Source: a bacterium (GTDB lineage: Bacteria > Verrucomicrobiota > Verrucomicrobiia > Limisphaerales > UBA11358). Taken from it: a DNA stretch of 45,217 nucleotides. Positions 1 through 45,217 of this stretch are shown here, one piece after another (the first letter of the stretch is position 1; each line of letters starts with the position of its first letter). The position numbers and the translations under genes are program-made. The DNA lies in the NCBI GenBank assembly GCA_021780375.1, contig JAJXYT010000195.1, positions 1 to 45,217 of the forward strand. The letters run 5' to 3'. Below the pieces are notes generated by a model. That model searched no databases. It had not been told where the DNA came from and was given only the letters and a program-made list of their open reading frames with translations.

Positions 1-1
1 C

Positions 2-1003
2 GACCGAATCGACGCCCGGTACCAACCCGAGGCCAGACCGACGCGCAAGGGCCGGGAAACGATTGGGGTTCAAGGGATTTTTGGCAGCTTCCAGTTGCAG
101 CGGGATTACTACTACCACGAGGGCAAGGACCAGGGCCATTATCCGGTGGCCGCCGCGCTGGGTTGGGAGGTGGGTTATACACCCGCTCCAGCCAAGCTCA
201 TCTGTCTGGAAGGAGCCGATGAGCCAACCTGCCAGAAAGCTCAACGGCATTTGGAGCAGACCGGCGGCAGCGCCGTCTGGGCGCGGTAGATTCAACGGGT
301 CGTCCAGCGCGTGGGTGGCAGCGCCCAAATCTGGCAGGAACGCCAAGCCCAACCGGTGCGGGACGATGAAGCGACGACCTATGTTTCCAGTTTCAAGTCC
401 ATTGATGCTTTCGGTCCGCTGTTGCGCCAGGAAGCGATTCGCCGCGGCATGGGCAGCGCCGGCAAAGTGGTCGTGCTCATCGACGGGGCGGCGGGCCTGG
501 AAAACATGGGAAGACAATGCTTCAAGGACTACCCGCAAATCGTGGACTTCTTCCACGCCATGGAGCACGCCGGCCACGTTCTCGATGCGTTGATCGGCAA
601 ATCCCATCCTGAATATAAAAAGCAGCTTCGGCGTTGGGCCAAGCGGCTGCTCAAAGACAAAGTCCAGTCATTGATCAAAGAAGTGCGCCAACAATCCGCT
701 GGCAAACCGCAGTCAGCCGCCGTCGAGCAGGCACTGGGTTACTTCGTTCGCAACGTGAGCCGGATGCAATATGGAACCTTTCGGGCAGCGGGCTACTTCA
801 TTGGCTCAGGTGTGGTCGAAGCCGGCTGCAAGACCGTCATTGGCGGTCGCTGTAAACAATCAGGCATGTTCGGGTCGCAGTCCGGAGCCGAAAATATCCT
901 CGCCCTGCGCTGCATTCACAGCAGCCGTCGCCTCGAAGACTTTTGGAAATATAGGCTAAATGAACAGGCTGCTCACAACGATGCCCTACCACTGGCAGCA
1001 TGA
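2..1003 (+). pseudogene. ISKra4-family transposase, 5'-truncated by the window and interrupted by a stop
   Basis: The reading frame is open from base 2 to an in-frame TAG at 287-289 and then continues without a frame change to 1003. The C-terminal part (about 311-1003) has the features I associate with ISKra4-type transposases: an acidic VLIDGAAG segment, an FFHAMEHAGHVLDAL segment and the terminal GSGVVEAGCKTVIGGR / GAENILALRC block. The upstream part (YYYHEGKDQG, GWEVGYTP) reads as the middle of the same protein. The N-terminus lies outside the window. The premature stop makes activity unlikely unless it is suppressed. I could not delimit the right end of the element; the sequence after 1003 shows no clear terminal repeat. 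It sits directly upstream of a toxin-antitoxin pair and a broken glycosyltransferase gene, so this corner is rearranged. Confidence 0.8.
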
Positions 1004-1089
1004 ATGAAGAATTTTGTCTCACACCCCGCGGGAGTGGCCGGACCAATTTTAGCTGGCGTCGGCTTCACAAACGTGTTAAAAATAGCTGG

Positions 1090-1120
1090 TAACTGGTCAA
1101 TTTAATTGAGGTATAAGTTA
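1090..1120 (+). promoter_or_regulatory. Nested palindromes upstream of the antitoxin, probable autoregulatory operator
   Basis: TAACT at 1090-1094 is mirrored by AGTTA at 1116-1120, which touches the antitoxin ATG. Between them CAATT-T-AATTG (1098-1108) is a second perfect inverted repeat. GAGG at 1108-1111 could be the ribosome binding site. Phd/YefM antitoxins commonly repress their own operon by binding such palindromes; that this one is bound is inferred. Confidence 0.45.
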
Positions 1121-1383
1121 TGGAAAGCGTCACTGCATTGGAAGCCAAGACCCGGTTTGGCCAACTCCTTGAAAGGGTTGCCCAAGGCGAGGAGGTCATC
1201 ATTACCCGGCACGAAAAGCCGGTCGCGCGCCTGATGCCCGAAGGCCGCCGCAACCTGCAATCCGTGCGCGCGGCGGTCGCCGGCCTTTTTGAGTTGCGCG
1301 GGCAGATTTCCGGCCGGCACAAAGGAGCGGCGAAAGCCACTGCGGCGGAGGTTAAATCCTGGATTGGGGAGGGACGGCGTTGA
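1120..1383 (+). CDS. Phd/YefM-family type II antitoxin
   Basis: This 87-residue protein begins with the Phd/YefM signature: ALEAKTRFGQLLERV followed by GEEVIITRHEKPVARLMP (residues about 6-42), the N-terminal DNA-binding and dimerisation fold. The C-terminal tail (VKSWIGEGRR) is the part expected to wrap around and inhibit the toxin. The stop codon overlaps the start of the PIN-domain gene by 4 nt, the usual translational coupling of such modules. Expected role: neutralise the toxin and repress the operon through the palindromes just upstream. Family assignment is firm; partner specificity is inferred from adjacency. Confidence 0.88.
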   Translation: MESVTALEAKTRFGQLLERVAQGEEVIITRHEKPVARLMPEGRRNLQSVRAAVAGLFELRGQISGRHKGAAKATAAEVKSWIGEGRR

Positions 1384-1796
1384 GCGCCGGTTTTATCGTG
1401 GATGCGTCCGTCGGCTTTGCCTGGGTCCATCCTAGTCAGGCTACCCTTGAAACTGATCGTTGGTTGAATGCCGTCGCCGCCGGAGCCAGGGTGATCGTGC
1501 CGTCCCTGTGGTTTTTGGAAATGGCGAATGTGCTCTTGATGGCGCAACGCCGCCACCGGCTCACGGCCATGCAACGGAAGGCGGCTTTGGAGAAATTGGC
1601 CGCCATGCAATTCACGGTGGACGAAGCCGCCGGGCGAATTGCCTTCGGCAAAGTCAGCGAACTCGCCGAAAAATATGGCCTTACCATCTATGATGCCACC
1701 TATCTCGAACTGGCGTTGCGCCGGTCGCTGCCGCTGGCCTCACGCGACGAAACCTTAAGAAGCGCGGCTAGAGGTTGCGGCCTCAAATCCCCCTGA
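1380..1796 (+). CDS. PIN-domain (VapC-like) ribonuclease toxin
   Basis: This 138-residue PIN protein has all four expected acidic residues: D8 (IVDAS), E47 (FLEMANVL), D105 (IYDATYLELA) and D123 (ASRDETL). They form a magnesium-dependent RNase site in the family; VapC toxins usually cleave tRNA or rRNA. It starts with TTG, whose last two bases are shared with the antitoxin TGA (4-nt overlap TTGA), so translation is coupled. Length is typical. The module lies between an IS remnant and a truncated glycosyltransferase, consistent with mobile origin. The RNA target cannot be deduced. The 3' end overlaps the antisense glycosyltransferase stub. Confidence 0.88.
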   Translation: MSAGFIVDASVGFAWVHPSQATLETDRWLNAVAAGARVIVPSLWFLEMANVLLMAQRRHRLTAMQRKAALEKLAAMQFTVDEAAGRIAFGKVSELAEKYGLTIYDATYLELALRRSLPLASRDETLRSAARGCGLKSP

Positions 1797-2039
1797 AGAC
1801 GCGGCGTTCGAATGCGTAGCACGGGAAAACCGATCACGGTCCACCCACGGCACACGGTCCATGAATGACGTGATGTGCGCGGCGACGGCGACGTGCAGTT
1901 CCGCCTGCGGATACGCCGGCCGCACCATCCAGAGTGCCGGCAGCAAATGAACGGTGTCGCCGAGAAAACCGAGGCCGAGGACCATGACCTTTTTCGCGTT
2001 GCGCGTCCGCTCGAAGAACTGAATGGCACCGCCAGTCAT
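1755..2039 (-). pseudogene. N-terminal stub of a GT9 heptosyltransferase-like gene
   Basis: On the minus strand 94 residues start with KVMVLGLGFLGDTVHLLPAL and continue AELHVAVAAHITSFMDRVPWVD. This is the N-terminal Rossmann segment of ADP-heptose:LPS heptosyltransferase-like enzymes (GT9). Similarity stops around base 1815; the last 20 or so residues are junk that runs antisense into the PIN toxin gene. GT9 proteins are normally about 340 residues, so about three quarters is missing, including the nucleotide-sugar-binding C-terminal domain. The start overlaps the stop of the 52-residue gene upstream by 4 nt, so this was a normal operon gene before being cut off. An intact GT9 gene lies at 4529-5563. 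Confidence 0.75.
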
Positions 2040-2194
2040 GCTTGCATGGACTGGATCGCTTCAATTTGCCGCCACGCCTCGTCGTCGGTGAGCATTTGCA
2101 ATTCGTGGCGCTTCATCTCCGCGAGCGCGACGGCGGCACGACGCCACTGCGCCATCCAGCGGCGCTGTTCTTCCGGGGTCGCGGCCAGTTTCAT
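2036..2194 (-). CDS. Small hypothetical protein (52 aa) upstream of the GT9 stub
   Basis: A 52-residue ORF starts MKLAATPEEQRRWMAQWRR and ends IEAIQSMQA. It is rich in Arg, Glu and Ala and probably almost wholly helical, with no membrane segment. It overlaps the GT9 fragment by ATGA (2036-2039), which supports a real translated gene in a former operon. AAGGAAATTG-like sequence precedes the start on the minus strand only loosely, so the ribosome binding site is weak. I do not know its function. Confidence 0.55.
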   Translation of the reverse strand: MKLAATPEEQRRWMAQWRRAAVALAEMKRHELQMLTDDEAWRQIEAIQSMQA

Positions 2195-2295
2195 TGAAGG
2201 AAATTGTAGCAGAGTCGTCCGCGAGCGTCAGGCGGAAAATGATTTATCGGGAAGGTCCGATTTCCAACCCTGGCGCCGCATGGGGGCCGTGAACT

Positions 2296-2371
2296 GGAAG
2301 CGCCGGCATCTTGCCGGCGACTTTCTTCAATTCACAGCGGCGCGACAGGCCGGCGGGAGGCCGGCACTCCC
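2296..2371. repeat. REP-like palindromic element, family A (GCGCCGGC type)
   Basis: The left arm reads GGAAGCGCCGGCATCTTGCC and the right arm GGAGGCCGGCACTCCC, with an unrelated spacer. The same design recurs at 9877-9949 and 42687-42761 in this window. It lies in the 380-bp gap 2195-2574, which otherwise contains only the family B element. Confidence 0.7.
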
Positions 2372-2418
2372 AAGGCAGATTCACGGAGAACCCAACAAAA
2401 AGGTAGTGGGTCACGTTT

Positions 2419-2499
2419 GGTGGGGCGAGACTGCTGACGAGCCGCCGCCGTTTCGTTTTGGCGTGCCGTGTCCGGCTGGCGAGGACGCCCACCCCACCC
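2419..2499 (-). repeat. Family B inverted-terminal element, left copy
   Basis: It starts GGTGGGGCGAGACTGCTGAC and ends GAGGACGCCCACCCCACC, so the ends are inverted repeats of each other. Its reverse complement matches the element at 4424-4512 over nearly its whole length (GCGTCCTCGC near one end, GGCGGCTCGTCAG near the other). The two copies are therefore in opposite orientation on the two sides of the ABC transporter gene. Confidence 0.75.
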
Positions 2500-2574
2500 A
2501 AATTGCAAATTAATCTAACGCCAACAAAAACGCTCGCTTTCTTCCCTTGACCGCCAACAATATGTTGACCGTCA

Positions 2575-4395
2575 ATGACAAAGTTTTTGCTCAGAGTCTG
2601 GGGCCTGGCCAAACCTTACCGGCTGCGATTGTATCTCGGGGTGCTGGCCGGTGTCCTCACGGGGCTGGTGTCGCCGCTGGTGATCGGGACGGTCATGTTC
2701 GTCTATAGCGCCGTGTTTCCCTCGCCGGATCAATCGGGGATGGCGCAATTGCCGATGCAAAAACTGCCCCTGTTCGTGCAACAATGGTTCTTCGCGGCGC
2801 GCCAGGCGTTGGAAAGCAGCGTGCAAACCCATCCGTGGACGGTGATGGCATTGATCACAGCCATCCCGTTCATCATGCTGTTGAGCGGCATTCTCGGCTA
2901 CCTCAATATTTATCTTCTGCAATGGGTGGCCAGCCGCGCGGTGGCCGACATGCGCGTCCAACTTTTCCGGCATTTGCTGGATTTGTCCGCCGGCTTTTAC
3001 AGCAAGAATTCCTCCGGCGAGCTCATCTCGCGGGTCATCAACGACACGGTCGCGCTGCAAAACATCCTCAACAACGCGGTCTCGGTAATCGTCCGCGATC
3101 CGGTTTCATTGATCGGCGTCCTGGTCTTTCTCTTGTGGCAACAGCCCAAATTGACGCTCATCACCATGGTCGCCCTGCCGGCGGTCATGATCCCCATCAT
3201 TATTTATAACCGCAAAATCCGCCGTTCCAGCCGTGAAGCCCAAACGCTGGTCGCCGAACTGACGCGAACCATGACCGAATCCTTCACCGGCCACCGCATT
3301 GTCAAAGCCTACAACCTTGAACCCATCGTGACCGGGCAGTTTAAAAACGCAGCCCGCCGATTCGTCAGCCAATACATGCGCATCGTTCGCGCCAGCAGCA
3401 TCCCCGGCCCCCTGATTGAATTTTTCGGTTCCTGCGGCGTGGCACTGTTGCTGGCCTACTTGATTTATGGGCCGGAACACCACCCCAATCCCACCGTTTT
3501 CCTGCAACTGATCGGCAGCATCTTTTTCATGTATCGGCCTTTGAAAAACCTGACGCAATTGCAGAATCAAATCGTCCAGGCGCGTGCCGCCAGCGAACGC
3601 GCCTTCGCCTTGCTCGACACGCAAGCCACGGTGGTTGAACCCGCCCGGCCCCGGAAACTGCAGGCCGCCGGCACGGATATTCATTTCGACCACGTCCATT
3701 TTTCCTACGGTGAGAAAGTCGCGCTGCACGACATCAATCTGGAAATTCAACCCGGCCAACTCGTGGCGCTCGTCGGCGCCAGCGGCTCCGGCAAAACTAC
3801 ACTGGCCAACCTGCTGCTCCGCTTTTATGACCCGGCACAGGGCACCATTCGTATCGGTGGCGAGGACCTTCGCGACGTTTCCACCCGCGACCTCCGCAGC
3901 CAAATCGCCGTCGTTACTCAGGAAACCATTTTGTTCGATGACACCGTGCGCCGGAACATTGAACTGGGCCGGCCTGGCGCGACGAATGATGAAATTGTCG
4001 CCGCCGCCAAACATGCCTACGCCTATGATTTCATCATGCAGCGACCGGAGGGTTTTGAGGCCGTCATCGGCGAAAAGGGCGTGATGCTCTCCGGTGGCCA
4101 ACGCCAAAGGATTGCCATTGCCCGGGCCGTCCTGCGCAATGCCCCCATCCTCGTGCTGGATGAAGCCACGAGCGCACTGGACACGGAATCCGAACGGGCG
4201 GTGCAGGCGGCGCTGGACGAGTTGATGAAGGGGCGCACGACCATTTGCATTGCCCACCGGCTCTCGACCATTCTGCACGCGGATTTGATCGTCGTGCTCG
4301 AACAGGGCCGCATCGTGGAAACCGGCCGCCATGAAGAGCTCGTCCAGCGCGGCGGCGTTTATCAGAAACTTTACGAACTGCAATTCTCGTCGTGA
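2575..4395 (+). CDS. MsbA-like ABC exporter (fused permease and ATPase)
   Basis: This 606-residue half-transporter has an N-terminal membrane domain (residues about 1-330, hydrophobic helices from LYLGVLAGVLTGLVSPL onward) and a C-terminal ATPase. Visible motifs: Walker A GASGSGKTT (about 401-409), signature LSGGQ (505-509), Walker B ILVLDE with D529/E530, and switch histidine H561 in IAHRLS. Length and architecture fit the MsbA/lipid-exporter group, which works as a homodimer in the inner membrane. The next gene is a GT9 glycosyltransferase, so lipid A-core or another glycolipid is a plausible substrate, but that is inference. It could equally be a drug or peptide exporter. ATG is preceded by a short AT-rich stretch without a strong ribosome binding site. 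Confidence 0.9.
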   Translation: MTKFLLRVWGLAKPYRLRLYLGVLAGVLTGLVSPLVIGTVMFVYSAVFPSPDQSGMAQLPMQKLPLFVQQWFFAARQALESSVQTHPWTVMALITAIPFIMLLSGILGYLNIYLLQWVASRAVADMRVQLFRHLLDLSAGFYSKNSSGELISRVINDTVALQNILNNAVSVIVRDPVSLIGVLVFLLWQQPKLTLITMVALPAVMIPIIIYNRKIRRSSREAQTLVAELTRTMTESFTGHRIVKAYNLEPIVTGQFKNAARRFVSQYMRIVRASSIPGPLIEFFGSCGVALLLAYLIYGPEHHPNPTVFLQLIGSIFFMYRPLKNLTQLQNQIVQARAASERAFALLDTQATVVEPARPRKLQAAGTDIHFDHVHFSYGEKVALHDINLEIQPGQLVALVGASGSGKTTLANLLLRFYDPAQGTIRIGGEDLRDVSTRDLRSQIAVVTQETILFDDTVRRNIELGRPGATNDEIVAAAKHAYAYDFIMQRPEGFEAVIGEKGVMLSGGQRQRIAIARAVLRNAPILVLDEATSALDTESERAVQAALDELMKGRTTICIAHRLSTILHADLIVVLEQGRIVETGRHEELVQRGGVYQKLYELQFSS

Positions 4396-4423
4396 GTCGG
4401 GAGTGGTACATTTTACAGCTTTC

Positions 4424-4512
4424 GGTGGGGCGAGCGTCCTCGCGAGCCGGATCCGGCGTGTCAAATCCCGCATCTGCGGGGGATGGCGGCTCGTCAGTAG
4501 CCTCGCCCCACC
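4424..4512 (+). repeat. Family B inverted-terminal element, right copy
   Basis: It begins GGTGGGGCGAGCGTCCTCGC and ends CAGTAGCCTCGCCCCACC, with terminal inverted repeats and an internal GC-rich hairpin (CCCGCATCTGCGGG). It is an inverted copy of 2419-2499. It fills most of the gap between the ABC gene and the GT9 gene, so a stem-loop would form in a shared transcript. Confidence 0.75.
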
Positions 4513-4528
4513 AAGCCAGAGACTACGC

Positions 4529-5563
4529 ATGAGCGCGCGGCCTGAAAAAATCCTCGCCTTGCAGTTCAAATACTTTGGTGATGCCGTGCTGCTCACGCCG
4601 GCACTCCGTGCCCTGCGTGCTCATTTTCCCGCCGGCGAATTGCACCTGCTGGTGCCGGAGGAAATCGCGCCCATTTTCAATCATTTGCCCTGGCTGGATC
4701 GCTTATGGCGGATGCCACGCGAGCGCGGTCGTGCCCGGTTCAGCCAGAGCTGGCCAATCATTCGCGCCCTGCGCCGTGAACGTTTTGATCGTTCGGTCGA
4801 TTTTACCGGGAATGATCGCGGCGCGATTTTGAGTTTTCTCGTTGGCGCGCGGCAACGACTTGGGCTGCTCAGCCCGGGTGGTTTCCTTGGGCGGCGTTTT
4901 TGTTACAGCCAATGTGCAGCGCCGGCGCCACTCACGCAGCACGAATCGCTGCGTTTGACGCACGTCTTGTCCGCTTGGAATATCGCACCGCCATTTTCGC
5001 CGGAACTTGAAATCCATGCCGACCCGGCTTTGGACGCCCTGGCGGCTGCTTTGCTTCCAGAACGGACCATCCTTTGTCACATGGCTTCGAGCCAGCCAAA
5101 CCGCCAATGGCCGGTCCAGCATTGGGCGGCATTTTATCAACTGGCTGCCGCAACGGGACGGCGACTCGCCTTCACCACTGCCACCGGCGCGCGCGAACAG
5201 TCATTGATAAACGAATTAAAAAAAATCGCGCCGGATGCGCCCACCTTGCCGGTCGTGCCCGATTTATCCCAATTTCTCGCATTGCTGAAACGGGCGGAAG
5301 CTTTCATTTCCGGCGATACCGGCCCGTTGCATTTTGCCGCCGGTTTGGGCGTGCCGACCATTTCATTGTTCGGGCCAAGTTCTCCTGCGCGATGGGCTCC
5401 AGTGGGTGAACGTCATCGGATTTTGACCGGGAGCTTATGTTCCTGTGGCGCTGGTGCGAGCATTTGTCAAAGCGCCAATTTTTGTCTCGCGGCCATTTCG
5501 CCGGAACAGGTCTTCGCCAGTTTGCAAACGCGTCAGGAGATTTCTGCAAAGCCGTTCCGTTGA
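4529..5563 (+). CDS. GT9 family glycosyltransferase (heptosyltransferase-like)
   Basis: Counting from ATG 4529, this is a 344-residue protein of the ADP-heptose:LPS heptosyltransferase superfamily. The N-terminus KILALQFKYFGDAVLLTPAL is the GT9 acceptor-side Rossmann motif. The C-terminal half has SGDTGPLHFAAGLGVPTISLFGPSSP, the usual nucleotide-sugar-binding block. Expected reaction: transfer of a heptose or related sugar from an ADP/NDP donor to the LPS core at the inner face of the cytoplasmic membrane. The frame is open further upstream into the ABC gene, but 4529 is chosen because similarity begins immediately after it and the upstream translation comes from the repeat element. The donor sugar is not determined. 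Confidence 0.87.
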   Translation: MSARPEKILALQFKYFGDAVLLTPALRALRAHFPAGELHLLVPEEIAPIFNHLPWLDRLWRMPRERGRARFSQSWPIIRALRRERFDRSVDFTGNDRGAILSFLVGARQRLGLLSPGGFLGRRFCYSQCAAPAPLTQHESLRLTHVLSAWNIAPPFSPELEIHADPALDALAAALLPERTILCHMASSQPNRQWPVQHWAAFYQLAAATGRRLAFTTATGAREQSLINELKKIAPDAPTLPVVPDLSQFLALLKRAEAFISGDTGPLHFAAGLGVPTISLFGPSSPARWAPVGERHRILTGSLCSCGAGASICQSANFCLAAISPEQVFASLQTRQEISAKPFR

Positions 5564-5568
5564 AGGAC

Positions 5569-5639
5569 GGAGCGCCGGTTTCTGACCCGGCGCGAAAATG
5601 CTGATTTTCTGAACACGCCGGGTCGGAGACCGGCGCTCC
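5569..5639. repeat. REP-like palindrome, family C (ACCCGGCG / CGCCGGGT type)
   Basis: The arms GGAGCGCCGGTTTCTGACCC and GGGTCGGAGACCGGCGCTCC pair almost perfectly around a 30-nt AT-richer loop. It lies between the convergent ends of the GT9 and mpl genes, where it could act as a bidirectional transcription barrier. A close relative sits inside the BshC-like gene at 20500-20573. Confidence 0.75.
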
Positions 5640-5666
5640 GGTGTTGCCGGGGGTTTCGATTCGCAA

Positions 5667-7064
5667 TTATCGCCGATTCAAGCGTTCCAGCAGCTTTCCG
5701 TGAATTCCGCCAAAGCCGCCGTTGCTGAAGATGCAAACGATGTCGCCGCCCAGCAAGTTCCGGGCAACGTGCGCAACGATGGCATCCACGTCCGGCAGAT
5801 AGGCGGCATTTTTGCCGGAAGCTTTTAAATCCTGCATGAGTTTTTCCGGGTTGAGCCGTTCGTCCGCGGCAATCTGTTCCAACCGGGCAACCTCGGCAAC
5901 CACGACCGCGTCGGCGTCGGCGAACGCGCCCGCCAGTTCTGTTTGAAAGACGTTCCGCCGCGTCGTGTTGCTGCGCGGCTCGAAGACGGCCCAGATTTTT
6001 TCGCGCGGGTATTTGATGCGCAACGCCCGCAACGTTTCGCGGATGGCCGTCGGATGATGGCCAAAATCATCCACCACCGTCACACCGCCGGCGATCCCGC
6101 GCACTTCCATGCGGCGCTTGATGCCCTTGAACGTGTCGAGCGCGGATTGAATCTGGTGATTCTTCAATCCGCAATGCTTGGCACAGGCGATGACCGCCAG
6201 CGCGTTCCGCACGTTCAGTTCGCCGACCAGGTTCAGGTGAAATTTAAAGCTCGGAATTTCAAACTCGGTTGCCGTCGGTCCGTAGCGGATATTGAAGGCG
6301 CGAACCTTGCTGTTTTCGCTGAGGCCAAATCGCTGCACCGGACAATGGGTGACGTCCAGCAGTGGCGCGAGGTTCGGGTCATCACCATTGCCCAGCAACA
6401 GGCCGTTGCGCGGCACGAGCCGGATGAAGTGGGAGAAGGTTTTTTTGATGGCGTCCAGGTTTTCAAAAATGTCGGCGTGATCGAATTCGAGGTTGTTGAG
6501 GATGGCAACCTCGGGCAGGTAATGGATGAACTTGCTGCGCTTGTCGAAGAAGGCCGTGTCGTATTCGTCACCTTCGATGATGAACCAGCCGGAGTCCGTG
6601 AATCTCGCGCCCTGGTGCAGATTGTTCGGAATGCCGCCGATCAGATAGCTCGGATTCAGTCCGTTGTGTTCGAAGACCCACGTCAGCAGCGAGGTGGTGG
6701 TGGTCTTGCCGTGCGTGCCGGCGACCACGAGGGAGCGTTTGCCGCGGATGAAAAATTCCTTGAGCAACTCCGGCAGCGAGCAATAACGCAATTTGTGGTC
6801 GAGCACGAATTCCGCCTCCGGATTGCCGCGCGAGATGGCGTTGCCAATGACGACCAGGTCGGGTTTGGACGCAAGGTTCCGCTCGGCATAACCGTTCATC
6901 ACTTCCACCTTCCGCTCTGCCAGAAAGGTGGACATCGGCGGATAAACATTCTGATCCGAGCCGGTGACGGCGAAGCCCTTTTCCTGCATGGCGGCCGCGG
7001 CGGACGCCATGGCTGTGCCGCAGATGCCGACAAAGTGCACCGATTTGATTTCCGATGAAAACAT
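5667..7064 (-). CDS. mpl: UDP-N-acetylmuramate:L-alanyl-gamma-D-glutamyl-meso-diaminopimelate ligase
   Basis: This 465-residue Mur ligase attaches the recycled murein tripeptide to UDP-MurNAc in the cytoplasm, using ATP. The order of domains is the Mur one: an N-terminal UDP-binding Rossmann fold (VHFVGICGTAMASAAAAM), the ATP-binding loop GTHGKTTTTS (residues 116-125), the central EGDEYDTAFFDKRSKF block and a C-terminal domain with DDFGHHPTAI. EGDEYDTAFFDKRSKF and the absence of MurC-specific features favour Mpl over MurC. Murein recycling fits a diderm with peptidoglycan. It is divergent from the PAP2/glycosyltransferase gene at 7198, with a 133-bp intergenic region. A separate murC elsewhere is expected. 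Confidence 0.87.
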   Translation of the reverse strand: MFSSEIKSVHFVGICGTAMASAAAAMQEKGFAVTGSDQNVYPPMSTFLAERKVEVMNGYAERNLASKPDLVVIGNAISRGNPEAEFVLDHKLRYCSLPELLKEFFIRGKRSLVVAGTHGKTTTTSLLTWVFEHNGLNPSYLIGGIPNNLHQGARFTDSGWFIIEGDEYDTAFFDKRSKFIHYLPEVAILNNLEFDHADIFENLDAIKKTFSHFIRLVPRNGLLLGNGDDPNLAPLLDVTHCPVQRFGLSENSKVRAFNIRYGPTATEFEIPSFKFHLNLVGELNVRNALAVIACAKHCGLKNHQIQSALDTFKGIKRRMEVRGIAGGVTVVDDFGHHPTAIRETLRALRIKYPREKIWAVFEPRSNTTRRNVFQTELAGAFADADAVVVAEVARLEQIAADERLNPEKLMQDLKASGKNAAYLPDVDAIVAHVARNLLGGDIVCIFSNGGFGGIHGKLLERLNRR

Positions 7065-7197
7065 GCCGGCGCATTAAACCACGAAGAGACGACGGCACAA
7101 AGTTTTTTGATTCCATGGGGCAAGCCATTTTGAAGGCAAAAACTTTTTATGAAGCTATTCAGTTTTCAACCCGGAATTTCCCGCTACACTGTCGCCA

Positions 7198-9453
7198 ATG
7201 CACTGGCTGCAAACGCTTGACATCGCTTTGTTTCATTTCCTCAACGGCTCGTTGAGCAATCCGTTCTTCGACTGGCTCATGCCCCGTCTGAGCGGCGGCG
7301 ACGGTGTCATGCGCTGGTTTGTCTGGTTTGCCCTTGCCGGCATTGTGGGCACGCTCGGTTTCGGTAGTCCCCGCGCCCGGCTGTGCGCTTTGATGATCGC
7401 CCTCGTCGTCGCGCTGGGCGATCCGTTGGTCGTCAACACCATCAAACACCTCATCGAACGTCCACGTCCGTGCAGGGTCCTGCCCGGCGTCATTGAACGA
7501 TTGGGCTGCACTGGTTCCGGCAGCATGCCGTCCGCTCATGCGGCGAACTGGTTCGCCATGACGATGGTCGCGTTTCTTTTTTATCGCCGCAGCCTTTGGT
7601 TGATGCTGCCGATGGCGCTCGCGGTTTCGTTTTCGCGCGTCTATAACGGCGTCCATTATCCCAGCGACGTTTTGGCCGGGATGATTCTGGGCGCCGGCTA
7701 TGCGGCGGCCGGAGTGGTGGCGCTGCAATCCATTTGGAATTTCGCCGGAAGACAATGGTTCCCGCTCTGGCACGCGCAAATGCCGTCGCTTTTGAGTGCC
7801 GAAGGCGGAAGGTGGAAGGCAGAAGTGCAAATTCAAACCTCCGCCAATTCCGAACTCCGAACTCCGAACTCCGAAATGGAATGGCTCCGCCTCGGCTATC
7901 TTCTGGCCCTGGTCATGCTGATAGCGAGCTGGGTTTACCTGGCCAGCGGCACCATCCAGCTCAGCCAGGATGAAGCCTACCAATGGGTCTGGTCCAAACA
8001 CCTCGCGCTGTCGTATTACAGCAAACCGCCGGGCATCGCGCTGATCCAGTTCGCCGGCACCTCGCTCTTCGGCGACAACGAATTCGGTGTCCGGTTTTTT
8101 GCGCCCCTGTTTGCCGGGATACTGAGCGTGATGGTGTTGCGTTTTCTCGCGCGGGAAGTCGGCGCGCGTCCGGCGTTCGGGATGTTGCTCATCGTCCTGG
8201 CCACGCCGCTGCTCGGCCTCGGCACGGTCCTGATGACCATTGATCCGCCGCTGGTGCTCTGCTGGACCTGGGCGATGATCGCGGGCTGGCGCGCGGTTCA
8301 GCCGGATGGACAAATGCGCCACTGGCTGGTGGTCGGTCTGGCCATGGGCCTCGCTTTTCTCTGCAAGTACACCGCCGTGTTTCAAATCATCTGTTGGGCC
8401 ATTTTCTTTGCCCTGGCGCCAAAGTCGCGCATTCATTTGCGGCGGCCGGGTCCGTGGCTGGCGCTGTTGATTTTTCTGGTCTGCACGATGCCGGTGGTGA
8501 TCTGGAACTGCCAGCACGGCTGGAGCACGCTCAATGATGTGGGCGGAGACGCGGGGCTGCACGGGCGCTGGCACCCGACGCTGCGGTATTTCCGGGACTT
8601 TCTGTTTTCGGAAGCGGGCTTGTTGAACCCGATTTTCTTCATCGGTTCGGTATGGGCCATGTTCGCTTTTTGGAAACGGCAGCGCGAGCATCCCGTCCGG
8701 CTTTATCTTTTCTGCATGGGCGCGCCGGTTTTTCTGGGCTACTGGCTTTACTCATTCCATTCGCGCGTACTGCCCAACTGGATCGCCGTCGCCATCATCC
8801 CGATGTTTTGCCTGATGGTCGCTTACTGGGCCGAGCGGCCGCGCCGGGCCAAACCATTTTTGATCATCGGCCTGGCGCTGGGATTTTTCGCCTTTGCCGT
8901 CCTGCATCAGAGCAAACTGGTGGGAAAACTCGCCGGGGATGATCTGCCGCCTGCCAAGGATCCGACCCGCCGGGTACAGGCCTGGAAACAGGAAGCCGCG
9001 CTGGTGGAAACGGAACGTGAAAAATTGCAGCAGGCCGGCCGGCCGGCGTTCATCATTTGCAGTCACTACGGCATCACGGGCTTGTATTCCTTCTACATCC
9101 CCCAGGCGAAAGCGGCGGTTAAATCGGACGAACCGCTGGTTTATGCGATGGATTCCGACACGCCCCACAACCAATTTTATTTCTGGCCGGAATACGACTA
9201 TCTCGAACATCGCCAGGGCCAGAATGCCATTTTTGTCAGCGAAGTGGACCCTTATCCGCTGGGACCCGGCTGGTTCTGGAAATGGCTGAACCACGAGCCG
9301 ATCCACTACGGCAAAATCCCGCCGCCTTCGCCGGCGCCGGAGAAGCTATTGCAACAGTTCGCTTCGGTAACCGACCTCGGCGAGCGCGACGTCACCGTCG
9401 GCGGCCGCGTCTTCCACCGCGTGCATCTCTGGGCCTGTTACCACCTGAAGTAA
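7198..9453 (+). CDS. PAP2 phosphatase fused to an ArnT/PMT-like membrane glycosyltransferase
   Basis: This 751-residue membrane protein has two parts. Residues 1 to about 190 are a PAP2 lipid phosphatase with all three motifs: K83-x6-R90-P91, P111-SA-H114 and S146-R147-x5-H153-x3-D157. After a repetitive hydrophilic linker (about 200-223, from tandem AACTCCG units) comes a GT39/ArnT-like domain with many membrane helices and SQDEAYQWVWSKHLALSYYS, the acidic first-loop motif of lipid-linked sugar transferases. The fusion suggests one protein that uses a polyprenyl-phosphate sugar and dephosphorylates a polyprenyl or lipid pyrophosphate; that coupling is inferred. Acceptor unknown. The downstream glycosylase gene starts 2 nt after its stop. 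Confidence 0.85.
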   Translation: MHWLQTLDIALFHFLNGSLSNPFFDWLMPRLSGGDGVMRWFVWFALAGIVGTLGFGSPRARLCALMIALVVALGDPLVVNTIKHLIERPRPCRVLPGVIERLGCTGSGSMPSAHAANWFAMTMVAFLFYRRSLWLMLPMALAVSFSRVYNGVHYPSDVLAGMILGAGYAAAGVVALQSIWNFAGRQWFPLWHAQMPSLLSAEGGRWKAEVQIQTSANSELRTPNSEMEWLRLGYLLALVMLIASWVYLASGTIQLSQDEAYQWVWSKHLALSYYSKPPGIALIQFAGTSLFGDNEFGVRFFAPLFAGILSVMVLRFLAREVGARPAFGMLLIVLATPLLGLGTVLMTIDPPLVLCWTWAMIAGWRAVQPDGQMRHWLVVGLAMGLAFLCKYTAVFQIICWAIFFALAPKSRIHLRRPGPWLALLIFLVCTMPVVIWNCQHGWSTLNDVGGDAGLHGRWHPTLRYFRDFLFSEAGLLNPIFFIGSVWAMFAFWKRQREHPVRLYLFCMGAPVFLGYWLYSFHSRVLPNWIAVAIIPMFCLMVAYWAERPRRAKPFLIIGLALGFFAFAVLHQSKLVGKLAGDDLPPAKDPTRRVQAWKQEAALVETEREKLQQAGRPAFIICSHYGITGLYSFYIPQAKAAVKSDEPLVYAMDSDTPHNQFYFWPEYDYLEHRQGQNAIFVSEVDPYPLGPGWFWKWLNHEPIHYGKIPPPSPAPEKLLQQFASVTDLGERDVTVGGRVFHRVHLWACYHLK

Positions 9454-9454
9454 C

Positions 9455-10381
9455 ATGGCCGGATCGGAAATTCTCCTGCGGGTTCGGGACTACGACCTGG
9501 CGGCCACGCTGGATTCCGGCCAGGTCTTTCGCTGGCAGGAATACCAGGGCGGCTGGAGCGGCGTCATCGGAAAACATCGGGTGTGGTTGACCCGGGTCCG
9601 TGAGGGTATCCGCGCGGAAACCGCCGCGCCGGTCAAGGATTGGGACTGGCTCCGGGGGTTTTTGCAGACGGAAATTGATTGGGCCGCCATCCTCGAAACT
9701 TTTCCCGATGACGCGCCGATGCGCGCGGCGGTCGCCGCCTGTCACGGCTTGCGCGTGCTGCGGCAGGATCCCTGGGAATGTCTCGCCTCGTTCATTTTGT
9801 CCTCGACCAAGCAGATTGTCCAAATCCGGCAAATCATTTCGCTGCTGTGTGAAAGGTTTGGCGAACCGATTGCCCTGGGAGCGCCGGCATCCTTGCCGGC
9901 GGCATCCGTCTCGTGCGCAGGAACCCGCCGGCAAGATGCCGGCGCTCCCGGAAATGTGCCCGCTTTATTCCACTTGTTTCCGTCTGCGGAAAAAATAGCC
10001 GCCGCAACCGAATCCGAATTGCGCGCGTGCAAGATGGGTTTTCGCGCGCCGCACCTGCTCGCCGCCGCGCGGCAAATCGCCGGCGGCAAATTTGACTTGG
10101 ACCGCCCGCGCCATCTGTCGCTGCCGGAAGCGCGCGCCGAATTGATGAAACTGCGCGGGGTGGGCGGCAAAATCGCCGATTGCGTGTTGCTGTTTGCCTA
10201 CGGTTTTGACGGGGCCTTTCCGGTGGATGTCTGGGTGGAACGAGCCTTGCGCCAGCTCTATTTTCCAGGTCGTCGCGTGACGGCAAAACGCCTGCGCCAT
10301 TTTGCGGCAACGCATTTCGGCCCGCACGCCGGCTGCGCGCAGCAATATCTTTTTCATTACAGGCGGACGAAAATGGCATGA
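9455..10381 (+). CDS. 8-oxoguanine DNA glycosylase/AP lyase, OGG1 type
   Basis: This 308-residue protein has the OGG1 layout: an N-terminal domain with LAATLDSGQVFRW, then a helix-hairpin-helix GPD domain with LRGVGGKIADC and FPVDVWV. K239 is the expected Schiff-base lysine and D258 the conserved aspartate. It removes 8-oxoG from DNA and nicks the strand. Oddly, residues about 142-165 (GAPASLPA... to ...RRQDAGAPG) are encoded by a REP-like palindrome inserted in frame (9877-9949), between the LCERFG helix and the LFPSAEKIA segment. The catalytic regions are intact on both sides, so the enzyme may tolerate it as a surface loop. The gene starts 2 nt after the previous stop. Confidence 0.87.
   Translation: MAGSEILLRVRDYDLAATLDSGQVFRWQEYQGGWSGVIGKHRVWLTRVREGIRAETAAPVKDWDWLRGFLQTEIDWAAILETFPDDAPMRAAVAACHGLRVLRQDPWECLASFILSSTKQIVQIRQIISLLCERFGEPIALGAPASLPAASVSCAGTRRQDAGAPGNVPALFHLFPSAEKIAAATESELRACKMGFRAPHLLAAARQIAGGKFDLDRPRHLSLPEARAELMKLRGVGGKIADCVLLFAYGFDGAFPVDVWVERALRQLYFPGRRVTAKRLRHFAATHFGPHAGCAQQYLFHYRRTKMA
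9877..9949. repeat. Family A palindrome inside the OGG1-type gene
   Basis: GGGAGCGCCGGCATCCTTGC at the left pairs with GCAAGATGCCGGCGCTCCC at the right. It is the same family as 42687-42761, which is intergenic. Here it is translated in frame without a stop and adds about 24 residues to the glycosylase. Confidence 0.8.
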
Positions 10382-10462
10382 ACCACGACCGGCACGAAGC
10401 CCGCAAAAACTTTCTTTCGTGTCATTAGGCGGGTTTCGTGGTTTTAATAGACTCCGTCTTAA

Positions 10463-11278
10463 ATGAAAATTGAAGTGGTTCTGACGCCGGCGGAGCTGCC
10501 CGCCTTGAAACAACGTGATTTGCGCAACGCGGCCTGCGTCGTGTTCGACGTGCTGCGCGCCACCAGCACGTTCGTGACCGCGCTGCACAACGGCGCAAAC
10601 GCCATCGTGCCCGTCGGCGAAATTCCCGAGGCGCTGGCCCGAAGGCAAAAACAGCCGGACGTGTTGCTCGGCGGCGAACGTGACGGCGTCAGAATCCCCG
10701 CGGCGCAAACCGGCGGCATTGATTTTGATCTCGGCAATTCACCGCGCGAATTCACGCCGGAAAAGGTCCGCGGCAAAACCATTGTTTCCACGACCACGAA
10801 CGGCACCCGCGCGTTGCGGGCCGGGGCGGGCGCCAAAACGGTTCTGGCCGCATCATTTTTGAACCTGGCGGCCACGGCGAAATTTCTGCGGCGCCTTTCA
10901 CCCGCGCATGTCGTGCTGGTGTGCGCCGGCACGCGCGAGAACACCGCCCTCGAAGACGTGCTGGCCGCCGGTGCGTTATGTGAAATTCTTGGGGCGCCCC
11001 TCGCCCCGTCCCTCCCCCCGCTTGGGCGGGGAGAGGGTGTCCGAAGGACAGGAGAGGGGTTTCTTCAATTGAGCGATTCGGCGGAAATTGCACGGCGCAC
11101 TTATGCCCAGGCCAAACCCGATCTGGCGGCCACGGTGGCCACTTCGGAAAACGCGCGACGATTGCTGTCTATTCCCGAATTGCGGGAGGATGTTTCGTTT
11201 TGCCTGCAACGCGACATTTTCCCGCTGGTGGCCAGGTTGGCAGCCGATGGCGCTATTCATGGTGGAGCATCAAAATGA
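10463..11278 (+). CDS. comB: 2-phosphosulfolactate phosphatase family protein
   Basis: This 271-residue protein matches ComB: VVFDVLRATSTFVTAL near the N-terminus, LLGGERDG and FDLGNSPREF, then VSTTTNGTRAL and VLVCAGTRENTALEDVLAAGAL. ComB removes phosphate from 2-phosphosulfolactate in archaeal coenzyme M synthesis; in bacteria without coenzyme M its substrate is uncertain. Residues about 179-199 come from a repeat element inserted in frame (10997-11059) in the loop after LCEILGA. The stop overlaps the start of the next gene (ATGA at 11275-11278), so the two are translationally coupled. The 81 bp before the start hold a degenerate inverted repeat around the ACCACGA motif. Confidence 0.85.
   Translation: MKIEVVLTPAELPALKQRDLRNAACVVFDVLRATSTFVTALHNGANAIVPVGEIPEALARRQKQPDVLLGGERDGVRIPAAQTGGIDFDLGNSPREFTPEKVRGKTIVSTTTNGTRALRAGAGAKTVLAASFLNLAATAKFLRRLSPAHVVLVCAGTRENTALEDVLAAGALCEILGAPLAPSLPPLGRGEGVRRTGEGFLQLSDSAEIARRTYAQAKPDLAATVATSENARRLLSIPELREDVSFCLQRDIFPLVARLAADGAIHGGASK
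10997..11059. repeat. GC-rich repeat element inside comB
   Basis: CCCCTCGCCCCGTCCCTCCC at the left and GGGCGGGGAGAGGG plus GGAGAGGGG at the right form a stem-loop. It is read in frame as a Pro/Gly/Arg-rich loop (PLAPSLPPLGRGEGVRRTG). It is not related in sequence to families A-C here. Confidence 0.6.
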
Positions 11279-11781
11279 TCCGACCTTGCACCGCTTCCGA
11301 TGTTCCCGACATTTTCACCATCGTCAACGATGCCGCCCGGGCTTACCAGGGCGTGATCCCTCCCGATCGTTGGCATGAGCCGTATATGCCTTTCGAGGAG
11401 TTGCGGGAAGAAATCAGCCGGGGAGTTGTATTTTGGGGTTACGAAGAAGATCGCCGGCTCGTCGGTATTATGGGAATGCAGCCGGTCAAGGATGTCACAT
11501 TGATCCGGCACGCCTATGTCAAAACGGCGATGCGTAATCACGGCGTGGGCGGGCAATTGCTCAACCATTTGTTGGAGCGGATCGAAGGCAAAATCCTCGT
11601 GGGAACCTGGCAGGCCGCCGGATGGGCCGTCAGGTTTTATCAAAAACATGGATTCCAATTGGTTGGCACAGCAGTGAAGGACCGCTTGCTGAGCACTTAT
11701 TGGCAGATTCCCGAGCGGCAAATGGAAACCTCCGTGGTACTGGTTTGCAACCGGCCCCGTCCGTTATCGGCTGGAGGTTAA
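11275..11781 (+). CDS. GNAT family N-acetyltransferase
   Basis: From ATG 11275 this is a 168-residue GNAT protein. It starts IRPCTASDVPDIFTIVNDAA, and the acetyl-CoA-binding segment VKTAMRNHGVGGQLLNHLL carries the R/Q-x-x-G-x-G/A-like loop (RNHGVGG). WAVRFYQKHGFQLVG is the typical C-terminal GNAT strand. ATG is chosen because it overlaps the comB TGA; the open frame upstream lies inside comB. The acetyl acceptor cannot be told from the sequence. Confidence 0.85.
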   Translation: MIRPCTASDVPDIFTIVNDAARAYQGVIPPDRWHEPYMPFEELREEISRGVVFWGYEEDRRLVGIMGMQPVKDVTLIRHAYVKTAMRNHGVGGQLLNHLLERIEGKILVGTWQAAGWAVRFYQKHGFQLVGTAVKDRLLSTYWQIPERQMETSVVLVCNRPRPLSAGG

Positions 11782-11803
11782 TACAGACTGCCGGAAACCA
11801 TTG

Positions 11804-11974
11804 CTATCCAATGTAATCAACCTGAACGAATCCGACGATTTCATCCACGTTGAAAGCGGCTACCACGGTCTCTCCTTCCCAGAAGAAAATAATCTTGTTG
11901 CCATCCCCCACGGTAGCGGTCTCCGCTTTGACCATAAGGACGCCGGTTTTTGTGACAAGTCGGTAGGTTTTCAT
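11804..11974 (-). CDS. Small conserved-looking hypothetical protein (56 aa)
   Basis: Reading from ATG at 11974 on the minus strand gives 56 residues starting MKTYRLVTKTGVLMVKAE, with KIIFFWEGETVVAAFNVDEI later. The alternation suggests a small all-beta barrel-like fold. The frame is open upstream to 12070, but the downstream start gives the more natural N-terminus. It converges on the GNAT gene with a 22-bp gap. Function unknown. Confidence 0.55.
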   Translation of the reverse strand: MKTYRLVTKTGVLMVKAETATVGDGNKIIFFWEGETVVAAFNVDEIVGFVQVDYIG

Positions 11975-12141
11975 ATAATTATGGTTTAACCACTTCGGAT
12001 AAAATTCACAAGCTTTTCCCCATCCCAATGTAATCCAGCTTGGATTACAGAGCCCAATCCAGTACAACAATTACCGAGAAATCAATTACGGCATACAACC
12101 CGATAATCATCAACCGCATGGTATTTCAACTTTAACCCTTT

Positions 12142-12687
12142 ATGGTCCCCTCCAATCTCCCCAACGTTCCGGGTGCCTGGTACATTCGCGTGCTGCAAAA
12201 ACCCGTCACGTCCGTCGGCCTGGCAGCCCTCTGCCTCGCCCTCGACTTTTTAATTGGACCCTACATCATTTTCCCAATCACCTTTATCATTCCTGTGGCC
12301 GTTTCCGCCTGGTTCGGTCGCTCGCACTATGCTTATTCCCTGGCAATCATCCAACCGCTGATTCGCCTTGGCTTTGCATTCGATTGGCAACCTCCTTGGA
12401 GCTTTTCCATCTCCATGATCAATACCGCCATTCGCATTGCCGTCCTGGTGTTTTTTGCCTACCTGATCAGCCGGACCGCCCGCCAGACGCGTGAGCTGGC
12501 CAGACGGGTCAACTTGTTGGAAGGCATTCTGCCCATTTGCAGCCTGTGCAAAAAAATCCGCGACGAGCACGGCGACTGGCAGCCGGTGGAAATTTATGTT
12601 TCGAACCGCTCGGAAGCCCTGTTCAGTCACAGTCTTTGTCCGGGCTGCCTGAAACGCGATTACCGACACGTGCAGACTGTTGGCTGA
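12142..12687 (+). CDS. Membrane protein with a C-terminal two-CxxC segment
   Basis: This 181-residue protein has about four membrane helices (residues 25-118, e.g. LAALCLALDFLIGPYIIFP and FSISMINTAIRIAVLVFFAY). A short coiled segment (RQTRELARRVNLLEG) follows, then a C-terminal tail with CSLCKKIRDEHGDWQPVE and LCPGC. That tail pattern is familiar from the ends of some PAS and receiver-domain sensor proteins and its two CxxC pairs could bind a metal. There is no kinase or cyclase domain, so it resembles a signalling input without an output. The function is not known. It stands alone, convergent with mqnD. Confidence 0.7.
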   Translation: MVPSNLPNVPGAWYIRVLQKPVTSVGLAALCLALDFLIGPYIIFPITFIIPVAVSAWFGRSHYAYSLAIIQPLIRLGFAFDWQPPWSFSISMINTAIRIAVLVFFAYLISRTARQTRELARRVNLLEGILPICSLCKKIRDEHGDWQPVEIYVSNRSEALFSHSLCPGCLKRDYRHVQTVG

Positions 12688-12741
12688 AATTCCCGGTGCG
12701 GTTTGCAAACCGGTTTCTGCTTCGAATCAGCGTCTCCGCGA

Positions 12742-13593
12742 TTAAACGACAAATTCCAGTTCCTGCCGGTGCGGAATCAGTCCGCGCTCAAACGCCTGTC
12801 CCAGGAACCGGCGAATGGATTCCCGGCCCCGCTCGCCGTAATCGAGCGTCCAATGGTTGACGTACATGCCAACGAACTTGTCGGCGAGGTCGCGTCCCAT
12901 GTCGCGCGCGTACGGCAAGGCGTGCTGCACCGCCTCGGCGCGGTGGTCGAGGCTGAATTGAATGCTCGCGGCCAGAATTCCGGCAATGGTTTTGCGCGCG
13001 TCCGGCGAGAATTTTTTGTGGATGACATTGCCGCCCAGCGGCAGCGGCAGGCCGTCGTTTTCCTTCCCCCACCACACGCCGAGATCTTCGCAAACCACCA
13101 GTCCCTCATTCCGATAGGTCAACTGGCCCTCATGAATGAGGAGGCCCACGTCGGCCTGACCGGCGCGGACGGTTTTGAAAATCTGGTCGAACGGCACCAC
13201 CACGTAATTGAATTCCTTCGCGCTTTGGCCGAGCCAGAGTTGCAGCGCCAGAAAGGCGCTGGTCATCGTGCCTGGCACGGCGATTTTTTTGCCGGCGACT
13301 TCCGCCCGGGAAAACTTCTGCCTGGCCACAAGCATCGGGCCGTAACCGTCACCCATGCTCGCGCCACTGGGCAACAACGCGTAGCGGTCGCTGACATAAG
13401 CGTAGGCGTGCAGGCTGATGGCCGTGATGTCCAGCTCGCCGCGCGTGGCGCGTTCGTTCAACGTCTGGATATCCTGCAAAACATGCTCGAAACGGAAGCC
13501 ATGCGTCGGAATCAAATCCTTCGCCAGCGCGTAAAACATGAAAGCGTCGTCGGGATCGGGCGAGTGCCCCAGCGTCAACGTCGTCGGTTGCAT
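12742..13593 (-). CDS. mqnD: 1,4-dihydroxy-6-naphthoate synthase (futalosine menaquinone pathway)
   Basis: This 283-residue protein has the MqnD/MqnA periplasmic-binding-like fold. It starts LTLGHSPDPDDAFMFYAL, the MqnD signature, followed by ITAISLHAYAY, GDGYGPMLVA and DVGLLIHEGQLTY. The enzyme converts cyclic dehypoxanthine futalosine to 1,4-dihydroxy-6-naphthoate in the cytoplasm. It implies the genome makes menaquinone by the futalosine route. Other mqn genes are not in the window. Length is typical and no catalytic segment appears to be missing. Confidence 0.92.
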   Translation of the reverse strand: MQPTTLTLGHSPDPDDAFMFYALAKDLIPTHGFRFEHVLQDIQTLNERATRGELDITAISLHAYAYVSDRYALLPSGASMGDGYGPMLVARQKFSRAEVAGKKIAVPGTMTSAFLALQLWLGQSAKEFNYVVVPFDQIFKTVRAGQADVGLLIHEGQLTYRNEGLVVCEDLGVWWGKENDGLPLPLGGNVIHKKFSPDARKTIAGILAASIQFSLDHRAEAVQHALPYARDMGRDLADKFVGMYVNHWTLDYGERGRESIRRFLGQAFERGLIPHRQELEFVV

Positions 13594-14006
13594 CGGCGGA
13601 AACTAATTCAAATGACGCGGACTGTCACGACGAGAAGGTTCACGGCGGCCGGTAATTCGAAGATTCAGGCGGGGCGGGCAGGTCTGCCGGCTCGCTCCGA
13701 CCCGTACCGCCGCCCGGTTTATTCCAGGATGCGTGACCAAAAACTTCCGCGCCGGATTGCGGTTGAATGCACGGTCGCTTTTTCGTCACTTTCCTCTTCC
13801 CTTCAAAAGTGTTTGCTATAGTCTCCGGCCTTATGAACCCGGAAGTACCACTTTTTCGGCCGTGCCCGGCTCCGGGTGGTTTATCGGCCGCGCCAGCCCC
13901 AATCCACTTGTAACCCCGATTTCACCGGTCTCGTCTGTTACTCAGCCAAAAATGGATTCAACTGAAACACAACCAAACGCAAACAATCCCAGCCACAGGA
14001 GTCATC
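13594..14006. other. Intergenic region with a possible promoter
   Basis: These 413 bp separate the divergent mqnD and DUF2911 genes. Open frames here look like chance ORFs of skewed composition. TATAGT at 13817-13822 within TTTGCTATAGTCTCC resembles a -10 box, but I could not pair it with a good -35. CAGGAG at 13996-14001, 5 nt before ATG 14007, is a good ribosome binding site. Otherwise I see nothing. Confidence 0.4.
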
Positions 14007-14558
14007 ATGAACAAACACCTATCCCTGCTCGCGGTCGCCGCCGTGGCCCTGCTGAGCGCCTGGCCGGCCATGGCCCAACGCCAACGGCTCAGCCCGCACG
14101 AAACCATCAGCGCCGTCATTGACGGCAACCGGGTCACCATTACTTATGGCCGTCCCTACACCACCAAACCCGGAACGACCGAGGCCCGCAAAATCTGGGG
14201 CGGACTGGTGCCCTATGGGAAACCCTGGCGCCTGGGGGCGGACGAGGCCACGACCCTCATCACGCAGAAAGCCATCGAAATGGGCGGCCAGGCCATTCCC
14301 GCGGGGGCTTACACCCTTTACATGCTGCCGGAGGAAAACGGCGCGTCTCAACTGGCCATCAGCAAGCGCCTCGGCGGCTGGGGCATCCCCGTGGACACCT
14401 CGCACGACCTGGCGCGGGTTGACCTGAAAAAGGAAGCCTTGGATAAACCGGTGGACCAGTTCACCGTAGCCGTGGCGAAAAATCCGTCCGGTGGCGGCGT
14501 CTTGAAGCTGATGTGGGAGAACACCGAATTTTCCGTGCCTTTCACCGTCAAGAAGTAA
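14007..14558 (+). CDS. Exported DUF2911 protein
   Basis: This 183-residue protein has a Sec signal peptide (MNKHLSLLAVAAVALLSAWP, likely cleaved after AMA) and one DUF2911 domain: VTITYGRPYTTKPGT, then RKIWGGLVPYGKPWRLGADEAT, IPAGAYTLYMLP and VDQFTVAV. The molecular role of DUF2911 is not established. It is followed 27 bp later by a longer DUF2911 paralogue, so the two are probably co-transcribed and may form a pair in the periplasm. CAGGAG precedes the start. Confidence 0.85.
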   Translation: MNKHLSLLAVAAVALLSAWPAMAQRQRLSPHETISAVIDGNRVTITYGRPYTTKPGTTEARKIWGGLVPYGKPWRLGADEATTLITQKAIEMGGQAIPAGAYTLYMLPEENGASQLAISKRLGGWGIPVDTSHDLARVDLKKEALDKPVDQFTVAVAKNPSGGGVLKLMWENTEFSVPFTVKK

Positions 14559-14584
14559 TTCGACCAAATCCAACCATCGAACCC

Positions 14585-15466
14585 ATGAACGCAAAACCGT
14601 TGCTTTGTTCGCTGGCATTTGTCTGCGGGCTGGTCTTTGTGTCACGGTTGTCGGCGCAAACTCCCCGGATTGACTTCCCGGCCGCCAGTCCCGCTTGCAC
14701 GCTCAAACAGCGCGTCGGTCTGACGGACATTCAAGTTGACTATTCGCGCCCCGGCGTGAAAGGCCGCCCGATCTTTGGCGGCATCGTTCCCTACGGCCAG
14801 GTCTGGCGCACCGGCGCCAATCAGGCCACCCGGCTCACCTTCAGCACGCCGGTCAAACTGGAGGGGCATGAAATCCCCGCCGGCACCTATGCGCTCTTCA
14901 CCATCCCCGGTGAGAACGAGTGGACGATCATCATCAACAAAAACGCGAAGCAATGGGGCGCCTTTCAATACAACCAGAAGGATGATGTCGTGCGATTCAA
15001 GGTGAAACCGGTGACGTTGACGGACACACGCGTCGAAACCTTCACCATCGAATTGAACTACGTTCGCGACGAATCGGCGGCGCTCACGCTGGTTTGGGAC
15101 CAGACGGTGGTCCCGATCCGGCTGGAAGTGGAGGTGGCCGGCAAGTTGGTCCCGCAAATCGAGGCGGCCATGGCGGCGCCCGGCAAAAAATCGGACGGCC
15201 TTTATTTTCAAGCCGCCACGTTCTACTACGACCACCACCGGGATCTGAAGCAGGCCCTCGGCTGGGTCAACGCCGGTCTCGCGGACAATCCCCGGATCGC
15301 CTTTGAAATGCTCCACCTGAAGGCCGAGATTCTGGCCAGACTGGGAGACAAGGAAAACGCAATTGCGGCGGCCAAACGATCCACCGAATTGGCGCTGAAA
15401 GCCGAAGGCCCCGCCAGTTCATTCCCGAAAATGAACCAGGACCTCATCTCCAGCTTGCAGGAATGA
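14585..15466 (+). CDS. Exported DUF2911 protein with helical C-terminal extension
   Basis: Starting at ATG 14585 this is 293 residues. A signal peptide (residues 1 to about 25, ending RLSAQ) precedes a DUF2911 domain (about 40-190: IQVDYSRPGVKGRPIFGGIV, WRTGANQATRLTFSTP, IPAGTYALFTIPG). The last 90 residues (YYDHHRDLKQALGWVNAGL, HLKAEILARLGDKENAIAAA) look like two or three TPR-like helical hairpins, which usually mediate protein binding. Paralogous to the preceding gene. Its stop overlaps the start of the PIG-L gene by ATGA (15463-15466). Confidence 0.85.
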   Translation: MNAKPLLCSLAFVCGLVFVSRLSAQTPRIDFPAASPACTLKQRVGLTDIQVDYSRPGVKGRPIFGGIVPYGQVWRTGANQATRLTFSTPVKLEGHEIPAGTYALFTIPGENEWTIIINKNAKQWGAFQYNQKDDVVRFKVKPVTLTDTRVETFTIELNYVRDESAALTLVWDQTVVPIRLEVEVAGKLVPQIEAAMAAPGKKSDGLYFQAATFYYDHHRDLKQALGWVNAGLADNPRIAFEMLHLKAEILARLGDKENAIAAAKRSTELALKAEGPASSFPKMNQDLISSLQE

Positions 15467-17997
15467 CCTCCACTGCACCCATGGCCGCACCCGCGCCGCG
15501 TTCACATCCGGCGCGCCGTTTCCTCTTCAGTCTGGCCTGCGGCATGGCGGTGCTAAGTGTGCCACGGGTGGCCGGCGCCGCGCCGGCGCCCGCGCCGGTC
15601 ATTCTCCGGGATCTGTACAAGTTCAACTCGATGGGCAGCGTGCTCTACGTCGCGGCACATCCCGACGACGAAAACACCCAGTTGATCGCCTACCTTGCGG
15701 GTGGGCGCCATTACCGGACCGCCTACCTTTCGCTCACCCGCGGCGACGGCGGCCAAAACGTGCTCGGCCCGCAATTTGGCGACGAGTTGGGGGTGATTCG
15801 CACGCAAGAACTGCTCGCCGCCCGGCGCATTGACGGCGGGCGGCAGTTTTTTTCACGCGCCGTGGATTTCGGTTTTTCCAAGGATTACCGGGAGACGTTG
15901 CGGATCTGGGACCAGCAGGAGGTGTTGTCCGACGTGGTGCGCGTCATTCGCGAATTCCGACCCGATGTGGTCATCACGCGCTTCTCGCCGGTGCCGGGCG
16001 GCACGCACGGACATCACACGGCCTCGACGGTGCTGGCCATGGAAGCGTTCAAGCGGTGCGGCGATCCCCAAGCGTTTCCTGACCAGCTCCAGGAAGGTCT
16101 CACGCCCTGGCAACCCAAACGCATTCTTTGGAACATGGGCGGATTTCAGCGCAGCGGAAATGTGTCCAACGTGATCCGCATTGATGTCGGCGGCAAAGAT
16201 TCTGTGTCAGGCGAGTCGTTTGCAGAAATTGCCGCGCGCAGCCGCTCGATGCACAAGACCCAGGGTTTCGGGAATTTCACCGGCTTCGGCGGCGGCGGCG
16301 GGCCGAGGTTCGAATCCTTTGCGCTGCTCGATGGCCAGCCGGCAACCAACGACATCATGGATGGCGTGGACACGACCTGGTCGCGCGTGCCCGGCGGCGC
16401 TGAAATCGGCACAGCGGTTGACGAAGTTATTGCGAAATTCAACCAGCCAGATCCTGCCGCCAGCGTGCCGGCCTTGTTGAAAATCAAAAAACGCCTGGCA
16501 GTTCTGGCCACGGACGACCCCGTGGTGAATGAAAAACGCCGGCAATTGGACCATATCATTCAGGAATGCCTCGGTCTGACCGTGGAGACAACGATTCCGC
16601 AAGCCGAAGTCGTGCCCGGCGAGACGCTAAACCTGCATCTGACGGCCGCGATCCGTTCGGGCGTGGTTCCCGTTCGCTGGGTGGCGGCGCGGTATCCGGC
16701 CATCCAGACCGAATTTGCCGTGAGCGCAGACCTTGCCACCAATCAACCGGTCAGCCGCGACTCGGCGGAAACACTCCCGGCCGATACGCCGCTGAGCCAG
16801 CCGTATTGGCTGCGCGAAGACCATACCACCGGCATGTTCCGCGTGGAGGATCCGCATCTCATCGGCCGGCCGGAGAATCCGCCGGTCTTTCCCATAGAAC
16901 AAGTTTTTGACGTAGGCGGTCAGACCTTGATCGTCCCCGACCAGCCAGTGCAGACCACGGCCAATCGGGTGGCAGGCGAAACCCGCCGCCTGGAGGTGAT
17001 TTCGCCGGTGTCACTCAAGCTGGCGTCGGATGTCGGCTTGTTTGCGCCCAAGGCCAGGCGATCGGTGACGGTGGAGGTGACAGCGGCGCGGCCCGACACC
17101 ACCGGCACTTTGCGATTGGATACGCCGGATGGCTGGAAGGCTGCGCCAGCGACGCAAACATTTCATTTGAAAGCCGCTGGAGACAAAGCCCAATTCACTT
17201 TCAAAGTTACCGCGCCGGCGGCGCCAACGACCGCCAATATTACCGCCGAAGCGGCAGTCGGCGGCAAGAGTTACAGCAATGAGCGCGTCCTCATCAACTA
17301 CCCACACATCCCCTTGTTGTTGCTGCAACCGCCCGCCAGGTTCAAGGCCGTCTGCCTGAACCTGGCCATCCGGGGCCGTACGGTCGGCTACCTTCCCGGC
17401 GCCGGCGATGATGTGGCCCAATGTGTCGCCGACATGGGTTACCAGGTCACCACGCTGAGCGGCGATGACCTGACGACGAATCGTCTGAAGAAACTCGACG
17501 CCGTGGTCATTGGCGTCCGCGCGTTTAATGTCCGCACGGACCTCGTTTCCCATTTGCCGGCGTTGTTCGCTTATGTGGCAGCCGGCGGCAACGTCATCGA
17601 ACAATACAACCGGCCCGGACGCGATTTGAAGACCGACCGGTTCACACCCTACCACCTGCGCCTTTCCAACGAACGCGTGACGGATGAAACCGCGCCGGTG
17701 ACCTTCCTGGCGCCCGACCATCCGGTGCTGAACACGCCGAATAAAATTACCAGCGCCGATTTCGACGGCTGGATTCAGGAGCGCGGGATTTATTATCCAA
17801 ACGAGTGGGACGACCATTTTACGCCAATCCTCGCGTGCAGCGATCCCGGCGAAGCGCCGCTCAAGGGTGGACTGCTCGTCGCCAAATACGGCAAGGGATA
17901 TTTCGTCTATACCGGCCTGGTCTTTTTCCGGCAACTTCCCGACGGTGTGCCCGGCGCTTACCGCTTGTTTGCCAACCTGATTTCGCTCGGCAAATGA
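15463..17997 (+). CDS. Large exported PIG-L (LmbE) deacetylase with C-terminal ThuA/GATase-like domain
   Basis: This 844-residue protein starts with a signal sequence (residues about 18-40). The PIG-L zinc hydrolase domain follows: AAHPDDEN with H66, D68, D69, and the second metal motif around H182-H185 in GGTHGHHTAS. Members remove acetyl groups from GlcNAc-type substrates or cleave thiol-conjugate amides (BshB, MshB, Mca). Residues about 370-630 look like beta-sandwich modules. The C-terminus (LDAVVIGVRAFNV, VAAGGNVIEQYN) resembles a ThuA/glutamine-amidotransferase fold. It is in a chain of overlapping genes with an SSS symporter and bsh genes, so an extracytoplasmic role on bacillithiol-like or GlcNAc compounds feeding the symporter is plausible but unproven. 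An in-frame ATG at 15481 is an alternative start. Confidence 0.87.
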   Translation: MTSTAPMAAPAPRSHPARRFLFSLACGMAVLSVPRVAGAAPAPAPVILRDLYKFNSMGSVLYVAAHPDDENTQLIAYLAGGRHYRTAYLSLTRGDGGQNVLGPQFGDELGVIRTQELLAARRIDGGRQFFSRAVDFGFSKDYRETLRIWDQQEVLSDVVRVIREFRPDVVITRFSPVPGGTHGHHTASTVLAMEAFKRCGDPQAFPDQLQEGLTPWQPKRILWNMGGFQRSGNVSNVIRIDVGGKDSVSGESFAEIAARSRSMHKTQGFGNFTGFGGGGGPRFESFALLDGQPATNDIMDGVDTTWSRVPGGAEIGTAVDEVIAKFNQPDPAASVPALLKIKKRLAVLATDDPVVNEKRRQLDHIIQECLGLTVETTIPQAEVVPGETLNLHLTAAIRSGVVPVRWVAARYPAIQTEFAVSADLATNQPVSRDSAETLPADTPLSQPYWLREDHTTGMFRVEDPHLIGRPENPPVFPIEQVFDVGGQTLIVPDQPVQTTANRVAGETRRLEVISPVSLKLASDVGLFAPKARRSVTVEVTAARPDTTGTLRLDTPDGWKAAPATQTFHLKAAGDKAQFTFKVTAPAAPTTANITAEAAVGGKSYSNERVLINYPHIPLLLLQPPARFKAVCLNLAIRGRTVGYLPGAGDDVAQCVADMGYQVTTLSGDDLTTNRLKKLDAVVIGVRAFNVRTDLVSHLPALFAYVAAGGNVIEQYNRPGRDLKTDRFTPYHLRLSNERVTDETAPVTFLAPDHPVLNTPNKITSADFDGWIQERGIYYPNEWDDHFTPILACSDPGEAPLKGGLLVAKYGKGYFVYTGLVFFRQLPDGVPGAYRLFANLISLGK

Positions 17998-18254
17998 AGC
18001 TGCCGCCGCCCGATCCGCCTGCTCCCGCGCCTGAAGGTAGGGCGCGTCACTCCGTGCGCGCCGGCGGGGATGAATCGAACGCCTCCCTTGACAATCGCGG
18101 CGCGCAGAGGACTGCCGCGTCCTGCCAAACGAATTCGGACGAAATAACCAGCTTGCCGGGGCTGCGCTCCTGGCGCGGCGTCTATCTTTTTGTCTTCGGC
18201 TGTTTCATCCTGTGGGTGCTGCTGCTGCTCGCGCTGACGATGAGCTATTCATGA
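17994..18254 (+). CDS. Small single-pass membrane protein linked to the symporter
   Basis: From ATG 17994 this 86-residue protein consists of a Pro-rich N-terminus, a repeat-derived middle (residues about 15-45 encoded by the palindrome 18036-18126) and a C-terminal membrane helix: RGVYLFVFGCFILWVLLLLA. It overlaps the PIG-L gene upstream and the symporter downstream by ATGA on both sides. That double overlap supports real translation. It may be an accessory subunit of the SSS transporter, as small single-helix partners are known for some members; this is inference. Confidence 0.7.
   Translation: MKLPPPDPPAPAPEGRARHSVRAGGDESNASLDNRGAQRTAASCQTNSDEITSLPGLRSWRGVYLFVFGCFILWVLLLLALTMSYS
18036..18126. 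repeat. Family D palindrome inside the small membrane protein gene
   Basis: GGTAGGGCGCGTCACTCCGT at the left pairs imperfectly with ACTGCCGCGTCCTGCC at the right, with GCGCGCCG/CGGCGCGC inner arms. It is translated in frame and supplies about a third of the 86-residue protein. Confidence 0.7.
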
Positions 18255-19978
18255 ACCTCCTCGATTTCGTCGTCCTCATCGGCAGCCTGGTGGCCATCGC
18301 CGCCTACGGCGCCTGGCATACCCGCCGTCATCGCAATTTAAACCATTATTTGCGGGGCGACGAAACCGTCGGCTGGCTGACCATCGGCATTTCAGTGGCC
18401 GCCACGCAGGCCAGCGCCATCACCTTCATCTCCACGCCAGGCCAGGGATACGAGAGCGGACTGGATTTCGTGCAGAATTATTTCGGAATGCCGCTGGCAT
18501 TGATTCTCATCGCCGCCGTCTTCCTGCCGATTTACCGGCGGCTGAACGTTTATACCGCCTATGAATATCTGGGGCACCGTTTCGATGCCAAAACCCGGTT
18601 GCTGGGCGCCGCCTTGTTTCTCGTGTCGCGCGGCCTGGCCGCCGGCATCACGATTTACGCGCCGGCCATCATCCTCTCCACTGTGCTCGGCTGGCGGCTG
18701 GACCTCACCATCATTTTGAGCGGATTGCTGGTGATCATTTACACCGTCACCGGCGGCAGCCAGGCGGTGACCCTCACCCAGAAGTGGCAAATGGCCGTCA
18801 TCTTCGGCGGCATGGTGGCGGCGTTTGTCATCCTGTTGCTGAAACTGCCGACCAGTCTCGGTGACGCCTTCACCGTGGCGGGCGGATTCAAAAAGCTGGA
18901 CGCGGTGAGTTTTTCAACCGATCTCCACCGGCGTTATACGTTCTGGACCGGTTTGCTCGGCGGATTCTTTTTGTCACTGTCCTATTTCGGCACGGACCAG
19001 TCGCAGGTGCAGCGTTACCTTTCCGGCTCGTCCCTGCGCGCGAGCCGGCTGGGGCTGATGTTCAACGCCGTGCTGAAGATTCCCATGCAGTTCTTCATCC
19101 TGCTGCTCGGCGTCATGGTGTTTGTCTTTTATCAATTCGAGCAACCGCCGGTCTTTTTCAACCAGGCCGCCTGGCACCAGGCCGTCCAACATGATCCGGG
19201 CAAAAAACTTCAGGCGCTGCAACAGGAATTCAGCACGGCTTACGCGCAAAAAGAACAGTTCATCCGCCAATGGCTTGACGCCAAACACGCCGGCAACCGG
19301 GAAACCGAGGCCGCCGCGCAGACGCAGGCCTTGGCGGCGCTGAACCACGTCAACGCCGTGCGGACCAAGGCCGAGACCGTCATGGAGCAGGACGATCCCG
19401 GCGTGAAAAGCAACGACGCCGATTACGTCTTCGTCACGTTCATTCTCGACCATCTGCCGCACGGCTTGATCGGGCTGTTGATCGCGGCGTTCTTCGCCGC
19501 CGCGCTTCAATCAAAAGCGGCCGAACTGAGCGCGCTCGGCTCAACCACGACGGTTGATTTCTATCGGTATTTGGTCAAACGCGAAGCCAGCGACGCGCAC
19601 TACGTGGCTGCTACCAAATGGTTCACCCTTTTCTGGGGCCTGGTGGCCATCGCCTTTGCGCTGTTTGCAGACCTGGTCGAGAATTTGATTCAAGCCGTCA
19701 ACATCGTCGGTTCGGTTTTCTACCCCGTGGTGCTCGCCCTGTTCCTGGTGGCGTTCTTCATTAAACGCGTGGGCGGCACGGCAATGTTTTGGAGCGCTTT
19801 GGCGGCGCAATTGCTGGTCCTGATCGTTTACTCGTTGCATTATCGATTCCCGAAACTCGATTTTTCCTACCTCTGGTATAATCTCATCGGCTGCGCCGCC
19901 TGCGTGCTGTTGAGCCTGATTTTGCAAGTCGCCCTTGGCTCGAGCAATAAAACCGCGCCGTCGCCGCCAGCGCCATGA
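18251..19978 (+). CDS. SSS family sodium:solute symporter
   Basis: From ATG 18251 this 575-residue protein has about 13-14 membrane helices and the SSS fold. Visible family segments include GWLTIGISVAATQASAITFI (helix 1-2, substrate region), YTVTGGSQAVTLTQKWQM and FGTDQSQVQRYLSG. A hydrophilic helical stretch rich in Gln, Ala and Lys (about residues 315-395) interrupts the membrane part, a feature of one subfamily. It imports an organic solute with Na+ at the inner membrane. The substrate is unknown; neighbours suggest a bacillithiol breakdown product, an amino sugar or an amino acid. It overlaps both neighbouring genes by 4 nt. Confidence 0.9.
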   Translation: MNLLDFVVLIGSLVAIAAYGAWHTRRHRNLNHYLRGDETVGWLTIGISVAATQASAITFISTPGQGYESGLDFVQNYFGMPLALILIAAVFLPIYRRLNVYTAYEYLGHRFDAKTRLLGAALFLVSRGLAAGITIYAPAIILSTVLGWRLDLTIILSGLLVIIYTVTGGSQAVTLTQKWQMAVIFGGMVAAFVILLLKLPTSLGDAFTVAGGFKKLDAVSFSTDLHRRYTFWTGLLGGFFLSLSYFGTDQSQVQRYLSGSSLRASRLGLMFNAVLKIPMQFFILLLGVMVFVFYQFEQPPVFFNQAAWHQAVQHDPGKKLQALQQEFSTAYAQKEQFIRQWLDAKHAGNRETEAAAQTQALAALNHVNAVRTKAETVMEQDDPGVKSNDADYVFVTFILDHLPHGLIGLLIAAFFAAALQSKAAELSALGSTTTVDFYRYLVKREASDAHYVAATKWFTLFWGLVAIAFALFADLVENLIQAVNIVGSVFYPVVLALFLVAFFIKRVGGTAMFWSALAAQLLVLIVYSLHYRFPKLDFSYLWYNLIGCAACVLLSLILQVALGSSNKTAPSPPAP

Positions 19979-20850
19979 GTTCCGCGCCTGTCATTTGTTT
20001 CGGCCAGCAACCATGCGGGTTTTTCCCGCGTCGTTTCCTGTTTGCCAAAATCCAGACGGCCCGCCGGCTCCAAAAGGAAATGGGCGGTGAGATTGTCTTC
20101 TTCTGCCATGACAGCGACCACGACCCGCGCGAGACACAGACCCTCCTGCGCCATCGCAAGACCCGGGAACCGGCGCAACTCAACTTCGCCTTCACCAACC
20201 GGATTCAACGGAAATTTTCGCCGCAATACCGCAAACAGATTGCCGCCGGCTGGCAGGAAAAAACGGCGCTCCAGTTGCCGAATTACGTCGGCCATTCGCT
20301 GATTAACATCTTCAAAAACATTTCCGCCATCAATGTCGCCGATTTCTGCCTGGAAATGTATCGCGGCCTGGGTCTGCTCGACGGCATCCGCGTGGTGCGT
20401 TCGAGTGATCCCGCCGTGCGCCGCGCCGCCTGCGAGGTGCCGGAATTTTTCGTGGATGTTCCGTATGCAGGCGAGGTGGTTCGTGCCCGGTTCAAGGCCG
20501 GAACGCCGGTCTCCGACCCGGCACGCGCCGGCAACGCACTTCAAATACACGCCGGGTCGGAGACGGGCGCCCCGACACTTTCGTTGCACGAGGGCGGCGA
20601 TTCCTACGTCACGCTGCCGGCGGCGGCATTCGGCAAGGAGCAAATCAGCCCGACGCGCGACACCCGGCTGCGCTGGATGCAATCGGTCGTGCATTGCACG
20701 CATTACATTGCCGGCGCCGGGGAAAAAGCCTATCTTCACCCGGAAGAAGCACCGGAAATCACTTTTGTGAACCGCGACACGATTGAACGGTCCGATGAAG
20801 CCTGGACTGAAATTTGTAGTGGCACAGGCGTCTCGCCTGTGAGTTTCTGA
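19975..20850 (+). CDS. bshC: Compact BshC-like protein (bacillithiol cysteine-adding enzyme)
   Basis: This 291-residue protein resembles BshC, which adds cysteine to glucosaminyl-malate in the last step of bacillithiol synthesis. Three segments line up with my memory of Bacillus BshC: FGQQPCGFF (BshC GGQQAGLL), FFCHDSDHDPRET (IFWVAGEDHDLDE), and YIAGAGEKAY (FIAGPGEINY); LGLLDGIRVVRSSDP also fits EEGLVLLNSGDP. BshC is about 540 residues; here most of the C-terminal coiled-coil region is missing. Residues about 176-200 are an in-frame palindrome (20500-20573), and the last 10 residues come from another repeat. Position between symporter and bshB1, followed by bshA, supports the assignment. Whether it is active is unknown. 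Confidence 0.62.
   Translation: MSSAPVICFGQQPCGFFPRRFLFAKIQTARRLQKEMGGEIVFFCHDSDHDPRETQTLLRHRKTREPAQLNFAFTNRIQRKFSPQYRKQIAAGWQEKTALQLPNYVGHSLINIFKNISAINVADFCLEMYRGLGLLDGIRVVRSSDPAVRRAACEVPEFFVDVPYAGEVVRARFKAGTPVSDPARAGNALQIHAGSETGAPTLSLHEGGDSYVTLPAAAFGKEQISPTRDTRLRWMQSVVHCTHYIAGAGEKAYLHPEEAPEITFVNRDTIERSDEAWTEICSGTGVSPVSF
20500..20573. repeat. Family C palindrome inside the BshC-like gene
   Basis: GGAACGCCGGTCTCCGACCC pairs with GGGTCGGAGACGGGCGCCCC. The intergenic copy at 5569-5639 has the same arms. Here it is translated as GTPVSDPARAG and HAGSETGAP without interrupting the frame. Confidence 0.8.
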
Positions 20851-20901
20851 CATGAAAAACCACACTCATTTGCGACACACAGGCAGGATGCCTGTGCCAC
20901 T
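20818..20901. repeat. Family E palindrome across the bshC-like/bshB1 junction
   Basis: AGTGGCACAGGCGTCTCGCC at the left mirrors GGCAGGATGCCTGTGCCACT at the right. The stop of the upstream gene (20848-20850) and both candidate starts of bshB1 (20852 and 20888) lie inside it. It gives one protein the tail GTGVSPVSF and the other the N-terminal stretch HTGRMPVP. Confidence 0.8.
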
Positions 20902-21634
20902 CTTGGCCTTCGGCGCGCATCCGGACGACATCGAATTCGGTTGCGGCGGCGTCATTGTGAAGGAAACCCGTGCCGGCCGCGCCGCGCACCTGGTCGTTTG
21001 CTCGCGCGGTGAATCGGCAACGCACGGCACACCGGCACGGCGCGTGGCTGAAGCCAAAAACTCCGCCCGGCTGCTGGGCGCGACGGTTGAATTCATCGAA
21101 CTCGACGGCGATGCGCATCTTGAAGTTCGCGCCGCGCACGCCATCAAACTGGCGGGCATTATCCGCCGGCTGCGGCCGGGCGTGGTGCTCGCGCCGAGCC
21201 TGGTTGAAAACCAGCATCCCGATCATCCGCGACTCGGGCAACTGGTGCGCGATGCCTGCCGGCTCGCCCGCTACGGCGGTGTCAAGGAACTGTCCACCCT
21301 CCGCAGTGGCCATGCTACGGAGGACGGGCGCCGCGCGCCGGCTCATGCGATTGAACAATTGTTTTATTACGCGGTGACGCCGGCAGCCGAACCGGCCGGC
21401 CTCACGCCGGTGCTCGTTGACGTCTCCGCGCCGGAAATTCTCGCAGCCTGGACGGCCGCAATGGAGGCGCACGCTTCACAGGCTGCGACGCGCAACTACG
21501 TGGAATTGCAGCTGACCCGGGCACGGCTGCGCGGATTGCGCGCCGGCGTCGGCCACGCCATCGCTTTGTTTCCCAACGACCCGCTGGTGCTGGATTCGCT
21601 CGCGCAAGCGGGCCATGCCGCCCGGCGATTTTAA
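20852..21634 (+). CDS. bshB1: Bacillithiol biosynthesis deacetylase BshB1
   Basis: This 260-residue PIG-L enzyme (zinc hydrolase) deacetylates GlcNAc-malate in the cytoplasm, step two of bacillithiol synthesis. Motifs: LLAFGAHPDDIEFGCGG with H23, D25, D26, and ENQHPDHPRLG with H122/H125. RGESATHGTPARRVAEAKN is the BshB-type substrate segment. The first 15 residues come from a palindrome; the in-frame ATG at 20888 (MPVPLLAFGAHPDD) would remove twelve of them and is an equally good start. Unlike the large PIG-L protein at 15463 it has no signal peptide. It is flanked by the BshC-like gene and bshA. Confidence 0.9.
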   Translation: MKNHTHLRHTGRMPVPLLAFGAHPDDIEFGCGGVIVKETRAGRAAHLVVCSRGESATHGTPARRVAEAKNSARLLGATVEFIELDGDAHLEVRAAHAIKLAGIIRRLRPGVVLAPSLVENQHPDHPRLGQLVRDACRLARYGGVKELSTLRSGHATEDGRRAPAHAIEQLFYYAVTPAAEPAGLTPVLVDVSAPEILAAWTAAMEAHASQAATRNYVELQLTRARLRGLRAGVGHAIALFPNDPLVLDSLAQAGHAARRF

Positions 21635-21638
21635 TTTC

Positions 21639-21820
21639 AACCACGGATGGACACGAATGGACACGGATTGTTTGGAGATGGATTATTGGATTTTTGGATG
21701 GATGGATTGGTGGAAAAGCCCATCTGACGTCTCATCCATTCATCCATCAATCCATTTTATGGAGACGAGGGAGTGGTGGCGGCGCGGGTCGCGTTAGGTT
21801 CATCCGTGTCTGTCCGTGGT
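21639..21820. repeat. Long nested inverted repeat between bshB1 and bshA
   Basis: AACCACGGATGGACACGAAT at the left and ATCCGTGTCTGTCCGTGGTT at the right are inverted. Inside is a second inverted pair built from GGATTTTTGGATGGATGGAT and ATCCATTCATCCATCAATCC. The whole element fills the 195-bp gap and ends 9 nt before the bshA start, so it contributes the leader of bshA. Confidence 0.75.
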
Positions 21821-21829
21821 TAAAAACAA

Positions 21830-22957
21830 ATGAAAATTGGCATCGCCTGTTATCCGAGCGTCGGCGGCAGCGGCATCCTCGCCACCGCCCTGGGCGAGGA
21901 ACTGGTGCGACGCGGACACGAAGTCCATTTTTTCAGCTACGAACGCCCGTTCCGCCTGCCGGCAGACGTCCCCCGGCTGCATTTTCATCCGGTGGTCATC
22001 AATGAATATCAATTGTTCAAATATCCGGATTACACCCTGCCGCTTTCGGTGCGGATGGCCGAGGTCAGCCGCGATCATCGGCTGGACGTGTTGCACGTGC
22101 ATTACGCCGTGCCCCATGCCACGGCGGCGATTCTTGCCCAATCCATGCTCCCGCCGGAACAGCAACCAAGTGTGGTGACGACGTTGCACGGCACCGACAC
22201 AACTTTGCTGGGCAGCGATCCGGGCTACGGCCCGGCCATCCATCATGCGCTCACCTGCTCGGATGCCGTCACCGTCGTGTCGGAATTCCTGAAGCAGGAA
22301 ACGCAGCGGGTGCTGGGATTCCACGGGCCGTTGGAAGTGATTCACAATTTCTTTGTGCCCCGCCCGCCGCGCCGTTCGCGCGAAGAAGTTCGACGCGAAC
22401 TGGGCATCGCGGACAATGAGGCAATGATTCTTCACTCGTCAAACGTCCGGCCGGTGAAGCGGATTGATCTGTTGCTGGAAAGCGTCGCGCGGATCCGTCC
22501 GCGTGATGCGTTCAAGCTCGTGGTGCTGGCGGGCGGCGATTTCGCGCCGTACGCCGGTGACGTACAACGCCTGGGATTGGCAGATCGCATCAGCGTCCGT
22601 GAAAAAGTGAATGAAATCGAAGACTACCTGCAGGCGGCGGATTTGGGACTGTTTACCTCCGAGACGGAGAGTTTCTGTCTGAGCATCCTCGAAGCCATGT
22701 TCTTCGGTTGTCCCAGTGTGGCCCGACGGGCAGGCGGGATTCCGGAAGTGGTGGAGGACGGCGTGAGCGGGCTGCTGGTGCCGTCCGCCGATCCGGACGC
22801 CCTGGCGCGGGCCATTGAAAGTTTAATCCGGGAACCGAAACGCCGGTTGGCGATGGGCGAGGCTGCCCGACGCCGTGCTCGTGAACACTTTTCCGCGGAT
22901 GCCATCGTGCCCCGCTACGAAGCGCTTTACCAACGCGTCTGCAGTCGTACCAGCTGA
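21830..22957 (+). CDS. bshA: N-acetyl-alpha-D-glucosaminyl L-malate synthase BshA
   Basis: This 375-residue GT4 glycosyltransferase joins GlcNAc from UDP-GlcNAc to L-malate, the first step of bacillithiol synthesis. It starts KIGIACYPSVGGSGILATAL, the BshA signature, with VHFFSYERPFRL and HVHYAVPHATAA after it. The donor-binding domain has SNVRPVKRIDLLLE and the E-x7-E motif in TETESFCLSILEAMFFGCP. Length is typical. With bshB1 and the BshC-like gene it completes the pathway. No clear ribosome binding site precedes ATG because the repeat element reaches almost to it. Confidence 0.93.
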   Translation: MKIGIACYPSVGGSGILATALGEELVRRGHEVHFFSYERPFRLPADVPRLHFHPVVINEYQLFKYPDYTLPLSVRMAEVSRDHRLDVLHVHYAVPHATAAILAQSMLPPEQQPSVVTTLHGTDTTLLGSDPGYGPAIHHALTCSDAVTVVSEFLKQETQRVLGFHGPLEVIHNFFVPRPPRRSREEVRRELGIADNEAMILHSSNVRPVKRIDLLLESVARIRPRDAFKLVVLAGGDFAPYAGDVQRLGLADRISVREKVNEIEDYLQAADLGLFTSETESFCLSILEAMFFGCPSVARRAGGIPEVVEDGVSGLLVPSADPDALARAIESLIREPKRRLAMGEAARRRAREHFSADAIVPRYEALYQRVCSRTS

Positions 22958-22980
22958 AGAACTTTAACCTTTGCGTTTCT

Positions 22981-23004
22981 CCGCAGCGCTAAGCTTCGCT
23001 GCGG
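22981..23004. terminator. Hairpin downstream of bshA
   Basis: CCGCAGCG and CGCTGCGG form a perfect 8-bp stem around CTAAGCTT, 24 nt after the bshA stop. No T-run follows, so it is a weak terminator candidate or a repeat remnant. Confidence 0.35.
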
Positions 23005-23017
23005 CCAATTGCCCACT

Positions 23018-23227
23018 TCAACCGGTGCCAAATCGCCACCCTGAGAACATATTGCTTTCGGGCTGTACCCGGCTCCAGCAGTTCATTAATTTCGATCGGA
23101 TGGGGCCTGGCTTGGCAAACGCCCACTTGGCTTCAGCAAAGAAATGATTTTCCGAAGTCACCAGCAGTCGCTTAAGACCTTTCGGCAGCGACTGAAATCC
23201 TGGATAGGTAAAAACAATTGATCTCAT
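23018..23227 (-). CDS. Hypothetical small ORF (69 aa)
   Basis: A minus-strand ORF of 69 residues starts MRSIVFTYPGFQSLPKGLKR and contains VTSENHFFAEAKWAFAKPG. The N-terminus reads like protein rather than chance sequence, and AGGAAAT precedes the ATG as a possible ribosome binding site. I do not recognise it. It could be the remnant of a longer gene, because it lies beside the island boundary. Confidence 0.35.
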   Translation of the reverse strand: MRSIVFTYPGFQSLPKGLKRLLVTSENHFFAEAKWAFAKPGPIRSKLMNCWSRVQPESNMFSGWRFGTG

Positions 23228-23379
23228 ATTTCCTTAATTCAACTATTAACACCGGACGGATAAGTAACCATTTGGTTACACAAATCCGACCTGAATTTTT
23301 GACAGTGCCGTCCACCCTCCGTTCAACATTTCGGATCACAGCACCAGATGAAACAGAAACCTTTGCGTTCTCAGCGCTC

Positions 23380-23703
23380 ATGGCGGTTAAAAACTACAGG
23401 TACCTCAATACGAACCTCGGAGTGGAAGGCATTTCAGTCACACATGTCCAAGGAGAAGCGGGACAGGTTGGAGATGCAAAATGGCGACGGTGGGAAGACA
23501 CAGGAGAAGGACTTGCCAGGCTGGCAACAGCCTCAGGCGGCTCCTGCGCGATTTTGCAGGACGGCGGTTTACAGCGGCGCACCGGACCACTGGCCCCGGT
23601 CACCATCCCCGAGCCCATTCACGCGTACACAGAGTGCAGTTGCCGGGGCGGCAACAAGGATTGCGCAAAATGCAGCGGCCGGGGCTATTACGCCAAAGGT
23701 TGA
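23380..23703 (+). CDS. Hypothetical protein with a Cys-rich zinc-ribbon-like tail
   Basis: Reading from ATG 23380 gives 107 residues; an ORF in the same frame is open from 23218, but that N-terminal part resembles degenerate non-coding repeat sequence. The convincing part is the C-terminus: ECSCRGGNKDCAKCSGRGYY, with four cysteines spaced like one DnaJ-type zinc finger repeat (CxC...CxxCxGxG). It may bind zinc. Another frame is open over part of the same DNA but lacks this motif. Function unknown; it is next to the left end of the island. Confidence 0.45.
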   Translation: MAVKNYRYLNTNLGVEGISVTHVQGEAGQVGDAKWRRWEDTGEGLARLATASGGSCAILQDGGLQRRTGPLAPVTIPEPIHAYTECSCRGGNKDCAKCSGRGYYAKG

Positions 23704-23809
23704 GGCTGATTCTATGAACAAACGGGCTGCCAGATTTGCGCAACATTCAGCCAGGAAGGCTGCGGGAGCTTTCGGCGCAATGGTTGCCGGTGGCCATCAC
23801 TGGTTTTGC

Positions 23810-23874
23810 GATTAGCGTTTCCAGCAGAGCCGGTGTGGCGAAATGGCAGACGCACCGGACTTAAAATGCCTGGA
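23810..23874 (+). repeat. Decayed 5' half of tRNA-Leu, left direct repeat of the island
   Basis: GATTAGCGTTTCCA (23810-23823) followed by GCCGGTGTGGCGAAATGGCA (from 23829), GACGCAC and CTTAAAAT closely copies the upstream flank and 5' half of the intact tRNA-Leu at 39330. Acceptor 5' strand, D-arm and anticodon loop are recognisable. The anticodon stem carries a substitution and an extra G, and the variable loop, T-arm and acceptor 3' strand are absent. It is therefore not a functional tRNA. It probably marks the other end of an insertion into this tRNA gene. Confidence 0.8.
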
Positions 23875-24457
23875 GACATTTCGCTGGAAGGAATGCTACG
23901 ACGAGAATGGCACCCGCCATGCCATCGCTGAGGAGCCGCCGCCTCAGCCATCTGATTTTAGAAGGGTCAATTCCTGGTGGAACTCCAGATATCAAGTCAC
24001 CATTTCTGTAATACACGATAAGCAGGGACGCGCCCGGTTCTCCTTCCAGCCGGAGGACAGATTGGCGATCGCCATTCGAACAATGGAGGCTTCTGCAGTC
24101 TGGCCAGTCGAGGCCGAGCAAAAGGCCCAAGAGAAACTCGCCAGCCTCATCTCCGAGGAATCATTCGCGACATACCTGCTGATCGGCCAATTCCCGGAAG
24201 TCAGCAAACGCAGCCAGGTGACTTACTTGTTCCGGAAAGGCCGCCCAACGATAGCTTTGCGCGAGAATGACGAGTGGTCCCACGCCCTGTGCGCTCTTTG
24301 CCTGCACCCCATCGGCTATTATGGTAATACGTGGGCCGGGGTCATGTGTCCGACAGACGAGGTCATAGCCCATCTTTTGATGATGCGCGGCTCCGAAGAA
24401 AAATTCTGGGCAAATGCGAATCAACACCCGCTCGACCATCCTTTCGCTGGAGTGTAA
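23843..24457 (+). CDS. Hypothetical protein (204 aa) starting inside tRNA-derived sequence
   Basis: The ATG lies in the D-arm of the tRNA-Leu remnant, so the first 10 or so residues (MADAPDLKCLE) are encoded by former tRNA sequence. The body looks like a genuine soluble protein, with FRWKECYDENGTRH, YLFRKGRPTIALRENDEW and ALCLHPIGYYGNTWAGVMCP. It has no membrane segment or catalytic motif I recognise. Two Cys in ALCALCLHP and one in VMCP could be structural. If the initiation codon is truly this ATG, the gene gained its start from the tRNA. No later in-frame ATG occurs before residue 81, so a shorter start would remove much of the protein. Confidence 0.6.
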   Translation: MADAPDLKCLETFRWKECYDENGTRHAIAEEPPPQPSDFRRVNSWWNSRYQVTISVIHDKQGRARFSFQPEDRLAIAIRTMEASAVWPVEAEQKAQEKLASLISEESFATYLLIGQFPEVSKRSQVTYLFRKGRPTIALRENDEWSHALCALCLHPIGYYGNTWAGVMCPTDEVIAHLLMMRGSEEKFWANANQHPLDHPFAGV

Positions 24458-24673
24458 ATGTTTTGATAGCGGGCAGAAACGGGTCGTTCCGATCTGTGCA
24501 ACGCCCCACCCATTGCCTCCCGCCTGCATGAATACTGCCGCCCTCCATCGTCCCTCATCCGGTTTCCCGTGCACTCAACCTTCAACTCCGCGACACGTCG
24601 GAGCGCCCGCAATTCCAATGCTTGAAGTGCCGTACTAAAGACCGGTTTCAACTCATGCCTGAGGGAAGGAAAA

Positions 24674-25396
24674 TTGAGCGAGCACCAGCCACTCCAGGCA
24701 GTGTCGCCGTTCGGATGGGTTGACGACGAACGCGGAAACGGCACCCGCGTTCCGATCGTGGATTTCGATTTTGATACGGTGTTCGAGCGAATGGATGGTG
24801 AAGTTTCCGCAGCCCCACGGCCTGCCGATCCGCCGCCGCTAACCAGGCTGCTTTCGCCGCGCGAGTTGCAGCACGCACTCGCTGTCGCAAAAGCGATTCT
24901 CAAGCGGTCTTCACCCCGATCCCGGGCCACGCGCGCGACATGGCGCAACCCTGAAATACGCGCTCGAAGAATTGCGGGGCTTCTGCGTTCAATGCAAACC
25001 CGCGACCGGCAACAAATGCGTGAGTCCATGTTGAAACTCTGGCGAGAACGCCGACCGGAATTGCTGGCCAAAATCAGGGCGTTCACGCGCGACCCCGAAT
25101 ACCGCCGCCGCGCTTCAGTGCGCTCCCGTGCAATGTGGGCCAATCCCGTTCTGCGGGAAAAAACACTCGCCTGGCGGCGTAGCCCCGAAGGGCGCATGAG
25201 AATATCCATTACATCACGCCGATACTATCGCGAGCATCCGGAGGCGCGCCGAAATGCGGCTGAAAGGGCGCGAGCAATGTGGCGTGACCCTAGTTATCGC
25301 GCTCGACGCCACCAGACATTATACGCGACACTGGAAGCGAAACATCAGGCAATCAAAAAACGCCTTGTGCTGCTTCCGCCCGCGTCTTGCTCTTGA
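24674..25396 (+). CDS. Basic helical-repeat protein resembling NUMOD-type DNA-binding regions
   Basis: This 240-residue, strongly basic protein is proposed to start at TTG 24674, preceded by GGAAGGAAAA, a good ribosome binding site. From about residue 95 it has several loosely repeated units with tryptophan and Arg-Ala patterns: TWRNPEIRARR, MWANPVLREKT, EHPEARRNAAERARAMWRDP, MWRDPSYRARRH. Such repeats occur as DNA-contacting modules next to GIY-YIG or HNH homing nucleases. No nuclease domain is visible here. It may bind DNA; that is inferred from charge and repeat type. Confidence 0.5.
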   Translation: MSEHQPLQAVSPFGWVDDERGNGTRVPIVDFDFDTVFERMDGEVSAAPRPADPPPLTRLLSPRELQHALAVAKAILKRSSPRSRATRATWRNPEIRARRIAGLLRSMQTRDRQQMRESMLKLWRERRPELLAKIRAFTRDPEYRRRASVRSRAMWANPVLREKTLAWRRSPEGRMRISITSRRYYREHPEARRNAAERARAMWRDPSYRARRHQTLYATLEAKHQAIKKRLVLLPPASCS

Positions 25397-25628
25397 CCTT
25401 CAACAAGCAACTCCGTACTGTGCTAAAGTCTGATGATGGCGGATCAACCCTCAGATACTTTCACCAGCAGTTGGCCATCTGGATCCTAGGGCTGCACGCA
25501 AGTGCCAATTTCTACGTGCAACTTCCGCACTTGGGGTCCGACCACATTTAACTGTGAGCCTTTGCTTTTGATGCGCGCAACCGTAACAGGTGATGTCGCG
25601 GCATCACGTTCGCTTTACTGCACATCAT

Positions 25629-26711
25629 TTATCTAAGCGTATGTTTAATCGCTTTGACTACCGCAGCCCAATCGACTTTTGGCGTCAGGTGACACCATGA
25701 CAACCTCAGTGCGCCCTTCACTCGGTCCTCGCTTAGTTCCATGGCCGTAAGTACATGGCTGGCGGTGTAATTCTGTGAAGTGCAAGCCGAACCGTTCGAA
25801 ATCGCCACTATGTCCTTCAGTGCCAGCATCACCGCTTCAGAATCCAGACCTGGCACGGCAATATTCAATGTGCTCGGCACAGATATCGTCACGTCTCCGT
25901 TCGGTACGCCACCTACCTGTGCAAAGGCCGAAAGGGCTTCCTTTTTGATGGCCGCACAATACTTGTTTCGCTTCTCCACATCGCGCGCCGCCAGTTCCGC
26001 CGCTTTCCCCAACGCCACAATCAATGCCACCGGCAACGTTCCCGGGCGCAACCCGCGCTCCTGCCCGCCACCATAAGCCAACGGGGTCAAAGGCGGTCGC
26101 TCAAACCCACGCCGCCTCATGACCAGTGCCCCTATACCCTTTGGCGCATATATCTTGTGGCCGCTGATGCTGATTAAGTCAATCCGGGGGTTTTGTAATT
26201 CCGGGAGGCGCTTTCCGAATCCTTGCGCCGCATCCACGTGAAAAAATACCTCATGTTTCGCCAGCACCTTCGCAATGGCTTCGACCGGCTGAATTATCCC
26301 CGTCTCATTGTTCACCTGCATTACCGACACCATCAGCGTGTCCGGTCGCAGCGCAGCGGCCACGGCGGCGGCCGTCACCGCCCCATCCTCTTCCGGCTTC
26401 ACCAGCGTCACGGTGAATCCGTGTTCCGCCAGATGCTCCAGCGGTTCTAGCACCGCCTTGTGCTCGATGGCGGTCGCTACGATATACTTCCGCCCTGTCT
26501 TCTCGCCGTGTGCCTTTAGCCCAAGGATTGCCAGATTGTTGCTCTGCGTCGTGCTACTGGTAAAAATGACCTCCTCGCGCTGGCACTTCACCACCGCCGC
26601 CACCTGGTCGCGTGGCTTCTTGAATGGCGCAAAAGCGTCTTTCTTTGTGCCGCGGCATACTCTGTTCAGGGGTTCAGTCAATACCGCCCGCGCTTGTTCC
26701 AATCGTGACAA
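25629..26711 (-). pseudogene. N-terminally truncated cysteine desulfurase (IscS/DndA-like)
   Basis: The 360-residue frame is a class V aminotransferase-fold cysteine desulfurase. It has EVIFTSSTTQSNNLAILGL, the PLP lysine in SGHKIYAPKGIGAL and the sulfur-carrying cysteine in ISNGSACTSQNY. The family's first 50-60 residues, including the DNAATTP block and the GNPSS turn, are absent. The region before KKPRDQVAAVV does not align, and the first codon is TTG. It is most likely a broken gene, although the catalytic residues survive. The active-site context recalls DndA of DNA phosphorothioation, but no dndBCDE genes are here. It is divergent from the Wadjet operon across a 54-bp gap. Confidence 0.7.
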
Positions 26712-26734
26712 GCACGCTCGGTTTGAATTATGAT
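26705..26734 (+). promoter_or_regulatory. Probable sigma70 promoter of the Wadjet operon
   Basis: GTGACA (26705-26710), an 18-bp spacer and TATGAT (26729-26734) form a reasonable -35/-10 pair. A start near 26741 would give a leader of about 25 nt before the small ORF and reach jetA. It overlaps the first codons of the truncated desulfurase on the other strand. Confidence 0.5.
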
Positions 26735-26765
26735 CGCTGCGTCCTTTCTCACGGGATATGAAATT

Positions 26766-26882
26766 ATGGCCACGGTCAAAAATAAACCGTTGGATGAACT
26801 CTTTGGGGGCGGCTCATCGTCCCCTCAGGCTGGCGTGCATCAGGCCAGACTCCTCCAAAGCCGCAGAAACCTTGACGACTAA
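26766..26882 (+). CDS. 38-residue ORF abutting jetA
   Basis: This ORF starts MATVKNKPLDELFGGG and ends RRNLDD. Its TAA (26880-26882) is immediately followed by the jetA ATG at 26883, so reinitiation could couple them. The N-terminal LDELFGGG recalls the start of ParB-like proteins, but the match is too short to call. It may be a leader peptide or the remnant of a gene in front of the Wadjet operon. Confidence 0.35.
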   Translation: MATVKNKPLDELFGGGSSSPQAGVHQARLLQSRRNLDD

Positions 26883-28364
26883 ATGGCTGGAAATTCATCA
26901 ACGTTAAGCGCTCGACTTTTGCCGGTTCTGGCCGGAGGATTTTTCCGCCCGCTGGCCCGCCCTTCAGCGCCGTTGTATGTGGATTGTGCTGATCGGTTGG
27001 AGCTGGCGAGTGATGATGGTGGCCAGCTTTCACATTCGGATGCCATCGCGCTGATTCGCGATGCGCTGGTCGCTCACCCCAGTCTGAAACTGGACGAGGA
27101 TGAGGGCGGCCGGTTTGGGGACGTTCGCCAGCGGGCGGGCCAAATTTTTAACCGGCTGCTTGAAGCAGGTTGGCTGGAAGACCGTCCTGCCAGCCTTGAC
27201 GAACGGTGGGTGGTCATTTCGCCGCGTTTGTCCCCGTTGCTTGGGCTGTTGAGGGGATATGCGGAGGACGACCTCGCCGAACTGAAAGATTTTGCGGCGA
27301 CGGTTCGCTCTGTTTGCGAAACATTGCTGGCCGAGGGCGCGCTGGATCCAGCCAAGCGCAATCCTGAGGAACTGAGGCAGGTGGTGAAAGAATTGTTCGA
27401 CCGCGCAACGCGCGCGGGTCAGCAAATGCGGGCGGTCGAAACGGTGATTCTCCGTTACGCCCAGGAGCAACGCGTAAGCAGCGGCCCGAATGAAACACTC
27501 CGTCGTTTCCTGATTGAGTTCCATGAGGGTGAGCACATGGTTTGTTACGACACGTTGGAGCATGGCGGCTTGTTGCCCAAACTCAAACAAGCCCGGCTTG
27601 TTGCCCAAGACGCCTGGGCAAACCCATATGTGAAGCAACGGTTGGCCGAGGGTATCGCGAAGCACCGTGGAATTGATGAAACCTCGGCCTATGGCGATGC
27701 TGAGGAAATGCTGGCAAGTTTGGAGCGGGCGATCGCTGGCATCTCTGCGAAGCAACGAATCATTGATGAGCGTATTGCCGAATTCAGTGAACTTTCTGCT
27801 GCCCGTTATCGCTATCAGACAGAGATGCGCGGGCGAAGTCCTGAAATGGTAAAAGCGTATCTCCAAGCCGCCGACCAGCAGCATTCCGGTAGCTCCTTTG
27901 CTGACCTCGCCAATCAGCCCGGCATGATGATTTTAAGCCCAATGGTCGAATTCTATTTTGGGCAAGACGCGCTTGCCCGCCCACGCCGCGCACGACTGCC
28001 AGTGGACTTGGAAATCGCACGACCGCCTGCAGTGGGTGATTCGTTGGATGCACTGGAGCGAATCCGTAGGCAAAACCTTTACGCGGTGACTCCACAACGG
28101 GCCGGTCGTTTGATTGAAAAGTTTTTGCCGGTGAAGGGGGCGATGCTCTCGACGGAAGATTTAAAATTGAGCACCGAGGACGACTTGCTGGATTTCCTCG
28201 CGGTGCTGGCTTATGACCGGGCTTCCGGACCGCGTGGGCACAAACCCATTCGCTGGCGTATCCGCACGCCCAGGCAGGAACACGGGTTGGAGCCCGAGAA
28301 GATTCCGACCGACGTCGTTGCGGGGCGCCGTGTTGAGCGGATCGCAATTGAAAGGACCGCATGA
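26883..28364 (+). CDS. jetA: Wadjet kleisin-like subunit JetA
   Basis: This 493-residue protein is the first gene of a complete jetABCD set. JetA is the MukF-like kleisin that bridges the SMC heads of JetC. Visible here: an N-terminal winged-helix-like region (LLPVLAGGFFRPLARPSAPLY, then SDAIALIRDALVAH), a long helical middle (LKQARLVAQDAWANPYVKQR, AEEMLASLERAIAGISAKQR) and a C-terminal region ending RVERIAIERTA. It overlaps jetB by ATGA (28361-28364). The complex detects small circular DNA by loop extrusion and JetD cuts it, giving plasmid immunity. Assignment relies on operon context and overall organisation. Confidence 0.82.
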   Translation: MAGNSSTLSARLLPVLAGGFFRPLARPSAPLYVDCADRLELASDDGGQLSHSDAIALIRDALVAHPSLKLDEDEGGRFGDVRQRAGQIFNRLLEAGWLEDRPASLDERWVVISPRLSPLLGLLRGYAEDDLAELKDFAATVRSVCETLLAEGALDPAKRNPEELRQVVKELFDRATRAGQQMRAVETVILRYAQEQRVSSGPNETLRRFLIEFHEGEHMVCYDTLEHGGLLPKLKQARLVAQDAWANPYVKQRLAEGIAKHRGIDETSAYGDAEEMLASLERAIAGISAKQRIIDERIAEFSELSAARYRYQTEMRGRSPEMVKAYLQAADQQHSGSSFADLANQPGMMILSPMVEFYFGQDALARPRRARLPVDLEIARPPAVGDSLDALERIRRQNLYAVTPQRAGRLIEKFLPVKGAMLSTEDLKLSTEDDLLDFLAVLAYDRASGPRGHKPIRWRIRTPRQEHGLEPEKIPTDVVAGRRVERIAIERTA

Positions 28365-29011
28365 CACCGACATGGCCATCATTCTGGGCACACATTCCGG
28401 ATGCCGACCGCCCAGCTTTGCGTGAAGTTCTTACCGACTTGCTTGCCACCGGCGTTTTGCTCGGCGACGTTGGTCGGGACCGGGAGCTTTACCAGACGGC
28501 GAGGAAGTATGATCAGGAACTGGCCGATTATCTATCGTTGTTGAACCTGACGCTGTTCCCCGATCCTGACCGGCCGATTCTTCAAGTGCGCCCAATTCCG
28601 GGCGAGTGCGGTCTCACCGCCCGCTTCACCAAGGATGAGACGCTGGTGGTGCTGACGCTTTGGCGGATTTACGACGACGCAATTATGGAGCGCTCTACAA
28701 ATATCGTTACTCTGTCAGCGGACGATCTCTTTGCGAAACTGAGGCTTTACTTCGAGCACATCGAGCCACCCAAGCCAACTCAACTCGAACGTATCCTGGG
28801 CAAACTTCGTTCCCGCCGCCTCATTCGCTTTCAGTCCAACGACGAACAGTTTGGAGAATCACGGATCGAAATCCTGCCCACGCTCGCTCGGGCAATTCCC
28901 TTCGAGCGCCCGGAAGAATGGGCACAGTCCGTCGCACTTTTCCAGCAGGCCGCTGACGTCACAAACGGTGATTCCGAGGGTGCAGCCGTTGACGAGGAGG
29001 GCAAGCCATGA
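28361..29011 (+). CDS. jetB: Wadjet KITE subunit JetB (DUF4194)
   Basis: This 216-residue protein matches the DUF4194/MukE-like KITE subunit in size and pattern: REVLTDLLATGVLLGD, LADYLSLLNLTLFPDPDRPI, then TLWRIYDDAIMER and LRSRRLIRF with tandem winged-helix character. A disordered acidic tail follows (GDSEGAAVDEEG). KITE dimers bind the kleisin JetA and contact DNA. It overlaps jetA and jetC by ATGA on both sides, which suggests tightly coupled translation and fixed stoichiometry. Confidence 0.84.
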   Translation: MTPTWPSFWAHIPDADRPALREVLTDLLATGVLLGDVGRDRELYQTARKYDQELADYLSLLNLTLFPDPDRPILQVRPIPGECGLTARFTKDETLVVLTLWRIYDDAIMERSTNIVTLSADDLFAKLRLYFEHIEPPKPTQLERILGKLRSRRLIRFQSNDEQFGESRIEILPTLARAIPFERPEEWAQSVALFQQAADVTNGDSEGAAVDEEGKP

Positions 29012-32000
29012 ACTTGCAGCGTATCTCGCTTACGCGAATCATCGCCGTGAACTGGTATGGATTCCGGCAAATCTTTGATGTGTCTAATCATACGCTCATT
29101 TCGGGGGCGTTTGGCACCGGGAAGTCTGCGCTCCTCGACCTGATCCAATACGTCATGCTTGGTGAGGATTGGCGCCCAAACCGCGCCGCCGCCGGTGCGG
29201 CGCGAGGTCGGACGCTGTTGAGCTATTGCTTGTGCGATACAAATTACACCCGTGATGGCGAACCACAATACATCCGGCGCGACGGGGTCACTTTAATTGG
29301 CTTGGAATTCACATGGCCGGCCGAGCGAAATAAAGAGCCACGCCGTGAAACGTGGGGCGTTCGTATCCAGTTCTCCAGCCCGACCTCGAGGGCGGAGCAA
29401 ACTTATTTCTGTCTCCCTGCGCGGCTCGATTGGGCAGACCTCGCGCCGTCCGGTAAACTCTTGTCCGAGGAGGAATTCAAATCTTACGTCCGTCGCGAAT
29501 ACGAATCGTCCTCACCCCGTAAATGTCTGTTTCCTCGTCAAAAAGAGTACCTCGCCGAAATGGCGACGCCCCATCACCTGTGGTTTGACGAAAAGCAATT
29601 TCCAAAAACTTTTCCGAAAGCCATCGCTTTCGAGGCCGAGAAGGACGTGGAAAAATTCATCCGGCAGTTCATTCTTGAGGAAAACCCGCTTGAAGTCAGC
29701 GATGTAAAGGCGGCTGTCAGCGCGTATCGCGAGACTCAGGCACGGCTGGAATGTCAGGAAGCGGAAGCCAAGCAACTGGCTGTTATTCGGACAAGACATG
29801 ACGTTTATGAATACGCAAAGCGTGAAGCGGCGATTCTACGGCATCTGGGCGATGCGTTGGAGCAGGATCGTTTGAGCGAACTCGTCGCCCGCCACGAGAA
29901 AGACCTTACCGATCTCCGCACCAAACACACGGCGGACAACGAAACCTTCGACAAATCGGTGGCTGAGGTAAATCGGCTGACGGCGGCGCTGGGTGGGTTC
30001 CATTTGGATTCCGACGAGGCTGAATTGCAGCAAAAGCTGGCGGAACAGGCAACCAAACGCGCCGAACAGAAGGGATTGCTTGAGGCACAGCAAAGTGTTC
30101 GCGCCCGGTTACGCGATTTACGTCACCGCTGGGCGCAGTGGCTGAAGCGGGGGGCGACGGTCCAGCTCGACGGTCTCGCTGAATTACTGACGGTTGAAGA
30201 TCGGATGTTGGATGCGCTGGCCGCGCCGGATGTAACCGCCGGGCTAAAGACGATTCCCGACTTGGCAGAAAGATTCGGGCAGTTGTTTCAAGGAGTGGAA
30301 AAACTGCTCGAACCGCACACCAAGGAAATTAATGTGATTTCCAACCGGTTGAAGGAAATCGCCGCCAACTTGGAACGGATTGAGGAGCGCCAGACCCCTG
30401 GTTCGTTCCCGCTGTTTCAAGCCATCAAGGCGCGGCTTGCCTCTTCGCCCACCCCGCCGGAACAGTTGTGTCGCTTAATCGAAGTCAAACCCGACGCCGA
30501 AGACTGGCGCAATGCCACCGAACTGGTTCTGGGCCGGAATCGCTTTGCCATTGTCGTGGGTTCGCCAGAGGACTATCGCGCCTCCTTGGAAGTCCTGCGC
30601 AAGCGTGCGCCAGCAGAAAGGGGCGTGGACGAGTCACTCGTGCATCCTCGAGAAGCTGCCGAGTTATCCACGGAAGTACGGAAAAGCTCGCTCGCCGGGA
30701 AAATCGAAATGGCGAAAGCTCCGGAAGGCATCCGGCGTGTGGCCGAGTGCTTTGCCAAACACTTGCTGGGCCGCGTCATTGCCGTCGAGCGTGCCGAGGA
30801 TTTGGATGCGTGCGACCGTGGTATCACGCGCGACGGCATTTATAAACAAACGCCGATACGCCGCCGCCTCCGCCAAGTGCCCGGCTTCGAGTTCACGCTC
30901 GGAACGGAAGGATTGAAACGCCTCCGCGAAACGCTGACGCGGGAACAACAGGGGCTGATGGCGGCGAGGACAAATAAGCAAGCGTTGATGGATTCGGTCA
31001 ACGCATGGCTGGAGACCGGCAAACAAGGCGGTTTGAGTGACCCGCGCCTGCCTGATCGGAGTGGGGAACTTTTCCGGCTGCCAATCTTGGAACAGGAGCT
31101 TTCCACGCTGAAGTTGAGAATTGATTTTCTGTCCACGAAAGAGCGTACGGCTCGCTTGCAAAAGTTGAAAGACCTTCAGGCCGACCTCGCGAAGGCCAAT
31201 CAGGAAATCGGCAGATTGGGGGATGCACGAGACCAATTTGGACAAAAACAAAAGGTGCTTCAGGAGGCCCTTGATGAGGCAACCGAAAAACTGGAGTCCG
31301 CAAAATTGCTGACGACTAAAAATCGTGTCGCCATGCCGCAAGGCATTCTCGACGCCGAGATACAGGAACGGCTTGGGAAATTGAAAAACGAATTCAAATC
31401 ATGGAGCGACCGCAAAGATGCGGCAATCAAGCGTTCGGGCGATGCAGGTGTGGAAGTTGAGAAGGCTCGAAACGCCCGCAATAACGAACGTCGCGTCTTG
31501 ATGGATGCGATGGATGCCAACGGCCGTCTGAAGCATCCGCACTATCGCCACGATAGCTTCGACCCGGAGGAAGACTCGAATGACCGTTGGCAGGCTCGCC
31601 TTCGCTTGCTGGAGGAAGTCCAGCTCGCGGAATCGCGTAAGCACGCCGCCGAGAGACGGAAGGATTGGGAGCGTCGGTTGAAGGACCAGGTGCTCAACCG
31701 GTTGAACGAGAATCTACAGGGTTCAGAGCGCACCGTCCGGCAGTTGCGCACTTACCTCGATGTTCAAGTCGGCAAACACAAATACCGCATAAGCCAGGAA
31801 CGCGACCCGGCCTTCGCAGCGCACTGGAGTTTGCTCGATTCCGGTTTTGAGCCAACGGATGAATTGATGGCTGCTGGCAGAACGCAGGAAGTCCAGCTGG
31901 CTCTTGATGAATTGATGGCTGCGGTCGAGGTCAACGGTGCAGCGGATGCTCGCGCGCTGTCTTTGCTCGATTACCGCAATTACCACCGATACGACATCAA

Positions 32001-32415
32001 GATGCGGTCGGCGGACCACGCGAGCGGCCCGGAGATTTCGTTTGGCCGGAGCGGCGTCAGCATGTCTGGCGGTGAAAACCAGGCGCCATTCTTCATCTCC
32101 ATGCTGGCAGCCGCGCGGCGCGTTTATGACTTGGGTGGCGGACGCTCGCAACATCTCGGCTTGGTGGTTATGGACGAGGCGTTCTCCAAACTTTCCGGCG
32201 ACGGCGTGGAGGATTGTCTTGAACTGGCCCGCAATTTTAACCTCCAGCTTTTGATGGCGTTCCCCATTGACCGTCTCGGTGTGATGACTCCGTATGCCGA
32301 TACCGTCGTTGAGTTGCGCAAGGAGGAAGTTCGCGATGCCGCCGGGTTTATTACGGAACTCGACAACATCCCCATCGTCCTGCCGCCGGACGATGTGCAG
32401 GAATCCATTTCATGA
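29008..32415 (+). CDS. jetC: Wadjet SMC ATPase JetC
   Basis: This 1135-residue SMC protein is the motor of Wadjet. The Walker A loop GAFGTGKS (residues 33-40) follows an N-terminal RIIAVNWYGFRQ strand. Long coiled coils run from about 240 to 460 and 660 to 930, separated by a hinge-like globular segment (about 480-620, with DAEDWRNATELVLGRNRFAI). The C-terminal head carries the signature SGGEN (1020-1024) and Walker B LVVMDEAF with D1056 and E1057. ATP-driven loop extrusion on DNA, with JetA and JetB, is established for the family. It overlaps jetB and jetD by 4 nt. Confidence 0.92.
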   Translation: MNLQRISLTRIIAVNWYGFRQIFDVSNHTLISGAFGTGKSALLDLIQYVMLGEDWRPNRAAAGAARGRTLLSYCLCDTNYTRDGEPQYIRRDGVTLIGLEFTWPAERNKEPRRETWGVRIQFSSPTSRAEQTYFCLPARLDWADLAPSGKLLSEEEFKSYVRREYESSSPRKCLFPRQKEYLAEMATPHHLWFDEKQFPKTFPKAIAFEAEKDVEKFIRQFILEENPLEVSDVKAAVSAYRETQARLECQEAEAKQLAVIRTRHDVYEYAKREAAILRHLGDALEQDRLSELVARHEKDLTDLRTKHTADNETFDKSVAEVNRLTAALGGFHLDSDEAELQQKLAEQATKRAEQKGLLEAQQSVRARLRDLRHRWAQWLKRGATVQLDGLAELLTVEDRMLDALAAPDVTAGLKTIPDLAERFGQLFQGVEKLLEPHTKEINVISNRLKEIAANLERIEERQTPGSFPLFQAIKARLASSPTPPEQLCRLIEVKPDAEDWRNATELVLGRNRFAIVVGSPEDYRASLEVLRKRAPAERGVDESLVHPREAAELSTEVRKSSLAGKIEMAKAPEGIRRVAECFAKHLLGRVIAVERAEDLDACDRGITRDGIYKQTPIRRRLRQVPGFEFTLGTEGLKRLRETLTREQQGLMAARTNKQALMDSVNAWLETGKQGGLSDPRLPDRSGELFRLPILEQELSTLKLRIDFLSTKERTARLQKLKDLQADLAKANQEIGRLGDARDQFGQKQKVLQEALDEATEKLESAKLLTTKNRVAMPQGILDAEIQERLGKLKNEFKSWSDRKDAAIKRSGDAGVEVEKARNARNNERRVLMDAMDANGRLKHPHYRHDSFDPEEDSNDRWQARLRLLEEVQLAESRKHAAERRKDWERRLKDQVLNRLNENLQGSERTVRQLRTYLDVQVGKHKYRISQERDPAFAAHWSLLDSGFEPTDELMAAGRTQEVQLALDELMAAVEVNGAADARALSLLDYRNYHRYDIKMRSADHASGPEISFGRSGVSMSGGENQAPFFISMLAAARRVYDLGGGRSQHLGLVVMDEAFSKLSGDGVEDCLELARNFNLQLLMAFPIDRLGVMTPYADTVVELRKEEVRDAAGFITELDNIPIVLPPDDVQESIS

Positions 32416-33506
32416 ACCTTGATTCCAAGCGATGGCGGGGCTGTGCTTGGCTGCGGGCGCTTGCGTTTCAATGGCACAAGTCACGTGGCTTTCCTGCGTC
32501 AAATTTCCAACGTCCATATTCGCGGGATTGGGAGGAATTGCTTCAAGCCGGCAACCTGATCTCCGCTGAATCGCGAGCCGAATCGTTCCGTGAAGCTAAA
32601 GAGCTGGAGGCCGCCGGGCTGGTGGAGCTCAAGACGGTTCGCTACCGTCCGTACCAGATTGAACGGATTGTGATCCCATTCGCCGCCGAATCGCGCTTGC
32701 GGGAGCTGTTTGTGGGCGAACTTCCGGCTCCTCCCGATCCAAGATTTGATTTTGCCTCAGTGAAATGGGCTTCACCACTCGCCTTCCTGACCAACGAATC
32801 GGTCTCGGTTGCCCCGGATGACCTGCTCCAGATGAACCAATTCCTGCTGCAAGAACCGCGAAACCAAGCGGTCGTTCCCATAAAAGAACGGTCACTGGAG
32901 ATATTCGGTGACGAAAAACGCCTCGATGCTTTGGTATCCACCTCGCTATTTCGGGCGGGCCGTCTCGATTGGGTGAGGGATTTGAAATGTGAGATCATCG
33001 GCGAACCCCTCGCTTGGAAACGCGGCCCGGTTGAAGCCGCTGGCAAGCCGCTCCTCGTCATCGAAAACGCGGCTACTTGGCACTCATATTGCCGCTGGAA
33101 CGAGGAGTGTAAATTATTCAGTGCCGTCGTGTATGGCTGCGGTAACCGTTTCGTGGATGGGTTTCATTTCCTGCCGGACATCTTTCGCGAGCTGGGCGGG
33201 TTGCGCCGCATCCTTTATTTCGGCGACCTTGACCAACGTGGTTTGGAGATTCCGCAGGAAGCTGCCGGCAAGGCGCAAATCCTCGGTTCGATTAGTGTCG
33301 AGCCACACCTCTGGAGCTACCGCCAATTGCTGAAATTGGGGGCGGGACACGGTCAGCCGTATGATGGCGATCGGGCATCACCACAACTTTGCGATTGGCT
33401 GGGCGAATGTGCCGAGCCAGTGCGCCAGTTGTTTTCCGCCGGCCAACGCCTCGCCCAGGAGCACGTCGGTTGGGAATTCCTGAGCAACAGGCATGGAAGA
33501 GACTGA
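32412..33506 (+). CDS. jetD: Wadjet Toprim nuclease JetD
   Basis: This 364-residue protein is the effector nuclease. The C-terminal half is a Toprim fold: LLVIEN with E218 and ILYFGDLDQRG with D272 and D274, the metal-binding residues of the topoisomerase VI-type site. The N-terminal half (residues 1-190) contains a winged-helix-like DNA-binding region (LLQAGNLISAESRAESFREA). JetD homodimers cut plasmid DNA once loop extrusion stalls. All catalytic acidic residues are present, so the system appears intact. The next gene begins 24 bp later. Confidence 0.9.
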   Translation: MNLDSKRWRGCAWLRALAFQWHKSRGFPASNFQRPYSRDWEELLQAGNLISAESRAESFREAKELEAAGLVELKTVRYRPYQIERIVIPFAAESRLRELFVGELPAPPDPRFDFASVKWASPLAFLTNESVSVAPDDLLQMNQFLLQEPRNQAVVPIKERSLEIFGDEKRLDALVSTSLFRAGRLDWVRDLKCEIIGEPLAWKRGPVEAAGKPLLVIENAATWHSYCRWNEECKLFSAVVYGCGNRFVDGFHFLPDIFRELGGLRRILYFGDLDQRGLEIPQEAAGKAQILGSISVEPHLWSYRQLLKLGAGHGQPYDGDRASPQLCDWLGECAEPVRQLFSAGQRLAQEHVGWEFLSNRHGRD

Positions 33507-33530
33507 AAGCATAGCTGGACGAAAGGCGCG

Positions 33531-34451
33531 ATGATGAAATCACATACGGAATGGCTTCGGAAGCTCACGGCACTAAATCCTGCTGTGATCAGCCGACTTG
33601 GCTCTGGCAATGAACGATTTGCCCCACATAAACCACTGCTCCTGCTCTGCGTTCTCGAGTTGGTAGAGCAAGGTCAGCTACGCGAACCCAAGTTGAGTTT
33701 GACTCCGGATCTCGCGCTCCGCTTTCAATCTTTCTGGCGAGTTGTGGTTGCCCGTTGGACAACCAAGCCCGATTTGCGGATGCCGTTTCACCATCTCAGC
33801 ACTCAGGAATTCTGGCGGCCGCTGACCAAAGACTTAAATCGCTCAAACCATCGCAGCCTGACAGAAGTTGTGGAGATCGATGCATCGTTCCTGTCAGCGA
33901 TGCAAGACTCGGAATTTCGCAGGCGCGCTCGCGCGGTCTTGGTGAACCACTACTTTCCGCCATTCGAGCAGATTGCCTTGCGGGAGTTGACTGGTATCGG
34001 CGCAAAGGAGGTCGAGTCTGCAGCAGACGAAATAAAGGAAGAGGCGCGCGAATATGCTCGCAACACCGCGCGGGATGCGCGGTTTCGGATTCAAGTCGTC
34101 TCGTCGTATCTTTTCACCTGTGCTTTGACTGGTTATAGTCTCACGACCGTTTCAAGTTCGTCCATCGTTGACGCAGCCCATATTCACGAGCGGCGTGACA
34201 GCAAGAACGACGATCCGCGAAACGGGCTGGCATTGTCAAAAAATGCCCACTGGATGTTTGACGAAGGGCTTTGGTCAATGACCGACGATCTGAAAATCAT
34301 CGTCGCAGAAAAAACTTTTGCCGATTGGAGTCCAGAGGGATTCTCGCTTCGCAATTACCACGGACGACAGCTTTTTTTCCAACGAGGTTGCACATTGCGT
34401 CCCGACAGCAAATACATCGCGTGGCACCGGGAGCACCAATTTCAGGGTTGA
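33531..34451 (+). CDS. HNH endonuclease directly behind the Wadjet operon
   Basis: This 306-residue protein has an N-terminal region with HKPLLLLCVLELVEQGQL, common in HNH proteins of the putative restriction type, and a C-terminal HNH domain. The motif is VDAAHIHERRDSKNDDPRNG with NAHWMFDEGL, giving the His-His pair, the central Asn and the last His. It starts 24 bp after jetD on the same strand, so it is likely co-transcribed. That would make a five-gene defence operon, but HNH genes are often passengers. No cognate methylase is present. ATG at 33534 is an alternative start. Confidence 0.82.
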   Translation: MMKSHTEWLRKLTALNPAVISRLGSGNERFAPHKPLLLLCVLELVEQGQLREPKLSLTPDLALRFQSFWRVVVARWTTKPDLRMPFHHLSTQEFWRPLTKDLNRSNHRSLTEVVEIDASFLSAMQDSEFRRRARAVLVNHYFPPFEQIALRELTGIGAKEVESAADEIKEEAREYARNTARDARFRIQVVSSYLFTCALTGYSLTTVSSSSIVDAAHIHERRDSKNDDPRNGLALSKNAHWMFDEGLWSMTDDLKIIVAEKTFADWSPEGFSLRNYHGRQLFFQRGCTLRPDSKYIAWHREHQFQG

Positions 34452-34465
34452 GGCGTTGCCGCCGC

Positions 34466-34675
34466 TTACCGGTAGTTGGCGGCAAGTTTGCCAGAGGCGG
34501 TCAAAATTCCCGCTTCTTTCAGAGATTGAACCAATTCACGTTGCGACATCTGGCGCACCCGCTGAACGGTCCGCTCCATGGCAGCAGCAACCTGCTCCGG
34601 TGTCACAGGACCCGGAGTGCCGTTTTGCCTGGTGCCATTTTGTTTCATGGCGGCAGTTTGTCTTTTATGTTCCAT
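34466..34675 (-). CDS. Small hypothetical protein (69 aa)
   Basis: This minus-strand ORF encodes a charged N-terminus and a helical C-terminus: [20 protein letters not shown] then [11 protein letters not shown]. That ending (an amphipathic helix, a turn with GKL, and a terminal YR) looks like a genuine small protein. It converges on the HNH gene with a 14-bp gap. Function unknown. Confidence 0.5.
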
Positions 34676-34814
34676 CTGTCAAGTCCCCGGTAGAAAATAC
34701 CGCATCCGGCAGCCCCTTCGGCACCGCCCAGCTCTTGAACACACCATCCTTCTCCAGCCGGAAGTCAAAATGGTGCGTCCGGGAGTGATGCTCTTGCACA
34801 ACGAATCGGCCGGT
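34665..34814 (-). pseudogene. Fragment of a LigD-type 3'-phosphoesterase domain
   Basis: On the minus strand the residues [20 protein letters not shown] and [13 protein letters not shown] are the start of the 3'-phosphoesterase domain found at the N-terminus of LigD and as a free-standing DNA-repair protein. The His and Asp of THHFDFRLE are the expected metal ligands. The sequence stops after about 45 residues, whereas the domain needs about 120. Upstream residues are unrelated. It is a relic of an NHEJ-type repair gene. Confidence 0.7.
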
Positions 34815-34977
34815 TTGATTTGCCAACGGATGCATTCTTCGAGGATGCGCCCGCCCGCCTCCAGTTTCAAGTGGACCGTGCATGCTCCATTCGGGCCGGA
34901 GTTTCCAAATGTCTCGGTCAAAAAACCAATTTACTATAACAACAAACGTCGTCAGACATTGACCACCACACGCACCA

Positions 34978-36480
34978 ATGATAATACAGACTCCAAAGCC
35001 AATGCCACCACCGAGTATTTCCAAGTCCACCTTCCTGATGGGCCGGCAATGTTCGAAGCTCCTGTGGTTCCGCTACAACGCCAAAGACCAGATCCCCGCG
35101 CCCGACGAGGCGCTGCAAGCCGTCTTTGACCAGGGTACCGAAGTCGGCATACTGGCGCAGCAGCTTTTCCCGGGTGGCGTGGTCATCGCACCCGGCATCA
35201 TCGATCCGCAGGAAGTCATCGCCCAAACGCAGAAGGTGATTCTATCGCGCAAGCCATTGTATGAAGCCGCCTTTAGTTTTCACGGGGGTTACGCGCGTGT
35301 GGACATTCTGGTACCGGTGGCCGGCAATGCCTGGGATTTGGTCGAGGTCAAATCTACCACGCAGCTAAAAGAGGAAGTTCACTTGCCCGATGTCGCTTTC
35401 CAGGCGTTCGTACTTGCCGGCGCCGGTGTTAAACTTCGTAAATGTTTTCTCGCCCACATAAATAATGAATTTGTCCGGCACGGCCCGATTGATCCGCAAA
35501 AGTTTTTTACCCTTGAAGATGTCACCCAGCCGGTCTCGATGATGACCGGAGACATTGAAGAACAAATCGATGCCATGCAGCGTGTCATTGGTGCCAAGTC
35601 GCAACCAGACATCCAGATCGGACCTCATTGCGACAATCCCTACACCTGTGCGTTGCATGAACATTGTTGGTCGTTTCTGCCCGACGCCAGCGTCCTTACC
35701 CTTTACCGGGGCGGTTCAAAAGGTTTCAGTCTCCTCAAGCGCGGCATCCAGAAATTGGCGGACATCCCCGCCGACGTTCCACTCACTGACAATCAGGCTA
35801 TTCAACGCGCAACTTTGCTTGCTGGACAGCCGCATATCGACGGGCCAGCGCTCACAGCTTTTCTCAGTCAGTTGGAATATCCCATCAGTTATCTGGACTT
35901 TGAAACCCTAGGCACGGCGATTCCCCTGTTTGATGACTCCAGCCCTTACCAGCAAATCCCATTTCAATTCTCGCTCCATATCGTCCGCCAACCCGGCGCC
36001 AACCCCGAACATTTCTCATTCCTGGCGGACGGAACCGGAGACCCGCGTCCTGACTTCATGCGGCGCTTGTGTGAAAAATTGCCAACAATAGGGTCCGTGG
36101 TGACTTACAACGCCAGCTTTGAAATTGGACGGTTAAAGCAATGTTGCGAAGTGCTGCCAGAATTCAAACCGTGGTTTCGGACAGTGGAGCCTCGTGTGGT
36201 TGACCTTCTCCAGCCGTTTCGTGGTTTCCGTTACTATCACCCGCAGCAAAACGGCACGGCTTCAATGAAAGCCGTGTTACCGGCGCTGACGGGCCAAGGC
36301 TACGACAACTTGGCGATCCAGGAAGGCGGCGCCGCCAGCCGCGAATATCTTCGGGTGACGTACGGTGAAGTGACCACCGCCGAGCGCCGCCGGGTGCGGC
36401 AAGATTTGGAAGAATATTGCGGTCTCGACACACTCGGCATGATTCAAATCGTGGACCAACTCAAACGCTTTGCAAAATGA
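34978..36480 (+). CDS. DUF2779 protein: Cas4-like PD-(D/E)XK nuclease fused to a DEDD exonuclease
   Basis: This 500-residue protein has two nuclease-like domains. The N-terminal one has D109 (RVDILV) and E123-V-K125 (VEVKST), the PD-(D/E)XK core. C25 plus C218, C224 and C230 ([15 protein letters not shown]) match the cluster-binding pattern of Cas4 and AddB. The C-terminal DUF2779 domain has YLDFET (D307, E309), [11 protein letters not shown] and CGLDTLGM (D484), the DEDD 3'-5' exonuclease pattern. It may process DNA ends. The ATG at 35002 (MPPPSIS) is an alternative start. It is on the same strand as the Wadjet and HNH genes, but 526 bp beyond. Confidence 0.82.
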
Positions 36481-36484
36481 CCGA

Positions 36485-37639
36485 TTATCCTTTGACCGGC
36501 CGCAATTGCGCCGGCTCTTCCAAGATGTCCAGTAGTGCATTGGCGCAGTAAACGCGGTCACGTTTTGCATCACCAACCTGCTTCAAAATCTTCAATCGCT
36601 CCAATCGTTCAATCGCACGCTGCGCCGTCGTGAACGCCACATCCAGTTTTTCAGACGCGCCTTTCACCGTAACGAACGGATTTGCTCCCAGCAATTCAAC
36701 CACGCGCAATGGCGCATTGGTGGAATCACCTGCCACTTGCCTCTGCCAGGCCGCCAGTTTTTCATTGATTCGGGTCGCGCGGCTCAACGCGTCCTCGGAC
36801 ATTCGCGCCACGCCTAGCAGGAAATATTCGATCCATTCACTCCATTCACCACGCTCGCTCACCCCGCGCAACCCGTCGTAATAATCGCGCCGCGCCGCCT
36901 CAAAAAAAGCCGAGAGGTAGAGTAACGGCGTGGGCAGAATGCGCCGCTCAATCAGGAACAGCGTTATGAGCAGACGCCCCACGCGGCCGTTGCCATCCAG
37001 GAATGGGTGAATCGCCTCGAATTGATAATGCGCCAGCGCCACGGTGACAAGCGGCGGCAGGTCTGATTCGTGGACGAACTTTTCCCACGCCGCCATGCAC
37101 GGCTCCACTTCATCAGGCGGTGGCGGCACAAATGACGCCGTGGCTGGCGTGCTACCCGGCTTCCCAATCCAATTCTGGATTTTGCGAAATTTTCCTGGTG
37201 CGGCTTGCCCGCCGTGAACACCGGTCATCAATTTTTCGTGCAACTCCCGAACGATGCGTACACACAAAGGCAGGTCTTTTAGACGGGCAATCCCATGCTC
37301 CAGTGCGACGACGTAATTGCCAACCTCACGCAAGTCCTTAGAACTGCGATCCACGGTCGCGCCGGCCTCAGCTGCCAGCAATTCCCCCAATGTGGCTTGG
37401 GTGCCCTCAATCTTGCTGGACAAAACAGCCTCGCGCTTCACAAACGGTCGCATGAAAACGTGGGGATTTGGCAGGCGCCCACCCTCGCCGGCCAGTTTGC
37501 CAATCAAGCGGTCGGCATCCGACAGGACACGGATCAACCGCGGGGTCCATTCAAACTTCGGCGGCAGCGGCGCCGGCACAAATGCCTCGTATTTGCCCAA
37601 CGGCACTTTCCGGCCTGGAATGTTCGATTTGCTGGCCAT
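36485..37639 (-). CDS. Fic family AMP transferase with N-terminal inhibitory helix
   Basis: From ATG 37639 this is 384 residues. The catalytic motif HPFLDGNGRVGR lies at residues 211-222. The inhibitory motif SSKIEG (residues 74-79, with E78) is present, so it is a self-inhibited class II Fic protein. A C-terminal winged-helix region follows (VVELLGANPFVTVKGASEKL, RAIERLERLKIL), which could bind DNA and autoregulate. An upstream start at 37684 is possible, but it would lie before the mapped -10 box. Fic proteins attach AMP to Thr/Tyr of target proteins; the target is unknown. It converges on the DUF2779 gene with a 4-bp gap. Confidence 0.87.
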   Translation of the reverse strand: MASKSNIPGRKVPLGKYEAFVPAPLPPKFEWTPRLIRVLSDADRLIGKLAGEGGRLPNPHVFMRPFVKREAVLSSKIEGTQATLGELLAAEAGATVDRSSKDLREVGNYVVALEHGIARLKDLPLCVRIVRELHEKLMTGVHGGQAAPGKFRKIQNWIGKPGSTPATASFVPPPPDEVEPCMAAWEKFVHESDLPPLVTVALAHYQFEAIHPFLDGNGRVGRLLITLFLIERRILPTPLLYLSAFFEAARRDYYDGLRGVSERGEWSEWIEYFLLGVARMSEDALSRATRINEKLAAWQRQVAGDSTNAPLRVVELLGANPFVTVKGASEKLDVAFTTAQRAIERLERLKILKQVGDAKRDRVYCANALLDILEEPAQLRPVKG

Positions 37640-37658
37640 AGCGTTACTTTCGACCGTG

Positions 37659-37725
37659 ATAATAGCACGACTCGCTATTTTCACAAAAGCATAAAAACGC
37701 TAATAGCGTCACTTCCTATTTTCAC
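37659..37725 (-). promoter_or_regulatory. Fic promoter with repeated operator motifs
   Basis: On the minus strand TTGTGA (37686-37681), a 16-bp spacer and TATTAT (37664-37659) form a promoter. On the plus strand CTATTTTCAC occurs twice, at 37675-37684 and 37716-37725, 41 bp apart (about four helical turns), with the perfect palindrome CGCTAATAGCG at 37698-37708 between them. The first copy overlaps the -35 box, as a repressor site would. The winged-helix end of the Fic protein is a candidate binder. Confidence 0.6.
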
Positions 37726-37775
37726 CGCTGAAAACAGTGGTTTCCGTGGCACCACTAAGCATCGCGCGTGATGCA

Positions 37776-38258
37776 TTACTGTAAACGAGCGTCTTGGCCT
37801 GCACGCCGTTGTATTTTCAGCGCAGTTTCAACCGCCTTCACAATTTCTTGAATGTTGCAGGGCACTCGCAGTAAAGATACTTGGCATCCACGATTGGCAA
37901 ATTCCCGAACCCACAACTCTGTCGGTTCCCAAGCGGAATCCACAATTATCGGATACTTGATTTTCCGCGCGAACAAAATCCGACACAAGTCCTGTCCACT
38001 AATCCCCGCCATGGTGTCATCTGTAATCAAAAGGTCAGGACTCGACTTCGACAATTCTTCCAAAGCCGCCCCGCTGTCCTCAAAACATCGAATTTCTATA
38101 TCATTAAACGATTCCCGAAGCACGAGAACGAACAAATCAAGGATTACTCGCTCGTCATTAACCATCACGATTTGAAGGGGGCGGACATCAGTCAGTGACC
38201 GACTTTTTGTGGCTCCAGGTCGTGTGCTAGAACCGGTGCGTCCAACAAGAGCCTGCAA
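37776..38258 (-). CDS. Stand-alone receiver-like protein, degenerate
   Basis: This 160-residue protein is a response-regulator receiver fold: LQIVMVNDERVILDLFVLVL, DLLITDDTMAGISGQDL with the candidate phospho-Asp, and PIIVDSAWEP. Two features are unusual: the first acidic pair is ND rather than DD, and the invariant Lys before the last conserved Pro appears to be Val (LLRVPCN). Phosphorylation may not occur normally. No output domain follows. The start is TTG 38258; the ATG at 38165 would cut the first strand. No histidine kinase is nearby. Confidence 0.72.
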   Translation of the reverse strand: MQALVGRTGSSTRPGATKSRSLTDVRPLQIVMVNDERVILDLFVLVLRESFNDIEIRCFEDSGAALEELSKSSPDLLITDDTMAGISGQDLCRILFARKIKYPIIVDSAWEPTELWVREFANRGCQVSLLRVPCNIQEIVKAVETALKIQRRAGQDARLQ

Positions 38259-38264
38259 ACCTAA

Positions 38265-38307
38265 GGGCGGCGGCGGGCCGGGCTCCGCCCGGCTCCGCCT
38301 GCCGCCC
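38265..38307. repeat. Very GC-rich hairpin
   Basis: GGGCGGCGGCGGGCCGGGCT at the left and CCGCCTGCCGCCC at the right fold into a long stem. It is just upstream of the receiver gene and 163 bp before the polyvalent-domain gene. It may be a REP-like element or a transcription pause site. Confidence 0.5.
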
Positions 38308-38469
38308 CTGCACCGTGTTGCTCAGGACACCAGTTCGGCAATCAATATCTATTCTGACTTTCTGGGGCAGTCAGCGGTACCGAAGAAGTGAGGTTAGCCT
38401 TGTTTTTCAGCGGTTTTTGATTTGCGCTGCCAGTAAAAAGTCCTCGCAAAAACTGCCCGTTTTGCTATA

Positions 38470-39192
38470 TTGGTGGGCATCAATGCAACGTCAAACGACA
38501 TCCGCACCGCGGCCTTGGCCGACGCTTGCCGGACGCTTGAGTCAGCCGCTGACTTCACGCGTGGAGGCGGTGCGCCAGCTGCAGGCCACGATGCCGATCA
38601 CGCCAGCCGCTCAAAACGTGTTGAAGAAGAGCAACGGCGGATCATCCAGTGGGCCAAAGAAAACGGGAAGTTAAGCCGCAGCCGCCGCCTTCCGCCGGCC
38701 TTCGCGCACGGTGGCGAGCATGATGTTTTTTTCCAGAAGCGCACCCATCGCTATCTCAAGGCAACTCGGCTCGACCGGCAAAGGGGCTATGGCATTGCCC
38801 TCGGTTCGGTGACCCATGGCGCAACCCCGTCCGAATATCTTGACCGGCTCGCCCTCCAAAACCGGATTTTCCATGACGATATCCGGTTGGAACGCCTGGT
38901 GGAAAATGATGGCAGGCCCATCATCCTCACCTCCCAACCAGCCATCAAGGGAAAAGAGCCAACCCAAGCCGCCCTTGACGAATTGATGTCGGGCAAGGGC
39001 TATGAAAACCTCACCGAAGGCGCTTACTATGATGAGCGGGCCGGTTTATTGGTTTTCGACCTTTTCCCTCGCAACGCCATTCAGGCCGCCGATGGGCACA
39101 TCTATCCCATTGATCCGGTAATTCAGCGCATCGCCTCCGATTTTGGCCAGTTCCTTCGCCAACATCCTGAAACAATCAACCTAGCCCATTGA
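38470..39192 (+). CDS. Protein with a phage/plasmid polyvalent-protein-associated domain
   Basis: The 240-residue frame starts at TTG. The C-terminal 150 residues resemble the putative polyvalent protein domains found in giant multidomain proteins of phages and conjugative elements: HDVFFQKRTHRYLKATR, GSVTHGATPSEYLDRLALQN, IFHDDIRLERLV, TSQPAIKGKEPTQAALDELM and GHIYPIDPVIQRI. The first 90 residues are low in pattern and could be a decayed linker. It is probably a broken-off fragment of a larger mobile-element protein, next to the tRNA end of the island. Function unknown. Confidence 0.6.
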   Translation: MVGINATSNDIRTAALADACRTLESAADFTRGGGAPAAGHDADHASRSKRVEEEQRRIIQWAKENGKLSRSRRLPPAFAHGGEHDVFFQKRTHRYLKATRLDRQRGYGIALGSVTHGATPSEYLDRLALQNRIFHDDIRLERLVENDGRPIILTSQPAIKGKEPTQAALDELMSGKGYENLTEGAYYDERAGLLVFDLFPRNAIQAADGHIYPIDPVIQRIASDFGQFLRQHPETINLAH

Positions 39193-39309
39193 CGCAGTCG
39201 GAATACGGCTCCTTTCGCGTGCTTCGTGGTTAAATCTCTGTGCTCCCTGCATTCTTTGCGGTTGGAAAAATCCATGTGCAAGTTCGCGCTTCCATTTGGA
39301 GTCTTTCGT

Positions 39310-39374
39310 GATTAGCGTTTTCCATTGATGCCGGTGTGGCGAAATGGCAGACGCACAGGACTTAAAATCCTGGG
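39310..39374 (+). repeat. Right direct repeat of the island (tRNA upstream flank and 5' half)
   Basis: GATTAGCGTTTTCCA and the following 5' half of tRNA-Leu match 23810-23874 except for a few bases. Together the two copies bracket 15.5 kb. Confidence 0.75.
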
Positions 39375-39417
39375 ACCGTAAAAAGTCGTGTGAGTTCGAG
39401 TCTCACCACCGGCACCA
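39330..39417 (+). tRNA. tRNA-Leu(UAA)
   Basis: A complete 88-nt class II tRNA: acceptor GCCGGTG pairs with CACCGGC (39407-39413), discriminator A, and CCA is encoded. The D-arm TGGCGAAATGGCAGACGCA fits tRNA-Leu. The anticodon stem CAGGA/TCCTG encloses CTTAAAA, with anticodon TAA at 39363-39365. There is a long variable arm, and the T-arm GTGAG-TTCGAGT-CTCAC is perfect. It stands at the right end of the proposed island. Confidence 0.95.
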
Positions 39418-39452
39418 GTCTTCGCTCGGAACACAGTGGAGAGCGAAGACTG
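39416..39452. terminator. Perfect 12-bp stem at the tRNA 3' end
   Basis: CAGTCTTCGCTC (39416-39427) and GAGCGAAGACTG (39441-39452) pair perfectly around a 13-nt loop, starting at the last bases of tRNA-Leu. No T-run follows, so it may be a processing or termination structure or the edge of a repeat. Confidence 0.5.
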
Positions 39453-39706
39453 CCGCGCCGTAGCGTCAGCGAAGGCGGGCCTCGCGGATAATATCGCTGT
39501 TCCGAGCTACGACCCGGCAAGCCAACCTTTCACCGATGCGAAGCAAGAACGAAGGCCGGTTTCCCCGGCAACGTTACCGCTCAGTCAATACCGGGCAGGC
39601 CAGCCTTCGCCCATATCGCGTGACCCGCGACACTTTCTTGAGGAGCCGTCAACCATTCTTTGGCATTGGTTATGCTAACCTCCCGTCTAAGTGGTTAAGT
39701 AGTAAT

Positions 39707-40195
39707 GTGAACGCGACGAATCCTTTTCAGTTACCGGCCTGGTCCGCGATCAATCGTGAACAGCGCCGCCGGGCCCGGTTCAAGAGAACGGTCATTTCCA
39801 TTATAGCCGCCATCGTGCTGTTGTTGATCGGACTGCTGATTGAAGGTTGTCGAAGCGAGCGCGAGGCATTGGCGACGCCCATGACACCCCCTGACCAGGT
39901 CCAGGCTGTCCCGACCGAACCACAAACCACCGTTTCTTCCGCGGCAAACCCGAAGCCTGCGGTCAGTCCGCAGTCCGAACCGGCTGCCACTTCACCAACG
40001 GCGCCGCCGGTGACAAAAGTAAACACGGTCCCGGATGCCAGCAACGCAGGAACGGTTTATGTGGTCAAATCCGGAGACACTTTGACCCGGATTGCCAGGA
40101 CATACGGGACCAGCATCCAGGCCATTGAAGCGGCCAACGGCTTGACTGGCGACCGGATTGTGGTCGGGGCGAAGCTCAAAATACCCGAAGCCTGA
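39707..40195 (+). CDS. Membrane-anchored LysM protein
   Basis: From GTG 39707 this is 162 residues. A basic N-terminus (REQRRRARFKR) precedes a membrane helix (VISIIAAIVLLLIGLLIEGC), then a Pro/Ala/Thr-rich linker (about 55-112) and a C-terminal LysM domain: VYVVKSGDTLTRIARTYGTS, QAIEAANGL, VGAKLKIPEA. LysM binds GlcNAc-containing glycans, so the protein probably links the inner membrane to peptidoglycan. GTG is chosen because NATNPFQLP begins a natural N-terminus; the open frame upstream translates repeat-like DNA. The Cys after the helix is not in a good lipobox. Confidence 0.8.
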   Translation: MNATNPFQLPAWSAINREQRRRARFKRTVISIIAAIVLLLIGLLIEGCRSEREALATPMTPPDQVQAVPTEPQTTVSSAANPKPAVSPQSEPAATSPTAPPVTKVNTVPDASNAGTVYVVKSGDTLTRIARTYGTSIQAIEAANGLTGDRIVVGAKLKIPEA

Positions 40196-40310
40196 ACCGG
40201 CTTTCACGGCGACTCCACTCACTTGTTTAATATTACGCGATTGGCAAAGAAGGCCAATCGGCCTTCCTCGCGTTGCGGCCATTCCTGAAGAACGAACCGC
40301 CAAAGCAACT

Positions 40311-40682
40311 CTACTGTTTGACCCTTTTGAAATGAAATATTCCCTGCTTTTCGGTGACGAAGATCCATCCACGCCTCCCCCAGGCTTTCGAAAAGAATTC
40401 CTGAGCATCCTTTCGTGCAGCGGAAGAGTCGGCGAGGGCTATGCCAATTTTATACTCCCATGCCGGAGCCCATGCCGGAGCCTGAGGGGCCGCGCAACGA
40501 ATGTTCCGAACTCGTGATGAACTGGACGGTGGGTTTGAAATCGGCGGCACATTCATGTCATCCTGTTTGACGCCGAAACCGGTCCGGAAGTTACCATGAT
40601 TTGCATCCTGCTGCGCGGCAGTCTGCGATTCCAAGCTCGGCTGAAAGCCGTTTGAAAATCGGTTGCTCTCGTTGGTATTCAT
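40311..40682 (-). CDS. Hypothetical protein with DUF4177-like C-terminus
   Basis: The 123-residue minus-strand ORF has a low-complexity polar N-terminal 70 residues (NRFSNGFQPSLESQTAAQQD) and a compact C-terminus: WEYKIGIALADSSAARKDAQ, FFSKAWGRRGWIFVTEKQGI, FHFKRV. The order WEYK, GW-x-(F/L)-V and (F/Y)-x-KR is that of DUF4177-like small beta domains. The function of that domain is not known. It converges on the LysM gene. Confidence 0.6.
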   Translation of the reverse strand: MNTNESNRFSNGFQPSLESQTAAQQDANHGNFRTGFGVKQDDMNVPPISNPPSSSSRVRNIRCAAPQAPAWAPAWEYKIGIALADSSAARKDAQEFFSKAWGRRGWIFVTEKQGIFHFKRVKQ

Positions 40683-41239
40683 TTTTATCCGTTTTTATCG
40701 TAATGGTTGTTGAAAATATCGGCGCCGAGACCTGTCACGGTGCCGCCCGCGTCATTGCAAATCCTATGCCGTGTGGAAATTGCCCTGAATTTGCCGGGAT
40801 CCGCCCGCGGTTTGCGCAGGACCTGCTCGATGGACGATTTGCGATGCGCACTTCTTGCGCGGCGCGGCCGCCGGCGGCTTGGTACTGTAGCAATCCAACA
40901 ATCCTTGCAGGAAATCTCTGCAAGGCAGGCATAGCGGCCTTGGGCAGAAAGCCGCACTCTTCCAATCTTCTGGAATTTGTGGTGCTTCGCCGAAGCGCCG
41001 TTACCGTCAATTACGGGTTCCGCAGAGATTTCCCCTGCAAAATTCCTTGTCAGAACTTCTATGCGGGAGTATTTCGCCGGCAACCCCGTCCAACTGGGAA
41101 ATGTCCGGTAGTGAGTTAATTCCGTTGGCAGGGGCGACCTGCTGGTCGTCCAAGGCCGCGCAGCAGCGCGGCCCTGCCAGGAAAAAATCAAAACGAGTCA
41201 CTGCCAAATGTCCGAACTGATAGTCAACCAGATGCCATT
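40683..41239. other. 557-bp region without a convincing gene
   Basis: Long open frames exist on both strands but their translations look like chance (Arg/Pro/Ser-rich, no pattern). An inverted pair TTGCAGGAAATCTCTGC (from about 40906) and GCAGAGATTTCCCCTGCAA (from about 41022) brackets some 100 bp, and another repeat lies at 41126-41179. It must hold the promoter of the DUF4139 gene; I could not place it. Confidence 0.5.
41126..41179. repeat. Short palindromic repeat upstream of the DUF4139 gene
   Basis: TTGGCAGGGGCGACC at the left and GCGCGGCCCTGCCAG at the right are inverted, with an inner CCGCGCAGCAGCGCGG hairpin. It lies about 60 bp before the ATG at 41240. Confidence 0.55.
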
Positions 41240-42682
41240 ATGAATAAATCTGCCGTCCTTCTGTTTGCCGCCGTTGCGTTGCCTGGTGCGGTCGCTGTGG
41301 CTCAACCCGCCCTGACCATTTACAATCAAAACTTCGCCGTGGTCCGCGATATCGTGCCGCTCGACCTCAACTCGGGCGTCAACGAAGTGCGTTACCCCGG
41401 CGCGACCGCGCAGGTGGAGCCGGACTCGGTGATTCTGCGCGATCCCACCGGCAAACATTCGCTCCAGATTCTGGAGCAGAATTACCGCAATGACCCGGTC
41501 ACGCAGGAATTGCTGCTGTCGTTGTTTGAAGGCAAGACGATTGATTTTGAACGGATGCGGCTCAAGGACAACACCCAGACGCCCGAAATCATTCCCGGCA
41601 AAATCATCCGCAGCGGTTATGTGCCGGGCGGCAATCCGGAGCAACCCATCATCGAAGTGAACGGCAAGCTGCAATTCAGCCTGCCCGGACAGCCGCTGTT
41701 TCCGGATCTGGGCGACGATACGGTGCTCAAGCCGACGCTCAACTGGCTGCTCCAGTCGGACAAGCCGGGCAAGTTCGACGCCGAGGTCGGTTACATTACC
41801 GGCGGATTCACCTGGGAAGCAGACTACAATCTCGTCTCGCCGGAAAAAGGCGACCTGGTGGACTTGATCGGCTGGGTGACGGTGAACAACCAGAGCGGCA
41901 AGACGTTCCACGACGCCAAAATCAAATTGATGGCCGGTGACGTGAATCGAATCCAGCCGCAGGGAGTTCCGTATGGAAGGATGCCCAAAATGGCGATGAT
42001 GGAATCTTTGGCAGCTGCTCCCGCCGTCACCGAAAAGGCCTTTGATGAATTTCATCTGTACAGCATCGCGCGGCCGACGACGTTGCGCGACCGCGAGACC
42101 AAGCAGGTTGAGTTCGTTCACGCCGAGCACGTCGTGGCCCCAACGATTTATGTCTATGACGGCGCGCCCAACTACCGTTTTTACGGCGGACTCAACTACG
42201 ACCAGGGCTACGGCGCGCAAGGCAATAAAAAGGTCCGCGTCATGCGCGAGTTCGTGAATTCGGACACGAACCATCTCGGCATTGCGTTGCCGGCGGGCAA
42301 GCTGCGGTTCTATCGGCGCGATGCCGACGGCCAGTTGGAGTTCGTCGGCGAGGACCGAATCGACCACACCCCGCGCAATGAAACCATCCGGGTGACTACC
42401 GGCAACGCCTTTGACCTCGTCGGCGAACGCAAGCAGACCAGTTTCCACGTGGATACCGGCGACAAATGGATGGACGAGTCGTTTGAAATCAAATTGCGCA
42501 ATCGCAAGAAGGAACCGGTGGAAATCCGCGTGGTTGAGCCTCTTTACCGCTGGAACAATTGGGAGATCACCCAAAAATCGGACGACTTCACGAAGAAAGA
42601 TTCGCAGACGATTGAATTCCGCGTCCCGGTCAAACCGGACGAAGAACGTGTCGTGACTTACACCGTCCACTATTCGTGGTGA
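41240..42682 (+). CDS. Exported DUF4139 protein
   Basis: This 480-residue protein has a signal peptide (residues 1-22, ending VAVAQ) followed by an all-beta body. Segments: LTIYNQNFAVVRDIVPLDL, NEVRYPGATAQVEPDSVIL, ADYNLVSPEKGDLVDLIGWV and VNNQSGKTFHDAKIKLMAGD, as in DUF4139 proteins. The C-terminal part (EPVEIRVVEPLYRWNNWEI, VPVKPDEERVVTYTVHYSW) is the usual ending. The cellular role of DUF4139 is not established; it is probably periplasmic or surface-exposed. The next gene is 175 bp downstream, after a repeat. Confidence 0.85.
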   Translation: MNKSAVLLFAAVALPGAVAVAQPALTIYNQNFAVVRDIVPLDLNSGVNEVRYPGATAQVEPDSVILRDPTGKHSLQILEQNYRNDPVTQELLLSLFEGKTIDFERMRLKDNTQTPEIIPGKIIRSGYVPGGNPEQPIIEVNGKLQFSLPGQPLFPDLGDDTVLKPTLNWLLQSDKPGKFDAEVGYITGGFTWEADYNLVSPEKGDLVDLIGWVTVNNQSGKTFHDAKIKLMAGDVNRIQPQGVPYGRMPKMAMMESLAAAPAVTEKAFDEFHLYSIARPTTLRDRETKQVEFVHAEHVVAPTIYVYDGAPNYRFYGGLNYDQGYGAQGNKKVRVMREFVNSDTNHLGIALPAGKLRFYRRDADGQLEFVGEDRIDHTPRNETIRVTTGNAFDLVGERKQTSFHVDTGDKWMDESFEIKLRNRKKEPVEIRVVEPLYRWNNWEITQKSDDFTKKDSQTIEFRVPVKPDEERVVTYTVHYSW

Positions 42683-42686
42683 TTTA

Positions 42687-42761
42687 CCGGGAGCGCCGGC
42701 TTCCAGCCGGCGAGTCCCCCCAACACCGAATCACACGCCGGCAAGATGCCGGCGCTCCCGG
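42687..42761. repeat. Family A palindrome after the DUF4139 gene
   Basis: CCGGGAGCGCCGGCTTCCAG at the left mirrors GGCAAGATGCCGGCGCTCCC at the right. It begins 4 nt after the stop at 42682. The same family is inserted inside the OGG1-type gene at 9877-9949. Confidence 0.8.
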
Positions 42762-42857
42762 TTTGAAACATTTCTGTTGGAAACAAAAAGATTTTCTTCT
42801 GCTTGACAAGCCGGCCAGGCCGTCGAACATGGGCGAAACCATCAACCCCCACAGCCC

Positions 42858-43565
42858 ATGAAAAAATACCTGTTGTTCGGCGTACTGGCCTTGCTGGCGG
42901 GACCGTTGTTCGCGGCGGACTCCAGCCCCAAGGATGACGTCACCAACGCAGCCAAAAAACTCGGTGACAGCGCCAATTACACCTGGCACACCACCGTAGT
43001 GGTTCCGGAAGACGCCCGATTCAAACCCGGCCCGACGGATGGCAAGACCGAAAAGGGCGGCTTCACCTACGTCAAATTTTCGTTCGGTGACAACACCACC
43101 GAATTTGTGAAGAAAGGCGAAAGCGCAGCGATTACCGATCGCGACGGCAATTGGCAGTCCCTCACCAACCTGGAAAATAACAGCGAAGGTCCCGGGCGGT
43201 TCATGGTCCGCATGGTCAGGAACTTCAAGGCGCCAGACGCACAGGCCGTCCAGCTGGCCGCAGCCGCCAAGGAACTCAAAAAAGACGGCGACGTTTATTC
43301 CAGCGATCTCACTGAAGACGGCGCCAAGGCGATGATGACATTCGGCGGGCGCGGCGGCGGCCCCACGATCACCAATCCTTCCGGTTCCGTGAAGTTCTGG
43401 ATCAAAGACGGCGTCCTGACCAAATACGAATTCAAGGTGAAGGGCACCATGAGCTTCAATGGCAACGACATGGACGTTGACCGCGATACCACCGTTGAAA
43501 TCAAGGACGTCGGCTCGACCAAGGTCACCATACCGGACGAGGCCGCGAAAAAAATGTCGTCCTGA
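42858..43565 (+). CDS. Exported hypothetical protein
   Basis: This 235-residue protein has a clear signal peptide (MKKYLLFGVLALLAGPLFA). The mature part is polar with alternating beta patterns: ANYTWHTTVVVPEDARF, YVKFSFGDNTTEFVKKG, and VKFWIKDGVLTKYEFKVKGT near the C-terminus. That last stretch recalls LolA/LppX-like half-barrels that carry lipids, but the match is only of fold type. I do not recognise a family. It stands alone between repeats. Confidence 0.72.
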   Translation: MKKYLLFGVLALLAGPLFAADSSPKDDVTNAAKKLGDSANYTWHTTVVVPEDARFKPGPTDGKTEKGGFTYVKFSFGDNTTEFVKKGESAAITDRDGNWQSLTNLENNSEGPGRFMVRMVRNFKAPDAQAVQLAAAAKELKKDGDVYSSDLTEDGAKAMMTFGGRGGGPTITNPSGSVKFWIKDGVLTKYEFKVKGTMSFNGNDMDVDRDTTVEIKDVGSTKVTIPDEAAKKMSS

Positions 43566-43874
43566 CAGTTGGCGGATTGACGGTGACGGTGCAACAGGCA
43601 CGCCCGGTTTGGAGCAAGATGCTCGATGCATTCCCGGTGTTAAAACACCGGGCTATGGTCGGGAAGTCCCTCCGGGACGGCACGTTGTTGGCCCCGCGGA
43701 GGTTGAAGAATCAAGATGCGCGATTTGAAGTTTCTTCCCGCATCCATCAACGGTGGACAATTGAACGCCGCCGGTTTGCTTCCTGTCTCATTTCCGTTCC
43801 TGCCGTGGAAAGGCGAATGAGGTTGACAGGCGATTTTTTCGCAAAAAATTTTCCGCCGGCAGTGAATTGAAATT
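43566..43874. other. Intergenic region with two hairpins
   Basis: CCCGGTGTTAAAACACCGGG (43633-43652) is a perfect 8-bp stem, and GTCCCTCCGGGAC (43666-43678) a second hairpin. The rest has no ORF with protein character. The stems could end transcription of the exported-protein gene. Confidence 0.5.
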
Positions 43875-44804
43875 ATGGACCCGACATCTGAAATCAAAAC
43901 CGCCAGCCGTTCACCCGCCGTGTTGCCGTTGCACGAACAATTGATGCGCCAGCATTTGCAGGAGGAAAACCTGCCGCAGGCGGTCCTCCCTTCCTGTCCC
44001 ATCAGCCGGGTATTGAAGGGCCAGAAGGCGCTGGTGACCGGCGCCAATTCCGGCATCGGCCAGGCCGTCGCCGTGGCGCTGGCCCAGGCCGGCGCGGATG
44101 TGGTGGTGAATTACGTCACCCATCCCGAGGCCGCCGACGCGACGGTGAAGGAAATCCAGGGCCACGGCGTGAACGCCTATGCGCACCAGGCCGACGTCAG
44201 CCGCGAAGACCAGGTGCAGACGATGTTCCGGAAGATGATCCAGGAATTCGGCACCCTTGACATCCTGGTCAGCAACGCCGGCCTGCAAAAGGATTCGCCG
44301 TTTGAAGACATGACGCTGGCCGACTGGCAACTGGTCATTAACGTGAATCTCACCGGCCAGTTTCTCTGTGCGCGGGAGGCCGTTCGCGAGTTCAAACGCC
44401 GCGGCATCCGTCCGGAAATCTCCTGCGCCGCCGGCAAAATCATCTGCATGAGCTCGGTGCACGAGGTCATTCCCTGGGCCGGCCACGTGAACTACGCCAC
44501 CAGCAAGGGAGGCGTCATGATGATGATGAAAAGCATCGCCCAGGAAGTCGCGCCCTGGCGCATCCGCGTGAATTCCATCTGCCCCGGCGCCATCCGCACG
44601 CCCATCAACACGGAGGCCTGGAGCACACCCGAGGCCTATCGTAAATTGATGAAACTGGTTCCCTACAAACGCATCGGTGAACCGAGCGATATCGGGCACG
44701 CGGCCATCTGGCTGGCTTCCGACTATTCGGATTACATTCACGGCGCGAGCATTTTCGTGGATGGCGGCATGACGTTGTATCCCGGATTCGAGACGGGCGG
44801 GTAG
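43875..44804 (+). CDS. SDR family oxidoreductase (glucose 1-dehydrogenase-like)
   Basis: This 309-residue NAD(P)-dependent short-chain dehydrogenase has an extra 45-residue N-terminus. Coenzyme loop TGANSGIG at 55-62, NAG motif in LVSNAGLQ, and the catalytic Ser (S194 in CMSSVHE), Tyr (Y207) and Lys (K211) in YATSK. The C-terminus ASDYSDYIHGASIFVDGGMT is typical of the classical tetrameric group. Expected substrate is a sugar or alcohol; the neighbouring glucosidase gene makes glucose plausible, but this is inferred. Confidence 0.88.
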   Translation: MDPTSEIKTASRSPAVLPLHEQLMRQHLQEENLPQAVLPSCPISRVLKGQKALVTGANSGIGQAVAVALAQAGADVVVNYVTHPEAADATVKEIQGHGVNAYAHQADVSREDQVQTMFRKMIQEFGTLDILVSNAGLQKDSPFEDMTLADWQLVINVNLTGQFLCAREAVREFKRRGIRPEISCAAGKIICMSSVHEVIPWAGHVNYATSKGGVMMMMKSIAQEVAPWRIRVNSICPGAIRTPINTEAWSTPEAYRKLMKLVPYKRIGEPSDIGHAAIWLASDYSDYIHGASIFVDGGMTLYPGFETGG

Positions 44805-44817
44805 CCACCCGTTTGCA

Positions 44818-44894
44818 TGTAGCAGCCGACGTGAGCCGGCTCTAGCTTCAACAGTCATCGGTGAAATTTGAGCCGGCTGACGCCGGCTGCTACA
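44818..44894. repeat. Palindromic repeat between SDR and glucosidase genes
   Basis: TGTAGCAGCCGACGTGAGCC at the left mirrors GGCTGACGCCGGCTGCTACA at the right, with a loop of about 35 nt. It starts 14 nt after the SDR stop and ends 35 nt before the next start. Confidence 0.75.
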
Positions 44895-44929
44895 AAAGAA
44901 GGATTTACGACAGCTCTTTCGCGAAGCGC

Positions 44930-45217
<288 letters not shown>

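What the first reader, a model, noticed from the sequence alone, without database searches (positions are those of the whole stretch)
23810..39417. A 15.5-kb island bounded by a tRNA-Leu remnant and the intact tRNA-Leu, carrying Wadjet
About 65 bp (upstream flank plus 5' half of tRNA-Leu) is repeated in direct orientation at the two ends, and everything between is accessory: Wadjet, HNH, nuclease fusion, Fic, truncated or phage-like genes. The repeated part is the 5' rather than the usual 3' part of the tRNA, with a break near the anticodon loop. No integrase is visible, so the element is probably old or was mobilised by an enzyme encoded elsewhere.
Basis: partly seen in the sequence, partly recalled or inferred. 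Interest (0 to 1): 0.75.

Follow-up and report, generated by a model that had tools for sequence, protein, structure and literature searches.

The report
Defence island anchored at tRNA-Leu
A 15.5-kb block of defence genes sits between a broken half and an intact copy of a leucine tRNA gene, and related bacteria suggest that this tRNA is a recurrent landing site for mobile DNA that replaces the front half of the tRNA instead of the usual back half.

Summary
The repeat is real: a 39-nt 5' half of tRNA-Leu(UAA) (one mismatch) at 23829-23867 and the intact gene at 39330-39417, 15.5 kb apart, same strand, the only such pair in the genome. The relative G024 has one intact tRNA-Leu between bshA and DUF4139 and lacks the island's genes there. 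The 5' break is a pattern: 18 of 320 genomes of the order hold isolated 5' halves ending at the same anticodon loop. They mark elements with a tyrosine integrase beside the restored tRNA, reading away from it; of the 80 best integrase relatives (5 are query loci), 60 start 55-155 bp from a divergent tRNA, 55 of these tRNA-Leu. The window's island shares the crossover point but is not an intact member: no integrase, no family end sequences, a left end cut inside a gene, and a right tRNA with native-like upstream sequence. Best reading: an integrase-less defence island (Wadjet, HNH, Fic) moved in trans, or by homology-assisted recombination.

The parts
21830..22957 (+). bshA-like glycosyltransferase, left flank
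23804..23828 (+). native-like upstream stretch kept before the half tRNA
   Evidence: 23804-23873 matches G024's single tRNA-Leu region, 72-bp alignment at 89%
23829..23867 (+). 5' half of tRNA-Leu(UAA), 39 nt, ends after the anticodon loop CTTAAAA plus T
23843..24457 (+). gene cut at its 5' end; its ORF starts inside the tRNA half; relatives carry about 53 more N-terminal residues if they start at their presumed methionine
24674..25396 (+). uncharacterised arginine-rich ORF
   Evidence: only a weak PHROG match, E 0.0087
25629..26813 (-). DndA-like cysteine desulfurase whose start region does not match the family (probably degraded 5' end)
   Evidence: TIGR03235 E 4.8e-126, model positions 44-353 of 353, below its cut-off; PADLOC SspA/DndA
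26883..28364 (+). Wadjet JetA
   Evidence: PF18982 E 3.3e-26
28361..29011 (+). Wadjet JetB
   Evidence: PF13835, PADLOC JetB1
29008..32415 (+). Wadjet JetC (SMC-like)
   Evidence: PADLOC JetC1 E 1.8e-127
32412..33506 (+). Wadjet JetD, scored best as PADLOC JetD3
   Evidence: PADLOC JetD3 E 9.7e-60, PF09983
33531..34451 (+). HNH endonuclease resembling phosphorothioate-DNA-dependent restriction enzymes
   Evidence: PF13391; NF045808 E 9.8e-29 over nearly full length but under its cut-off
34978..36480 (+). DUF2779 protein with a weak Cas4-like region
   Evidence: PF11074 E 2e-38, PF01930 E 0.0016 below cut-off
36485..37684 (-). Fic protein (SoFic-like)
   Evidence: PF02661, PF13784; PADLOC SoFic E 1.9e-115
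37776..38258 (-). response-regulator receiver domain
   Evidence: PF00072
38470..39192 (+). kinase domain of polyvalent-protein type
   Evidence: PF18762 E 2.7e-13
39252..39329 (+). native-like upstream region of the intact tRNA
   Evidence: 39252-39428 is 90% identical to G024 around its single tRNA-Leu
39330..39417 (+). intact tRNA-Leu(UAA), right boundary
   Evidence: ARAGORN, Rfam 60.2 bits
41240..42682 (+). DUF4139 gene, right flank
   Evidence: match in 36 of 59 genomes searched; beside tRNA-Leu in G024 and G023

Best explanation
The anticodon loop (CTTAAAA) of tRNA-Leu(UAA) is a recurrent crossover site in this order. Elements with a tyrosine integrase recombine there; the host's 5' half is left at the far end, and the element supplies a new 5' half with its own upstream region. 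The window's island lies at this tRNA and its left junction falls on the same point, but it has lost, or never had, the integrase and both element-specific ends. Its left end joins the tRNA loop to the interior of a gene, and its right tRNA has native-like upstream sequence. One event that gives both ends: a chromosomal defence segment lying just upstream of tRNA-Leu in a related strain was moved as a unit into this strain's tRNA-Leu, by an integrase acting in trans on the tRNA loop and on a chance loop-like site inside the cut gene. Shown by sequence: repeat, breakpoint, single-tRNA relatives, the integrase family beside tRNA-Leu, the cut gene. Inferred: that the integrases cut at the loop, movement in trans, the donor, the circle.
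For: Direct repeat, unique in the genome. G024 and G023 have one tRNA-Leu beside DUF4139. 5' halves ending at the loop in 18 of 320 genomes, 19 places, 13 genera; reversed pattern 0. In 4 of 17 half-bearing genomes searched, half and full-length tRNA share a contig (G282, G074, G089, G115), and in G030 the half and a 48-nt tRNA start cut by the contig end do; in all 5 the half lies 5', same orientation, 6.1-38.7 kb away. 4 of these 5 have an integrase (G030, G115, G074) or a piece of one (G282) beside the right copy. Left junction inside a gene with longer relatives. Right upstream region native-like.
Against: The island has none of the family's end signatures and no integrase, so its link to the family rests on one shared breakpoint. 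None of the 4 relatives of the cut gene reads CTTAAA at the junction (nearest: CTGAAA in G117), so a loop-like site in the donor gene is a guess. Only about 25 bp upstream of the left half is native-like. I found no genome with the same island beside a single tRNA-Leu, but JetC was sought in only 59 genomes. The genome is 84.7% complete, so absence of an integrase elsewhere is not proof.
Confidence: 0.55

Rival explanations
1. Homology-assisted illegitimate recombination: DNA from a relative recombined by homology at the tRNA and its flank on the right and was joined on the left at a few shared bases in the anticodon loop. No integrase took part.
For: Gives the same two ends, including native-like upstream sequence on the right; no integrase on the contig and none of the family found in the genome; no relative of the cut gene has the full loop sequence.
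Against: The break coincides with the loop at which 9 of 10 isolated 5' fragments of 95% identity or more end (the window's own is one of the 9); a random break would rarely fall there.
Confidence: 0.27
2. Decayed full element: an integrase-bearing element inserted, then deletions removed its left end up to the loop and its right end with the integrase, and the right upstream region was replaced by native sequence.
For: An element of this family sits behind bshA at tRNA-Leu in G030; G089 has a half and tRNA with no family integrase on the upstream side.
Against: Needs several separate events, one ending exactly at the loop; the native-like stretch on the right is at least 78 bp.
Confidence: 0.1
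3. Tandem duplication of the tRNA with its upstream region, accumulation of unrelated genes between the copies, and loss of the 3' part of the left copy by deletion.
For: Both copies keep native-like upstream sequence.
Against: In the rows listed no two full-length matches share a contig, although several genomes have two on different contigs; it does not explain the loop as breakpoint.
Confidence: 0.06

Closest known systems
Islander tRNA-gene islands, 5'-fragment class (PMC4383910, passages read: 159 islands with a 5' fragment, 3760 with a 3' fragment)
   Same: tRNA gene plus displaced 5' fragment upstream, same orientation
   Different: Islander rejects candidates without an integrase; the window has none
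pTN3-like archaeal integrases (PMC8371274, passages read)
   Same: attB is the 5' half of a tRNA gene, and the restored tRNA is expressed from the integrase side; the review says this is seldom met in bacteria
   Different: archaeal; relation of the integrases was not tested; expression in the present family was not tested
G030 (UBA7542) element behind bshA at tRNA-Leu
   Same: same genus, same tRNA, same breakpoint, defence cargo (type I restriction-modification, Mrr)
   Different: has a TrwC relaxase and a tyrosine integrase, and its ends look like those of the family
Wadjet defence system
   Same: complete jetABCD order
   Different: JetA-C score best as type I, JetD as JetD3 in PADLOC
Tycheposons (search listing only; otherwise recalled)
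   Same: tRNA-anchored islands with cargo (recalled)
   Different: not compared here

Membership tests
tRNA-gene genomic island | tRNA gene and displaced fragment, same orientation, 5' fragment upstream | tested here: met
tRNA-gene genomic island | integrase gene inside | tested here: not met
   six-frame PF00589 search: 4 matches in the genome, none on this contig
tRNA-gene genomic island | relatives with one uninterrupted tRNA between the same flanks | tested here: met
   G024 (bshA - tRNA - DUF4139); G023 shares only the right flank
tRNA-Leu 5'-half integrase elements (described here) | break at the anticodon loop | tested here: met
tRNA-Leu 5'-half integrase elements (described here) | divergent family integrase next to the restored tRNA | tested here: not met
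   (no match in L111, the window's right end)
tRNA-Leu 5'-half integrase elements (described here) | direct repeats, mostly 12-bp spacing, upstream of the tRNA; TTTY near +16 after the left loop | tested here: not met
Integrative mobilizable/conjugative element | relaxase | tested here: not met
   none among the ORFs searched; other frames not searched
Wadjet | adjacent jetA, jetB, jetC, jetD | tested here: met
Wadjet | plasmid restriction in cells | not testable with these tools
   needs experiment

The most novel reading that the evidence does not exclude
In Verrucomicrobiota a family of tyrosine integrases has made the anticodon loop of leucine tRNA genes (four anticodons seen, at least 19 changes of target on the integrase tree) an integration platform in which the mobile element takes over the upstream region of the tRNA, so that expression of an essential tRNA depends on the integrase side of the element; and the same platform moves integrase-less chromosomal defence islands in trans, keeping a native tRNA promoter, as in the window.
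Probability: 0.33. Interest if true: 0.72.

Novelty: new member of a known kind. Interest (0 to 1): 0.5.

Why it matters
Islands with a 5' tRNA fragment are a small minority in the catalogue read here (159 of 3919). A verrucomicrobial family that lies on the 5' side at 60 of its 63 tRNA-adjacent loci, mostly at tRNA-Leu, would let one ask how a cell tolerates a mobile element supplying the front half and upstream region of an essential tRNA. The window adds a Wadjet-bearing island at the same site without an integrase, a case that an island finder requiring an integrase would reject.

Tried and rejected
Composition as proof of foreign origin: GC is flat and 4-mer distance only mildly raised; not decisive. 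The left half as reaching into the 3' anticodon stem: rejected, because CCTGG lines up with coding sequence of relatives. The missing N-terminus of the cut gene elsewhere in the window: best chance-level match E 0.09. Relatives of the polyvalent kinase in viral contigs: none confirmed. The full-length relative of the cut gene in plasmids: no match. Gene 23218-23703 as a guide to the left flank: weak matches in 3 other genomes of 293. Literature on verrucomicrobial tRNA-Leu integrases: listings (20 of 31 papers shown; 2 of 2; 15 of 873; 12 of 675; 10 of 33) showed none by title; of these papers only PMC4383910 and PMC8371274 were opened, by passages. Williams 2002 is not held, so its statements are second-hand. 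One search read only one locus through a file error and was repeated.

Full report
Observation. The window is the whole of contig C204 of a 4.0-Mb, 210-contig genome, 84.7% complete. The intact tRNA-Leu(UAA) lies at 39330-39417. A partial copy lies at 23829-23867 on the same strand: 39 nt with one mismatch, ending after the loop CTTAAAA and one T. With upstream bases the repeat is 57 nt at 84%, or 70 nt at 86% by BLAST, E 3.5e-15; the next match in the genome is E 0.01. The spacing is 15501.

Relatives without the island. In G024 (bshA relative 89% identical) the order is bshA - 5.6 kb - one intact tRNA-Leu - 0.7 kb - DUF4139, with no half copy and no match at E 1e-8 to the window's island proteins or LysM in that stretch. 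Its 5.6 kb looks by eye like an efflux operon, which I did not search. In G023 a relative of the gene at 12703, the tRNA-Leu and DUF4139 are neighbours. JetC has a match at E 1e-20 in 7 of 59 genomes, the window's own included, and in neither G024 nor G030. So, relative to these two, the segment is an insertion or replacement at this tRNA.

The 5' half is a pattern. In 59 genomes searched with the tRNA region, 10 isolated 5' fragments of 95% identity or more are listed, one of them the window's own; 9 end at or within a few bases after the anticodon loop, and one (G009 C71) near tRNA position 25. I left out G030 C250:41685 (cut by its contig end) and G025 C250 (two pieces of one diverged tRNA-like stretch). 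No isolated 3' fragment of 95% or more is listed; three of 83-87% are. Two exact patterns that exclude intact tRNAs were run on 320 genomes of the order: 9 genomes had the loop followed by a base other than T, and 9 others the loop plus T followed by a base other than C; together 18 genomes, 19 places, 13 genera; the reversed control pattern gave 0. The 19 contexts show no 3' half; two of them, in G089, share the same upstream sequence and may be one locus assembled twice. The window (one mismatch) and G012 (next base C) escape these patterns. One further 97% fragment in G138 stops inside the loop. I gave 17 of the 18 genomes, G030 being known: in 4 of 17 the half and a full-length tRNA share a contig (G282 38.7 kb, G074 7.5, G089 7.2, G115 6.1 kb apart). 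In G030 the right copy is 48 nt long, runs past the loop and is cut by the contig end, 32.3 kb from the half. In all five the half lies 5' in the same orientation. The other 13 were not resolved on one contig; G157, G175 and G094 gave no full-length match and G003 only a 77% one.

The elements. G030 (integrase 100% identical and contig of equal length to UBA7542, Verrucomicrobia subdivision 3) has its half 1.9 kb behind bshA. Between the ends lie a small protein that I read as HTH/excisionase-like (no Pfam match), a TrwC relaxase, type I restriction-modification genes, an Mrr-type nuclease, a large serine recombinase and, next to the right copy, a tyrosine integrase reading away from it. G115 and G074 have full-length relatives of this integrase at the same place and a relative of the small protein; G282 has a 180-residue integrase piece; G089 has no family integrase on the upstream side, only a weakly matching ORF just 3' of the tRNA. 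Six integrases share invariant R251, K279, H345, R348, H371 and Y382 (the catalytic roles are recalled). Of the 30 tRNA loci that one search returned, 7 have a clear relative just upstream (L120, partial; L121, L122, L123, L124, L128, L137) and L116 a weak one.

Distribution. 74 of 80 titles name Verrucomicrobiota taxa; the others read bacterium (2), Klebsiella, Dechloromonas, Pirellulaceae and Hydrogenedentota, all MAGs whose labels may be wrong. Of 80 loci, 63 have a tRNA within 600 bp upstream of the integrase match (55-155 bp); 60 of these are divergent: 55 tRNA-Leu (27 TAA, 11 CAA, 10 TAG, 7 CAG), 4 Met, 1 Arg. Three more tRNA-Leu are in the other orientation. 17 have no tRNA called, of which L204, L209 and L210 show tRNA sequence cut by a contig end or by N. 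Two cautions: the query integrases were chosen because they lie beside tRNA-Leu(TAA), and five loci (L204, L221, L226, L247, L251) are query loci themselves; some genomes give more than one locus. On a tree of 61 integrases (the 60 plus L204) the target label needs at least 19 changes, shuffled mean 30.2, 0 of 200 as low: targets are clustered but often switched.

End signatures. In 55 of 60 divergent loci the stretch from -135 to -45 upstream of the tRNA holds a direct repeat of 7 bp or more at 9-14 bp spacing; of the 40 printed, most have a spacing of exactly 12 (common form AGTGNCRCAA); 50 mononucleotide shuffles give a mean of 1.1 and a maximum of 3. The stretch can overlap the start of the integrase gene. 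As a check against this test, the native region of G024 also passes at 7 bp, but with spacing 14 and another sequence, so the 12-bp form is the better mark. After the loop at the left end, 17 of 20 halves (19 plus G012) have TTTC or TTTT starting at 14-18, with 16 at position 16; shuffles give 1.7, maximum 5. The window's right tRNA (4 bp) and left half (3 bp) do not pass the repeat test, and its left end has TTTC at 13.

The window's ends. Right: 39252-39428 is 90% identical to G024 around its tRNA. Left: the similarity to G024 begins at 23804, 25 bp before the half. After the loop comes ORF 23843-24457. Of 293 genomes, 8 including the window's own have a match to it; relatives in G030, G117, G242 and G118 are 70-74% identical, align from residue 7-11 of the window protein, and run about 53 residues further upstream if they start at the presumed methionine. 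The missing part was not found in the window. The relatives read AAG CAT AAA, AAG CTG AAA, AAG CAC CCC and AAG CAC CAA at the junction: two of four share AAA, none has CTTAAA. So the island's left end is a cut gene joined to the tRNA at the loop; how much sequence the partners shared is unknown. The G030 relative follows an HsdR-like gene.

Mechanism. If a chromosomal stretch from inside that gene to the loop of a native tRNA-Leu formed a circle and recombined with the loop of another tRNA-Leu, both ends come out as seen: recipient upstream plus 5' half, cut gene, cargo, donor upstream plus 5' half joined to recipient 3' half. An integrase in trans could do it; so could uptake of such DNA with homology on the right and a few shared bases on the left. 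The shared breakpoint favours the first; the missing integrase and the unmatched gene sequence favour the second. I rate them 0.55 and 0.27.

Cargo. Wadjet jetABCD is complete in order; an HNH endonuclease, a DUF2779 protein with a weak Cas4-like region, Fic, a receiver domain and a polyvalent-type kinase domain follow. The HNH protein resembles phosphorothioate-dependent restriction enzymes below the curated cut-off, and the desulfurase is closest to DndA but lacks a match to the first 43 model positions. It is a defence island with at least two genes that look damaged.

Novelty. tRNA-gene islands and their 5' minority class are known (159 of 3919, PMC4383910, passages). A restored tRNA expressed from the integrase side is described for archaeal pTN3-like integrases and called seldom in bacteria (PMC8371274, passages). 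The listings showed no paper on this verrucomicrobial tRNA-Leu family by title. I file the window as a new member of a known kind; the family around it is the more interesting part.

Noticed in passing
26883-33506; L334, L335: Wadjet JetA-C score best as PADLOC type I but JetD as JetD3; in G021 and G026 (operons 47-59% identical) JetA and JetD, the two parts tested, show the same mixture.
   Followed up: partly
33531-34451; L334:9786-10730: HNH protein next to Wadjet resembles phosphorothioate-dependent restriction enzymes (below cut-off); a 30% relative lies near Wadjet in G021.
   Followed up: partly
25629-26813: DndA-like cysteine desulfurase with a start region that does not match the family; no other dnd gene among the ORFs searched.
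   Followed up: partly
14000-22957: The bsh gene block lies between the gene at 12703 and tRNA-Leu in the window and G024, and just upstream of the half in G030, whereas G023 has the 12703 relative directly beside the tRNA and no close bshA match; the block may itself be a variable part of this locus.
   Followed up: no
L331 (G282 C43:63001-83000): In the 38.7-kb G282 element one of the two genes searched is a glycoside hydrolase, so cargo is not only defence.
   Followed up: no
L144:13265-14839: The G030 element also encodes a large serine recombinase, perhaps a nested element.
   Followed up: no
L230, L232, L241, L258, L279: Relatives of the integrase lie beside tRNA-Met (4) and tRNA-Arg (1), so the family is not confined to leucine tRNAs.
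   Followed up: partly
23218-23703: Small ORF with a cysteine-rich end just outside the left boundary; weak relatives in 3 other genomes of 293.
   Followed up: partly
L208, L269 and others: Some MAG titles (Klebsiella, Dechloromonas) do not fit the company their integrases keep and may be wrong labels.
   Followed up: no
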